From Alitta virens (lineage: Eukaryota > Annelida > Polychaeta > Phyllodocida > Nereididae): a DNA stretch of 64,000 bases. The position numbers and the translations under genes were made by a program. The stretch is taken from assembly GCA_932294295.1 (NCBI GenBank), contig OW028580.1:38923836-38987835 (forward strand), written 5' to 3'. Positions within the stretch are counted from its first letter, which is position 1. Every line of letters starts with the position of its first letter. The notes beneath the pieces were generated by a model. That model saw only the letters and a program-made list of their open reading frames with translations, searched no databases and was not told where the DNA came from. This document shows positions 1 to 64,000 of the stretch, piece by piece.

Positions 1-505
1 CAATCAATTGCAAATTACTTCAATAAATTTTAGATTTGAAAATCTTCAGGTTTCACGGAAGCAAAATTAGATGTTTAGATATTTAACAAGGTTGTTGCTA
101 ACTAGGTAAAATCTAACTAGTTTTACAGAATATTGATGTTGATTGATGTAAATGAAATAATTGGCATGCTGCCTTGAATCACAAAAAATAACAGAAAAAA
201 AACAAAAACATTTGTGGTGAAACAGCTGCGAAATAAATATATCAAGTCAGAATATGCAAATGATGGTGGGTCTGAAGTTTTTTAACCTATTATTTTAACA
301 CATTTCTCAATACTATCATATATCGAATAGCTATTTTACTCTATTATGATACCGACGCGATAGATTGTTTTAACAAACTTTACACATGCATCTTGTTGAA
401 ACCAAACATAATTATCTCAAATCAGACCATTAAAGCTTGCAGAGGCAATTACCTTTTTCATCAGATGGAGGAAGTGAACTTTTTTTTATTCTCCTTTGTA
501 CAAGA
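1..505. other. AT-rich sequence, no feature recognised
   Basis: This stretch holds only short reading frames. No tRNA promoter boxes, terminal inverted repeats or family similarity to other parts of the window were noticed up to the start of block E1 near 506. Confidence 0.5.
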
Positions 506-1390
506 TGCCTAATTTAAATGGCAAATGCAAGGACAACATGCTCATTTGAAAGTTTCTCGAGCAGCTTGAAAAATCTTGTTAGCATTGGCCTCACATAAAC
601 TTGCATTTGTTCCATGGGAGATACTGCTGCTAAAAGGGAATACATTAATATACTCTTCCATTAAAACTATTGTAACTAAATAGATTTTGTATCGCATTTT
701 GCTTATTGGCAAAATATTTAAAAAAACTGATGTAAATCGCATTTAGTGTCATCTATTTGTACACTAAGCAGGGTTACAAAAGCTCTACCTAGATCATACG
801 CAGTAGCGAATGAGCTATAATGGGTACTGTTCTACTAGAGCAATACTGTAAATAAGGAAGTATATACTAAACTATCAATTCAGGATAGTTCTGAGATCAA
901 CATCAATTCTAAAATATACAAAATGTAAAACAAATACTGTATATATGTCTTCATCATACAGAGCACTCTTAATTCTAACCAAAATTTAAGTTTATGCTGT
1001 GCTTATTATCACGGGTAAATGTTCAATTTCTTTTTTTTTTATCTGAAAAAGGTCAAAGAGGCATTTGAAAGACAAGTGTTGTTTTCAGGTTCAAGAAATA
1101 TTCAGGTTCAAGAAATATTTATTCGAGTATAAAACAACAGATATACAAACTGACAAACTTGCACACAGACGCACAGTGCGTATTTTGTGTCTTGTTGACA
1201 ATGAATGAACAAAATTATTGCACTCACAATGCAATTTCCCCATGCTATATCATGCATCTTCTATTTGCTAACACATCTTTGCACCCTAATTACCTCAATC
1301 TCTCATTGTCTTCTTCAAACAAGGGTTCCTACATAATGTGCATATTTTTCATTTTAGCCATTTCAGGTAAATTTAAAGATAGGATGTTGC
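506..1390 (+). repeat. Block E1, outermost partial copy of the duplicated unit
   Basis: Bases 506-815 match 5345-5712 closely: a core running from the word ctcgagcagcttg through acataaacttgcatttgttc, followed by an AT-rich tail with the shared string agattttgta. A second part at about 1215-1390 matches 5765-5905 (a gatgcatctt word followed by accctaattac or accataattac). About 400 bases lie between the parts here and only 50 in E2, so E1 has gained sequence or E2 has lost it. The small reading frames inside are not shared in frame between copies. E1 is of the E2/E5 subtype. Confidence 0.7.
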
Positions 1391-1734
1391 ACCAGTCAGT
1401 CCAAAGATACTAGCTTTCTCATCTCTATATAATTTCACTTGATTATTGATACATTGTAAAACAGCTTCGTTTCTTTTTGCCGTATCTTATCAGTGACAGT
1501 TATCACATTTGAGGAGTCTCTTTCTTCCTTTCCTTCCCCTAAGTAGCCATATTATGTCTATATATGATTGTATTTAAAAGATTAAAAAAGGTAAAAGTCT
1601 GCCTCTTCATCTCTGACAGCAAATTAAACCATTAGAATCATAACAATACAAAAAACACCATTCAGGGTATGTCCAAGCTCTGAAACCTCCATTGTCCATC
1701 TCTAGCAGTCAAATCTGCCTATGTCTGATTTCTG

Positions 1735-2100
1735 CAATCGGTCTCTCTTTTCAGAATTAATTGCATCTGAAACCATACCCCTCTTGAGCTGCTGCTGCAG
1801 CAAAAGAAGGGGAAGAATAAAAGATGGAGAAGAATAAGTACTACCATCTTTTGCTTCTCGAGTAACAAAGAGAATTGTAGAGCTCTCATTATGCTTTGAT
1901 TCAGTGTGGCCAGTCCATCACGATACATCAAGGAGAGAGGTTCAGATTGCAATTTCAGTCTAATGCTACATGAAACACATTTCATAGAGTGAGGAGTATT
2001 ACAGGAAAAAGATGCATTAAATATACAGTATGTCGGAGACCTGTTTGATATATTGTCATCCTGAAATAGCTCCACACTTTGATGTGCTTTTTGTAACACA
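1735..2100 (-). repeat. Block H1 with a conserved open frame
   Basis: An inverted copy of 40785-41125, with a third shorter copy at 32668-32850. On the minus strand the three copies share an open frame around RLKLQSEPLSLMYRDG (H1), the same with one downstream change (H3) and RLKLQFESLLMMYHDE (H2). The larger length differences between copies keep the frame: H1 has 6 bases more than H3 just after the IMRA motif, and H2 lacks about 12 codons. The product is not recognised. It may be a decayed coding exon or a chance open frame in a repeat. Confidence 0.55.
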
Positions 2101-2457
2101 CCTAAAGATTGAACATACTAAATATGCATCTGCAGGTTTTTGGCACATTGTAGCGCTATAAGCACAGTTTCTCTGAAATTATATATATAATAGATATAGT
2201 ACATATATGAATCATCTCAAATAATAATTTAGTTAACCAAACATGGCTAATAATTTTGTTGCCTAAAACGAGAAGCAATTATACATTATTTCAACCTCAA
2301 ATTACAAGAGCAGTTTTGGTGGCCAAACATGTCATATATGTCCCATCCCATGTAAATAGGAATGACATAACTACGACCTTGTTTTAAACAGTGCTTCAGT
2401 ATGCCTCACAACCATTTAGTCATGAAAATGTTAGTGGCAAGCCCTATATTTACACCA
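2101..2457. other. Unassigned interval between blocks H1 and G1
   Basis: AT-rich sequence with a short TA run near 2180. Its counterpart in the right arm (about 40480-40780) has a similar length, but little base-level similarity was seen. Confidence 0.4.
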
Positions 2458-2655
2458 GTGAGTGGGCGTGGACTGACTGCATCTTGCTGGAGGCAGGTGG
2501 CGTGTCCACAGCCTACCAAGTTTTCACACCTATTTACTTGGTGGACATAGTGCTATGCAGCTATGTAAGGTCACAGTCCTGTCAGGGCTACATTGATCAG
2601 TTGCTCTTCTTTGATAAGCAGGCACACAGTATTGTCCTATCCCTCTCACATTTTA
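2458..2655 (+). repeat. Block G1
   Basis: One of four copies of a block of about 190 bp (others at 9178-9372, 17788-17952 and, inverted, 38763-38968). The shared core runs from ggcaggtggcgtgtcca through tttactt and acatagtgc to cctgtcagggctac and agttgctcttctt. G1 and G4 alone share the extra words gactgactgcat or gattgactgcat on the left and agtattgtc plus ctatccctctc on the right, so they form one subtype. No coding frame or Pol III box was recognised. Confidence 0.75.
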
Positions 2656-3052
2656 TAAACCAAATATGAAATTTTGCATATGAGGTTTAAAAACAATATT
2701 ATCTTCAGATATGGTACTGGAACATGTGTGATGTGTAATCAGCGCAGTTGCTTAAAGCATTGTTTCTCTCAACTATTTATCATTGGTCTTCCCACGATAA
2801 AATTATGGGGAGAAAGAGAACCAGATTCAATACTATGGTTATAGCAAATGGCATTATTGTTTATCTGAGGAAGTAAGTTTCCTATTTTGGAATGTAATAA
2901 ACAGTAATATATGTGCAAGCTCAGGCAGAATATAATCTTGACTAAAAATATAAGACAATTTTGCTCTAACAGCTTATTTGGCCAATGCACAAGGTCAAGG
3001 TCACCTGAAGCTCTTACTCCTTTCACCAGTGGAGTGTGTGGATTGTCTTTGT

Positions 3053-3283
3053 TTTATAGTTTTTTCTTTGTAGTTTGGTAGTTTATTTGACTTAATTATA
3101 CACATATTCAGAGAAATAAAGGCAAACATTCATACACACAACATACTACAGTGCAATTATTAAAAATAAAAAGGCAAAAAAAGTGGGTGGTCAGGATGCC
3201 CCTAAGCTATGTGACATAGCGCTTATAGGAATGCCACCTTGAATAAAGGAAACAAATAAATAAGTAAATAAATAAATATTTTA
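3053..3283 (+). mobile_element. Probable 3' end of a retroelement with AAAT tail, inserted in the unit
   Basis: The right-arm copy (minus strand of 38440-38530) runs from the gagtgtgtg word almost directly into cagactttctaatctgcag. Here the matching words gagtgtgtgg (3032) and cagactccctaatcctcag (3289) are separated by about 230 bases ending in aaataaataagtaaataaat, a tail typical of non-LTR or SINE insertions. The element family is not recognised. Confidence 0.5.
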
Positions 3284-3284
3284 A

Positions 3285-3830
3285 CTCGCAGACTCCCTAA
3301 TCCTCAGTATATGAAATCTTTTATATATTTCATTGTGTATTGTGGCTAATAAATTGAATTGAATTGAGTCATGCACCGTCCCGATGAAAGGCGCCAGTGC
3401 TGTCCAGTCAAAAATGCCACTGTCAAAAAAGGCCACTGTCAAAAAGGCCACTGTCAGTCTTATTAGAATAGCCCTTTTTTTAGCACACCATTGAGAGTAA
3501 CTAAGCAGTCACACTCAGTTGCTAAACAGACATATCTGAGAACTGCAGGCATGTCTGGTAGTCACAAACCTCATTAGGGGATGAAGGAAGTCGTGTCAGC
3601 AAATGTGGAATATTCATTGGGGAAAGATCATTCGATTGAGGCCAAATGACTGAAATATGTGTCTCTATTCTCTGAGTCTCTCTAAATCACTATTAGTCAA
3701 TTTCGCTGAGATTGTGTCTTGCTTTCAGACCATTTCAGACCATTTCAGCTCAAGGTTAGACCGACTTCAAACAAGTAAGAGGCACAATGAATCAATTTGA
3801 TTGGACTTAAGAGACATAATCTGTCTATTA
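3285..3830 (+). repeat. Block I1
   Basis: Continuous similarity to the minus strand of 37995-38465, for example ctgcaggcatgtctggtagt against ccgcaggcatgtctggtagt, then gatgaaggaagtcgtgtca and ttggggaaagatcattcgat. A short insertion at about 3309-3357 ends in repeated attgaattga and looks like a truncated LINE tail. A 16-bp unit (ggccactgtcaaaaaa-like) is amplified three times at about 3406-3456 in this copy only. No open frame runs through. Confidence 0.75.
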
Positions 3831-3834
3831 GTTT

Positions 3835-4142
3835 TTACAGTGGTTGAGAAATTAGTTACTTGTGCCTTCTTAACCTTATTTCATGCTATGCTACAATGCT
3901 TCTTGTTTTACACAAGAATAATTACTCATCTTTAGGAGCTAGGAATGATATCCCGTCATTTGAATTAACTCGATCAATACCAATTGAGTCCCCTTTTTCC
4001 TCATTTCTCATGACCATTAGTCATAAAATTTCAAGCGCAAAGGCCCTGTTATTGATTCATCTAGCTCCATAAAGTGATGAACTAAATTTTTGCAGTGTTT
4101 GATGGAACTGCTCAATCATTGCCAAATTGCTGCCAAAGGTCA
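3835..4142 (+). repeat. Block J1
   Basis: Matches the minus strand of 36850-37160. The strongest parts are catttctcatgaccattagt and caatcattgccaaatt. I1 and J1 are contiguous here, while in the right arm a LINE fragment of about 750 bp lies between them. No function recognised. Confidence 0.7.
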
Positions 4143-5344
4143 TCTGACACATGCAAAGATTTGCAATTGTCAAGAAAAAAATTATTTATAATTCAAAAGC
4201 AGAATATTTAAAGCTTAGAATGTGATCCACCTAACAGGTTATGACCAATGACAAACATCATAGGCATGTATGATGCACACTGTAAATATACATCATAAAT
4301 CCTCCAAAAATGATTTGATGTTCTGGCTTTCTAGATGGTAGTCCATGAGAAATATATTATTATCATAAATATATATTTTTATAAGTATTACATATAATTA
4401 TGCATAATCATGACATGTGTTTGATTTTATGATTTATTTTATATGAATTTATTTTTTTCTTTGGCAGCTGAAGTTATTTCCTGGAGCTATGATATTATAT
4501 TCATCAGATACTGCACAACAACAAAAACTCTAAGGAATCAGTATATTCCACATGTTACATATACCTCGTCTTTTACAAGCCTCATATTTAAAGTCACACG
4601 CAACTGACATGAAACCATGGACATTCAACTGTCACTTGGCCACCCAGCTGTTGTTTGTATATACATTATCTATTGCTTAATGAAGCTACACAGCACATAG
4701 CAGTATATTTTCATCTCATTAGCTTCAAAGAAACATGTCTCTCTGAGGCAGACACAAGATCTTACGGAGAATGGAAACTGAAAGTCAGATCATGAAAGCT
4801 TGCCGGCGCAACTTTTAGATGTTCCTCTTTGCGAGGGGACCAAATATCCATCACCTAAAGTCAGCATGCTTTTATTATTGCTTGCACACTGGTCCACTGT
4901 ATGTCATCACCTCACAGCCCAGCGACCTAATTATGCACATGTTACGCTCATTTACTTATCTAAAGTCAATCAATCAATTTCTCTTATAGTCTATAGGCTG
5001 GCTTATGGTATTAAAGGTCTAAAAATGAAATTACAGAATAATTAGATGTTTATGTGCTGAGTTTATGCAATTTATGTTCTAGCATTGAGGCAATTCAGAA
5101 CAATTGCCTAAACTAAAAATAAAAATGAATCAGTTTCTCTTGTATTTTTAAGAGAAGATTTCTTAAGTCAATACACAGCCAATTGGCTACATAGTTTAAC
5201 CAATTATTTGTTTAACTAGGCAATCTAGCAAAAACTGTCCATAATAAGGTCCCTCGGCTGTGAGGTGATGACGCACAGTGTTTATGTAGTCTTTATACTT
5301 AAAGTCAGCCCAGAAAAGTTTGCAGTTGCAATTACTTTTTTTTA
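4143..5344. other. Unassigned interval between blocks J1 and E2
   Basis: About 1.2 kb, against about 500 bases between J2 and E5 in the right arm, so one arm has gained or lost sequence here. It is AT-rich with short frames only. No repeat family was matched. Confidence 0.4.
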
Positions 5345-5905
5345 CATGGCGAATGCAAGGACAACATGTTCATTTGAAAGTTTCTCGAGCAGCTTGGAAA
5401 ATCTTGTTAGCATTGGCCTCACATAAACTTGCATTTGTTCCATGGCAGATAATGATGTGTGGAAGTCTAATGGGTACTACGGGGACACTAAGCATGATGC
5501 CACTGCTAAAAGAAAGTACATTAATGTATTACTCCATTAAAATAATTGTATCTAAATAGATTTTGTAACGCACACTATTAAATACAGCATTTTGGTTATT
5601 GGCAAAATATAAAAAAAAAACTGAATGTAAATTGCATTCAGTTTCATCTATTAGTACACTAAGCATGGTTACAAAAGCTCTGCCAAGATTATACGCTGTA
5701 GCAAATGAGCTGTAAGATATGTACGTAACGTGTCATTGATAAATGGGTAAAAATTAGTGCATTCAAAAAGTAATTTCCTCATGAATTAATGATGCATCTT
5801 TCATTTACATACACTTCGTTGCACCATAATTACTTTCATTTGTCACTGTCTTCTTTCCAAAACAATGAATCCTTCGTAATTTGCATAATTTTCAATTTAA
5901 GATAA
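5345..5905 (+). repeat. Block E2
   Basis: The most complete copy of block E (others at 506, 12434 and, inverted, 31625 and 36160). The first part at 5345-5712 shares catttgaaagtttctcgagc with E1 and E5. The second part at 5765-5905 matches 1215-1390 and, weakly, 13330-13440. The frames of the copies disagree, which argues against a conserved protein. Confidence 0.75.
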
Positions 5906-5934
5906 AAAGAGAACAGACTACAAACAGTTAGTTT

Positions 5935-6239
5935 CACAAAATACGGTTGATTCTATACAGCTGTAGCCACCTATTCCTGGCTGTAGCTATAACTGGCTAA
6001 AAGCCATCCGCTTCTGTCTACTACTAGCTTACAGTCAGCTTACAGAAGGATTGAAAACCTTGGCAAATGTAAGAAATTTAATCTAATATATCATAAATAA
6101 GTACTTTTAGATTGGGGTTTGAGTAGCCAGCTGTGGCCGGACAGTTCTGTTTAGTGGCAGGTAGCATCATACAGCAGACAGAAGTTGTCTAGCTTTGTCT
6201 AGGTTCAATATGACAGGCCGTTTTTAATGAAACTAACTG
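5935..6239. mobile_element. MITE family F, copy 1
   Basis: About 305 bp beginning CAGTTAGTTTCA and ending in the exact complement TGAAACTAACTG. It shares internal words (attcctggctgtagct, gttctgtttagtggcaggta, tctagctttgtctaggttca) with 9838-10143 (inverted) and 10543-10879. It has no transposase frame, so it is a non-autonomous DNA transposon. The TA flank seen at the other two copies is not clear here. Confidence 0.85.
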
Positions 6240-6260
6240 GAAGCATCAGTTTTACCATTA

Positions 6261-6930
6261 TTAACATTCCTTCATTAAAAAGTCAATTAGATATAGAATT
6301 CCACAAACTTTCAATACTACACTAAACTTTTTAAAAAACAAAATTCTCACCCACAGCTTCAGACAGTTTTCCAAAATTACTAAAAACCATTTCCTGGAGT
6401 CATACAGCGATATATATATATCATAAGAAATTGCTTTATCTGCCAAACATAATTTGTCCTTAACATATTCTATAGTTATTTCATAAGTGCTAGCTCTGCT
6501 GGCTTGAGGGGTCTCCATCATAATTGCATCTTCTCATTTCATTTATACATTCTAAACTGTATTATTTATAATTATGAAAATAAATTGATCTAAATCTAAT
6601 CTAATCTTAACACCTTCCCCAATGAGTATGTACACTTAATGCAACTGTTCTGAAGCTGAGTCAGCTTCTATTGCCAGCTGCAGCAAGGATGCAGATGTAA
6701 TGATGTAATGATAATTCCCGATGTGACTATATAACACCAAGGATGGGGTCTTTACGTGCCAGAGAGCAAACCAAGGCTAAATTGCTAATTGGATGATGGC
6801 TAAGTTGCACTGCAAGTCACTCAGTCACTCATTAGCACGTTTATTTTTGGCAGTTTTTCAGTATTAGATAATGTACTATAATAACACGTCGCATCCATTT
6901 TGCCCAAAGAAATCATTAAGTTGATTGTTT
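6261..6930. other. Unassigned interval
   Basis: AT-rich with short frames on both strands (the longest is 86 codons on minus at 6261-6521, hydrophobic and of low complexity). No family similarity was noticed. Confidence 0.35.
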
Positions 6931-7128
6931 TTCCTAATGACTATAAAATTTCTCGTTCAGTGTTCTTGAAGTGAACCTTTGTGGAAGGTTTCCAGCTGGA
7001 TAACACACGATGTATGTAATTTTCATGACTTGCACAAATATAGCCCATTTCTTCTCTCCTAAATTTTTCATGTCTTTTCCACTCTTTTTTTGTTCCGTTT
7101 CCTTTGCGCCACCTAGTGTCCTTCTATA

Positions 7129-7321
7129 GGGTTGGAGGTCTAGCTCAGTGATAACGCACTGAACTTCCAACCACTGCGTTCTGGGCTCAATTCCCGGTTG
7201 AGCCTAAGTTGGATGGTTGTTTCATCCATCATCTCATTGCCATGGTCCCTGCCTGTCCTAATTAGCCCATCATGTGCAGAAATACAGGACGTTAAGCCTT
7301 AATCCCCTCACCAAAAAATTA
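7129..7321 (+). mobile_element. SINE-A copy 1, tRNA-derived, with target-site duplication
   Basis: The head carries a Pol III A box (ctagctcagtgataacgca) and a decayed B box (gggctcaattccc). The shared family body follows: a ggatggttgtttcatcc-like word, attgccatggtccctgcctg, tcctaattagcccat and gcagaaatacaggacgt. The element is bracketed by a perfect 9-bp direct repeat, ccttctata, at 7120-7128 and 7322-7330. This supports insertion by target-primed retrotransposition. Confidence 0.92.
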
Positions 7322-7339
7322 CCTTCTATAAAATGCAGT

Positions 7340-7690
7340 TTGTACTATGTTGCCTGCAAAGTTCTATGACACAGACCTCCTTTGCGAAACACGTTTACTG
7401 TACATGGCATGTTTTCTTTGTGGGTTGTATACATTTTTTGTCAACCAAAGTGACAGCATAAATATACAGTATACTGAATGTATAAGGCACAGCACGGTCA
7501 CTGACAGTTCTGACTTTGTGAGAATAGCTGCTTTTGAACATTACTCACAACTGAAGCCTAAAATGCTTACAGGCACGAACATACTTCTGAAGTCTACCCA
7601 AAGCCGAACAAAGGATGATAGATACCTTTGTATACACTAGATGATGTATAGCATACCACTAACGTCTGGTTTGAAAAGCTAACCGAAGAA
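7340..7690 (+). repeat. Block K1
   Basis: Matches the minus strand of 34030-34480, e.g. gctgcttttgaacattactc and cagtatac(t/a)gaat; a more diverged copy lies at 30110-30607. A 97-codon frame at 7347-7640 is not kept: relative to K3 there is a single-base indel near the agaatagctgc word. Read as non-coding repeat or decayed exon. Confidence 0.6.
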
Positions 7691-8001
7691 GCGTCTTTTC
7701 GTAGAGTCATGCATTGTTCGAAGACTTAGGTGTTGAAATCATTCTTTTTATGTACTTATCAATGAATGAAAGTTTTGACATAAATACACTGTTGTTTTAA
7801 AAACATTCATTACAAATGCATTGATGTCTAATCCCTGTTAAATGCTCGTACTTATCAGCAAAAGCAGTATGGCTCTAAAGCAGCTTCACAGAAATGGTGT
7901 TCTGGAGGTTCAAGCCGAGCTCGAGATTTACTGCTATGGATATAATGCAGCTTTAGTCTTTTGGCTCGCCTTTCAGTTTTTTCCCTTGTAGCTACTGCAT
8001 T

Positions 8002-8345
8002 GCATCAACAGGCTTAATATAGCAATTGAATCAGACTCATCCTCCCCTCTGGACGAGAATGATGGTGCTTACTGAGTGTCGACTTGGTGTCAGCCACTCT
8101 GACAAATTGACTGAGAGTCAGGTAGATCCTATGCACTCCAGAACGTGACAGTCTTACAGGAGAAGCACCAAGAATGTCTACTGGACACATCTGATGGACA
8201 TAGTCCACTCTTGGAGTCTAAACCCGAAGTAATTCAATAACAAGCTACCCCAGACTATGCCAGCGTGCCACTATGAAAATCAGGGCGGCATCTGCGCCTG
8301 ACAATTTTGGTCCAGACATATGGTTCAGGAAGCATAAAACTGAAT
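8002..8345 (+). repeat. Block D1
   Basis: One of four copies of a block of about 320 bp (13751, and inverted at 29158 and 33219). Shared words include caggcttaatat, gatggtgcttactga, ggtgtcagccactctgacaa and tgaattagc. D1 and D4 share specific features not found in D2 and D3 (gagaagcaccaagaatgtct against its complement at 33366-33385). Minus-strand frames in D1 and D4 both read VHRIYLTLSQFVRVADTK or a near match, but D2 and D3 do not keep it. Confidence 0.8.
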
Positions 8346-8632
8346 TAGCCTCAACTTACTGTGGGAGATAACTAGGCTATATGACTTGCAGACTGTCTTT
8401 GACTCCATAAAGTTGTCAGATTTTAAAGCAAAGAAGCTGCTTAGCTTCCTGATTTATTTCAAGTGTAGATTGTTTGCCAATTGTTATAACTTACATTGAA
8501 GATAAATCTATGCTGCAAACCCAAGGTTTGTAATGCGAGTATGTAACACTGATGTAACACTGATGTTATGCTGATGTAACACTTATGTAACTACTTGAAA
8601 TGTGTTCAAATTAGGCAATCAAAACACTGGTA

Positions 8633-8745
8633 CATGGCCAAATGTGCCACATGCGTTTTCCATGAGAAGGATAAACGCATGGAAAACACATGGTTTTTGC
8701 CTAATTATTATGTGGTGAAAACCATGCGTTTTCCATGTGGTCAAT
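8633..8745. mobile_element. Foldback MITE family P, copy 1, right arm truncated
   Basis: The left arm (tggccaaatgtgcca, then gttttccatgagaaggataa and acgcatggaaaac) is complete. The right arm stops after about 25 bases of the complement and gives way to tatttattgaataaag and the TAY array. Full copies at 18450-18594 and 60490-60635 show both arms. Confidence 0.85.
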
Positions 8746-8768
8746 TATATTTATTGAATAAAGAAATT

Positions 8769-9112
8769 TACTACTATTACTATTACTATTACTATTACTA
8801 TTATTACTACTATTATTATTACTACTATTATTATTACTACTATTATTACTACTATTATTATTACTACTACTATTATTACTACTACTATTATTACTATTAC
8901 TATTATTACTATTACTATTATTACTATTACTATTATTACTACTGTTATTACTACTATTATTATTACTACTATTATTATTATTATTACTATTATTACTATT
9001 ATTACTATTACTATTATTATTACTATTACTATTATTATTACTATTACTATTATTACTACTATTACTATTACTACTATTACTATTACTATTATTACTACTA
9101 CTACTACTACAA
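8769..9112. repeat. Long (TAT/TAC)n trinucleotide array
   Basis: About 340 bases made almost only of TAT and TAC triplets on the plus strand, with one TGT near 8942. The resulting polytyrosine frame (plus) and Asn/Ser frame (minus) are artefacts of the repeat. The array begins just past the broken right arm of the foldback MITE. Confidence 0.97.
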
Positions 9113-9177
9113 AATATATTAGCTGTGACAGAGCACCACATCTTCAGCAAGCACCATGAGCAGGACAGCCACTAGAC

Positions 9178-9372
9178 ATGGGCAGACTGTATAGCACTAG
9201 AGCCAGGTGGCGTGTCCATGGAAGAAGAGGGTTTTCACACCTCTTTACTTGGAAGACATAGTGCCATGTAAGGCCACAGACCTGTCAGGACTACATTGAT
9301 AAGTTGCTCTTCTTGTCCGAGTGCCCATAAGCGGGGAGCCAGGTGGTACCGACCTCCTTCACCTTTTGCACT
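9178..9372 (+). repeat. Block G2
   Basis: Second copy of block G, sharing ccatgtaaggccacagacct and cattgataagttgctcttct with G3 at 17788. With G3 it also shares aggtggta and ctccttcacc at the right end, which G1 lacks. It marks the start of the partial second unit in the left arm. Confidence 0.75.
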
Positions 9373-9837
9373 TAATAAGGCTAGACACTGCTTTCATCTT
9401 GATGCACTAAGAAGTTTATAGCTTACATATTTTTGGCATTTTGTTTTATTCCATTTCTTTCCAAATTATATAAAATTGTGTATTCATAATATTGGTAATG
9501 GTGGTAGGCACCATCTTAGTTTCCACACACCAGCTGCATTTATTGTTTGTAAAAAGGAAAAGAAATTATGATTTGTCATCATATAGGAATTTCTAATGTC
9601 AGGACACCTCTGCTGTTTATTTGTATAGTGTATACCAGTGATACAAATGGCATATTAAAGAGACATTTGATATTTTCCACTTCCCTACAAAAACTGGAAA
9701 CCTCTTTTCTTATTCTGAAATGTGTTAACTGGTGCTAAATCTTTTAATGTTACTTAGCTAGTTTGTAATATTGCGTTTTATGACCTGTTAACCGGTAAGG
9801 TTATTCACATCTGTCCTTGATACTTATGTGATAACTA

Positions 9838-10143
9838 CAGTTAGTTTCATTAAAAACGGCCTGTCAAATTGAACCAAGACAAAGCTAGACAACTTCTGCC
9901 ATATGATGCCACCTGCCACTAAATAGAACTGCCTGGCTATAGCTGGCTACTCAAAGCCAAACCTAAAAGTACATATTTATGAGATATTAGATAAATTTCT
10001 TACATTTGCCAAGTTTATATTTTTTAAGTAAGCTGACTATAAGCTTGGAGTAGACAGGAGCGGCTGGCTTTAGCCAGTTATAGCTACAGCCAGGAATAGG
10101 TTGCTACAGCTGTATAGTCAAACGTATTATATGAAACTAACTG
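9838..10143. mobile_element. MITE family F, copy 2, inverted relative to copy 1
   Basis: 306 bp with termini CAGTTAGTTTCA and TGAAACTAACTG, flanked by TA at 9836-9837 and 10144-10145. The TA duplication is the mark of the Tc1/mariner superfamily (established). The interior is the reverse complement of copy 1, with the same agacaaagctagacaacttc and ccacctgccactaaatagaa words. Confidence 0.92.
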
Positions 10144-10289
10144 TAAATAGGCATACAATGTAAATGTCGAATGTGCATGCATTGTGCAGAACCCTGTGTT
10201 GGCCACACCCCTGCCACAAGGAGGCCCTGGACTTTCAAAGGTATTTTTATTATACCCAAGAACATTATAATATAAGAACAGAGGAAGCT

Positions 10290-10385
10290 CTAAGAATATT
10301 ACATGAAGATTATAAATATTGCTTGTTGGTAGGCATAAATCTCTTGGAAGCACAGGAACACATTATTGGGTCCTCCTAGATAAAG
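10290..10385 (+). repeat. Low-copy repeat M, copy 1
   Basis: Similar to 20650-20755: both hold aagattat, a tattgc word, ataaatct, and a gcac(a)ggaacacatta-type core. The family is not recognised and two copies are too few to define ends. Confidence 0.45.
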
Positions 10386-10542
10386 ACAGGGGGGAGAGGA
10401 ATGTTCTGTGATAAATGTTTTGATGACACAGGAGTCATCTATTGAGAGATATATTAAGAGTGTGACTCTCTTTAGATAAATTGCCTTTTTGTCATTTGTG
10501 GCCTTATTTCAATACTGTTATATGTAGAAAATTACTGACTTA

Positions 10543-10879
10543 CCGTTAGTTTCATAAAATATGGTTGATTCTAGAAAGCTTTGGCAACCTGTTCCTGGCT
10601 GTAGCTACAACTGGCTATAGCCAACCGTTATATAAGAAATTTATCTAATATATCATAAATATGTATGTACAATAGACATGCATCTTTTCAACAAAAAATG
10701 GCAAGTATCTGTAACTCTAAACTTTTGCACCAAATGGTGCTGCATGCACTTTTAGATCCGGTTTGAGTAGCCAGCTATAGCTAGACAGTTCCGTTTAGTG
10801 CCAGGTAGCATCGTATAGCAGAAGTGGTCTAGCTTTGTCTAGGTTCAATTTGAAAGGCTGTTTTTAATGAAACTAACTG
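10543..10879. mobile_element. MITE family F, copy 3
   Basis: Termini CCGTTAGTTTCA and TGAAACTAACTG with flanking TA at 10541-10542 and 10880-10881. Same orientation as copy 1. About 70 extra internal bases are present around 10660-10745. One terminal base differs from the other copies. Confidence 0.9.
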
Positions 10880-10884
10880 TATAA

Positions 10885-11757
10885 AGATACTCAAATATAT
10901 AAAAAAATTTAACTTAAAAAAAAAAGTTGCATTTAGTTTCTGAGTAAACATAATCTCATCACTAGTTATTTGATTTCATCATGTATAATTTTCATATAAA
11001 TATATAAATTTGTTATGTAAAATTTGATATCCTTTGTCATGGAAGTTACAAGAGTTCATTGACATTTGATCAAGACGCGCATCTTATAATAATTGTCATA
11101 ATAATAAATCAATGAGTAAAAGTACATCATTCATGCCAATTACAAAAAAAAATTATGTTTGATTTATTAACCATTACTTCATACATAATTTATCAACCAG
11201 TTGTCTATTAACTTGTTTATTCAGATTTTAAGATTAATGTGCTAATTAGTCCAAGCATGCCAAATCATATTTCAAACTATTAATTGGCCCAAACTTAAAC
11301 CCACAAATATCCTGTAAAGTTTATTACCATGTGCATAAGCATTAATATTATTTTCAAAAATATTGCTCTCAAAACTGGAATGGAGGGAGAATTCCTTTTA
11401 CATGTGGAAACTAGCCCAACATCCCACGCACTGATGCAATTTTCAAAAAATGTTATGCTTTTAACTTAATTAGATTTCAATCAATCTATCTGGATGTGCT
11501 GATCTAGCTGCAAAATTAATGTCAGTTATATCTGTGGTAATTTTGCTCCTACCTTTTTAGGAATAATTTCTTAGGCAGACTTTAGGTTCAAGATTATCTA
11601 TTTCAGTTCAGCTATTACTTCATTTCGGTTAAGTTATTTTTAGAAGGCTAGTACACGGTAGCAATGATGAGATTGCATGATAAATTATTTTCATTATTTC
11701 GAGTAAAATGAGTAAGTCTGGCCCACACGTATTTAGAATAGATATTACAGTATATAC
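10885..11757. other. Unassigned AT-rich interval
   Basis: No frame of note, no inverted-repeat ends and no match to the families found elsewhere in the window. Confidence 0.4.
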
Positions 11758-11956
11758 TTGTGGGCCATGACTTGAGTGTTATCATATATAACTATAACAT
11801 CCCCAAAATGCATAACATCCCCCATTAAGTGTTGTTATGGTATGTGTGGTCCATTGGTCCTCAGACCATGACAACAACACTTAATTGGGATGTTATATAT
11901 TTTGCTAAGCACAATGGCAATGTTATATATGATAACACTCAGGTCATGGCCCAAAA
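11758..11956. mobile_element. Near-perfect palindromic MITE Q
   Basis: About 195 bp whose two halves are complementary over most of their length. The outer arms are tgggccatgacttgagtgtt and aacactcaggtcatggccca, followed inward by atcatatataac and gttatatatgat. Inner arms cccattaagtgttgttatgg and ccatgacaacaacacttaat surround a loop of about 25 bases. A single strand would fold into one long hairpin. No second copy was seen in the window. Confidence 0.85.
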
Positions 11957-12433
11957 GTCAATGTTTAAGATACTGAGCTAACGAAATCATAATTTAAAGC
12001 TATACTCATAGTAGATTGACCGGCATGAGCTCCATTTCAAAGATAAATGTACATAAAATACATATATCCGGATAAGGCATATATTCACTAATACTACAAA
12101 AAGGTGATGAATATCATCAACAGATCTAAGTTATGTATTCAAAATTTAAGCCACCAATGGTTGAATCTTGGATGAACTAGGTTCCATCCAAGGTTGAATC
12201 AAGACTATGGTAGGTTTACTAAATCTATAACTTGTGTCAATCTGACCATATAATCAAATTTCCATGATTATATGACTTGTTAATGTGTCCAGCAAGCATC
12301 ATAAATGCAACCATCTTGAAATGGCGTGTCATCAACTTTATCACAAACGAGATAAAAATCAGACCACCAACGCATTTGGCCACCATCTTTTTTGAAGCCT
12401 TGAAGGAAACAGCTTTTTAGTGTGTCTCAACGC

Positions 12434-12560
12434 AAGATGGCCAATTTTAAATGGCAGACGCAAGGCAGTGTGCTTATCCCAATGTAGCTCAAGCGGCTTG
12501 GAAAATCTTGTTAGTGTGGGTGCTGACATTAATTTGCGTTCATTCCACAGGAGGGTACGT
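12434..12560 (+). repeat. Block E3
   Basis: A shorter copy of E. It matches the inverted E4 at 31625-31820 better than E2: both have gaaggaaac(a)gc or aaggaaacaac, caagatggccaatttt or caagatggccaatttac, tgttagtgtggg, and an attcca(c)ag-like word. A 165-codon minus frame at 12359-12856 crosses its edge and is judged spurious. A decayed second part of E lies at about 13330-13440. Confidence 0.65.
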
Positions 12561-13750
12561 TGTATGAGAATATGATACACGAATATACTCGGGGGGAGCA
12601 AACTTGGAAAGAGTAATATCAGGTATATCATACAGGGAATTGACATATATTTTTCTCTAAAAGATAATACTGATACTAAAATTTTATTTTTGGCAACTTT
12701 CATTGACAAAGTTACATGCAAAATTGTACGTAAATACACATTTTGATATGATGTGAATTGGCAGAGTTCAAAATATTTAAAGTGAAACAAATTATATATA
12801 ATATAATATATTATAATAGAATAGAATTTTGATAAGAATATCATGGTAATATACAATAAAACTCATTCAGTATTGACAATTTAACCTTTAAACTCACCAC
12901 ACAGAGCAGCCAGAGGCATTATTCAATATATTAAACAGGATAGCACAATTTTTCAGTGCAATCAATGCACAAATGAAGGAACATGAAACAGAATCTTATT
13001 TAATATAAAGAAAATAAAATGTTTTATTAATATGATCACAAATGGTGTTACCATAAAATCTGGTTAAGAATGAAAATTACACAAATGGTTTGGCAAATGT
13101 ACAGTGCACACATGCATTGTCCAACTTTCGCATTTCCCATCCACATAATGGGAAATTACATTTGCAAATCTGCATAAAATGCAAATTTCATTCAGGCAAA
13201 TCCATTGTAATAACCGGGACGGTGTCAAAATGGGCAACAAGCACTTGCTGAGCAATGCACCACTGATTGATTAGTTATGAAGAAATTGCCAATCAATGAA
13301 TGATTAAATTTTCCAGAGAGTTTTTTCAATTTCAGAAGATGTTATTTTTCCTCATAATTACACTCATTTGTCCCTTTGCTGTCAATAAATAAGTGCCCCA
13401 AAGAATGATTGCAGCTTGGAAATTTGCCTCATTTACAAAAATGAAAATGGCAAGGTGTTGAATTTTCTATAGGCCTGCTTAGCAGATCATAATATGTATT
13501 GTTTGTATCAAGCAACATGCAGAATTAATATGTGCAGCAGAATGATAAAATATTATAAAAATGCAGATGTTAGGGAAGGTTCCTTTTTCTAATAAAAATG
13601 AAACAGTTGTTGGAATCTTGTGCATACACAAGATGCTACATCATCACATACGAGCTTTTACTTGAAATGCCATTATTACGGTAAAAGGAAAAAAATGCCA
13701 TTGTGGTCTTTGCCTTTATGGTCTTTTCCCATAAGAGCAACTAAACTGCA

Positions 13751-14072
13751 ACAACAGGCTTAATATTGCAATTGAATCAGGCTAATCTTGCTTTTACCAA
13801 CAGAAAAGATGGTGCTTACTGCCAGTCGACTCGGTGTCAGCCACTTTGACAAATTGACACAGAGCCACAGAAAATCCTATGCACTTCAGGACGTGACAGT
13901 GTTGCTAAACCACCTTCCACGGGACAGATTCTTTTGGATACTGTCCTCTCCACCAGCAATTTAATAATGTTCCAGCCCAGATTGGGCATACCAAAATCAG
14001 GGCAGCATCCTGCACAAGCCTCTTCGGGCTCAGACGTATGGTTGAGGCACACGAAACTGAATTAGCTGCAAT
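13751..14072 (+). repeat. Block D2
   Basis: Second D copy in the left arm. Its closest relative is the inverted D3 at 29158-29478: both share the gcttaatattgcaattg or caattgcaatattaagc word, cacttcaggacgtgacag or its complement, the caccagcaatttaataatgt segment and the agcccagatt segment. This pairing, rather than with neighbouring D1, is evidence about duplication order. Confidence 0.8.
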
Positions 14073-14074
14073 TA

Positions 14075-15460
14075 TCATGTGCGATGGCTGGGGTCTTTTA
14101 GGGTTTTAAGCATTTATTGCATCTGTTCATCTGTGACATTAATTTATGGCTTCTGGAGGAAAGATAATTGCATGATATCAGCCTAACTGTAACATTTAGT
14201 ATAATTAGATCTTTTTACTGAAAAATCGTGGGGCATTATGTTCCTTTTAAAATTATTATAGATTATCTCAGTAAACTTCACTTGGAGTTTTTCGTGATTG
14301 CATGCATGAGTAGTGAAAATTAAATCTTGCCTTTTTGATATTATTATTATTATTTATTAATAATAGTCATTATCGCAGTGATTACATTTGCAACAAGCAA
14401 GAAATACTTATGATGTATTAGTCTATAACTGCTTTTTGAAAGTTGTTGCCTTGAGCCGTCTGAAGACAAAAGATTCTGCTTGAAGCCATAACTATCTGTA
14501 CGTATCCTCATCTGTCTCTAGATATCACTTGGCCTACCAATATGTTAATCTGTCAATGAAATAATGTGCAAATTGGTTATTATTAGATGCAAGGGTATAT
14601 ACTGCATATATGATAGGTTTTTAAAGGGTTTTTGTATCCGGATTAATTCAGTAACCGGCACCTTGAGGCATCAGTGTGGGTCCAGCTAAATTAAGCTTTT
14701 TAATAGATGCAGTTTTTAAAATGTTGTACTGTACATTGTTGCTAGGTTGCCATAAACAATAGTGACAATAGCTACAAATTGCATACTTAAGCTGTCATAA
14801 GAGACAGCAATCAAACTTGCACACAGAAGTGCCTTTCTACAGAGTCAATTTTAGCCATTTAGAATGATTGGCCATTACCAACCTTCGTCCATTTCCTGTT
14901 GTTCATGCCTTTGGAAGAACAAATTTCATGGGCCTCAAAGTAGGAGACTCATTCACTATGAAGACCACCCTGCAAGAAAACATTTACTGGGAGGTGGTCT
15001 TAAAATAGCTTGGTTATTGTGCCTCGAGAAAGAAAAATGGATTATGCTTTTTATCATTTCAATGAGACAAATGTAATTTTTGCAGACAAGCAAACAAACA
15101 AGTTTTTGGCTTGTTAATTATATGTTTAATCAGTAAAATTGACATATAATATACAAGTATAGAAAGACAAAATGTGTTAAGTAACACAATGAAAAGTATA
15201 TATGGAGATGTTGGTACACAACAAAAGTGTTTACGTAAAATTGTCTAGACTATGAAAAACAAGATGTAAATCAAATGTACAATCAAGTAAATAAGTGAGA
15301 TCTAGTTCTAGAACATGATGCAAGGTACCATGTTTAGATATATCATTTAAACAGTGGGTCCAAAATTAGGCAATTGTTGGTGGTCTAAAATTGAGGTAGT
15401 CTTTACAGTAGTATACTTGGATGACATTTACAGTTTTGAAAGACATCCCATGGATGGTTT
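14075..15460. other. Unassigned interval, left end of the central spacer
   Basis: About 1.4 kb of AT-rich DNA. A 70-codon frame at 14864-15076 has no recognisable domain. No repeat ends were found. Confidence 0.4.
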
Positions 15461-15823
15461 CATTTACCTACCAAAGTATAATGTACACTATAAGTACATT
15501 ATGTACATTACACTAATGCAAAACCAGGGTTTCATGCCATACAAAGGGTGGAGGCCTAGCTCAGTGGTAGCGCGCTGGGCTTCCAACCACTGGGTCCCCG
15601 GTTCAATTCCCGGTCGAGCCTAAGTTGGATGGCTGTTTCATCCTTTGTCTCATTGCCATGGCTCCTGCCTGTCCTAGTTAGCCCATCAGGTGCAGAAATA
15701 CAGGACGTAAGGCCTAATCCACCACCACCACCACCACCACCACCATTTACTTACCAAAGTATAATGTACACTGTAAGTACATTATGTACATCACACACAA
15801 CCAGGGTTTCATGCCATACAAAA
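15461..15823 (+). mobile_element. SINE-A copy 2 between 80-bp direct repeats
   Basis: The SINE occupies about 15547-15743. It has A box ctagctcagtggtagcgc, B box ggttcaattccc, the family body and a (CCA)n tail. It is flanked by near-identical direct repeats at 15461-15546 and 15744-15823, both containing accaaagtataatgtacact, aagtacattatgtacat and ccagggtttcatgccataca. Ordinary SINE target duplications are about 7-20 bp, so an 80-bp one is unusual. It may be a pre-existing local tandem duplication that the SINE landed in. Confidence 0.9.
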
Positions 15824-16904
15824 GGCTTAATGGCTCAAATTTTTGCAACAAATAGCCAGACACAATGAGAGCTTAAAAATATCTCCAAAACTGAGAAAAA
15901 TAACACTTTTTCATCAAAATTTTCAACCGACACGTTGAACAGTTATTTCAACAACTAAAAAATCCAGCTGCCCCACGTTAACATCGGATTTATGCATAGA
16001 AAAATCCTATGCAAGTTTTCAACTGAAAGTACAGTCAAAGAGTTTTTGTCCGAGTAAACTCAACTTCTTAACTCACTCTAAGAGGACAGTAATGAAGACG
16101 TATGTGTTGTTCTCTTGCCAAACGCCTTTCAGGTCATAGTGTTTTTTTTTAGGAGAGGGTTAGTTTGGGGATAAATGTGTATATTTTTTTTTGTGTGTGT
16201 ATTGAAGACTTTTTTCAGCTCAATAATTTCAAGAGCATTTGTTTTTCTGCTGCTAGTGCTATTATAAAAGATAAATGATGAAATTGAACCAGATACAGTT
16301 TACTAGTTTTCAATTGATGTACCTTTATGATGAGTTTTAGCCTTTGAAGAGGGTTTGTTATCGACACTAAATTATCTTTTGTTAGATAAGAAAATGCTGC
16401 AGAGAAGTGTTTTCATTCAACAGAAAATTGGGGTGCAGTTTATTCTTCTTGGAATACTATGGACGAAAACAAGCGTACATTAATTTTGAATCATATCATA
16501 TCACTGGCTTGCATGTAACAGGATCACACAGAACTGAAACATTAGGTGCAGATTTTACCACCCACCATCATGTTGTTTGACATGGAAGCCAGAAAACAGG
16601 ACTGACGCCAGCTCAAATAGCACTAGGCCAGGCTGAAAAACTGGCCATAAAATTCCTTATAGCCGTTGTAAAACTACAGTAGTAGCCGTTAGTTTTATGG
16701 CCATGGACAGGACTGGTGTCAGAGAAAGTCATAATGTTACTGAATGACACAGAAATGGTCAGTGGCAGGCGGGAAATCTATTATTACAGGACAAAGAAAG
16801 GGCAAGGTCATTTGGGTGATGTGCATAACACTGGAGATATGGCTTACTCGCTACAGTCTGCTGGTGTCTTGATCCCATAAACTACTCACTTTCCTGCAGC
16901 TGTA
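15824..16904. other. Unassigned interval with one small inverted repeat
   Basis: Short frames only. Near 16633-16707, ggccataaaa and ttttatggcc form a 10-base inverted repeat around a spacer that also repeats the word tagccgtt. This may be a decayed foldback element. Nothing else was recognised. Confidence 0.4.
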
Positions 16905-17155
16905 GCAGATGGTTATATTGGTGGTTAAACCATTTGTCAGCTTCTCAGAAGGTCTCGAGTTCGATTCTTAGCCTGAGCATACAGTTCACTGTTTTAAAAT
17001 ACTAAGTAACATAAGGTCTACTGGTCTATGTCTAATGTCTCAATGCTACTGGGTCTGAAGCTTTGTAAGTTTATATGACCAGCTGCTAGAGGCAACCTTA
17101 ATGATTAGATGATAAGGCTTGGAGTCCACACCACGTTACACATTTACTAAAAAAA
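16905..17155. mobile_element. SINE-B fragments in disrupted order
   Basis: A tRNA-like head in plus orientation at about 16915-16975 (A-box-like ggtggttaaacc, B box gagttcgattctt) is followed at 17030-17155 by the 3' body of SINE-B in minus orientation (ctcaatgctactgg, tatatgaccagctgctagag, ggcttggagtccacaccacg). The orientation switch shows rearrangement or two separate insertions. Confidence 0.65.
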
Positions 17156-17195
17156 GTCATATTCTACATTTTGATTAGCTTGGCATTGGGTATTG

Positions 17196-17430
17196 TAGTG
17201 TCTCAATGATACTGGACTGAAGCTTGGCCAGCTTAGCTTTTATGATATGACAAGCTGTCAAAGGCAGACGTAATGATGAGATAATAAGACTTGGATTCCG
17301 CACTATGTGACACATTTATCCCATGGGTAGGCTGAGTTTAGATAGATAGATAGATACGGAAAGTGCAACCCTCCAAGTTTCTGCTGCTAGGGAGTAGCTG
17401 GCCAACGCTCCAACGGGCTGATGCGTGTAG
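17196..17430 (-). mobile_element. SINE-B 3' fragments, minus, with a short GATA tract
   Basis: At 17196-17335 the ctcaatgatactgg, gacaagctgtcaaaggcaga and cacatttatcccatgggtag words match the second SINE-B subfamily. Immediately after, gatagatagatagata and ggaaagtgcaaccctcc at 17339-17375 match the GATA-tailed subfamily. The remainder to 17430 is diverged. Confidence 0.65.
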
Positions 17431-17787
17431 TGTCGTAGTGTTCCGCAGTGTAGATCTGTATTTTACTACTTCCTTGTACATCCTGGGATTATCAGCATCC
17501 GGGTACTTTTAGAGATTGGAAATGACGAATGATTAAAACGAAGTCAAGTATACTGCTGGAGTTTATTTTCATTATTGGAAGCATATGAAAATACAATTGG
17601 GTGAATATTATAATGCGCAGACTTCTAGGCCACTCAGGCACTAAATATAATGACAAAAGTTTGGTGAATTGACTGATATACCATTCTTCAATACCAGTTA
17701 CAAGCTTTAAGAATTCCAGACATGTTGAAGAGAAAGGCAAATTGATTTTCACCACGCGAGAACAGCGAAGCTGACTTCATAGCACAG

Positions 17788-17952
17788 CAGGCAGGTGGCG
17801 TGTCCACGGCCAACCAGAGTTTTCACACCTCTTTACTGGGAGACGTAGTGCCATGTAAGGCCACAGACCTGTCAGGGCTACATTGATAAGTTGCTCTTCT
17901 TCCCCGATGCCAATAAGCAGGCAGGCAGGTGGTATTTCCCTCCTTCACCCGG
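17788..17952 (+). repeat. Block G3
   Basis: Third plus-strand copy of block G and the only one outside the two arms. It shares aggcaggtggcgtgtccacg and ccatgtaaggccacagacct, and its right end agrees with G2. Its presence in the spacer may mean a further unit once existed here. Confidence 0.7.
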
Positions 17953-17984
17953 AGTACTTCATCAGTTCAGACTGTCTTCATTTA

Positions 17985-18426
17985 TACATACTGAAAAATA
18001 TATGAGATGTAATTGGCTTTCATATACCTAAATATAATAGATGAAAGATTATGTATGTTTTGTACTGATAATGAAATTGAAGATGAGTTTCACTTGATAA
18101 TGATCTGTGCTTCTTATGTTGTTTTTAGAAACGAGCTGTTTCAGAAAATTGGAAATATTGATAAAAATTTTAATGGTATAATTTTGATAAATTTTTATGT
18201 ATTTGTGTAATATCACTTTCAGAAGTTTTTTGGTCAGTTCTTGGTGAAAGCAATCCAGATGAGAAAAAATCAATTGTATGCATAATAATGTTAGCTCTTT
18301 AAGAATAGGTGACATATAGGCCCGAGTGGCCGGGCGGTTGTACTTTTGTTTATTGTTTGTTTACCGTACAAATGTATGTGATTTACCACATGTCACTAAA
18401 ATAAAGATTTTCCTTCCTTCTTTCCT
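17985..18426 (+). pseudogene. Non-LTR retrotransposon 3' end: RT C-terminal fragment plus UTR
   Basis: The frame at 18013-18210 contains ERLCMFCTDNEIEDEFHLIM followed by ICASYVVFR. This is the conserved pattern C-x2-C, IEDE, H, C, then an aromatic residue and R, seen at the C-terminus of many non-LTR retrotransposon ORF2 proteins (family knowledge). Downstream is a 3' UTR ending in aataaagattttccttcctt and a (TTCC)n-like tail at about 18400-18430. The element is strongly 5'-truncated, and the frame ends early at a stop, so it is dead. Confidence 0.75.
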
Positions 18427-18449
18427 TCCTATAATTTATTTTACTGCTA

Positions 18450-18594
18450 TGGCCAAATGTGCCACGTGCGTTTCCCATGAGAAGGATAAACGCATGGTTT
18501 TTAGCTTATTATAATGAAGAAAAAACCATGCGTTTTCCATGCGTTTATCCTTCTCATGGGAAACGCACGTAGCACATTTGGCCATATAGGTCTA
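18450..18594. mobile_element. Foldback MITE family P, copy 2, complete
   Basis: 145 bp with TA on both sides (18448-18449 and 18595-18596). Arms begin TGGCCAAATGTGCCACGTGC and end in the near-complement acgtagcacatttggcca. An inner arm ggataaacgcatgg is matched twice, so two alternative hairpins are possible. There is no coding capacity, though short frames run through both arms. Confidence 0.93.
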
Positions 18595-18854
18595 TGTATT
18601 GGTGTAAATCATTATTTGATGCATCTACAGATCAAGCCATTAATCGAGTCCCCTATGTTTAGGAATACAGACAGGTGTTACAACAAGCACTTACGGCCAA
18701 ATTAGCTGACCTGACAGGTTATATTAGTTTATTAAAAAACCAATCACGTTGACCATACCCAGAATGCTTACTTGTAGTTGTCAACACGCCAAACGTGACA
18801 TCGCCACCTGCTCAGCTAATTTGTCATCACGGCGATGTACCTTATTACTGACAA

Positions 18855-19065
18855 TTTGACTGCATATAAAAATATTTTAGGGTCAGAATTGTTTTAGCAC
18901 GTCATAAGCAATACCTCTACACATTTTTGAATATAATAAACTTTGAATTTCGAAAATTTGACTAAAATTGAAGGTATTGTGTAATGAAATGTACTATGAA
19001 GTGACGACACTAATGACGTTCATGACGTTCTCCTGTCCCTCGTTTTCGTATTCGGCAGTATTGTC
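18855..19065 (+). repeat. Partial copy of inverted-repeat element L
   Basis: Resembles the interior of the element at 21167-21747. Shared are a ttgaatttcgaaaatttgac or ttggaattttgaaaatcgga segment, an aaattgaagg word, the cga(c/g)(g/a)c(g/a)ctaatgacgttcat core and ccctcgttttc. The ends are not recognisable. Confidence 0.55.
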
Positions 19066-19214
19066 ATTCAGGAAGAGAAAATTTGGGGAACCTATTCAAA
19101 GCGCAGTTGTCTTACGCATCAATCTTAAAAAATATTTTACAATTATAATCGATCTCATTAATGGGGCTACATTTTCGCTGAATCCTTCATGGTCCAATAT
19201 AGCAGTTAACGAAA

Positions 19215-19774
19215 AATGCTAAATTAAAAGAATTATGGAAATTTGTTAATTAACACGAACAATATCTTACCAAATGCCAAAAAACTCTTCATCTAAAAGG
19301 CTACAACACTCAAATTACAATTTCTACCATTCTTAATAGACTTCTGTCTCATAAGACAGTGTCCTGGAAACTAATTACACATTTTCGTGACTTGTCAAGC
19401 ATTTTCTATCTTTTAAACCTACTCAATCAGTGCCAATTACCGAGTTAAACTAGTTTTTGTTTCCAAACTAACATCACTTGTCATTATTTGTAATAAAAAT
19501 CTAGCGAGTTCAGATGCCATTGAGGCTTCAGTGGGTTTAATGAAGCTGCATTAGCCCAAAGATTGAATTCAATAAAATGTTGGCAATCAATGGCAAGTTA
19601 CTTGGAGCAGTAAATTCCAAATGTTACTGGCTTACAGAAAAATCATGCAACGATGTGAGCTAATCTTGAAATATTTCTCAAGAAGTTGTGTTTTGTTTTA
19701 ACTGGAGCTAAACCAGTTCTCAAATGATAAACAAATATATTATTGCAAAACTTGCCTTGAAACCAACAGTCATT
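19215..19774. other. Unassigned interval
   Basis: AT-rich, with no frame or family similarity noticed between the partial element L and SINE-A copy 3. Confidence 0.4.
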
Positions 19775-19989
19775 GCTACAGAAGGTAACGGGCGGGGGCC
19801 TAGCTCAGAGGAAGCGCTCTGGGCTTCCAACCGCTGGGTCTCGGGTTCGATTCCCAGTCGAGCCTAAGTTGGATGGCTGTTTCCTCCTTCATCTCATTGC
19901 CATGGTTTCTGCCTGTCCTAATTAGCCCAACTGGTGCAGAAATACAGGACGTAAAGCCCTAATCACACACACACGCTGCAGAAGGTAAC
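19775..19989 (+). mobile_element. SINE-A copy 3 with 15-bp target-site duplication
   Basis: Head with A box ctagctcagaggaagcgc and a good B box, gggttcgattccc, then the standard body and an (AC)n tail. The direct repeats at 19775-19789 and 19975-19989 (gctacagaaggtaac and gctgcagaaggtaac) differ by one base. This is among the better-preserved heads in the window. Confidence 0.95.
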
Positions 19990-21166
19990 AATTTGGACAT
20001 AACTTTTTTTCAATTTGTCCTGAATTATTTCTGAGAAACAACTAGGTTTACAATGCTTGTGATAAACTCAACCGACCAATATTTTCAGCATAACATTTAC
20101 TGTTCATTATATATATAATATTATTTGTTGCATGATACTAAAATATTGCATGAGAGGATAATATCTGGTTGCCATGACTCTTATTAAACAGTTTATGCAT
20201 GGTATCATATCTCTTCTGATTTCTGTACATTACAGTAAGATGCTGTGCATGTTTGTTACCAGAAAATTGCCACAAAATCTACATGAAATGTTTCACAGTG
20301 TAGATTTTATTCAGAAAGTTTTTATTTTTACATGAAACAGGGACTTAGGATCCGGTTGGAGCTCAACAACACCCACCAGCATTTTTACATTGCCTTTATT
20401 GTTGAACTTATACCCTCTCAATAAACTAGCTACACACCAAGGCAGGTTTGTTTATCTGAACTCCCAAGAGCAACCACAATTCAGATCCAGACAAGCTTAA
20501 CCATGCTAATAGACCATAACAGAGGTAAATCCATGGATAAAAACCTCAGTCAAATAATGGATAAGTTGTCTCTACTTTGCTTTCTTCTGTTGAGTTATTG
20601 GGCTGAAGCTGAATTAAACTCAAGCCAAGACCAGAACCTGCTCTCAGAACACCACATAAAGATTATGCATATTGCCCCTTGAACACAATAAATCTTATGG
20701 ATGCACAAGAACACATTAGTGGATGCATCAGGACACATTAAAGGATCTCACAGATAAGCAGAGTGTGACTTACAGCAACAGCATCATGGTGTGATTAATG
20801 TATAGGTGGTGTGATTTTCTAAGAAAGCTTCAAGTACAGCTAGGTCTAGTGGGAGGGAATGGTGGGTTGTTCAGTATCTTATCATTAAATACGTCAGAGT
20901 GTTTAAATAATGCTGTTTTTCATGATATGGTGTGCTTGAAACTGAAAGTTGTCAAGATATAATGAATGATATTGTAAGGTATTTAATCTGTTGCTTGATG
21001 GTAAAATTGGTGCTGTAAACGAGAAATGATTATCAGGCATTTTAAAAACATCATTTTTCAAATGTTGGAAAATATATTTAATGAATTACAGTTCATTATC
21101 ATCACTGTGTTTTAAACTACAATAACCAACATCATAGTGTTTTAAGCAACAAGATATGATGACTAT
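19990..21166. other. Unassigned interval with a second copy of repeat M
   Basis: At about 20650-20755 lies a sequence related to 10290-10385 (aagattatgcatattgc, ataaatcttatggatgcac, aagaacacattag). The rest is AT-rich sequence without recognised features. Confidence 0.4.
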
Positions 21167-21747
21167 GGTAGTATTCGACTGGGCTTTTTCGTGGAGCACT
21201 TAGACGTCTACATTTCGTAAAGGACGAAGTGTATTCGACTGGAGGTTACAAAGAAAATTTTCGAGAAGCACAAATATTCACAAAGAAAAAAGTGCGTAAA
21301 CCTCTGTAAAACCGAGTCACGTGATCATTTGTGGGCAAAACTGTAATGGAGTCTGGAGAGCGTCGCTGATTCGCATCTTCAGAGTCATTTTACAAAAAAA
21401 GATATCGGTGTTGATTCAATTTACACCATAAGCAAACTACAAATAAATGTTTGTACAGGAACTTGGAATTTTGAAAATCGGACGGAAATTGAAGGAGCAG
21501 CTTAATAAAAAGTATCACGAAGCGAGGACGCTAATGACGTTCATTTGTGCCTCGTTTTCATGTCATTGGACCATGGAGTCTCTAGTGACTCCATGATTGG
21601 ACAATGCAATGTATTTGATTTTTTGTCAGTGTGTCAAGGGTCAAATTCCCAGAATTTTATTTGACTGGGAAATCTACGTCGAGCACGGAATTGCCACGGC
21701 GCAAGTGGGCGTGGCCTAAATGGAAAACTCCCCAGTCGAATATCACC
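21167..21747. mobile_element. Non-autonomous DNA transposon L with inverted termini
   Basis: The left end is GGTAGTATTCGACTGGG and the right end CCCCAGTCGAATATCACC. These are complementary over about 17 bases with two or three mismatches. The left end is partly repeated inside at 21230 (gtattcgactgg), and a subterminal gagcac word occurs near both ends. The interior is GC-richer than its surroundings and carries a 9-base hairpin (catggagtc, gactccatg). No transposase frame is present. Flanking bases are tat on both sides, a possible 3-bp target duplication. A related fragment is at 18855-19065. Confidence 0.85.
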
Positions 21748-21765
21748 TATGTTATGACCAACATA

Positions 21766-22105
21766 GATAGATAGATGTGGAAAGTGCAGCTCTCAAAGGC
21801 AAGTTCTTGTCGCTATCGCGGAGGTTTAATTGATGAGGTGTGAGCGAGAAGGAGTCCACCCATGTTACACATTTTCCCATGAGTGGGATCTTTTACTTGC
21901 CTCACCATAGACACAGAGTATAAGGGACTACCAATTTAACGTCTCATCGGAATGATGCCGAGTTCAATTCCTGGTCGAGCCTAAGTTGGATGGCTGTTTC
22001 ATCCTTCATCTCATTGCCATGGTCCCTGCCTGTCCTAATTAGCCCATAAGGTGCAGAAATACAGGACAAAATCCCTAATCCACCAAACCCTGACACCCAC
22101 CTACC
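21766..22105. mobile_element. SINE-B / SINE-A chimera
   Basis: Bases 21766-21955 are a SINE-B in minus orientation (GATA tail, gtggaaagtgcagc, ggagtccacccatgttacac, atagacacagagta, acgtctcatcggaa). At about 21955-21965, where the SINE-B tRNA head should begin, the sequence switches to a plus-strand SINE-A from its B box onward (gagttcaattcctggtcgag, then the full body to 22105). Neither element has its own tRNA head complete. Confidence 0.85.
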
Positions 22106-22109
22106 CACT

Positions 22110-22670
22110 GCATTCAACTATTATTGCAAATCAAATTTCAGTAGAAAGAACCTTGCCATTAGGACAGGCACCAACATTGGTGAACTTTTTATTGTTATAA
22201 TGGTGATTAGTCTTAATTGTGAGACATGCATAATGACCATTAGTGGAAATATTATACTCTAAAATCATAGTTATAAACATGTATATTTATGCCAGCATGG
22301 TGATATTTAACAAAAAGGACCATAATAAAAATATGTATTGAATTCTATTATCTCATTCAATGCAGCCAATCATTTCAGTTGCCATAGAAACACATTTGCA
22401 ATTAACTCCTAGTGCATTCAACAGGACCACACAATTAGATGTATTATGCGATAAGAGATGAGTTTTACATAATACTCGAAGAAAATTATTTAGCTGCATC
22501 CAAGCCAATTTCCTGTTTTAATGAATGATGCTTCATGCCACCTACTCTGGAACTGTATGTCGCATGCATTTACAAAGTGTGTTATAACAGTTTTCTTCCA
22601 TAGGCTTATATAATGACATTTTTGTACCTCTATAGTGGAATGAATCAATATTGAAAAAAAAATATAAAAA
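22110..22670. other. Unassigned interval
   Basis: Unique-looking AT-rich sequence before the TA run. No repeat or frame recognised. Confidence 0.4.
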
Positions 22671-22706
22671 ATAAATAAATATATATATATATATATATAT
22701 ATATTA
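22671..22706. repeat. (TA)n microsatellite
   Basis: About 30 bases of alternating TA after an AAAT-rich lead. It lies directly upstream of the candidate splice acceptor at 22729. Confidence 0.95.
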
Positions 22707-22729
22707 ATCGATTTATATTTCTTTTTCAG

Positions 22730-22780
22730 GGGAACACAAATAAAATCTTCCTACGTGAACTGTCAAATTATAAACCGAAG
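22730..22780 (+). CDS. Candidate 51-bp phase-0 microexon of an unidentified gene
   Basis: A pyrimidine-rich acceptor (tttatatttctttttcag, ending 22729) is followed by 51 bases without a stop in the natural frame, and then by the strong donor gtaagt at 22781. The frame gives GNTNKIFLRELSNYKPK, 17 codons, phase 0 on both sides. The codon mix looks unlike the flanking AT-rich DNA. The host gene was not recognised and no partner exon was found nearby, so the call rests on splice signals alone. Confidence 0.4.
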
Positions 22781-23695
22781 GTAAGTCCATTTTCATGCTA
22801 CTACTACTTCTAATAGCTTCTTAATTTTGTGGGAAATCAAAATGATCGATCTTATAGTGCACATTCCAGTTTAGAGCTATTTAGAGCTTTAGAGCTAGAC
22901 TGAGCTAGACTGAGCCGGGCTTTAATAGGTCAGACCTGAATTCAGCAAGACATTAATCTTCTTCTCTTGTGACTCATTTTGACAAAGCAGATCATAACTG
23001 ATTTAGTCAATAAATGTCATTTTCTCAGGGATTGACGAAAATTAACGGAAAGATAAGATTTCAAATATACATTAAAATACACCAAAAATACTGCTGCTAG
23101 GATAAACTCGGCTTCATCCAATCACAGTCAAGGGCGGGAACTTTTTCAGCCAATTGAATTGCAGTGCTCTGTTGTAGCCACCTGGTGGAAACGTTGAGAA
23201 ACTTCAGTGAAAATCCAAATTTGCATGACATTGTGTTCTAGTAATAACACACTTCAAATTCATCTTAGTTATAACACCACAGCTGTAATTAGAAGTTATC
23301 CATTAGTGGCAATGTACTTATGACTTGAAATCCTCTGCCAGGTTCAACTTTCCTTTTTTGTATCTCATTACACCCAATGTCATGCAGTACATTTGCCATG
23401 AATCAAAACAGATCATGTTGCCAAAAACAGATTGGAAATCTGAAACAGATACAACATACAACAAACCAGGCAACTTCAGTAAAATGTTTATTCTTGTGCA
23501 TTATATAATCTGTTTACCAGAAGTTGCTGTATGTAAGTGATTGTATTAGTTCTCAAAATAGATAATAAAGCTTTATATCTTGTTCAATACCAAGAATTTG
23601 GCAGTGTGTTGAATTGTTTCTATTTTGCTGAATGCTGAAGAAAGTATATATCAAATATCACCATAATCAAAGCCATATTTAAGATTCAATATATA

Positions 23696-23900
23696 GATAG
23701 TACAGCCCTCTGGGGCAGGTTCTTGCAACTCTAAACCCTCTGAAGCAAGTTCATGATGAGATGATAGAGTCAGGAGAAGTCTACACCATGTTACACATTT
23801 ACTATATGTGGGGTTTTTTTCAGGGCTCAGCAAGGGTACCAAATTCAAGTACCACAAATTTTCACAAACTGACAGTCTCATCGGATTGAGATCTAAATGC
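23696..23900 (-). mobile_element. Degenerate SINE-B
   Basis: Keeps tatatagatag at the tail, cagccctctgg, agtctacaccatgttacaca, a tggggt word and gtctcatcgga in the SINE-B order, but the central part and the tRNA head are lost or diverged. Confidence 0.6.
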
Positions 23901-24095
23901 ACAAGAATATGCTATTACAAAAAAAGTACAGATTTACTTTCTGTTGCATTTTGTTGTAGCATCACAGAAATGGTATCAATAATCGCATCCCAAAGAAGCT
24001 GACATCAGCTTGACAAATATCTGCCCAAATGTCTCTATATTCTCATGTTAGTTGCTTATTATTACATGTTTGGAATTCTTGTAACTTGTTCTTAG

Positions 24096-24262
24096 GTGCT
24101 GGTATTAGTGGTAGCGCTCTTGGCTGCCAACCACTGGGTTTGAATCCAGCCCGTGTTGGAAGGTTGCTTCATAATTCCCTTCATCGCCTTAGCAACTGCC
24201 TGTCCTGATCAGCCTTATCTGGTGCAAAAATATGGGACGTAAAGGCCGTCTCACCCACATTT
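24096..24262 (+). mobile_element. SINE-A relative, divergent subfamily
   Basis: Has ttagtggtagcgctc (A box), tgggtttgaatccagcc (B box position), then gttgcttcat, gcctgtcctgatcagcc, ggtgcaaaaatatgggacgt. The same variants occur in minus orientation at 43698-43895 (acgtcccatatttttgcacc), so the two define a second SINE-A subfamily. Confidence 0.85.
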
Positions 24263-27200
24263 CTCATGATAATTACATGTATGGGAGTTATAAATAGTTG
24301 TAAAAGGGGCATAGAACAAGGCAAAGGTGTGTACCGTGCACAGATAGTGCAACTAATCTTGTTTTCTCATTATTGTGTATCACAAACTCTTGTCAGTTCT
24401 GAGGAAATGTCTAGATGCGGTTCTTGAGCAACTGACAGGCTATAATTATGCATTCTTTCCTGTTCTGTGCTTCTGGAAGTTGATTAGAGCTCAGGGAAAG
24501 ATGATACTGTGAATAGAAAACAGAATAAGATGCAGGAAGATGCAGAGATGCTGAAGAACATGAACAAGAGTGTTGTTGCCAAGGTAACGGGACAATATGG
24601 TGATAAACAAGCTCCACCTACAGGCCAAGCTCATAGAGGAAATTGAGACCAGGATGTTTACTATGTACAGGATATCCTAGTTTACATAGAGCATACTCTT
24701 TATGTCTTTAACCTTAGTTATTGCTTAAGGCAAGTGAGCAGAAATCAATCAAACGGCACCAAAGGTTTTATATGAATTTTTATTAATGTTGTTGCAAAAG
24801 ATCTATATTTATATATAGCCTATATACAACCAAACTGTAAAAACGATTTCTGAAAATATCTAATAACCTGTCTTTTTTCATACCATAACGAAGAAAAGTG
24901 CATGGTCAATTGTTAATAATGTAAGAATAAACCACAATATATATAAGGTCAAAAATGTTGAATATCTTAATGGGCTGCCATTTTAATATTTGATTTCAGG
25001 TCCAACAAACATAAGAATCAATCAGTGTCCTGTTTATAACACAAATTTATGTCGATACAGACCACTTTTTAAAGAAATGCCAATAGACTATATTTATAAT
25101 CATTGAGCTTTCCATTAAAACCATTGCTATTGAACCAGTAAAATTGGCAGCTTGGCCAGTCTTATTGGCGAAGTCCTGTTGTATTTTCCAGTATAAGTTC
25201 AAGTTGAGAACACTAGTAATTTTGTTTTAATTTATTTCTAATTAGAAAGGTTTTTTTAAATTTTGCATCAGTAATATATTAAATGCTGCAAACAATGACT
25301 GCTATTTAGAGTAACTATGGTAACCGTTTCACATTTTGTGAAGCATGAACTTATGAACATGGCATTGCCAACATGATTAAAGTTCTCAAAATATCTTTTT
25401 TGGAGTGATATTTATATCTATATATATAACCATTCTATCATTGCAATTGTAGCATTTAAAGGCATTTCCATATGTCTATTTACCACTGACCCTCAGTATT
25501 GGATTACGCTATATCTGGTTTCTTAATAGACAGACAGAAAACGATATTTATTTACACAAAGAGACACACATTTCATATACAGACATTGTTTGAAACAAAA
25601 CTATTTAAAATGTATTTTTCTCTATGTGTGGGAGGCCTCTCTAAGGTCTTGAGACCGCTATCGAGAGGCCACCCGGGCGTTTAAAGGTAGGCTGAAATCT
25701 CCTGAGTCACCGATTACAATTTATCAAGTTAATAGAATATTTCAAGTAAAATCATATTAACAATGATGATGATAGATTAGCATTGTTATAGTATAAAGTT
25801 TATTTAAAAAAATAAAAAATATATCTTATTTCAATGACAATGTATTTGAAACATTATTCCATGAAATTTGATTTTAACATGATCACAGCATAATATTTTG
25901 AAAGTGTTTTTCGTTTCTGTGCTAATGTTTGGACAAAATATTATAAAATTTTAAAATGTTCATAATGATAATGTCTTTAAGGTAAATCCTCTATTTATGC
26001 CAGTAAAATGATAAAAACAAGCTGATGCTGGGAAAATATAATTTGACAACTATATTCAATTTGGTCGTAATTATTAACATGATTGTATTCTACATTACTT
26101 TAAATGGCTTCCTTTTCAGAGTTGATTTAAAGTAAGATTATTATCAAAATTTAAAACTTCATAATTGTGTCTTCAATGAAACTATGTTTAACTGAAAATT
26201 GTAACTAATCTTCAGGCTCTTTTAAGTAATAACTGTTGAGAAATAATTTAAACTCAAATTTAACCTAGGAGGAGGCTAGATGGTGTAGCTGTGACCTAAA
26301 ATATCTGGATGGAATTTATTTAACATTACTGTGTTTTATTATATTTAGCCTTACTTAGTATTGAAGAGAGTATTGAACATAAACCAATTAAAGTAAGTCC
26401 ACTATAGGAAAGTTTTGTGAGACAAAAAAAGACACAAAAATAGCAGAGTAGGTGCATAAAGTTAACATTTTTTATAACATACATCTTCATTACTGTCTGC
26501 CACCTTCAGCAAAAGGACCTTTCCAAGTGAACTTCTCTATGGGGAAAAAGCCAAATCTTTTATTGAATATAAGACCAATATTGCTTTAGAACTTGACTTT
26601 TATGAACTAAGGATGGTAGGAGATAACTTATGAATACAAACAACTCTATGAACATGGAATTAAAAAAAATATATGTGTTTTTGTTTTTGTTCGTATATAT
26701 CATATCAGACACTAATTTTGAAAACATGAATTAGTTTCTGGGAAATATTCCGGGAAGCATATCGGTCGAAGACAATTGGAATGTCTGAGAAAGTCAGAAG
26801 ACTAAATGTTGGATTACATTTCTAGTATGAGAAAATTGTTTTACTTTTTTACTTTCTTTCTTTCTTTCTTGTATGTACATTTGTCAGGGTTATCACTGCC
26901 ATGTCTAATTATTGTCTATCCATTGATCCATATTCACCCCGGCCCCTACCCTGTTTTATGAGTTTGCACCAAGTTTTTTTGGAAAAAAAAACAAAGAGTT
27001 TGCCGAATTTTTGCTTAAAGGTCATTCATATTCTTCAGTTCAGTATATTTGATTAGAAATTAAGCAGTTGTTGCAATGTAATATATTTTGTGTAGCTCCA
27101 AAAAACTAGACCAAAATATTGCTGTCATTTGCAAGCCTGCTGATAGGGTTCGTGAGGTTTTGTAGGACTACCAAAAACCATACGCAATAAACATTTTTCC

Positions 27201-28119
27201 ACATCATTGTGTGAAACAAAAACTGTTCATGAATTTTTTAAAATAAAACACCATCTTTTACTCACATAAATAAAGAATTTGGTCTGAGTATCAAAAATAT
27301 ATAATGTACCTCAAGGTGCCCCACTTTTCCCTACTACTGTAACAGTGTGGACACAGTAAGGATGGCGCTGTTAGATCCAGTTAAGCACTGACCAATAAAG
27401 GCACAGTGGACAGGAAATAGCCACTGGCTACTAATGTCCGCCTGTCCTGATTGGTTAAAATCAACTTTGCTTAATGGTACCAAGCAGAGCAGATTCTTAC
27501 TCCTTGTACTCATGTAAATTTAAACTTAACGGTGGCTTATAAATCTGTTGATTAAAGAAAACAGAATTTGCAGATAAGAATGCACTGTAGCAGTAAAATT
27601 TACATTATATTTGCATTAGCCCTGGTTAGTTAAAATGATGTTAAAGACATTTACAAATGTTTATATTTTGTCGATTGTAAATGTAAAGAAAATTTATATA
27701 CCAGTAAAATCCACTGATATAAAAGTGCAGTAGGATTTTGCGCCTTAGTGCAATTTATGTATTTCATTGACATAAGCAACGTACAGGTGTATGTATGCCT
27801 GTATACACTGTATGCACGACATTACAGAGTACTAAATGGTTGAAATCACCCAGTTTTGTACTTTAAAATATATGCCTTAATTTGTATTATTGAACGTATG
27901 ATAGCACCTTGATCTATTTCATTATCTTGGGTATTCTTTCTAAATCTGTTGCATTTTAAAACTTCATGCCCACTAATTTCATGTAAGGTAGAGTGGTATT
28001 AAAAATCAGATTTCACAAATACACGAAGGAATGTTTACATAGGAGCGTAACATTCATCCAGGATAATGCTCTAGACATATCCATGAAAATAATCATAATA
28101 AAATTGTATGCGCTCTTAT

Positions 28120-28275
28120 ATTGTTTACCAGACCTCAGACATCTGTAATACATCTACCAATTGTTGTATAAATTATTATTCTATAAATATGCTGTTTGTG
28201 TGTAAAACATGTCATGTGTAAATTGTTGAAGATTTATTATGGAATTGGCCAATAAAAAATAAAATAAATTAAAAA
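28120..28275 (+). mobile_element. Possible LINE 3' tail
   Basis: A UTR-like sequence ends in ttatggaattggccaataaa followed by aaataaaataaat, the layout of a non-LTR 3' end with an A-rich tail. There is no coding part to confirm it. Confidence 0.35.
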
Positions 28276-28670
28276 GATGTTACCACCAGACAATAATACA
28301 CGACCATAAAATATAAACCCACCATCAGACAATAAGACATGCATTATGGAATTTAAAGCCATCTAGAATTTCCAAAAAAATGATAAGATAGACATGTCTA
28401 TGTTTTTTTCATTAAACATATCATATTTATACATGTCCCTTAAGAAGGACATCAGCGATTTGATATTTTGAGTTTCACATATAAATCCAGCATAATCTCA
28501 TATTTGCATTCCTAATCATTCATCTCAGTGTCAACTGTAACCGATTGGGACAACAGTAATATTTGCCACCATACTTTATTGGAACTTTTAAAAAGGTTTC
28601 AGACTATTATATTTTTGTCATAGTTATTTATTTTACAATGTAATCGCTGAAATGAGTCCTTGATTTTGGT

Positions 28671-28815
28671 ATAGATAGATAGATATGGAAAGTTCTTGCT
28701 CGTATCGAGGGTTGATTGATGAGGTGAGAAAGAGGAGGAGTCCACCCATGTTACACATATTACCCCGTGGGTGGGGTCTTTTACTTGCCTCAGCATAGAC
28801 ACAAGTATATAAGAA
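28671..28815 (-). mobile_element. SINE-B, GATA-tailed subfamily, partial
   Basis: Begins with atagatagatagatatggaa, then cgagggttgattgatgaggt, gtccacccatgttacacata, gtggggtcttttacttgcct and cagcatagacacaagtata. It lacks the tRNA head and part of the tail-proximal body. Confidence 0.85.
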
Positions 28816-29157
28816 TGCCTCAATCTTCATTATCATTTTCTTAAATATTTAAAGTAAAAAACAAAGGGAACTTGATAATGTTCCATCTTTGACTGAAAAA
28901 AAGGAGGAAAAAATCAATTGGCAGATTCTTCATTGCTTATGAAACACATTACCATATGAAAAAACAGAATAAAAAGAAACTTACTTAATTGATATCATAA
29001 TGTTAAAAATAACCTAGCGATTATGAGCAGCTAGTGTCTCACATTATGAAATTAATGTTTACCCTCAGCTACAGAAGCAAGAAGGCAGTCATGAAGAATC
29101 TGATTGACATACACTTGTAAAACCCCATAAAGAACCAAACTGTCACTCATGACAAAT

Positions 29158-29478
29158 CGAGGCTAATTCAGTTTTGCATTTCTCAACCATACGTCTGAGC
29201 CCAAAGTGGCTTGTACAGATACTGCCCTGATTTTGAGATGCTCAATCTGGGCTGGAACATTATTAAATTGCTGGTGGAGAGGACCGTATCCAAAGGAATC
29301 CGTCTTGTGAAAGGCGTTTTAGCAAGGATGTCACGTCCTGAAGTGTATAGGATTTTCTGTGACTCTGTGTCAATTTGTCAAAGTGGCTGACACCGAGTCG
29401 ACACTCAGTAAGCACCATCTTTTCTACTGCGGAGAGCAAGATTAGTTGGATCCAATTGCAATATTAAGCCTGATGATC
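29158..29478 (-). repeat. Block D3
   Basis: Inverted copy of D, closest to D2 (ctggaacattattaaattgc here against its complement in D2). It is the innermost block of the right arm and so pairs with D2, the innermost block of the left arm. Confidence 0.8.
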
Positions 29479-30109
29479 TAGTTCTATAGGTCTAAAGAAA
29501 CAGTTGAAAGGGTAAATTCAGAGGCTGAAATTGCCACTTTTCTCCAACTGATAATATTACCTGTTCATTAGCAAAGTGATGCAACACTTGTGTGTGACTT
29601 TATCATGAAAGTCTGTCATATCTAGTATATGGAACAAAAAGCGAATTATTATTGTGCTCATTAGATCAATTTCTAAACTTAAATGTGGAAAATACAGTAT
29701 GTGCTACGTGTCATTATATATATAGCAACTATGTTAACTTTTGCTATAATTAGACGATAATCTGAAAATCTGTGTGGAATGGTTTTATGTGGATTTTGAA
29801 GTATTAGGAAATATCAGCTGTGGAATTTAAGTAATTAAATTCTTATAAACAACTTAAAAAGAACGTAGATCTATTGTTGTACATTGAGGACACATAAAAA
29901 GCAGCTCATTTCATTTAAGAACACACCACAACAGGCTTAATCAAAAGAAGTCCTTAAATATATTGAAATTAGCCACAGCCTGTTTATTGTATATCAGACG
30001 TGATTCCAATTTTGAAGTATTTAAAAAAACAAAAGTGTGCCACAAAGTCAGTAGGCCTAATGAAGCTTTTGGCTCACACAGAATCTCACACATTACATTG
30101 TGTATTTCT

Positions 30110-30607
30110 CATTTTCTGCAAGTCATATAGACTCTTCTGTACAAAAGTGTGGATGAATATTTATATTTCAGACTTTAGCTATGAGTAATTTTCCAAAGCA
30201 TACACTCTGAACTGAAATACATCCACAGTCATAATGGTTTGCTTTGTATTTTCTGCAGCTGCAGATGACAAGAAAATGACAAGTAGGACACCAGAAAAGA
30301 CTGCACTGCAAAATATGTTTTGGAAATGTCTTGTGCCTCCAAGAAAAAAATGATGATTACACTGACTTGGAATATGAGCAAAATGAGATGTAGAACAGAA
30401 AATGTCAAAGTATGAATGGAAATATGGGGAAACATGATACAAAGTCATGAAAAGGAAAACAAAATGATGTATGTGAGTGATGTAAAGTTTCAAATGATGA
30501 TTGAGATTTATACAGAAATAGATGCAGCTGTTGAAAACACAATATAGTTTTGTAAGTTTTAGAAAGAAATAACAAAAGAAACTAATTCTTGTACATTTTG
30601 AGACCAA
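30110..30607 (-). repeat. Block K2 with local direct repeat
   Basis: A diverged K copy. Its edge at 30121-30195 (gtcatatagactcttctgta, caaaagtgtg, cagactttagctatgagtaa) is repeated almost exactly at 30853-30936. A 142-codon minus frame at 30179-30607 is AT-rich, hydrophobic and unlike any family I recognise, and K1 and K3 do not keep it. I do not call it a gene. Confidence 0.55.
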
Positions 30608-30852
30608 TTTATGACTGGTTAACAGTGTTTTTGTTAATGTACTTGTTCAATGTCTAGGTCTATATCCAAAGTATATAGATTCAGATTAAGATTCATTCAT
30701 TTTATTTCACATTCATAAAACATATATTTAATTTTCAAAACATTTTGTACATAATGTGAGGAGACCCCACTAAGAAGGTATCCCTTCACTATCGTGGGGC
30801 CACCTACAGGGATTAAAGATACATAAAATATTTTCTATACTATTTAGCAAAA

Positions 30853-30936
30853 AAGTCATATAGACTCTTCTGTACAAAAGTGTGTATGAATATGTCTATG
30901 TATATGTGTTTCAGACTTTAGCTATGAGTAATTTTC
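30853..30936 (+). repeat. Second copy of the 30121 direct repeat
   Basis: About 80 bases nearly identical to 30121-30195, with a short extra insertion around tatgtctatgtatatgtg. The SINE-B at 30948 starts just after it. Confidence 0.8.
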
Positions 30937-30947
30937 AATATATATCT

Positions 30948-31257
30948 CAATGCTACTGGTCTGAAGCTTAGTTAGCATATATGCCTGAGGCAGATTTATG
31001 ACGCACTGATAAGGCTTGGAGTCCACAACATGTTACACACGTACAAAATTCACCCCATTGGTGGGGTTTTACTTGCCCCAGCATGGACACCGAGTACAAA
31101 GCACCTGCAATTTACCATGTCATGCAATCAACATCCAGCTGGGATGGTACCTCATGATGAGTGCCCAGGCTGGGAATCAAACCCAGGACATTAAAAACAG
31201 TTCAAAATCTGTGGTATTAGTGGGATGCCTTAACCACGAGGCCACCCAGCTGCAGTA
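30948..31257 (-). mobile_element. SINE-B second subfamily, nearly full length
   Basis: Read on minus it starts with a tRNA-like head (gcagctgggtggcctcgtgg, B box tgggtttgattccca), then the body (atgtccatgctggggcaagt, gtgtaacatgttgtggactc) and ends in the ctgaag and cagtagcattgag words instead of an ATCT tail. The A and B boxes are intact enough to be recognised. The insert between them is long for a tRNA. Confidence 0.88.
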
Positions 31258-31624
31258 TTAATAAGGGCTGGCTTGTTGAAGGACAGCTCATTAGAAATCA
31301 TCAGCATCATGGAGAACCTAATGATTATAACATTATGAAAATTATTAATCAATAAACGAGGATGCTTTGAAAATTATTGTAATTTTCAAGATGACCAACA
31401 TTGATGCATTCCTTTAAATACTTCAATGTCCTCGGTCATGTCATGAATCTACCTGCATATGAAATCAAGTGTGACATCAAGTGTATTACATTTACTTTGA
31501 ATAAAGAGTAATAATAGTAGGTTGAGGATAACAACTTGTCAACCACCAAGAAGTCATTCACATCTGTACTTTAAAGAAAAAGTCAAAATGTACCTTCTCA
31601 CTTCCATAGGTATGGAAACACAGG

Positions 31625-31820
31625 ATGTCCCTGTGGTACACAATTAGATTTTCGTACATCATTATCTACTGTAGAACAAAATGCAAGTTTATGAGACTCC
31701 CACACTAACAAGATTTTCCAAGCTGCCTGAGGAGCATTGGAATGAGCTGGATGTCCTTGTGTCTGCCTTGTAAATTGGCCATCTTGCACGCAGGAACACC
31801 GACAAGTTGTTTCCTTCAAG
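31625..31820 (-). repeat. Block E4
   Basis: Inverted E copy of the E3 subtype (gccaatttacaaggcagaca read on minus, tgttagtgtggg). It also retains the gataatgatgtacg and accacagggac words that match E2's gataatgatgtgtg and ctacggggac. Confidence 0.7.
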
Positions 31821-32667
31821 GCTTTGCGCAGACCACTACTTCCATGTGTTAGTGATCTGATTTTTATTTGGCGCAAGCAGAGGTTTATGTGTCTCTTAAA
31901 GATGTTTGTAAAGGGTAATGCTTACCTTGCATGCAGATTGTTTTATGTGTGTTTTGCTCTTGTGTGCATAGTATCTTTGACGCTATGGCAATGGCTATAT
32001 TTATATGCTGACACACACCATATGAAAGATGCTCGTAAGCAATCTTTCTTCAACTCACTATATTGCTTGCCCAGTATGAAGCTATGATAATATTGTGTAA
32101 GCAAAGAATTCAATTGCTGTTACTCATCTTTTCGTGTCTGCATTATTTTGATCTCGTTTGATGGGATGATCCACAGTATGCATAGAAGATACAAAGATTG
32201 AATAGAAAAACAAAATTCAAAAGTCTTCAAATATACAGAATCTCATTGCTCATTCTCCCTTATTATGAAAGCCTTGAGAAGTACATTCCATCACCTGCAC
32301 ATTAAGTACAGTCTTTCCTAAGCAAATTAGTCTATACAAATTTCCAAATGCATCTGATTTTTCATCCGACGAACACCGTAAGTTAAAATCTATGATATAT
32401 GAACACAGAATACTTTTAAGTTTCCTTTATTGCTATAATATAAGGCGAATGACTTCACTCAAAGTAACTCATGGAAGTACAGCTTTATTCCAAATATAAG
32501 GCGAATGTGCTGATGTGAATATCTTTTCTACGTAAAGAAAATAATGTGCTTCAATTAGAGCTGCATGTCTAATGTCCTATATAGCATCTAAGTATAAAAT
32601 GGAAGTCTTAATCAGGCTAATGAAATATATAATGCATATTTTCTTTTGAAGACTTTCAAAGTCTCTC

Positions 32668-32850
32668 ATGTAGAATTAGACTAAAATTGCAATTTGAATC
32701 CCTGCTCATGATGTATCATGATGAAGTGGCCAGGGAGAATCAAAGAAGAATTGTTGAAAAGCAAAAGTTGGTGGTACTTTTCATCCCCATCTTTTGCTGC
32801 AGAAGCAACCCCAGTGTGTAGGCCCAGTAGGGTTAAGAGTAAACCCTCAT
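32668..32850 (+). repeat. Block H2, short copy
   Basis: Same orientation as H3. Shared words are attagactaaaattgcaat, gatgtatc(g/a)tgatg and cccatcttttgctgcag. The plus frame RLKLQFESLLMMYHDE then VVLFIPIFCC lines up with H1 and H3 after in-frame gaps. It starts the inner partial unit of the right arm. Confidence 0.65.
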
Positions 32851-33071
32851 TTTTTATTCACAATAACAGAGATTATTCTTATAATGGCGTAAGATTGCAG
32901 TTGATTCATCTTGATTTTCAGGTGTTTTAAAAATATAAAAAATTCCGCTATTTGGTACCATGGTAACACGCAAATTCTTAAGACTTAACATAATTTGGAA
33001 TTAACTTAAAAAAGTAATAGAGCTAATATCAGCAAATAAACATTGCATATCACCATACCACATTTTATTCT

Positions 33072-33142
33072 TATCATCTCCTCATTACATCTGCCTCTGG
33101 CAGCTGGTCATATCAGTTGACTAAGCTTCAGACATTGTATCC
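33072..33142 (+). mobile_element. SINE-B 3' end fragment
   Basis: Matches the 3' end of the copy at 58494-58800: cttatcatctcctcattaca, tctggcagctggtcatatca, gactaagcttcaga. Confidence 0.75.
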
Positions 33143-33218
33143 ATGTGGTTAAGAATCTAACAACAGCAATGATGCAAATATGAGTCTTTATAACCATTTA
33201 TAACCCATAATCTAAGAA

Positions 33219-33535
33219 CGCTAATTCAGTTTTATGCTCCTTGAACCATATGTCTGAGCCAAAATAGTCTGGCGCAGATGCTGCCCTGATTTTCATAGTG
33301 GCACAGTCTGGGGTAGCTTGTTATTGAATTACACCAGGATCGGACGATGTCCATCAGATGTGTCCAGTAGACATTCTTGGTGCTTCTCCTGTAAGACTGT
33401 CACGTTCTGGGTGTATAGGATCTACCTGACTCTCAGTCAATTTGTCAGAGTGGCTGACACCAAGTTGACACTCAGTAAACACCATCTTTTCTATTCCAGA
33501 AAGGCAAACTAGCCAGATTCAATGACATTTTCAAG
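33219..33535 (-). repeat. Block D4
   Basis: Inverted D copy of the D1 subtype, e.g. gtgtccagtagacattcttg and ggtgcttctcctgtaagact, both present as complements in D1. The plus frame at 33318-33512 and the D1 minus frame share YRIYLTLSQFVRVADTK or a near match, then LTLSKHH or STLSKHH. No domain recognised. Confidence 0.8.
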
Positions 33536-34029
33536 CCTGCTAATTAGATGTGGTGGCTCCCAGAAAAAATCTGAGAATAAACATCACAGGGCTAAATGAT
33601 TTCAAAAGTTTCAGTTTCTTTAAACCTTTGCCTCTTTTAGTTAAATGTATACATATATATGACGAATCCTTCACATTTATATATCGTTGAAAATGTCGTG
33701 GTTACCAAACTATGTTGGTGTGCCCATTTCCAGATAATGCCAGATTGCCATTTTCGTGGTATTTAGCTTGTGTATAGAAAAACATGAGTTTGAAAATGTT
33801 TTCTTTTGTGAAATTTTCTTTTTGCTGTTGCCATGGTGATGAATGTTCTCTTTAGAATCAAAATGGCTTCTTGACTTGGGATGGAATTTTATTCCGCAGC
33901 AGAGCTATGTCAGCAGAAAATAAAGGGCTAAGTCTGATCTTCGTCATTTCAAATTTGTGCTCGATTCATCAGAAAATGAGTAGGGTTGTATCATTGTCAG
34001 CTTTGAGAACCAGGCTTTCATTGCATGCA

Positions 34030-34480
34030 ACATATAATATCCTTTGTACCACAATGTAGAGATGAGAACTATGTATCTATTGGATGTAGGTGTACATTGG
34101 TGTGTCTGTAAGCATTTCAGGCTTCAGCCGTGAGTAATGTTCAAAAGCAGCTATTCTGACTAAAATCAGAACTGTCAGAGTCCACATTTTGCCTTATATA
34201 TTCTGTATACTGTATAGTTTGTGTGTTGTTGTGGTTGACAGAGAAAATACAAATGGCTACAGAGAAAACTTGTCTTGTGCGCCAAAATGTGTTTTTAAAG
34301 GGCCTCTGTGTCCACAAACTCCACACAGAGAATCCTGCACAATCTTCAGTGAATGGCAGAACATTTAGTGACACAAAGAATAGCGAATGAAAACACGCAT
34401 CAAGGGAAAAACAGACGAAAAACAGGGAATGACGAAAAACAGAGTGCATACCAGTAATGGAAAAGTACAAAGTAACAAAT
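34030..34480 (-). repeat. Block K3
   Basis: Inverted K copy, closest to K1 (gtgagtaatgttcaaaagca then gctattctgac; cctta and attctgtatactg). Part of it forms a 109-codon minus frame (34141-34470) that is frameshifted relative to K1. Confidence 0.65.
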
Positions 34481-34944
34481 AGGTATTTTTATATTCTAAT
34501 TGAAAGGCATGGTACACTGGAGTTTTATTATAACATGAATCAAGGAAAAATAATATAGAAAAATAGGGAAAAAAATGAAAGCAAAATGTATAGCAGTAGT
34601 ACTACCAATCATGAAGCAGTATGGAGTATAATACATGGTGTTTACGTGGCATTTCTCGGTTTAAAACCCTTGAATGGAATTAACTTCAACCAACTTAGCG
34701 TCAATTCAAATGAATTTTCAATCAACAACATAAGAAGAAAACAATTTTGAAAACATATAACGTGCTCAGCACAATCTTACGTTTAGGATTTACCTCAATT
34801 TTGAAACTATTTGAATTTTTAAGAGTAAATGCAAATAAAGCTATTTTTAGGGTAAAGACAATTATTGTTATGACAATTATATATATTGGTTATGGCTATG
34901 CATCATGGAGTCATTGAGAACCCCTTGATTTTGCTGATGATGTT

Positions 34945-35160
34945 ACCCTGATAGCACCAGGGTGGGGGCCTAGCTCAGTGGTAGCGCGCTGGGCTTCCAA
35001 CCACTGGGTCCTGGGTTCGCTTCCCGGTCGAGCCTAGGTTGGATGGCTGTTTCATCCCTCATCTCATTGCCATGGTCCCTGCCTGTCCTAATTAGCCCAA
35101 CAGGTGCAGAAATACAGGACGTAAACCCTAATCCACCCACCCACCACCCTGATAGCACCA
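34945..35160 (+). mobile_element. SINE-A copy with perfect 15-bp target-site duplication
   Basis: The direct repeat accctgatagcacca stands at 34945-34959 and 35146-35160. Between them lie the A box ctagctcagtggtagcgcgc, the anticodon-loop-like cttccaa, the B box gggttcgcttccc and the full body to a CCACC-rich tail. The perfect duplication suggests this is one of the younger insertions. Confidence 0.97.
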
Positions 35161-35553
35161 ACCCTTACGTGAACTACAGACTATGTTGCATGCGTGTGAA
35201 ATGTTTGCCTCTGATAATGATGTATTGTTAAATCAGAGCAAGACTGTTGATATTGCTTTCAGTAGGAGAGGTGATATTCCCAGATACAAACTATCACTGA
35301 AATTTATTGGTCCACTGATGATCATGATGTGAAGTTGAAGAAAAATGAATTCTTACATAGAGTAAACAGCATAATCGTTAATTTTGGCTCAAAGACATGT
35401 TTGTAACAAGTTATTTGATGCAAATTATTTTTTTCTATGGAAGTTAACAATGGTCACTGAATAACAAAAAAGTGATTGAACTGTTCATGTTCATTGGAGG
35501 AAGTCAGTGAGACGTATGTGGGAACCTCCACTGGCATGCCAGGTCTGGATTAA

Positions 35554-35808
35554 TACATCACATCATTATCAAGCTTTCTTTCATCAGCCAGCTCTGTCAA
35601 AAGGTTTTTGAAACTGTCTAAAAGCACTGACAATTCCACAAATGTGAAGACCAAAGTTATCAAGCTGCACAGTATTGAAGATCGAAGCATCATCGGCCAA
35701 AACATAGAGGCTCTTGACACGGACTTCGAGATGAGAGCATTCCTCATTAGAGAACTGACTCCGTGTAAAGAGAACTTTATGACTCTGCCTGGTTTTACCA
35801 TGAAATAA
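35554..35808 (+). CDS. Unrecognised open frame, possibly a decayed coding fragment
   Basis: An 84-codon stretch is open from 35554 to the TAA ending near 35808. It includes the residues VIKLHSIEDRSIIGQNIEAL then DTDFEMRAFLIRELTPCKEN. It is locally GC-richer than its surroundings and its codon choice looks coding. The minus strand is open over the same bases too (83 and 93 codons), so strand is uncertain. No domain recognised and no splice sites confirmed. It lies within the right arm between E5 and the SINE-A, and no left-arm counterpart was seen. Confidence 0.25.
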   Translation, partial: YITSLSSFLSSASSVKRFLKLSKSTDNSTNVKTKVIKLHSIEDRSIIGQNIEALDTDFEMRAFLIRELTPCKENFMTLPGFTMK

Positions 35809-36159
35809 AAATTCAGGATATGATTTCTTATATTTCAATTTACTGACGCAATAATTCAAATACATTTATTAATTTGCAATAATTACTTATTTAATTTGTT
35901 GAATCGATTACATGAAATAAATAATACATATATATTGATATGTGATATTTCAGTACACATTAGAATATTTATTATATCCACTGCATTAACTCAAATTTTC
36001 TATTCATAGTAAGACTCAATGGAAACTCTTTCAGAATATTAACCCACCAAATTTCTAGAGATTCCTTTCTTTTATTTTGGAACTGAGAAGAAAAGAAAAT
36101 GCCTTGTGTTAACTACTTCCATTAACCAGTGCTGGCATGCACAGCATGCAATGGTACCC

Positions 36160-36330
36160 ATTAAACTCCCACACATCATTATCTGCCATGGAACAAATGC
36201 AAGTTATGTGAGGTCAATGCTAACAAGATTTTCCAAGCTGCTCGAGAAACTTTCAAATGAACACGTTGTCCTCACTTTTGACATGTAAATTGGGCATCTT
36301 GCTCAGAGGAGTAACAAACAGTTCTGTTTC
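36160..36330 (-). repeat. Block E5
   Basis: Inverted E copy of the E2 subtype: gctgctcgagaaactttcaa, taacaagattttccaagctg, ccatggaacaaatgcaagtt are complements of E2 words. Confidence 0.75.
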
Positions 36331-36395
36331 CAAACATTTAGAAATGGTGATTGCATCTGCATGCTTTGGTGGTCAGAACACGGTGCAGAATCCAA

Positions 36396-36470
36396 GCCTT
36401 ATCATCTCATCATTACATCCACCTCTGGTAGCTGGTCATATAAGCTGACTCACCTGCAGGCCAGTAGATG
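36396..36470 (+). mobile_element. SINE-B 3' end fragment
   Basis: Words ccttatcatctcatcattac, tctggtagctggtcatataa and gctgactcacctgcag match the 3' end of the SINE-B second subfamily. No head is present. Confidence 0.75.
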
Positions 36471-36849
36471 TAATTATAAATATCACTATTTATTTCATTG
36501 TTAATCTGATCACAGGATTGATTCGTGCCTGAAATGATTTCATTACTATTGCAAGGCAATAAAATTGATTGAACCTGTTGACAGTCACATTATAAAGTCA
36601 GTTACATGACAATCATCCATTTCATAATGCTGGGCAAAAGTAATATTGCAAGGCTAATATTTTGTTACTTTGATAAATTTATATAGTCTAATAAACACAG
36701 CAAACATCTTAAAGATCCCTCCAATAAGGTTTTATGCAAAGATAATGAAGTGCTCATTTAAATCAAAGCTTTAAAAAGTGTCCTTTTGAAGCACACACGT
36801 TTTCCCCGGCTGCTGCAAACCTTTGAAGGATGAAGATAGCATGTGTTAA

Positions 36850-37160
36850 TTTATGGCAGTAATTTGGCAATGATTGATCAAGTTTCATCAAACATTCCAA
36901 AAAATTCAGTTCATCAATTCATCTGAGTTAGAGGATTCAACGACAGGTTCCTATCACATGAAAATTTATGACTAATGGTCATGAGAAATGAAGGTTTGAG
37001 GCAAAAAAGAGATGGCAATTGCTCTTGATCAAGTGATTTCAAATGATGGAAAATGATCCATAAGTCATTTAGATGACAAATTAGTATTTTACCAAAAGAA
37101 GAATGGCATCATTGCATGACAAAAACTAGTGATAAAAACTTAGGAAACTTGGCTATTACA
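36850..37160 (-). repeat. Block J2
   Basis: Complement of J1, clearest at gactaatggtcatgagaaat and gcagtaatttggcaatgatt, weaker towards 37160. Confidence 0.7.
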
Positions 37161-37164
37161 TTGA

Positions 37165-37930
37165 TGATAATTTAAATTTTATCCTATCATATTGGTACTC
37201 CTTAGTGTGATGGATGCAATTAAGTGAACAAAACCTATCTTTATATTTTTTAATTATGTATTACTTCAAAAAAGACACCAAGACAGTGTGTCATTGATTT
37301 ATCTAAAAACATATTTTGACTGGATGCATAATCTGTAGAACAGTTTTTCATGTGGTCCAGTAAAGGCAAAATTCACAATGAAACCAATGGTTAAAATAAC
37401 AATTAACAGAAATATTTTTGACATGAGCTTTAAAAACATCACACGAAGCACTCTCATTTTGGCTGGTAAGTCATTCCACACAACGGAGCTCCTATATATA
37501 AATGAATTTTTCATAACATTTCTTCCACATTCAGGCATTTGAACTTTAAGAGTATTACTTGCTCGTGTATTAATGTCATTACATTCACAGGCCATGGCGA
37601 TTGAGTTACATAGATAATCTGGTGCATTGCCATGAATACTATTGTACCTTAAAGTTGCTAAATAATAATCAATTCTTTGTGACACAGTTTGTCATTCGAA
37701 ATTTGTCATCATTACATTTGCCTATGATACCTGCTACATAAGTAGACCAATTAAATAATCATAAGTAGTAATTTACATTGTATGAGACAGCAAAAATATA
37801 AGTAAATAGCACCAATATTCCAGCGCTAAGGCAGTTAATACTGATTGATACACCACAACGCAGATTTCTAGTCACACGAGTCTACAAAGAAGACATCAAA
37901 CAACAGAAGATAAAGTACTGGTCTTGAAAC
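37165..37930 (-). pseudogene. Non-LTR retrotransposon fragment, RT C-terminal region
   Basis: The minus frame at 37299-37685 reads HGNAPDYLCNSI, later NTLKVQMPECGRNVMKNSFI, then YRSSVVWNDLPAKMR. This is the usual ORF2 C-terminal order of non-LTR elements: an APxYL motif, basic and polar stretch, SFxxRxxxxWNxLP (family knowledge). The insertion splits the J and I blocks, which are contiguous in the left arm, so its rough limits come from that comparison. It is strongly 5'-truncated and inactive. The clade (CR1, L2, Jockey or other) cannot be decided. Confidence 0.8.
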
Positions 37931-37994
37931 AAATCTCTCTACTATTGTTAACAACTGACATGTCCATTAAGTCTGGAACTCTTGACTTCAAGTG

Positions 37995-38465
37995 ATACAT
38001 TGGGTCTCTTGTTTGTCTGAAGTCGGTCTAACCTTAAGCTGGAACTGTCTGAGAAAAAGGACAACCTCTGTGGAATTGACTTACAGAGACTTACAGAGAC
38101 TTATAGAGACTTACAGAGACTTACAGAGACTTAGAGAATACAGCCACATATTTCAGTCTTTTGGCCTCAATCGAATGATCTTTCCCCAATGAATATTCCA
38201 CATTTGTTGACACGACTTCCTTCATCCCAAGTGAGTTCTGTGACTACCAGACATGCCTGCGGTTCTCTGATACGTCTGTATTGCTACTGGATATGACTGC
38301 TTAGCTACACCGAATGCTGGACCACCAAAAGGGCTATTGTTATGTGACTGACAACAGTCTTTCAACTGGACAACATCACTGCCTTTCAGCCAGAATGTGC
38401 ATGACTCAATTTGAATACTGCAGATTAGAAAGTCTGCAAGTTTTGCTACTAATCTAATGACAATG
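37995..38465 (-). repeat. Block I2 with a local 10-bp tandem expansion
   Basis: Complement of I1 over its whole length. At about 38079-38130 the unit acttacagag is repeated five times where I1 has only tctctaaatc-like sequence. The minus frame at 38222-38470 includes LVAKLADFLICSIQIESCTF then WLKGSDVVQL. This loosely recalls an RNase H-like segment of LTR retroelement pol, but I1 does not keep it open and I do not rely on it. Confidence 0.7.
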
Positions 38466-38762
38466 TACATTCACACACTCTGGTGAATAAGAAGTAATAA
38501 CAAAATAATGAACCAGGATGTAACACATTATAAGGCCAGACCACAGCTTCATATCTGAGAGACAAGACGATATTCTATGTGAGTTTGCACAATTATTTAA
38601 ATTTTTCAAAATTTCATCTTGGTAATATTGCTTAGAAGAATGTCATTTGTTACATCCAGTACATTGAGGCTATTTCCTCTTTAATTGAAATTTTTTTTTT
38701 TAAACATTGCATTTACAACAGTGCTAACAACATATGTAAGATTGGGAACTGGCTAGTTTAAA

Positions 38763-38968
38763 TGGGAGAGGGATAGGAAGACAATACTGTTTGCCTACCC
38801 ACTTATCGGCATCGGGGAAGACAAGCAACTCACCATTGTAGCCCTGACAGGTTTGTGGCCTTACATGGCACTATGTCTTCCAAGTAAATAGGTTTGAAAA
38901 CTCTGGTTGGCTGTTGGTTGGCTGTGGACATGGCACCTGCCTCTAGTGCTATGCAGTCAATCCACATT
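38763..38968 (-). repeat. Block G4
   Basis: Inverted copy of G, subtype of G1. A local duplication (the word ggttggctgt occurs twice in a row at about 38905-38927) is found only here. Confidence 0.75.
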
Positions 38969-39175
38969 CACTTCAAGGTGTAACTATAGGGCGCAGACCA
39001 ATGATGCAGCTTTTGATCTCAGCATTGCAGTGATACTTGCGTTTCACCTCGGCCATATTGCATTTGTATCGATAGGATGGATGACCTATTAAGTTTTCCA
39101 TCCATTACTAACAATCTAATTGGCTAACAATTGGGTACAAAGTGATATTTAAAGGCTTTACGGACTAAAGGATGC

Positions 39176-39207
39176 ACAGATTGGTTTATTTTTTTGCCCA
39201 GAAGTGT
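39176..39207. mobile_element. Right-end-like fragment of a Tc1-type element
   Basis: The sequence ttggtttatttttttgccc then agaagtgtaca resembles, in the same orientation, the right end of the following element (ttggctcattttttttgtcc, aaaagtgta at 40450-40477). An inverted copy would be expected at a left end, so this looks like the right end of another copy abutting the element. Confidence 0.5.
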
Positions 39208-40477
39208 ACATATATTTGGGCAGACTAGTAGAGCACTCTAAGAAAGGGTAATGCTAGCAAGTGCCAACCTGAGTGCCAGAGAGATAATAACCGTTATTTA
39301 TGTATAATAAACTCTTTCTTATGACAAACTGAAGACAAGATGATAGAATGACAAAAAAAAAAAAAATTGTGGCATGCCAGGGTGGCATGACATATGGAAA
39401 CATTCATAAGTTGCTGAGAAGTGAGAAAATACCAGTGTCACTGACGACAATAAAGAAAATTGGTCTGCAATTCATGACCACAGGGTCCATTCAACAGCAA
39501 AGGGGGTCTGGAAGATCAAAGGTGACCACCGAAAAAGATAACAGGCGTCTCAAATTTGCTGTGTTAAAGGACAGGATAAAGTCCATCAAAACTTGGCACA
39601 GGAGGTCATCACTGCTAGCGGTAACAAGGTTTCAAGACAGACCACAAGCAATGATTAGCAGAAGGCAATCACAATAGGGTTTTTGTGCCAACAAGCCACT
39701 CCTATCCAAAAAGAACATCAGGGATAGGCTGCGTTTCCATTCGGAGTATGGTAATCTTGATGAAGAGTGGATTGATAAGGTCATCTGGAGTGATGAATCT
39801 CTGTTCATATTGTTCTCTGATGCTCCCGAACATTGCATAAGACGGTCCCAATGAAAGATTTCACCCTGACTGTATTTCCAGTACAGTCAAGCATAGTGGA
39901 GGTGGAATCATGGTCTGAGCTGCCTTCTCAAGTGCTGGCATTGGTGAGCTTATCTGATGTGATCTGAAGTCTGTAAATGCAGCCGAATACTTGAAAATTT
40001 TGAAGAAAGGCCTTCTCCCTTCTATCAGGAAACTTTTCCCTGGTGAAAACAATAAAAGTGTAGTATTCCAGCATGATAATGCTCCTGCTCACACAGCAAA
40101 TATTAGAAGATTAGAAGTCTATTACTTCCATGTTTTGGCAGGAACAAAGTCCGGATTTAAATCCAATAGAGAACCTGTGGGCCTACATGGAGGGCAAACT
40201 AACTGGACAGCAACACAGAGGAGCTTTGAAAAGCAGTGAAATTTGAGTGGGAAAATGTATACATTCACAGGTGATTAAGGCTCACTGAAAGTGTGGCGAA
40301 AAGACTAACTCTTTTTGAAAAAGCCAAAGGAAAAGCCATCCCCTTATAAATTTAAGCTGTTGTTGTGTGATACATAACAATATAACGCAACATGGTTCTG
40401 TATTTTGTGCAGAAATTAAGCAACATTAAAATGACATGAAATTCTGACTTGGCTCATTTTTTTTGTCCAAAAGTGTA
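39205..40477 (+). mobile_element. Tc1/mariner-type DNA transposon, broken
   Basis: The element splits the H3-G4 interval of the right arm; in the left arm H1 and G1 are only about 350 bases apart. The right end stops at gtccaaaagtgTA (40477), where TA would be the target site. The left terminus is not clearly the complement of the right: the best candidate is tacatatatttgggca at about 39205, which is heavily diverged. It carries the transposase pseudogene described separately. Confidence 0.8.
39348..40346 (+). pseudogene. Tc1-type DD34E transposase, frameshifted
   Basis: The N-terminal part (39348 on) shows the helix-turn-helix region with GNIHKLLRSEKIPVSLTTIK and RGSGRSKVTT, the typical linker between the two DNA-binding halves. 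The catalytic core follows in other frames: first Asp in VIWSDESLF (about 39787), second Asp in VVFQHDNAPAHTA (about 40061-40098), Glu in SPDLNPIENLWAYMEGKL (about 40150-40200, after a frameshift). The catalytic triad is still legible, but stops and at least three frame changes make it inactive. Family: Tc1/mariner, DD34E (established motif). Confidence 0.93.
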
Positions 40478-40784
40478 CGTTTCTGAATATTTGTATCTAA
40501 TTATTAACTATGTTTGTTCAAATATATGAATTGCATATGAAGTATGTATTGCGTAATGAGCAGCAAATAAAAGTGTCTCAAGTCTGTGTGACGAACAGGG
40601 ACAGTATTTTTTATTGTGGCTTTTGGTTAATAAACGAACATACTAGAAATTGATTTAATTGTAACTACATATTGCTCCAGACGGACATATATTTTACACA
40701 GTTGTTGAATCAGTTTTATCACGGCTATATCTTACATTTTTTTAAATGTAAATCTTACACTTAGAAAACTTCAGGTGTTTTGCA

Positions 40785-41125
40785 AAAAGCACATCAAAGT
40801 GTGGAGCTATTTCAGGATGACAATATATCAAACAGGTCTCCGACATACTTAAGGTATATTTAATGCATCATTTTCTTGTAAAGCTTTTTACTCTATATGA
40901 ATGTGTTTCATGTAGCATTAGACTAAAATTGCAATCCGAACCTCTCTCCTTGATGTATCGTGATGGAGTGGCCACATTGAATCAAAGCATAATGAGAGCA
41001 TTCTCTTTGTTACTCAAGAAGCAAAAGATGGCAGTACTTATTCTTCCCCATCTTTCATTCTTCCCCATCTTTTGCTGCAGCCGCAACTCAAGAGGGGTAC
41101 GGTTTCAGATGCAATTAAGTCTGAA
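40785..41125 (+). repeat. Block H3
   Basis: Near-complement of H1, and the longest strongly conserved pair between the arms. The plus frame at 40863-41129 shares CVSCSIRLKLQSEPLSLMYR, NQSIMRA and LKKQKM or LEKQKM with H1. A duplicated attcttccccatctt word at 41040-41070 adds bases in frame. It is the outer limit of the right arm. Confidence 0.75.
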
Positions 41126-41211
41126 ATGAGAGACAGGCAAAGATGGGAGAAATGCAAAAAGGCATAGAGACCATGCGACGGACAGAGCGACATACAGTGC
41201 CACAGGCGGAT

Positions 41212-41333
41212 GTCATGACAGACAGACAGCATAGACAGACAGCATGACATACAGACAGGCAGCTAGACATACAGACAGACAGCATGGCATACAGACAGAC
41301 AGACAGCATGACATACAGACAGACATACATACA
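41212..41333. repeat. CAGA/CATA-rich microsatellite
   Basis: Imperfect runs of acagacagacag and catacagacag interrupted by agcatgac. The minus-strand frames over it (runs of Cys, Leu, Ser) are artefacts. Confidence 0.9.
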
Positions 41334-41399
41334 GCTGTATATCAATTCTAGCCCACATTCACAAATGCACATTGAAAAATATCTTAAATACTCAAACAA

Positions 41400-42300
41400 G
41401 CAGTATATAACTGGACATTAAATTATAAGAAACATCAATTTTCAAGGTGAATTGAAATTGAGATTTTCCAGCCACATTCATTTAAGCTGAAGCAATTCGT
41501 GCGTGTCAGATTATGGAAAGAATTGAGTTTGCGCAAGTGTCACCCTCAATAACTTGCTAAGAAGCATGGAAATATTTGTAATATTTGATTCTTCAAAATT
41601 GCATTTCATTAAAGGAAGCTGTCACTTTTGAAAAATGAGGAAAGTTTCTACAAACAATTAAACTTTTAAAGGAAGTGTGCAGCTGTTACTTTTGAAGTTA
41701 TAATACCTTTAGGGATAAGAATATTTTAACTTGAAAGAAACACAATTTAGCTTGGTTACATTTATCTCAAAAGTTGCCTTTTATATTAGAAAATTTACTC
41801 TTGTTTTTCTTATATGATACTGGTAAAATTGTGGATGTTAATGCACAAGTTATTCCAGTTTTAGCTCATTCAAATTAATTCATAAATAAATGTATTTCCA
41901 CCTTAAGGCCACCTAACAATATTACCTAACAATATTACCCCTCTGTGAAAAAATGAATACAGCAAGTAAGTTCACTATATTAACATTATTGGTTTTATAC
42001 TTGCTAAATGTTTGGATGATGAAGTCTCATTCAAAATATGGCCATGCATTCTTTGAGTAATTATCCAATTTCCAACACTACCATGTTTAGACTATTTTAC
42101 TCATCAAGCTCACTTGTGTCGAAATGAAGTTTGACTGTCAATTGTTTGTACCCTTCAAATAGAAGCTGACTACATGAACAGCAACCTCTGAAAGTTTTAC
42201 TGGAGTCAGATGAACATATCCTGAGATATTGATGTTTTAAATGCCACAGCTGTACATTATTGACAGGCTTCCACAAGGGTGTACTCATTTCTGTTAGATA
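41400..42300. other. Unassigned AT-rich interval
   Basis: No frame or repeat recognised except a short duplicated word, cctaacaatatta, near 41915-41938. No block E counterpart to E1 was found here, so the arm similarity ends at about 41.13 kb. Confidence 0.4.

Positions 42301-42304
<4 letters not shown>

Positions 42305-42342
<38 letters not shown>
42305..42342. repeat. (AT)n microsatellite
   Basis: Pure alternating AT of about 38 bases leading straight into the minisatellite. Confidence 0.97.
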
Positions 42343-42346
<4 letters not shown>

Positions 42347-43042
42347 CTGTCTTTCCTTATATTTCAGTTTCTCAACAAACGAATCAAACTATATGTCCGT
42401 CTTTCCTTACATTTCAGTTTCTCAACAAACGAATCAAACTATATGTCTGTCTTTCCTTATATTTCAGTTTCTCAACAAACGAATCAAACTATATGTCCGT
42501 CTTTCCTTATATTTCAATTTCTCAACAAACGAACCAAACTATATGTCTGTCTTTCCTTATATTTCAGTTTCTCAACAAACGAATCAAACTATATGTCCGT
42601 CTTTCCTTACATTTCAGTTTCTCAACAAACGAATCAAACTATATGTCTGTCTTTCCTTATATTTCAGTTTCTCAACAAACGAATCAAACTATATGTCCGT
42701 CTTTCCTTATATTTCAATTTCTCAACAAACGAATCAAACTATATGTCTGTCTTTCCTTATATTTCAGTTTCTCAACAAACGAATCAAACTATATGTCTGT
42801 CTTTCCTTATATTTCAGTTTCTCAACAAACGAATCAAACTATATGTCCGTCTTTCCTTACATTTCAGTTTCTCAATAAATGAATCAAACTATATGTCTGT
42901 CTTTCCTTATATTTTAGTTTCTCAACAAACGAATCAAACTATATGTCCGTCTTTCCTTATATTTCAGTTTCTCAACAAACGAATCAAACTATATGTCCGT
43001 CTTTCCTTATATTTCAGTTTCTCAACAAATGAATCAAACTTC
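42343..43042 (+). repeat. 50-bp minisatellite, 14 copies, with 200-bp higher-order pattern
   Basis: The unit begins atgtctgtctttccttatat, continues ttcagtttctcaacaaacga and ends atcaaactat. Fourteen copies run from 42343 to 43042 without a gap. Variant positions (tctgt or tccgt, ttat or ttac, cag or caa) recur in the same order in copies 1-4 and 5-8, and nearly so in 10-13, giving a 200-bp higher-order repeat. The unit has no stop in any plus frame, which explains the long frames (279, 199 and 179 codons) here. I do not treat them as genes. Each unit also carries a pyrimidine tract followed by cag. Confidence 0.97.
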
Positions 43043-43097
43043 ATGCTTGCTGTCAGTGGTTATCAGCAAGTAATTAATCTCAGCTTGAGGCGTGACT

Positions 43098-43695
43098 GAA
43101 TCTAATCAAATCAATGCCTTACCTATTGATTGAGGATTTGACCTCACTGGCAACAAATAAACCCGACCTTAGGTACGTTGCCAACAAATGGATTAGAAGT
43201 GTGTAAGGGTTAATAGGTTGGCCTACATCTTGGTAATACCACATAACATAAACATGAAGGTTGCAGTTTTATGTGGAAGAATATAGTGGCAGTATACACT
43301 AATAAGAATAGCTCACAATTAAGACCACATCACTATTAAGACCATCTCACTATTAAAACCTCTGTATAATTTACCATGATTTTGATACATATGTATTTAA
43401 TAAAGATATATATAAAACTGCCAATTAACGGACCCAGTCATACTCTTGCAGATGTATTTTACCATATGTTCGTGGAATTTTCATTTTCTGTTAATTTCTT
43501 GTTTGTATGTTGTTTGTTAAATTATCTGTTGAATAATTAATAAGTAGGTACACTGTATGTCTGGGGAGAACAATGGTCTTTTAAATTTCTTCCTTCTCTA
43601 CTTCTTTTCGTCTCATCCATTGTCATTTCCTTCCTCTTTAAAAAATAGACATGATATAATTCATTAACTGCTATTTCACTCTAACTATGTATATG
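43098..43695. other. Mostly unassigned, with a trace of a pogo-like MITE
   Basis: At about 43310-43375 the repeated words aattaagaccaca, attaagaccatctc and attaaaacc resemble the interior of the element at 59322-59734. No termini are present. The rest shows nothing. Confidence 0.45.
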
Positions 43696-43697
43696 CA

Positions 43698-43895
43698 GGT
43701 GGTGGGTGGTTGGCTTTGATACAGGCTTTACGTCCCATATTTTTGCACCAGATAGGGCTGATCAGGACAGGCAGCTGCCAAGGCAGTGAAGCGAATTATG
43801 AAGCAACTTTCTGACATGGGCTGGATTCAAACCCCACACCCAGTTGTTAGCAGCCCAGTGCATGTGCTACCACTGAACTAGGCCCCTGCTCTACG
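43698..43895 (-). mobile_element. SINE-A relative, divergent subfamily, minus strand
   Basis: Read on minus: head aggggcctagttcagtggta, B-box position gggtttgaatcca, then a tcataattcgcttcactgcc word, gcctgtcctgatcagcccta and ggtgcaaaaatatgggacgt. Same variants as at 24096-24262. Confidence 0.85.
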
Positions 43896-44159
43896 TACAC
43901 ACAGGTTAATTCTGCTAATTTTAAATGGCTCGGTATGTCATGTGTCCACGATGAAACTAAATGAGATATGATAAGAAACTACTAATGTCCCTTTCTCATG
44001 GCGTATATCATATTTTCATCCGAAGTTCCTCTCACTAGCATCTTTTCATCTCACCCCTCTCATTTCATCTTCCCTATCCTTTATCCCATTTCTTTTACCA
44101 GCACTCTGCTATCCTTTCCAATTAACAACTTCCTCCTCCTGCAGGGCTTCCACAATCTT

Positions 44160-44230
44160 TTGTGCACGCACGTACTTTCCAAGATGGCGGCTGCTCTTAC
44201 ACAGCCCTCTCCAAGATGGCTGTCACAATA
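44160..44230. promoter_or_regulatory. Pair of YY1-like motifs in a GC-richer patch
   Basis: The words ccaagatggcggctgctct (about 44178) and ccaagatggctgtcac (about 44210) contain the aagatggc core of the YY1 consensus, 32 bases apart. Such motifs are common near transcription starts, but no gene start was identified here. The two copies may simply be a local duplication. Confidence 0.25.
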
Positions 44231-44865
44231 AAGCTGCTCTTAAAACTCTCCTGCCAGCTAAGTACAAATTGGAAGGGGACAATTACCCACGTGACGCCTG
44301 TAGGGTGTGACCTTTGACCAAGAGCAAGTTTACCGTCTATCATGAGTGCTGGGGTGTCTTTTCTGATTACTGCGCTTGTGACACAACACACCATAGAAAG
44401 TAGAGCACAGAAGCACCTAAGAGTGTTCTAAGACCTTCCAACAACAACAACACTGGTCTTAGGTAAACATACTGGAGATTCTCAATATTGATGACACACA
44501 AATGAGTATTGATCAATGTAACTAATAATGTAAGCCAATATTCTTCATAAATCTGAGATATTTCTGGAGAATTTGAATTTATTCTCATCACAGATGCTTT
44601 ACTTTGTACAGTTTATATGTCCCAGTGGCGCTTACATTAATGTGTATGATAATGACAGCAATAAGTTTGAGATATACTTATGTATTTAGGGCAATGCGCA
44701 TGAGGCAGCAAAAATGTTCCAATAGTTTTGTTGTAATTAGATTACAAATTTAATTTGAAGGTTTCTTTAAATGTTCCTTTAAATGCATTTCACAAGATGA
44801 CAACACGTATATATATAAATTATGCGCATTGTAATATATGTACAGCACCTCGATATGAGTACTAC

Positions 44866-44981
44866 CAAGATAGCATTCCAAATCGTTTCAATGTCGGCAC
44901 GATGTCAGCGATGTTGATACGATGTTGTAATGATGGCAGCTGATATAGAAACGACGCTGGCCTTATTTGGAATGCTATCTG
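44866..44981. mobile_element. MITE family R, copy 1
   Basis: About 115 bp with ends caagatagcattccaaat and atttggaatgctatct (complements). The interior has repeated cgatgt words (cggcacgatgtcagcgatgt). The second copy is at 63201-63320. Confidence 0.88.
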
Positions 44982-44984
44982 TAA

Positions 44985-45890
44985 GTTTAATCCTATTGGA
45001 TAAGGCAGAACCAATGAGAGTCCTGGGTTTACATGACGTCATCTGGAGTTTAGCTTCCAAGTCTATGAGATTGGTGTCCAACTCAAAGAAATTGGCTGTA
45101 CAATTATTTTCATTTTGGCAAACCTTTTATATAATAAGAACTCTAGTTTAATATTTTCATTCAATTATAAAAACTATGTGTAGTTTTGTTTTTCGTTTAC
45201 GGAAGTTTGTCAGATCTAGTTGCATGGGCGCACTGAGCTGCACTTACTCCGCTGTCCAGGAGATGCCCAGGGGAAGGCTCAAATTGGCTAGAAAAGGTCG
45301 CGAACCTTAGAGGAAACAGCACGGAAGTCACAGGACACACTACACGCTGTCTCTGTGGGCAGCTTAACGTCCAGACAATGGCTTTTGTGCCATATTATCT
45401 GGGAGAAACCAATATACAACTAATACATAACCTCTATACCGAACCTCTTTTCCCCTCCTCATCTCTGTTGCCTGTTTTTTCCTGCACATCTTTCTCTCGC
45501 TCTCTCTCCCACAGCAATTTCCTATATGTCATTTGTAAGATCAGAAGCAACTGGAATTCCCCAGACATTTTGCCAAGAAATGATGAGACATGTTAAAGAC
45601 AACAAACCGTCTCCAAGCGCAATGTCCATCCATAATTCACATCGTCTCAAGAGACTGCAACTCTCTTTAAAATTGTGACAAGGTGGAATGGCCCACAATC
45701 AAGTGTTTTTTCCTATTCCTTTCACATTCGTCTTGCAAGACAATTTTTGAAAATTGGCAAAAAAGAAATTGCAGCTGCTGGTTGTGCCGCATGCTGCATG
45801 ACGGGAGGCGCAGGGTGAATGAATGAATGAACGAACGAACGAACGAACGAATGATCGAATGATCGGTCATTTGATTGAGTTATGAGGTAA
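44985..45890. other. Unassigned interval
   Basis: Short frames only, including a 73-codon one at 44930-45151 that begins inside MITE R. At 45820-45850 a short gaacgaacgaacga run precedes the GATA array. Confidence 0.4.
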
Positions 45891-45894
45891 ACTT

Positions 45895-46070
45895 GACAGA
45901 TAGCTAGATAGATAGATATATAGCTAGATAGATAGATAGATATAAATAGATATAGATAAATAGAGAGATAAACATAGATAGATAGATAGATAGATAGAGA
46001 GATAGGAAGATAGATAGATAGATACATAGATAGATACATAGATAGATAGATAGACAGATGGATAGATATG
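45895..46070. repeat. GATA tetranucleotide array
   Basis: Runs of gatagatagata with interruptions (tagctagata, tataaatag, agagagata). Unlike several other GATA/ATCT tracts here, no SINE-B body was found beside it. The Tyr/Leu/Ser/Ile minus frames are artefacts. Confidence 0.95.
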
Positions 46071-46074
46071 ATCT

Positions 46075-46910
46075 GATAATCTATTGATCCATTTCCCCTG
46101 CTGCAAATTCTTGTTTTTAATTACTAATGAATTGTGCATCACGATAAAGTTCACTTACCTCTTTTTGTGGTATTCACTTTCCTGAAAACAGCACTGATCA
46201 TTTCATGTATATCTGAAACACAATCATGATAAATCACATGCAGAATTAAATCCAGGACTGCTGGAAGACTGTATTAGTACCACAACCACTAGACAACTCA
46301 GTACTCACTACCCACCTTCTGCAGTCTTCATCCACAGTTCACCCACTTCTGGCAACTCCCTAAAAAGAAACATCTAATAAAACATGGCATATGCATTAAA
46401 AAAGTGTATATATATATTCATCTCGACATAAAGGCTAAAAGAATTCTTCCATTCCATTTGAAAGTTGGCAGAAAATCGAAACAGAGTGTATGCCGTTGCA
46501 CAGATATGAACAGTTCTGACAAACGGAGGGCAAAAAGTGCCTTAGCGGTGGCGCTGTGCAGTCAATATGGTGAGGAAGACATATGTACAGTGTATGTAGT
46601 GTATGAAGAGGGCAGATATGAAGAAAATTGATCCCACCATATGTTGGAGTTCAATGTAGAGTATAAAGATATATTTGCTGTTTTCCAAGCACTCCTCGTT
46701 GCTGTGCACTATAACATCTTAAGAAATGAATTATATATTATGTATGTACTATTGATATTGTACTGCATATCTTTTAATGTCAGCACTTTCTGTGTAAGTC
46801 TCAGACTCTTTGCATGCCATTTTTGCATGCTTTGCGTCTTGGCCTGAAATTGGAGCTGGCATGTTGTTCACTTCGTATGTATAAATGTTCCACACATCAT
46901 ATATATTATG
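46075..46910. other. Unassigned interval
   Basis: A 75-codon frame at 46404-46631 and a 68-codon one at 46641-46847 have no recognisable domains or splice context. No repeats matched. Confidence 0.35.
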
Positions 46911-46914
46911 TGGG

Positions 46915-47093
46915 GGCAGGGGCGGGGCCTAGCTCAGTGGTAGCTCCAAACACTGGGTCCCGGGTTCGATTCCCAGTTGAGCCTAACTCGGACGGCTGTT
47001 TCATCCTTCATCTCATTACCATGGTCCCTGCCTGTCCTAATTAACCCAACAGGTGCAGTACATGACATAAAGGCCTAATCCACCCACCACTAC
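46915..47093 (+). mobile_element. SINE-A copy with head deletion
   Basis: A box ctagctcagtggtagct and a good B box, gggttcgattccc, but about 11 bases of the anticodon arm between them (the gcgctgggcttc region) are missing. The body is normal to the ccacccaccac tail. Confidence 0.92.
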
Positions 47094-47609
47094 TTCAAAA
47101 ACAACCCTTCTGCTAAACTTCTGCCCACCAATGAACTAAAAAATCCAAGTAAACCTTCAATTGGAAGCTGTAGCTTAAGTACATCTTACCATTTTTAATG
47201 TTTTATATATGTCAAATGTATTTTATGTGTGTATCTAATCTGTTTTACCATATGGTATATGTTATTTTTGTATTCGCATTTCAACTGTACAATGCTTTAT
47301 CAGTTGCAATAAATTACATAGGTCCTACTTACTAATTAAAACTTAAACGTCTAGGATAAATATACTGAAATGTTGGTGAATCTAAGGAAAATTCATGACT
47401 GACATTTATTTGCAGATCATAGGTGTAGTTATAACACAAGACACATTTGTAATTAAATGGTGATTAAGAACATGTGTGTGCAACTGTGAGGTTTCAATTG
47501 AGTCAACTATTCCATAAGTAGGTATGGCTAGGTTTGGCTTGTTGTAGTTCCAGATATTTCAAGATTACTAGCTCTAGATAGCTATAGTTGAACCTTATTT
47601 ATGAGTAAT

Positions 47610-47765
47610 ACTCAGTGACTGATTTAGGGGTTGCAACCCCTCCCCCCTTGCCTATTACATTTAAATTAAAAATATAAAAAAATTCAGCGTTCCCTGCAAT
47701 TAATTATAACTTGTCAACCCCCCCCCCCCCCCCCCCTGAAAACTTACTAAATCTGCCCCTGGTAC
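47610..47765. repeat. C-rich low-complexity segment with a poly-C run
   Basis: Contains gcaacccctccccccttgcc and an uninterrupted run of about 18 C at 47720-47737. Its ggggttgcaacccc and aaatctgcccctgg words suggest the debris of a transposable element, but no ends were found. Confidence 0.5.
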
Positions 47766-47769
47766 CGTA

Positions 47770-48480
47770 ACGTTTTTAGCCAGCATGTCAACTCATCAAT
47801 ATCATGTAAAGTGCATCTCCTTCCTCTATGAAAAACACTCCACTTCCTTTACTTCTACACATAGAAACAAAGTCAAAACAAGATTCTTTTGTACAAGACA
47901 TTGTGTGTCAATATATTGATCTAGTAGAAGCAGCAGCTTCTATTACGCGGAGAGTATTGATAATAACAGATTATAAAGCTGCCAGAAATGCAGGACTTCC
48001 AGTTGCTGTGCCTTGAAGGCAAATTTCATGGTGAAAATTGATGATCCTTAAGCATGACAATTCATGCTTCCAAGAGCTGCAAAAGGTTTTCTTTTTCAAT
48101 CATTTTGAGACACTAGCTTTATCCTGGAAAATTGGAGTAAGATGATGGTGGAGTCTTGTAATTTGAAGAACTTGAAATAAGGATGAATGGATGATATATT
48201 AAAAAGCAGATTTTAGAGCTGCTTATATTATACCAGATACAATGTAAGCTGGCAAAGACAGTCTAGAACTATTGTGAATGACATTTATAGATTGGTATGT
48301 GAATGAGATAAGTACCCCCATTTTTACCATATTTATCACACTCATTATTGGCAAGAACTTGCACTATAGGGCTACATAATAGCCTTTAGGCCTATCCTAC
48401 CTAATTTTGTTTTATACGGATTGCTAGATATCACTTCTAGTAGTGTACTATTTTATTTCGTGTATTACAAATCTTGGGTT
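47770..48480. other. Unassigned interval
   Basis: A 62-codon frame at 47828-48016 has a plausible amino-acid mix but no recognisable domain or splice site. Nothing else seen. Confidence 0.35.
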
Positions 48481-48481
48481 T

Positions 48482-48796
48482 AGTGCAGTATAGCGGACCC
48501 AAATTTATGCCCATATTAGGCGGCCATTAAAAATTTAATTTTATCAAATAACTCACAAGTTTTAAGTTGTAGCACAATTAAAATAACATTTGGTGTAGAT
48601 AGGCAGGGGTTTAGGGGCGGTAGCCCCCATTGAAAAAGCAAAAAATAAACGCTGTCTTTACCGTGAAGCTGAAACCGCCGTCATAACTACATTAATTTTT
48701 GTGACGTCATAATTACATTTCAAGCATTATACGTCATAGGCCTGGCAGGGAGGCTTGTTAAATATGGTCATAAATCTGGGTCCGCTATACTGCACT
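48482..48796. mobile_element. MITE S with 27-bp inverted termini
   Basis: About 315 bp. The left end AGTGCAGTATAGCGGACCCA continues aatttatg; the right end is cataaatc then TGGGTCCGCTATACTGCACT. This is near-perfect complementarity over about 27 bases. Inside, ggggtttaggggcggtagcc then ccc can fold on itself. It has no coding capacity. Superfamily undecided; the flanks are T-rich on both sides, so the target duplication cannot be read. Confidence 0.9.
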
Positions 48797-48799
48797 TTT

Positions 48800-49580
48800 T
48801 CCCAAATCTTCTATGCCAATTTTAAAATTCAGGCAAAATATGTACATACTAAATGACGATCATCCTGTTTTATAACTTCTGACAATGATTAACTCTTGAC
48901 ATGCCAAGAACCAGCATTTGCCACCCTTGAGCACCCAGGACACTCCAGTGCGTCACAGTAACCTCCAGTTCATGATCTGCGGACTGCTGGTCATTGACCT
49001 TATGCTACAAGGAGAGGATAGAGACACTTTGCTGTTCCCTTAATGGCTACAGACAAAGTGCATAGCAAAGACTTGAGCTTTCTAATATTGATCCTTGTCT
49101 AATCTAATGAACAACAAGGGTTTCTCCGATTGATTCGGCCTGTTTGCCCCCACCCTCATTATTCAAGCCGGAAAATCTACGAGTCCCCGGGAAGATGTCA
49201 CAGCTTTCATCAGGGTCAGACAATGAGAAAGAGCAGAGTTAAAAATGCTGCTGATGCAGCTAGGCTGGGATTCAGATGGAGATGAGATGGAGTGGTCAGG
49301 GTGAAAAGGTGGACTGACATGGTGCTTGATAAGGGTTAGGGGTTTGGACTGTGTTGAGGTTATATGGGATGGAGGGAAATGATGAAGGAGGAGGAGGTTG
49401 ATGGAGGAGGTAAAACGAGGAGGATAGATGGATGGAGGAGGAAGAGGCAGCAGATGAGGAAGAGGAGGAGCAGATGGTATATATGTCATTAAAAATCTAT
49501 CTATCTGTAGAAAAGTGGTAGAATTACATGAGAAAAACAAGAGGCATGAGGCATTGGATAAGAGAATAGGGCATCACATT
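48800..49580. other. Unassigned, purine-rich towards the right
   Basis: GC-richer than most of the window. From about 49380 the plus strand becomes rich in gaggagga words. A 125-codon minus frame (49163-49540) is Pro/Ser/His-rich because of this composition and is not called. Confidence 0.4.
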
Positions 49581-49790
49581 AGAAAGGGAGAAGGGAAGAA
49601 GAAGGGAAGAAGAAGGGAAGAAGAAGAGAGGAAGAAGGGAGGAAGAAGGGAGGAAGAAAGGAGGAAGAAGGGAGGAAGAAGGGAGGAAGACGGGAGGAAG
49701 AAGAGAGGAAGAAGGGAGGAAGAAGGGAGGAAGAAGGGAGGAAGAAGGGAGGAAGAAGGGAGGAAGAAGGGAGGAGGGAAAGGAGGAATA
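49581..49790 (+). repeat. Polypurine tandem repeat, 11-bp unit
   Basis: About 210 bases almost without pyrimidines on the plus strand, mainly the unit aagaagggagg repeated, with gaagaagggaa variants at the left. The Glu/Lys/Arg frame (plus) and Ser/Leu/Pro/Phe frames (minus) follow from the repeat. Confidence 0.95.
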
Positions 49791-50232
49791 GATGGAGGAA
49801 AGGAGGAGGAGATGGAAGAGGAAGAGAACAACTACACGAGGGATGGAGGAGGAGAAATGAGAGAGAATAGGGATAGAAAGCAGATGAAGGATTGAAGCCG
49901 AATAGCTGCATTGCCAAAAGGATAGGAAGGGAGGGAAATGAATGGAATTAGCTCAGCTCCAACGTTTGAAATTCATTAAGTTTTCGAACCACAAGATTGA
50001 CATTTCAGAGGATGTGTCTACCTTGTCAACTTGATAGATGGGAGTTTTATCACAATTTGCAATTTCGACATCTGGTCTGAGAGCACAGCCACAATAACAA
50101 GAAAATACAATACAATAGGTTGGCAGGGTAAAGACAAAAGGTCATTTCAGCGGTCAACGCCAAAATCAATCGTTGTTACAGAAAGTGATAGAATCTGATT
50201 CTTTTCTGAGAAATGTAAGAAAAAAAAAAAAT

Positions 50233-50350
50233 GAAAAACGAGAAAGGCAACAAAACCACAGGAAAACGAGAAAGGCGACAAAACCACAGGAAAACGAGAA
50301 AGGCGACAAAACCACAGGAAAACGAGAAAGGCAACAAAACCACAGGAAAG
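50233..50350 (+). repeat. 28-bp tandem repeat, four copies
   Basis: Unit gaaaacgagaaaggcgacaa then aaccacag, with starts at about 50233, 50262, 50290 and 50318. The outer copies have gcaac where the inner two have gcgac. A stub of a fifth copy begins at 50346. Confidence 0.95.
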
Positions 50351-50539
50351 CAGATATACTGTTGCAATATGTGTGCTACGTGACAAGACTGAAATTACAA
50401 CTTCACACCACTTAAGGATAGCAGATTTGTAGCAGGTACTTTCCACTTAGATTTTCACAATGTCACTCCCCATTCATGTGCACATTTCACACTTGCCAGC
50501 TTCTGGCACATATTTGGTCTGTCTGTGACAGTGTTTGCT

Positions 50540-50670
50540 GTTTCTATGGTAACGAAATGCTGAAATTTAAACAATATGAAAGCATCAACAACAGCTGAAG
50601 GTCGATCGCTAAAGCTAGCTAAATCATTTAGCATACGTTGCTATGGCAGCCATATTGCCCCTAGCAACGG
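50540..50670. promoter_or_regulatory. Possible RFX X-box cluster
   Basis: gtttctatggtaac at 50540-50553 fits the X-box consensus GTHNYYATRRNAAC at every position. gttgctatggcagc at 50637-50650 differs at one position. A half-site, ctagcaac, follows at 50661-50668. RFX factors bind such sites in promoters of ciliary genes in animals (established). No downstream gene was identified, so a regulatory role is inference. Confidence 0.35.
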
Positions 50671-50699
50671 TTGACAAATGATTATGTCACTAAAGAAGA

Positions 50700-51770
50700 A
50701 AAAGCAGCAACCTAATTAGTCTTGGAATAGGTCCCTGAGGTACCCCTTTGTGTTGATGTTAAACAGCTTTAACAGCACATAATGACACGCATAAACTGTA
50801 AGTAAACTCGTGTCTAACCATGTGTATAGACTCGCAATAGCTTTTATCTGGCTTATAGCCTGTTTAAAGTCTTTTTAATTACACTGCACTGAAACTGTCA
50901 GCAAAAATTGCCTTAAAATCATCTACCCTGCTGGAATGAGATTTTTGCCATTGATTACTCTCATTGAAGCTCCTGTAATCATAGCTTGTTAAAGCACACC
51001 TAATTCAATTATGTCCAATTGTTTAATAACAGCTTCTGGAGCAGCGAGGATATTGCAAAGTAATCTCACAAGCCTTGTTATGTTGTTTTAGTAACATTAA
51101 AATCCAAAAATAAAACATTAATTGCTGACGAAGAGCTTTGTTAATTGCTACAGCCAGGAAGGTTACGTTTTGTTAATTATCTTCTAAAGTCCTTCTCTTC
51201 TTCGGTTGGCTTTATGGAAAATTTTCTTCAATCTCGTTTGATATAATATTTAATCAAGGAAGCCTAACATTGTTGGTATGAAATAAAGGATTTAATCGAA
51301 ATTTTACCTGAAAAAATTGCCATTATTCTGGGAAGTTCATTAATTTTGAAATGTAACCAATTGATTATTTCAAGCCAAGACTTAAAACGTAATCTAATTG
51401 GACAATTAGTGCATTGTAGCTTTAGAAATTACCACTATGATTGTCTCTTAAATTTTTGCTTACATTGGTTAGGTTTATAGAGATTTAAAAAAATGCGTTT
51501 TAATAATATAATGCTGAGCTGCTTGGTGTCCTCCAGTTTAAGAAATTAATATTGGCTACTGTGTTTTGGGTTGATCTTTAAATTAGCATACCTTTTTAGA
51601 TTGTGTCTTTATACATATATATATCTTTAATGCTCTGGCAAAAAGAAATCTCACATGGGGTAAATTTGTGTAACTTGGTGTGGACTCCAAATCGTATATC
51701 ATCACTGTTTTTGCTTTTTCTAGTGGCCATAAAAGCAGACCTCACTTTAGCATAGTGTTGCAAAGACATT
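50700..51770. other. Unassigned interval
   Basis: AT-rich, repeat-poor. A 45-base scrap at about 51660-51704 (taacttggtgtggactccaa) matches the SINE-B body. Nothing else recognised. Confidence 0.4.
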
Positions 51771-51869
51771 ACTTATACAAATCCAAAACCACAACCAACA
51801 TTTATATATTTGACAGCTGACATCAAACGACCAGTCATAAATATGCTGTCTGTGTAAGCAGAGCAATAT

Positions 51870-52148
51870 ATGTGCAACCGAATTTGTAGAGGCAATATGG
51901 TGAATAAGACATCCACATTAGGTTGGAAATTTGATGCCAAGGGAAAAGCCAGTCTATCTGTCATGATTACAGTAAATAAACCCGGTGATGCTGATGGTAT
52001 GGGACTCCAGGGAGAGTGTCTTCTCTTGCTAGAGGACCTATTTAGGTCTCCCTTACAACAGCGTCCTATCAGAACAATCAACATAATTGCCATCACCATT
52101 CACAGGACTGTCATCATGATTGTCACCATAGAGACAGTGCTCTACTAA
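51870..52148 (+). CDS. Unrecognised 92-codon open frame
   Basis: The frame includes LGWKFDAKGKASLSVMITVN and GLQGECLLLLEDLF, then a hydrophobic end rich in Ile, Val and Thr. The region is locally GC-richer and has mixed codon usage. An overlapping minus frame (51773-52099, 108 codons) is also open. No domain, splice site or homologue was recognised, so it is only a candidate. Confidence 0.2.
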   Translation: MCNRICRGNMVNKTSTLGWKFDAKGKASLSVMITVNKPGDADGMGLQGECLLLLEDLFRSPLQQRPIRTINIIAITIHRTVIMIVTIETVLY

Positions 52149-52273
52149 TGTTGCCCAATTACCATTCTGCCCCAAAGAATGTCACGTGTTACTATTAGTA
52201 TTTAGAATAGAACAAACCCTAATGAGGGTTCAGGACAATGCAATAGAACATCTCTACTATGTTATTGGGCCAT

Positions 52274-52582
52274 TAGTAGATAGATAGATCTATAGACAGA
52301 TAGATGTGGAAAGTGCAGCCCTCTAAGGCAAGTTCTTACCACTAGTGTGGGTTGATTGGTGAGGGGAGAGAGTAGACCACCCATGTTACACATTTACCCC
52401 ATGGGAGAAATCTTTTACTTGCCTCTGCATAGACATAGAGTACAAGGGACCACCAATTTAATGTCTCATCCGAACGACAACCAGCTGGGTGTGCCCGAGC
52501 CTGGGATCGAACCCGGGACCTTCATCAGAGCTGGCTAATGTGGAATTGGCGGATGCCTTAACCATTAGGCCACCCAGCTGCT
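52274..52582 (-). mobile_element. SINE-B, GATA-tailed subfamily, full length
   Basis: Read on minus: head gcagctgggtggcctaatgg then ttaaggcatccgcc (A box), B box gggttcgatccca, body (gtcgttcggatgagacatta, gtctatgcagaggcaagtaa, atgtgtaacatgggtggtct) and 3' end gggctgcactttccacatct then an imperfect ATCT tail. This is the best reference copy for the family. Confidence 0.93.
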
Positions 52583-52599
52583 TGTAATGGCCATAACAG

Positions 52600-52695
52600 A
52601 AGCTTAGTGGTCTAGTGGTTAATGTTCTAATTGGTGTCTGTTCGGGAATAGGGTTCAATTCCTAGCCAAGGTGGTCTTAAGCAATATCTCATCCA
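52600..52695 (+). mobile_element. tRNA-like head of another SINE, fragment
   Basis: Contains an A-box-like tagtggtctagtggttaatg and a B box gggttcaattcct, about 35 bases apart, then cttaagcaatatctcatcca. It begins 18 bases after the SINE-B head. It may be a short piece of a third tRNA-SINE family. Confidence 0.5.
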
Positions 52696-52699
52696 GAAG

Positions 52700-53450
52700 T
52701 AATTCTGTATGAATGGTACATTTAATCTTTATATTGCTTCTCTAGCTTTTGCGTTATCTTTGCTTTTATTATTAATGATACATAGATCTTTAAAATTGTG
52801 TCATTGCCAAATAAAGTATAGTAAAATGCACAAACATTATGTATGAAACATATGCACCAGTTCGAAAACTGCTTATTTTTACAGTATATACAAGCTGAAG
52901 ATACCAACAACAAAAGCATATGTAGGTGGTGTCATAGGTACAGACTCTACAATTGGCAGAAATACCATTCATTATAATGCTCCCAAAACACCACAAATGA
53001 AAGAGCACAGTCTGAAAACTAGTCTGAATTATCTAGGGGACTATCAGGGCCAGAAAAGCAATGAGAAAACAGCGGCATAGAAAGTAGCAGTGACAGTAGG
53101 TGAAACTCTACACAGATTACAGAGCAAGTCACAGCTCAGCCAGTTTCAGACTAGGAGATTGAATTTCTCTGTAGCCCCAGCTGAAGAATGAGACCACAGA
53201 AAAGAAGTGACTGGCCAAATGAAGGCATTAAAGTTTTCTGCCACATGATATGGGTGCAGTAGAGTCATTGGAGCAGAATAGCTGTAGTGTGTCACACTAG
53301 GTTGTTACTGGAGTTACTCTGAATTAGAGTTACTCTGTGTCTGCTTGGTGACAGTTCGTACAGTAGATGGTAGACAGTCATTTTATTGTACAATGTACAT
53401 AGTTTATTAATATTATATGTCATGCCAAGGTATGTTGTAAGAAAATGGGC
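52700..53450. other. Unassigned interval
   Basis: No repeat, frame or regulatory cluster recognised. Confidence 0.4.
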
Positions 53451-53550
53451 CACACTGTTGGCGGCACACTGTTGGCGGCACACTGTTGGCGGCACACTGT
53501 TGGCGGCACACTGTTGGCGGCACACTGTTGGCGGCACACTGTTGTTGGCA
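53451..53550 (+). repeat. 14-bp tandem repeat, six copies plus decaying tail
   Basis: cacactgttggcgg is repeated exactly six times from 53451, with a seventh broken copy at 53535. Related words (cactacattgaca, gcactccattggc, gcactatgttgg) continue to about 53710, so the array decays gradually on its right side. Confidence 0.95.
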
Positions 53551-53719
53551 CTACATTGACACTTGGCACTCCATTGGCTTGATTTTGGCACTATGTCAAC
53601 ACTGTTGGAGCTCCATTGGCAGTCCACTGGTACACTGTTGGCACTTTGTTAGCACTATGTTGGCAGTCTGTTGGTAATTCATTGGCACACTGTTAGCACT
53701 ATGTTGGTATTATGTTCAC

Positions 53720-56700
53720 CGGCTTCTGCAACAAATGACCCAACATTATCTATGAAGTGATGTGCAGGCAGAATGACACAAAAAAGCGGTGGTAGAGTCT
53801 AAAGCTTTATTAGCACGCGGTGGCAGACCGTTGAATCTGAAATTGTTACAAAAAATACAAACTAAGTATAAGACACACATAAAAATGGACAGACATGACA
53901 GACATAATGGACAAACAGACAGGACAGACATAATGGACAAACAGACACCTATAGATATACTAACATCAATACAAATTCATCTGTCATCCATTACAAGTTT
54001 ACCTTCTATATTAAATAGACATTAATTAACTCATAATACATACAGATACATGGCTTACTATCACAATCACTTAAGTGTCATTTACATTGTAAATTAAACA
54101 TAGAAAACAGTGCAATATAATAATGAAAACTTACAAACATCAATAGCACTCCAGGCCATCCACTACTAATGCCAGATCAGCTCACAAAACACTCATCACA
54201 CTCAAGTAATCATTTCCTTTGCAGCTTGTATAAACATAATAAATATCCACTTCCTTGTAATATTCCATTTAAAATAGCTTATAAAATGGTCCTTTCCCTT
54301 CAGCTGTTCATTGCAAACTCCATATCCTCCTGGATATCTCACATTCAACAAACTAAAACAAAGCAGCTTCACACCTCTCACATCCTGAACCTTGACACAA
54401 CAGCTTTCACTGGACTGTGTACAGCATTATCCTGGTTTTGCATCTAACATCAGTTATCTGTCAATAACACAACTTTCTGTGCTTATGCTTATTATTCTGT
54501 GCTTATCTATTATACTCTAGAACTAAAATATTTTCAAATTAGTTGCAAATCAGGGTTTATAGCTTGTCAATAGACTTGCTGATGACACGCTCAGTAAGCC
54601 AAACCAGAGCCTTTTTCAATCTCTTGGGAATAGTAAGCCGTGAAGTTACCAGCAGGGGCTTAAGAGCTAACACCAGTGCCATTACTGTGGTTGCCTATGG
54701 CTTACCTTCCATTGTATTCCCAGGGACTTCGAAGTGGTGTTTGGATGGGGGTGAAGTGTTACAGCAAAGATGCATATATGGTCTTTGGTGCCGAAGCATA
54801 CATCAAATTTCTCCTTACTGTACACGCTGTAGTAATGAGTGTTTTACCCACAAAACAATGGTATATATCTGCTGTTAGCTAGTCTATTAGGAAAATTTCT
54901 TGCTTGAATAATCTTTATTCTTAATTAAAAATGATGTAAATTATATAAATTTATAAATCTAGAATACTTCTGATATTCTTGTCACATTTTGTTTGCAACA
55001 CCTTTGAATATTATAGTTTATAGTAATTACAGTAAAATCCCTGATGGAATGAGAAAGACGTTTTCTTTTGTTGTTTTTCATGGCATTCGTGTGGAGTTCA
55101 TTTTGTTTCCTTTTGTTTTTAATGGCTGATCGTTGTAGCGGCTCATGTTACAAACTATTTGCTTTCTTATTTTTTTCCTTTGTTGTTTGTTTTTCTCCTA
55201 TTTGCCTGTTATTTTCTCCTTTTTGTCCGTGTTTGGTCTGCACTCTGTCCTAGCAAACAAACAAGGAAGAGCCATATACGTTTTTGCAGTCTGTGCAAGT
55301 ATGTGCCTTTCTTGAGCCATGCCCTCACGCGATGTTCACCCTAAGCCATGTTTGCATAGGCTGGGCCCTGTACTACATACAGATGTGTGAGCTCGCATTG
55401 TAATATTTTTTCTGATGCCTCTTTGTGGTCAGATGCAAAAAAAAAACTGAATGAAAACAGCTTTCCTGACTTCTAGTGTGACCCTGTCCTGCTCAGCCAG
55501 TCTTTGTGTCTTGTGCATAGCCAAAGCTATTTCATAGAGCACTTCATCTTGGCAGTTTTCTATAGCTAACAATATGCATCTTTGCCTGTAAACACTTTCA
55601 GAATGTCTGTTTATCTATGTATTATGTGTAGGCCTACAACACTACAGAGTGTATATTATATCAGTGTATTAATTTTTAGAATTGCATTGCCAATATTATA
55701 CTGATACCATTAATTAATTAATTAAAGAGCTTTTGGTTTAAATCCAATTATTCACATATTTTTAGTTTGAATTTTTATACATTTGGTTATGTATTTCATT
55801 TTGAAAGACCCATGTGATTTTAAGTTCAATGTTATACAAATTTCCTACAGATTTGATGTATGAGATGTATGAACTGCGCCATATGAAATCAATAATTTTT
55901 AAGTTTACTTGTTTTGAAGGTCATTTGATAATTACACTTGACTTATGACATCATTATTGAGGTGATAGCAAATGAAGGAATGAATTTGGTGCACATGCAG
56001 TAAGTGATTACATCACATTGATAATATGCAATTACTCGATTGCAGTCACAGTATGAGAATAGGGTGAATAATGCTCAACCATATAAGCATTCAATAAATG
56101 ACTGCAATGTGTCAGCATCACCCCAATAGCATAGTATGGAAAGACAAAAAACAAAAAAAAACTTGCTGTATGCTGTGACTACAATAATCCAACACTATAT
56201 GAGGCCTCCTATATACTGTCCTATAAACGCCAAGTCAGCAAGAGCAATAATTAACCACAGCAGCACATCCTAGGACTAGAGCCTACAGCCACCCACCAGC
56301 AACCAGCCAAGACCTAGCCCGATCATCCGCTGTTCGCTTTAGCACTTTTGTGCACTGGCTTATGTGAGTTGGCTTACCTTTAGACATTTACATATCGCTG
56401 AGGTTTTGGGGACATTTCCAGCCCTCCTACCTCCCACAATGTTGCGTGATGAAAAATGCAGGATACCCAATTTTATGGTCAAGCAATGAGTATTAGCTAA
56501 GTCATTACTGTCTTTCATACTCACAAGTCACTCATACTGTGCCAACTCGCACATACAACTGGTCTCTGTCTGTTTGCTAGTGCTCACAACAAATGACTGA
56601 CAATAATCAAAAGCGATAGGCCTTAGAAGTGAACAGCAGCAACTCGGGCAAGCCAAGACTGTGATTTGTTTCATTAGTGCCCTCAATGAATCACAGCTTT

Positions 56701-56980
56701 GCGGCACAGCTCCATATTGCCTTGAGCTTAATGAAAGTGATTAAGGACTTGCAACCCTAGCAGGGGTAAATCAAGTACGTTCATCAAGCAACCACAAAAG
56801 GCAGGGTACGCCACAATAAGCAAGAACTACCCTACCCCTAAAGGGTGTTCAGCTCCACTGGTTCATATGACGATGCTCTTTAATTGCCTCCTTGATGAGG
56901 TGCCATGAATTCACAAGGGGCTGTAAATCAAGATATAGTTCTTGAAGGACACCAGAGAGAGTGAAAGAAGGGTAGTTGGT
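53720..56980. other. Long unassigned interval
   Basis: A GC-richer 330-bp patch at 54545-54880 has overlapping frames of 111 and 68 codons without recognisable domains. A T-rich segment at 55065-55250 is followed by an A10 run near 55437, possibly the tail of an old retroinsertion. A gaca-rich tract is at 53885-53950. No transposon ends or splice pairs were recognised. Confidence 0.35.
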
Positions 56981-56984
56981 GTAC

Positions 56985-57168
56985 ACGCGGTGGGTGGGTT
57001 TTACGTCCTGTATTTCTGCACCTGATGGGCTAATTAGGACAGGCAGGGACCATGGCAATAAGATGAAGGATGAAACAGCCATCCAACTTAGGCTCGACCT
57101 GGAATTGAACTTGAGACCCAGTGGTTGGAAGCCCAGAGCACATCCACTGAGCTAGGCCCAATCATGGT
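56985..57168 (-). mobile_element. SINE-A, minus strand
   Basis: Read on minus: gggcctagctcagtggatgt, cttccaaccactgggtctca, B-box position agttcaattccag, gcctaagttggatggctgtt, normal body. A 7-bp repeat tggtgta on both sides (about 56976 and 57165) may be the target duplication. Confidence 0.92.
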
Positions 57169-57388
57169 GTATGTGATCCAGGGTTCAAATCTTGATCTTA
57201 TGTTACCCTGGTTACTTACACCAAGATAATATTATTGTTCCAAAATGACCACACAATTAAGTGATTTTTTCTCTTAGTAATACACAGGGTATGCACTGCT
57301 GTTCAAAGGTTTGGAATCAAGTGGTTCAACCCACCAATAACAGTTATATTTCGGAAAGATTATTGGTTCAAGTTTGCCACTTTCAGGG

Positions 57389-57413
57389 ATAGATAGATAG
57401 ATGGATAGATAGT

Positions 57414-57449
<36 letters not shown>

Positions 57450-57600
57450 GATAAATAGATACATACATACATACATACATACATACATCCATACATACAT
57501 CCATACATACATACATGCATACATACATACATACATACATACATGCATACATCTGGAAGTGCCACCCCCTAACAATTACTTGCCTCCTACTATGGTTGAC
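57389..57600 (-). repeat. GATA then CATA array next to a decayed SINE-B tail
   Basis: GATA units occupy about 57389-57460 and CATA units 57461-57551, with a sharp switch. Right after, catctggaagtgccaccccc then actatggttgacc resembles the tail-proximal part of SINE-B in minus orientation. The array therefore probably grew from a SINE tail. Confidence 0.85.
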
Positions 57601-57604
57601 CGGA

Positions 57605-58150
57605 CAATACTGTGATAATTCTCTTTGACATAGTATTTTCCTCTAGCTATTTAACTTCAAAGAGGATAAACTCAGACAAAGTGAGTTCGTTTTTGGTGGA
57701 CACCTGGTACTTTACTTATTCTCTTGCTTGAGTGATTTGAAAGAGAATTAGAAATAAGGAAAAATTATCACAACTCGAAACTGAGTAGAGAACCTACATA
57801 ACAGTTTCGTACATTTGCCAGTTGTGAAGGTGCCAAGACGATTTTCAGTCTATACTGGTAAACAGTATTGCGTGAGATCATAGTAACAGGCCCAGCTGGT
57901 GATTTCACAGGCAAATAAAACGTAAAGGACCTTTTCGTGTCCACAAATGCACTTTTACAGCACTGACAACATTTACACAGTAATGGGATATAACCTTTAA
58001 CTGTTGGTAAATAACTGAGAACCTACTTAAGAACAAAGAGCTACAACTCAACTATGAAGTGTATTCAGGCATTAACCATTATTACACCACATGAAGTCAC
58101 AGGTTTAAGGTGATTTTTATTACAGAGCAGCAATAGACAACATACTTAAA
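57605..58150. other. Unassigned interval
   Basis: No frame, repeat or end structure recognised. Confidence 0.4.
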
Positions 58151-58152
58151 AT

Positions 58153-58303
58153 TTCTGCACCTGATGGGCTAATTAGGACAGGCAGAGACCATGGCAATGA
58201 GATGACGGATGAAACAGCCATCCAACTTAGGCCCGAACAGGAATTGAACCCGGGAACCAGTGGTTAGAAGCCCCGCTACCATTGAGCTAGGCCCCCCCCC
58301 CCA
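58153..58303 (-). mobile_element. SINE-A, minus strand, tail-truncated
   Basis: Read on minus from ggggcctagctcaatggtag, B box gggttcaattcct, gcctaagttggatggctgtt, to gcccatcaggtgcagaaatt, where it stops before the acaggacgt word. A C-run of about 12 at 58292-58303 marks the head side. Confidence 0.9.
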
Positions 58304-58493
58304 CTTCACCTAAGCGAGAGAAGAATTTGACCCAAGACTTATTGGTCTATGTAAGTTGGTCATAAAAGTCATGTTGTCTTTTGGGCTTACGAAAAAGTCA
58401 AATCACAAAAGTTCAATCAATAGACAAGCATAAATTTACATAATATCAGAATATGCTTTCTGCTGTAATATATGCCCTGGGAGATGTAATTTG

Positions 58494-58800
58494 CATCAGC
58501 TGGGTGGCCTAATGGTTAAAGCATCTGCCGATTCCACATTGGGCAGCTCTGCTGAAGGTCTTGGGACCCAGGCTCGATCCAGGCCTCTCCATGAGCTACA
58601 TCACAGCTGGATGTCAATCGCATGAGACTATAAATTGAGGTGCCTTGTACTCTATGTCTATGCTGAGGCAAGTAAAAGACCCCACCTATGGGGTAAACAT
58701 GTAACGTGGTGTGGACTCCAAGCTTATCATCGCATCAATACCTGTGCATCTGGAAGCTGGTCATATAAGCCGACTTACCTTCAGACTCAGCAGCTTTGAG
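58494..58800 (+). mobile_element. SINE-B second subfamily, full length
   Basis: Head cagctgggtggcctaatggt then taaagcatctgcc, B-box region gctcgatcca, body agactataaattgaggtgcc, gtctatgctgaggcaagtaa, ccacctatggggtaaacatg, gtggtgtggactccaagctt, and 3' end gctggtcatataagccgact then ccttcagactcagcagc. It is a reference for the subfamily that lacks the ATCT tail. Confidence 0.92.
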
Positions 58801-59321
58801 ACACACAAACCTGTGTGCTACTATTAAGGAAATAAATTTATCTAAATCAGCCTGCATCAGCAGCACCATAGTGAAAAAAGAAGCTAATGCTACATTGGTA
58901 AAACTCTATGGATGGCCATGTGCCTTTGGGGTTGAGAATATAAATCAGATGAAGTGCAGCAGTCATGCAGATCCCTAGGGATGAAGCTGTAAATGATCTT
59001 TTTCCCTGAAGCTGTTCAGTATTCAGGAAGCACACGGGATTCCCAGGTGTAGTGGGGGAGAGAGCACCTTCTCAAAATGACAACATATGAGCAGACTGTT
59101 GGAGAGAGATTGCAATGAAATAGAGACTTGGAAACTCAGAGAGAGTTAAAGAGATTTCTCTTTTTGATTGAGTCGCGTCCCATTCCCTGAAGTAATGGAA
59201 AGGAATAAATATCAGCTTAAAAACAAGTATGGAAGACTTAAAACAAGGAAAGGTGAAATATGATTGTATGTGGAGGAAACAAAAGGGATCATTCAAGGAG
59301 GTGCATTACTTTGCATAGATA

Positions 59322-59734
59322 CAGTGGAACCTTACCCTATGACCAGTTCACTACATTTTGCTTGATCTATATTCTTGCCATTGTCACAATTAAGACTACC
59401 TCAATAAATTTGGTCTCACTTTCATATGTATTGCCACTGCATTTTACATCGACATTAAAACCACTTAATATTGCATTATAAAAATAGGTGATGACCCATA
59501 GTCGTGCCATTATATCCCGTCTCATAATAAATACTACCTCACAATTGAGACCACTGATATTTCTGCATAGAAAATACATCACTTCTCATTAAAGAATTAC
59601 TTTAAGGTGGGCTAGTACAGTGTAAATATTATGTATGCTATTCACCTACCTGTTAAGATTACCAATTAAGACCACCTCGCCACTAAGACCAATGATCATT
59701 GCATCAGTGATGGTCTAATGGCGAAGTTGGATTG
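59322..59734. mobile_element. pogo-like MITE T
   Basis: The left end TA-CAGTGGAACCTTAC and the right end GAAGTTGGATTG-TA are approximate complements, with TA on both sides (59320 and 59735). The interior repeats an aattaagaccacctc-type word several times. CAGTGGAACC-type termini are typical of pogo/Tigger-group elements (established). No transposase frame. Confidence 0.75.
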
Positions 59735-60139
59735 TATTTCACAATAGCTCTTTGTTGAGTAGAATGGAAATGAAACGAAAGTCTTCTCATCTGATTTTTC
59801 TGTCTGAAGAAATGGAAGGAAAAAGAAAGATATTCCTCTCAAGACCTTTAAATTCCACCAAAGAAAAACAATATGTTGAAGAAAACATAGTAGGTGTTGT
59901 TTGTGGCATCCCTTGTGGAATTACTAATGAAGATAGATAGACGGATAAATATAAACACAGACAGACACTAGAGACACCTACTGGAAGATATAAATAGGAT
60001 ATTCTATAATGGCTAAATGCAATATTGCGAAGGTACATTTCTTACTAAGACGAAACTCATATGAAGATACAATTATTATCTTAAGTAAATAATGGGAAGT
60101 TACATCTGTAAGCACTGTAAATAATGATGTGAAGTCTGC

Positions 60140-60335
60140 CTCAGCAAACAAAAATCTGAGAAGCAATGGCCATGATTTGCTCCCCCAACCCCAGTCTGGT
60201 AACAAAATTGGGGCGCACGCTTTCTCAGCCATTGCTCCTCACCTCTGCAATAGATTACCTGAAGACATCAAATGCATCTCCACCAATGATGGCTTTCAGA
60301 GGAAATAATAACTCATCTATTATGAACATTTGTTG
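60140..60335 (+). pseudogene. Non-LTR retrotransposon remnant, RT C-terminus
   Basis: A plus-strand frame reads LRSNGHDLLPQPQSGNKIGA, then HAFSAIAPHLCNRLPEDIK and FQRK before two stops. The RS(S)G-x-L(L)P, FS-x-x-AP-x-L-x-N-x-LP pattern is the usual C-terminal signature of LINE ORF2 proteins (family knowledge; the W before N is C here). The frame is not noticeable by length alone. It is a truncated, dead copy of a lineage different from those at 18.0 and 37.4 kb. Confidence 0.78.
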
Positions 60336-60489
60336 AGCAGTTGTCATTTCTGAAACACAAAATGTATTTATTCGTTGTCATTATTTATACATTTCATTAA
60401 GTAATTTATAATGTAAAATAATATTTATAATTAAGTAAATATCAACAGTGTTGGTCCTAATGTAGAATTTCAGTTGCGCTAACTACATA

Positions 60490-60635
60490 GCCAAATGTGC
60501 CAGGTGCGTTTTCCATGAGAAGGATAAACGCATGGAAAACGCATGGTTTTTGCCTAATTATAATGAGGTAAAAACCATGCGTTTTCCATGCGTTTATCCT
60601 TCTCATGGAAAACGCACCTGGCACAATTGGCCATG
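60490..60635. mobile_element. Foldback MITE family P, copy 3, complete
   Basis: Arms gccaaatgtgccaggtgcgt and acgcacctggcacaattggc, plus inner arms ggataaacgcatggaaaacg and cgttttccatgcgtttatcc around the centre cctaattataatgagg. TA lies immediately left (60488-60489). The arms share the compensating cagg/cctg where copy 2 has cacg/cgt. Confidence 0.93.
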
Positions 60636-60639
60636 TATG

Positions 60640-61640
60640 GCTAGGTTTAGCTTGTTATAGCTTCAGGTTAGCTGTGGATGGCTATCTATGGTTAAACGTA
60701 CTTTTGCAGTAGTACTGTCCATACATACATACAAATATTCAGCCATGTATTCATACATATTTATATATACAAAACTACATGGGTTTAACCTTGTTTGCAT
60801 TTTCTTTGCATCTCTAACAACTTAAACATCCGGGGACCATCCATCACCATGCCAACAGACCTGCTTCCTCTGAATTACTAATGCTCAAAATGGAACCATG
60901 TCTTACTGCAATCATGATATAGCTCTTTTTCGTAGAATACTTCAAGCATATTTGAACCCATTAAATTTGCTCATTTGCTACAATAAGCCATGTTTGAATT
61001 CGTAGATATAGTGCATTAGTGATATATCTATCTTCTGTTTTTTCAGGATCGCTGAATTTCTCATTTAGTCGAGGAAGAACCTTCATATTTGTGATGGTGA
61101 TAAGGTGGGTAATTTTTTTAGTACTTGATACAAATATAAATGTAATATTTAATACAAATAATATGATAGGATATACATCTTATTCTAGACTCCTACTGTT
61201 ACCCCTTTCACCATTACTCTCCCTGTATGTCTGTCTATTGAGTGGTATTAGGTAACCCCATCTGTATTCTCGGAAATCTCGGTGTCAATTTATCATTCTA
61301 TTTGGCAACCCATTTTAGCTTTAACATCAGCAGACCAAGTCTTCCAGTCTCCACTAGAAACAGTTTTCCACTCTATCTTGCTAGAAAACCCATGAAGTTG
61401 GACTGAAACAAGGAGCACCACTTAGAACCTTAATAGTTAATGCAGGGACAGCCTGATGGTCTGTGGGTCACTCCACTGGCCCCAGGCTTGTAAAATAATC
61501 TCGTTAACCAGGACCTAACAAGATAGTTGTCCTCTCTGCGGTTATTCACTCTCTGGCTGAAACAACCATGTTGAAAGCTGCTCAAAGTCAAATACTCTAC
61601 TACTCTAACAAGTATCATATTATCAACTCGGTAATTTACA
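60640..61640. other. Mostly unassigned, with one candidate exon
   Basis: The only notable item is the exon-like segment at 61047-61104. The rest is AT-rich without recognised repeats. Confidence 0.4.
61047..61104 (+). CDS. Candidate 58-bp exon, weak
   Basis: The acceptor tatcttctgttttttcag ends at 61046. An open frame gives SLNFSFSRGRTFIFVMVI, and a donor-like gtgggt follows at 61105. The acceptor is good and the donor mediocre. The upstream frame is also open, so this could be chance. Gene not recognised. Confidence 0.22.
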
Positions 61641-61663
61641 CTGATTTTAGGTAGCGTTGTTGT

Positions 61664-61820
61664 TATCAACCCTCAATAGCGGCATAAACTTGCCTTTGAG
61701 AACTGCACTTTCCCCATCTATCTATCTATCTATCTGTCTGTCCATCTATCTATCTATCTATCTATGTATTTATCTATGTATCTATGTATCTATGTATCTA
61801 TGTATCTATCTATCTATCTC
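61664..61820 (+). mobile_element. SINE-B 3' end continuing into an ATCT array
   Basis: atcaaccctcaatagcggca, aacttgcctttgagaa and ctgcactttccccatctatc are the SINE-B 3' end in plus orientation. The tail expands directly into about 100 bases of ATCT/ATGT units. Confidence 0.88.
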
Positions 61821-61824
61821 TGGT

Positions 61825-62570
61825 TTGTATTATCTATGGCACTGGTTCCTAGATAGCATGTCACAGACTCAGACTTTTTATTTCTACAACACTGACAAAT
61901 GAACACATAAAACACATACAACAATATGAATTTAAAAGTTGCCGCTATCGAGGGCCATCCCAAGCACATCGGCTAGACGTCGGCCCAATGTGGGTGACGT
62001 CTGACCAACATCGGGGATACGTAGCATGTAATATCGGTTTTCCTTAATCGTGTTGAATAGGAGTACAGTGTTGTGTTAAAGCAAATTTTTAATATTGACG
62101 CAATTTTCTTTTAATTGTCAAGATCACTTAGCCACTGAATTAACGGGTGATTTGATGTATCATGTCTCCAGATGATTATAACCTTCCACTGAGAATCTTG
62201 GAAAGTCTTAATTAAACTAATGCACTACTGACATAATACACTGGTAGCGAGACCTGTTGAAATAGCAAAGCCTGTTTCTTAGCAATTGTACTTTTAAAAT
62301 CATGACACATTTATTCGCAGACTCATGACGATATTATCAAAATTCAATAATACTTTTATATTTCCATTCCATTGCCATATTGATATTGCAATTTTTGAAA
62401 GCAATCCAACTTTGGTTCTCATAATACAGCATTCAGCAGATCAAACCGTCATGCATACAATGATATGTTTTCATGTATTGTTGGTTTATTTTACAGTTTG
62501 CAAGGTGTGGTCTATTGATTAAAGTGGGAAAATTAATCTAATTTAATCTATAATCTAGTCTCGTATTCTC
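61825..62570. other. Unassigned interval
   Basis: A short cgtcggcccaatgtgggtga patch near 61980 recalls the interior style of MITE R but has no ends. Nothing else noticed. Confidence 0.4.
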
Positions 62571-62576
62571 TTGTCT

Positions 62577-62611
62577 ATACCTATCTATCTATTTATCTAT
62601 CTATCTATTTG

Positions 62612-62662
<51 letters not shown>

Positions 62663-62817
62663 GTCTGTCTGTCTGTCTGTCCATCTATCTGTCTGTCTAT
62701 CTATCTGCCTGTCTGTCTATCTATCCATCTATCTATCTGTCTGTCTATCTATCTATCTATCTGCCTATCAGTCTATCTATCTATCTATCTGTCTATCTTT
62801 CTATCTATCTATCTATC
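62577..62817. repeat. ATCT/GTCT tetranucleotide array
   Basis: About 240 bases of atctatct with blocks of gtctgtct. No SINE-B body was found on either side. The Tyr/Leu/Ser frames are artefacts. Confidence 0.95.
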
Positions 62818-62920
62818 CCCATGTGGTATGTGTGATATATATATAGCCCAGGAGGAGTGTATACCCTGACCCTTGGCCTCTGTATGGTAGTTCCTTCAGT
62901 GCCCAGTTATCTCTCTTCCC

Positions 62921-62946
62921 AAGGGGGGAGGGGGGGGGGGGGGGGC
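62921..62946. repeat. Poly-G run
   Basis: ggggggagg followed by an uninterrupted run of about 16 G. Length is likely to vary and to be a sequencing weak point. Confidence 0.9.
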
Positions 62947-63200
62947 TACTACATACGCATTTGGCTGGAAATGACAGAATGACAGACAGGACCATTGGGG
63001 TCACTGCATACAGACCACGGCTGTCTACAGCACCAACTTATCCAGCTTCTTTAGGCAACAAGACGTTGCCCTGAGGTACACCATTGCAGTGGGTGCTATA
63101 TACGTGTTCTTTATATGGTGGATATAAGAGTTGTGTACGACTTTGAAATATATGGTACTAAGAGGGTGCTATACATATTTTTAGATATATATCATGTATC

Positions 63201-63320
63201 CCAGATAGCATTCCAAATCGGTCCAGCATCGTTTCCATGTAGTAGGGCACTGTCGTTACATCATCTTATTAACATCGCCGACATCGCGCCGACGTTGAAA
63301 CAATTTGAAATGCTATCTTG
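63201..63320. mobile_element. MITE family R, copy 2
   Basis: Ends ccagatagcattccaaatcg and caatttgaaatgctatcttg then g, complementary over about 18 bases. Interior words catcgccgacatcgcgccga match the cgatgt-type interior of copy 1. Confidence 0.88.
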
Positions 63321-63324
63321 GATA

Positions 63325-64000
63325 TACATGGTTTGTATCGAGAAGAAATTTTTCTTCTAAGGTTTATATGAAGGTATCAGGTTTGTGTAATAAAATTATA
63401 TATACACACTATGCTGTTAGTTACAAAAAAATATATCATACTCTGAAAATTTTCTTCAGTCAATAAGCTGATATAGCTACACTATATGCTGTAAATAATT
63501 ATTGTGGTATATGACATTAACACTGTAACACTAACAACATTTCTTTGAGTAAAGATTGACCAAAGAAGTTGAACTATTACACATTTGCACTAGATTATTT
63601 CAAGACCTTTTCACATTTAGTAATGTGTTTTGAATATATGACATTTCTACCAAGCCCATTTGCCAGTTACAATTTATCTTATTTATACGAAAATTTGGAA
63701 TGAAATATTTCCAAGTTATGCAAAGTGTCAGGCAGCTGGAAAGTTTGAATGCAAATGACGCTTAAACTTTAAAATGCTTTCATTATTGATAAAACCGTTG
63801 CCACAAATTTGAGTTGATTGCATTATGAGATGCAGGGGGCAATTTTCTTGCATTCTAGATGCTCATTTCAATGTTTTTGTCTGTGCATAGGCTCTCCAAA
63901 ACTCAGTTCAATTCAGCTGAATTGTTGTAAAATATGCAGTACAATTTTGCTGTGGAAACCAACTTTATTACATACAGTACTCCCTAAAATAAACGTTCAA
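63325..64000. other. AT-rich sequence, no feature recognised
   Basis: No frame, repeat or end structure was recognised up to the window end. Confidence 0.45.

Follow-up and report, generated by a model that had tools for sequence, protein, structure and literature searches.

Two inverted arms, built from the same seven short blocks, occupy the first 42 kb of a 64,000-nucleotide stretch of the Alitta virens genome (the window). The copies are collinear on opposite strands, trees of two of the blocks, D and E, order the duplications, the blocks stand out from the DNA around them, and they carry no convincing coding signal. With moderate confidence, we read the arms as copies of a noncoding module that was duplicated locally long ago, its blocks under purifying selection and likelier to be regulatory DNA than exons.

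In self-comparison, the outer series H-G-I-J-E-K-D runs from 1.7 to 8.3 kb on the plus strand and from 41.1 to 33.2 kb on the minus strand. The first-pass annotation had claimed this shared order from inspection, and it was confirmed, each of the seven outer pairs being inverted and in collinear order. Leaving orientation aside, seven blocks would match in order by chance in 1 of 5040 arrangements. The blocks are about 130-370 bases long, in fixed order. The second, incomplete series that the annotation placed inward of each arm was also found, comprising the E3/E4 and D2/D3 pairs plus H2, G2 and a third K, the last three located with profiles. Self-comparison placed E3 at 12395-12540, E4 at 31824-31680 and E5 at 36289-36154, and the profile placed H2 at 32817-32613, all slightly shorter than the extents listed below. 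Profile searches of the window gave four copies of D, five of E, four of G, three each of H, J and K, and two of I, so that every element has at least two paralogous copies in one genome. Further pieces in addition to the paired series are G3 at 17.8 kb, J3 at 19.4 kb and block M, which occurs at both 1.24 and 5.78 kb. The blocks are as follows.

422..998, plus: E1 and downstream extension, extra copy beyond the outer unit
1236..1374, plus: M1, newly found block, partner M2 (nhmmer E 5e-35, profile from M1 and M2)
1741..2110, plus: H1, outer left unit; self-comparison pair with H3, profile
2441..2653, plus: G1, outer left unit; self-comparison pair with G4, profile
3452..3797, plus: I1, outer left unit; self-comparison pair with I2, profile
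3881..4135, plus: J1, outer left unit; self-comparison pair with J2, profile
5341..5477, plus: E2 core, outer left unit; self-comparison pair with E5, profile
5777..5919, plus: M2, partner M1
7368..7576, plus: K1, outer left unit; self-comparison pair with K4, profile
7973..8349, plus: D1, outer left unit; self-comparison pair with D4, tree
9179..9367, plus: G2, inner left series; profile
12395..12555, plus: E3, inner left series; self-comparison pair with E4, profile
13744..14108, plus: D2, inner left series; self-comparison pair with D3, tree
17771..17949, plus: G3, further partial series, left; profile
19368..19659, plus: J3, weak third J about 1.6 kb behind G3; profile E 2e-7
29118..29483, minus: D3, inner right series; self-comparison, tree
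30165..30344, minus: K3, weak third K, inner right series; profile E 9e-8
31656..31824, minus: E4, inner right series; self-comparison, profile
32577..32817, minus: H2, inner right series; profile
33220..33574, minus: D4, outer right unit; self-comparison, tree
34102..34312, minus: K4, outer right unit; self-comparison, profile
36154..36309, minus: E5, outer right unit; self-comparison, profile
36854..37119, minus: J2, outer right unit; self-comparison, profile
37990..38353, minus: I2, outer right unit; self-comparison, profile
38760..38992, minus: G4, outer right unit; self-comparison, profile
40766..41134, minus: H3, outer right unit; self-comparison, profile

At E≤1e-3, the left arm gave 18 matches to the inverted right arm, three in direct orientation, two of which cover a SINE-like family spread across the window, and none when the right arm was only reversed or only complemented. 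A 15.3-kb control stretch (43.1-58.4 kb) gave eight matches to the left arm, both strands summed, all of them at that arm's two SINE-like places, 7.1 and 15.5 kb. Among the insertions confined to one arm, the LINE and Tc1 labels had no backing family match. An axis near 21.5 kb had also been proposed. It holds as the midpoint of the arms and as that only, because the surrounding stretch (16.5-21.5 against 21.6-27.0 kb) has an alignment score no better than those of 40 shuffles.

The tree of D joined D1 with D4 and D2 with D3 in 100% of 200 bootstrap replicates, and the tree of E separated E1/E2/E5 from E3/E4 with 97% bootstrap; the raw identity of E3 and E4 (75-77%) is not above that of E2 and E4 (77%). 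H1 and H3 are 93% identical vs. 72% to H2, J1 and J2 75% vs. 51% for J3 to either, and K1 and K4 74% vs. 56-63% to K3. The proposed pairing of subtypes across the axis is thus clear for D and tree-supported for E, whereas for G it varies with the alignment: G1 and G4 are 72% identical in the multiple alignment, with a tree support of 51%, but a pairwise alignment of 177 bases and 39 gap columns raises this to 84%, and there they are mutual best partners. Taken together, the D and E trees and the H, J and K identities, which carry the argument, support tandem duplication followed by inverted copying as the probable order. That sequence of events does not cover the whole history: further rounds of local duplication are shown by G3 and J3 (17.8-19.7 kb) and by E1 with M1 (0.4-1.4 kb).

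Whole-arm similarity, expected only of a recent inverted duplication, is not present, as 8 of the 11 interblock and outer stretches compared arm to arm lie within the range of 100 shuffles. The H-G and G-I stretches exceed all 100 shuffles and I-J equals the best; among the eight, E-K, K-D and the stretch after D2 exceed the shuffle mean by about 2-3 standard deviations. (A first version of this test, in which gap costs let scores grow with length, put only G-I clearly above shuffles and is superseded.) Within 14.4-28.8 kb, neither of the two stretches compared rose above the shuffle level. In 30-base windows, H1/H3, E2/E5 and D1/D4 are mostly 90-100% identical within the block and 27-65% on either side. 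The edges of H, E and D are sharp, while those of J and K, at 75-78% identity, are blurred. The flanks have not been fully erased, since a gapped match at 58% joins I to E (3443-5524), the flanks of I stand at 57-77%, and three stretches rise above the shuffle mean. Despite a common duplication, the seven outer pairs have unequal identities of 75-93% (χ2 52.2, 6 df, p 1.7e-9). Between E1 and E2, 6 of 113 core positions and 29 of 195 in the still-alignable flank are mismatched (Fisher p 0.014), a modest contrast across a boundary picked after the alignment was seen. Judged from paralogs inside this one window, the blocks change more slowly than their neighbors. We read the missing whole-arm similarity as age, and the islands that have stayed alike suggest a job for them, apparently not protein coding.

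In the explanation we favor, a noncoding module of ~6.6 kb with at least seven short functional blocks would first have undergone tandem duplication; an inverted copy of the resulting array would have followed, leaving outer ends that now lie about 39 kb apart. Most interblock DNA would have diverged until it is almost as dissimilar as unrelated sequence, with purifying selection restraining the blocks in several copies. The blocks would most likely be cis-regulatory DNA, clustered enhancer-like elements whose target gene either went unrecognised in the window or lies outside it. Enhancer-like elements often work in either orientation, so an inverted copy could stay active. Both selection as the cause of block likeness and a regulatory role are what we infer. 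A broader statement, which we offer only tentatively, is that this may be a multi-part regulatory or noncoding-RNA locus, lacking any recognised gene, that evolves as a unit. Entire sets of at least seven elements would have been multiplied side by side and as mirror copies, and selection would have kept module copies long after drift had erased most interelement DNA.

Alternatively, a noncoding-RNA gene may have been copied in tandem and in inverted orientation, with the blocks as its exons and with primary sequence rather than fold conserved. We consider this unlikely, though it is the best of the alternatives. It suits the fixed order and the block sizes; H1 and H3 have a pyrimidine-rich CAG at the block edge (1753), and D1 and D4 have in common a donor-like CAG/GTAGAT at 8122, inside D. 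However, simple consensus scoring of 10 pairs found no block framed on a single strand by an acceptor (5' edge) and a donor (3' edge) in both copies. Nor was RNA structure consistent across 21 block copies folded on both strands, with only H1 reaching z-scores below -4 (-4.1 and -5.0). H was rejected as a conserved RNA because the strong structure in H1 is absent from H3 (-1.7 and -1.6) and H2 (-0.7 and 0.3). Rfam returned no family at gathering score for the whole window. Shuffled sequences fold at least as well as an inverted repeat spotted by eye inside E.

Gene conversion is known to occur between inverted arms, and here it might keep islands alike that have no function of their own. It would agree with the sharp edges of H, E and D and would likewise give cross-axis subtype pairing. 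Yet tandem E1/E2 are as alike (94%) as E2/E5 across the axis (94%), J and K stand at 75-78% with blurred edges, and conversion would need repeated events on identical short stretches with the neighbors spared, all of which makes it improbable.

Slightly less credible still is a chance line-up of fragments, whether these came from dispersed repeats unrelated to each other or from a single large and old transposon family. G, with four copies, a tree without resolution and G3 outside the paired series, would fit such an origin, and one segment seemingly paired across the arms (6554-6714) is indeed a member of a dispersed family. However, past 41.2 kb in the window the sole match to any block profile is marginal (E at 61432-61521, E-value 0.0098), unlike the widely spread SINE-like family; seven blocks are common to both arms in order and orientation; and dead transposon copies are expected to decay evenly along their length. 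A search of a phage collection with D1 gave no match, as expected.

The earlier statement that the unit is not accounted for by any protein family holds over what was covered, namely translated copies of D, E, H and G, dN/dS over seven blocks, a 10-frame Pfam scan and one protein search. Stop-free frames are confined to G and E, both of them short blocks; H, I, J, K and D have no read-through frame that is stop-free in both copies, and in six-frame translation the copies of D, E, H and G differ by frame-breaking gaps. Across the seven blocks, dN/dS gave no convincing coding signature. The E2/E5 value is 0.31 over 37 codons, and E4/E5 changes by phase are 4, 15 and 15 (p 0.03, one of many pairs), which is not the coding-type pattern with one high phase. 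A minus-strand open frame spans 132 codons in H1 and 102 in H3; the H1 frame has a dN/dS of 0.82 with three stops over both copies, and a search with it through about 5.8 billion proteins yielded 11 candidates, none of them a relative at E≤10. In Pfam, 5 of the 10 frames had matches, all under the curated cut-off, including LCE6A in the H1 frame and TssN in one that lies over K4. No genes, paralogous ones included, were recognised near the copies in the 10 frames scanned. It is thus very unlikely that the arms are duplicated protein-coding genes, now pseudogenes: the minus-strand frames and the LCE6A and TssN scores speak for it, but the frame-breaking gaps, the stops, the dN/dS and the missing relatives of the H1 frame speak against it, and islands at 90-100% identity would not be expected.

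How does this locus compare with known systems? Two inverted arms around a spacer recall palindromic segmental duplications with arm-to-arm conversion. In recent palindromes, the arms are alike over their full length, whereas here likeness is found mainly in islands, and the stretches tested at 14.4-28.8 kb do not exceed shuffles. The duplicated conserved non-coding elements (dCNEs) of vertebrates, as portrayed in PMC2781166, are likewise noncoding elements in several paralogous copies, thought to be regulatory. Their copies lie near paralogous genes, and about two thirds predate an early vertebrate whole-genome duplication; the copies described here are instead tandem and inverted within 42 kb, with no paralogous genes recognised in the frames scanned. 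In a model of segmental duplication and CNE loss, simulations remove 80-100% of duplicated elements, and work cited there found segmental duplications depleted in ultraconserved elements (PMC4008492). The incomplete inner series and the lone G3 and J3 resemble such partial loss, but both arms retain the outer unit with its full set of seven blocks. If the blocks are regulatory, these 42 kb hold two to five diverged natural copies per element, and comparing copies internally would mark functional bases without a second species. Multi-element noncoding modules could then duplicate locally and be kept as sets, in contrast to the dCNEs of PMC2781166, which that account traces largely to before a whole-genome duplication.

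Self-comparison of the window (36% G+C by base counts) recovered all seven outer pairs that the first-pass annotation had claimed for the unit of blocks H, G, I, J, E, K and D, each inverted, in the order proposed and near the places proposed, together with the inner pairs E3/E4 and D2/D3. A more sensitive comparison gave 18 inverted matches between the two arms. At identical settings, the direct orientation gave three matches, two of them covering a SINE-like family, while reversed-only and complement-only sequence gave none; eight matches came from a 15.3 kb control stretch farther right in the window, all at two SINE-like places. The inverted block arrangement is far above chance.

The SINE-like family, dispersed across the window in contrast to the local blocks, has a head that looks tRNA-like by eye; ARAGORN lists no tRNA. 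Upstream of two copies, 15056-15545 and 34464-34959 are similar in direct orientation (about 63% over 727 alignment columns, SINE included).
7130-7312, 15546-15727, 19794-19964, 21964-22081: SINE-like family
34960-35141, 46945-47089, 57158-56997, 58296-58151: SINE-like family, further copies

The proposal that a tandem duplication preceded the inverted copy was supported by D, E, H, J and K. D1-D4 (outer copies) and D2-D3 (inner copies) are 86% and 85% identical, the remaining four D pairs 71-72%, and the D tree groups them as D1+D4 and D2+D3 with 100% bootstrap support (200 replicates). The E tree separates E1, E2 and E5 from E3 and E4 (97%). Blocks H, J and K are present in three copies each, too few for a tree to discriminate between topologies; their identities are 93% for H1-H3 vs. 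72% for H1-H2 and H3-H2, 75% for J1-J2 vs. 51% for pairs with J3, and 74% for K1-K4 vs. 56-63% for pairs with K3. Together, these trees and identities argue for the tandem duplication as the earlier event. The case is weaker for E3-E4, whose raw identity (75-77%) is no higher than that of E2-E4 (77%) even though the E tree joins E3+E4, and for G. Subtype pairing in G changes with the alignment used. In the multiple alignment no pair is less alike than G1-G4 (72%), and the tree is poorly resolved (51%); pairwise alignment gives 84% for G1-G4 (39 gap columns), 85% for G2-G3, 82% for G3-G4 and 75-79% for the other three.

Profile searches added J3 and K3, the latter probably the copy first annotated as K2, and confirmed G3.
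17771-17949, plus strand: G3, in unit order with J3
19368-19659, plus strand: J3, in unit order with G3
30344-30165, minus strand: K3

E1 is external to H1, with block M1 (1236-1374) after it, and block M recurs behind E2 (M2, 5777-5919). From the G3, J3 and E1+M1 copies, the left side holds at least one further partial series plus one further duplication of E+M. The profile search of the window (E≤0.05) found no partner for G3 or J3 on the right-hand side and, beyond 41.2 kb, a single marginal match, for E (E=0.0098).

Similarity between the arms lies mainly in islands. Among 11 stretches between or beyond blocks, each compared with 100 shuffles, G-I and H-G score above all shuffles and I-J ties with the best; the other eight fall within the shuffle range, with E-K, K-D and the segment following D2 about 2-3 SD above the shuffle mean. 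I and E are bridged by a gapped match at 58%. Windows of 30 bases inside H, I, E and D reach 90-100% identity, as do single windows in J, K and G. The seven outer pairs, though from one event, range from 75% to 93% identity (p=1.7e-9), and E1/E2 mismatches rise from 5% in the core to 15% in the flank (p=0.014; flank alignable at 85%, boundary set by eye). From these comparisons, we read the islands as probably under purifying selection; the main alternative is gene conversion confined to them.

We infer that regulatory DNA is more likely than a noncoding transcript, as neither splice bounds nor a fold was found. H1 and H3 have an acceptor-like edge in common, and splice-like signals flanked both sides of a block in 0 of 10 block pairs; folding both strands of 21 block copies gave no shared fold stability, and no Rfam match in the 64-kb window reached its gathering score. 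Protein-coding blocks are disfavored by gaps in D, E, H and G whose lengths are not divisible by three, by stops (every frame read across H, I, J, K and D is interrupted in at least one copy), by sub-threshold Pfam scores on 10 frames and by the lack of protein relatives for the one frame searched, in H1. Two short blocks do contain stop-free frames. For D, E, H and G, most pairs show changes spread evenly over the three phases; those in E4/E5 are uneven (4, 15, 15; p=0.03) in a pattern unlike third codon positions, and we consider the E2/E5 dN/dS of 0.31, over 37 codons, too little to count as a coding signal.

The window also contains these features:
5880-6561, 9541-10190 (minus), 10463-11075: local repeat, three copies of up to 690 bases
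11756-11958: imperfect palindrome, about 200 bases, 74%
18448-18586 and 60484-60637: palindrome family, two members with self-complementarity of 79% and 95%
28685-28836, 30945-31252, 52292-52580, 58497-58801: second dispersed family, tRNA-like head by eye
37302-37691, minus strand: open frame, LINE-like by eye
42342-43040: tandem repeat, 50-base unit present fourteen times with 95% matches

The local-repeat copies at 9.5-11.1 kb form an inverted pair facing each other; among the matches listed for the right arm, there is just a partial one, in direct orientation (6397-6781 near 30.7-31.1 kb). The 11756-11958 palindrome, probably a hairpin-forming repeat, weakly matches mir-2513 in Rfam (37 bits vs. 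a gathering score of 89), and the palindrome family is also related to 8631-8737. The tandem repeat lies just beyond the outer right unit. The open frame has two ENA-sourced relatives (65 and 71% identity) and no reverse-transcriptase match by Pfam.

Narrow phrase searches of open-licence papers turned up none on conserved noncoding elements together with their tandem or inverted duplication or with enhancer duplication; searches so limited do not prove that none exists. PMC2781166 describes 256 human-Fugu elements that were duplicated and retained near paralogous genes, about two thirds of them older than an early whole-genome duplication, and PMC4008492 models how, once a segment or the whole genome has been duplicated, most duplicated elements are lost.
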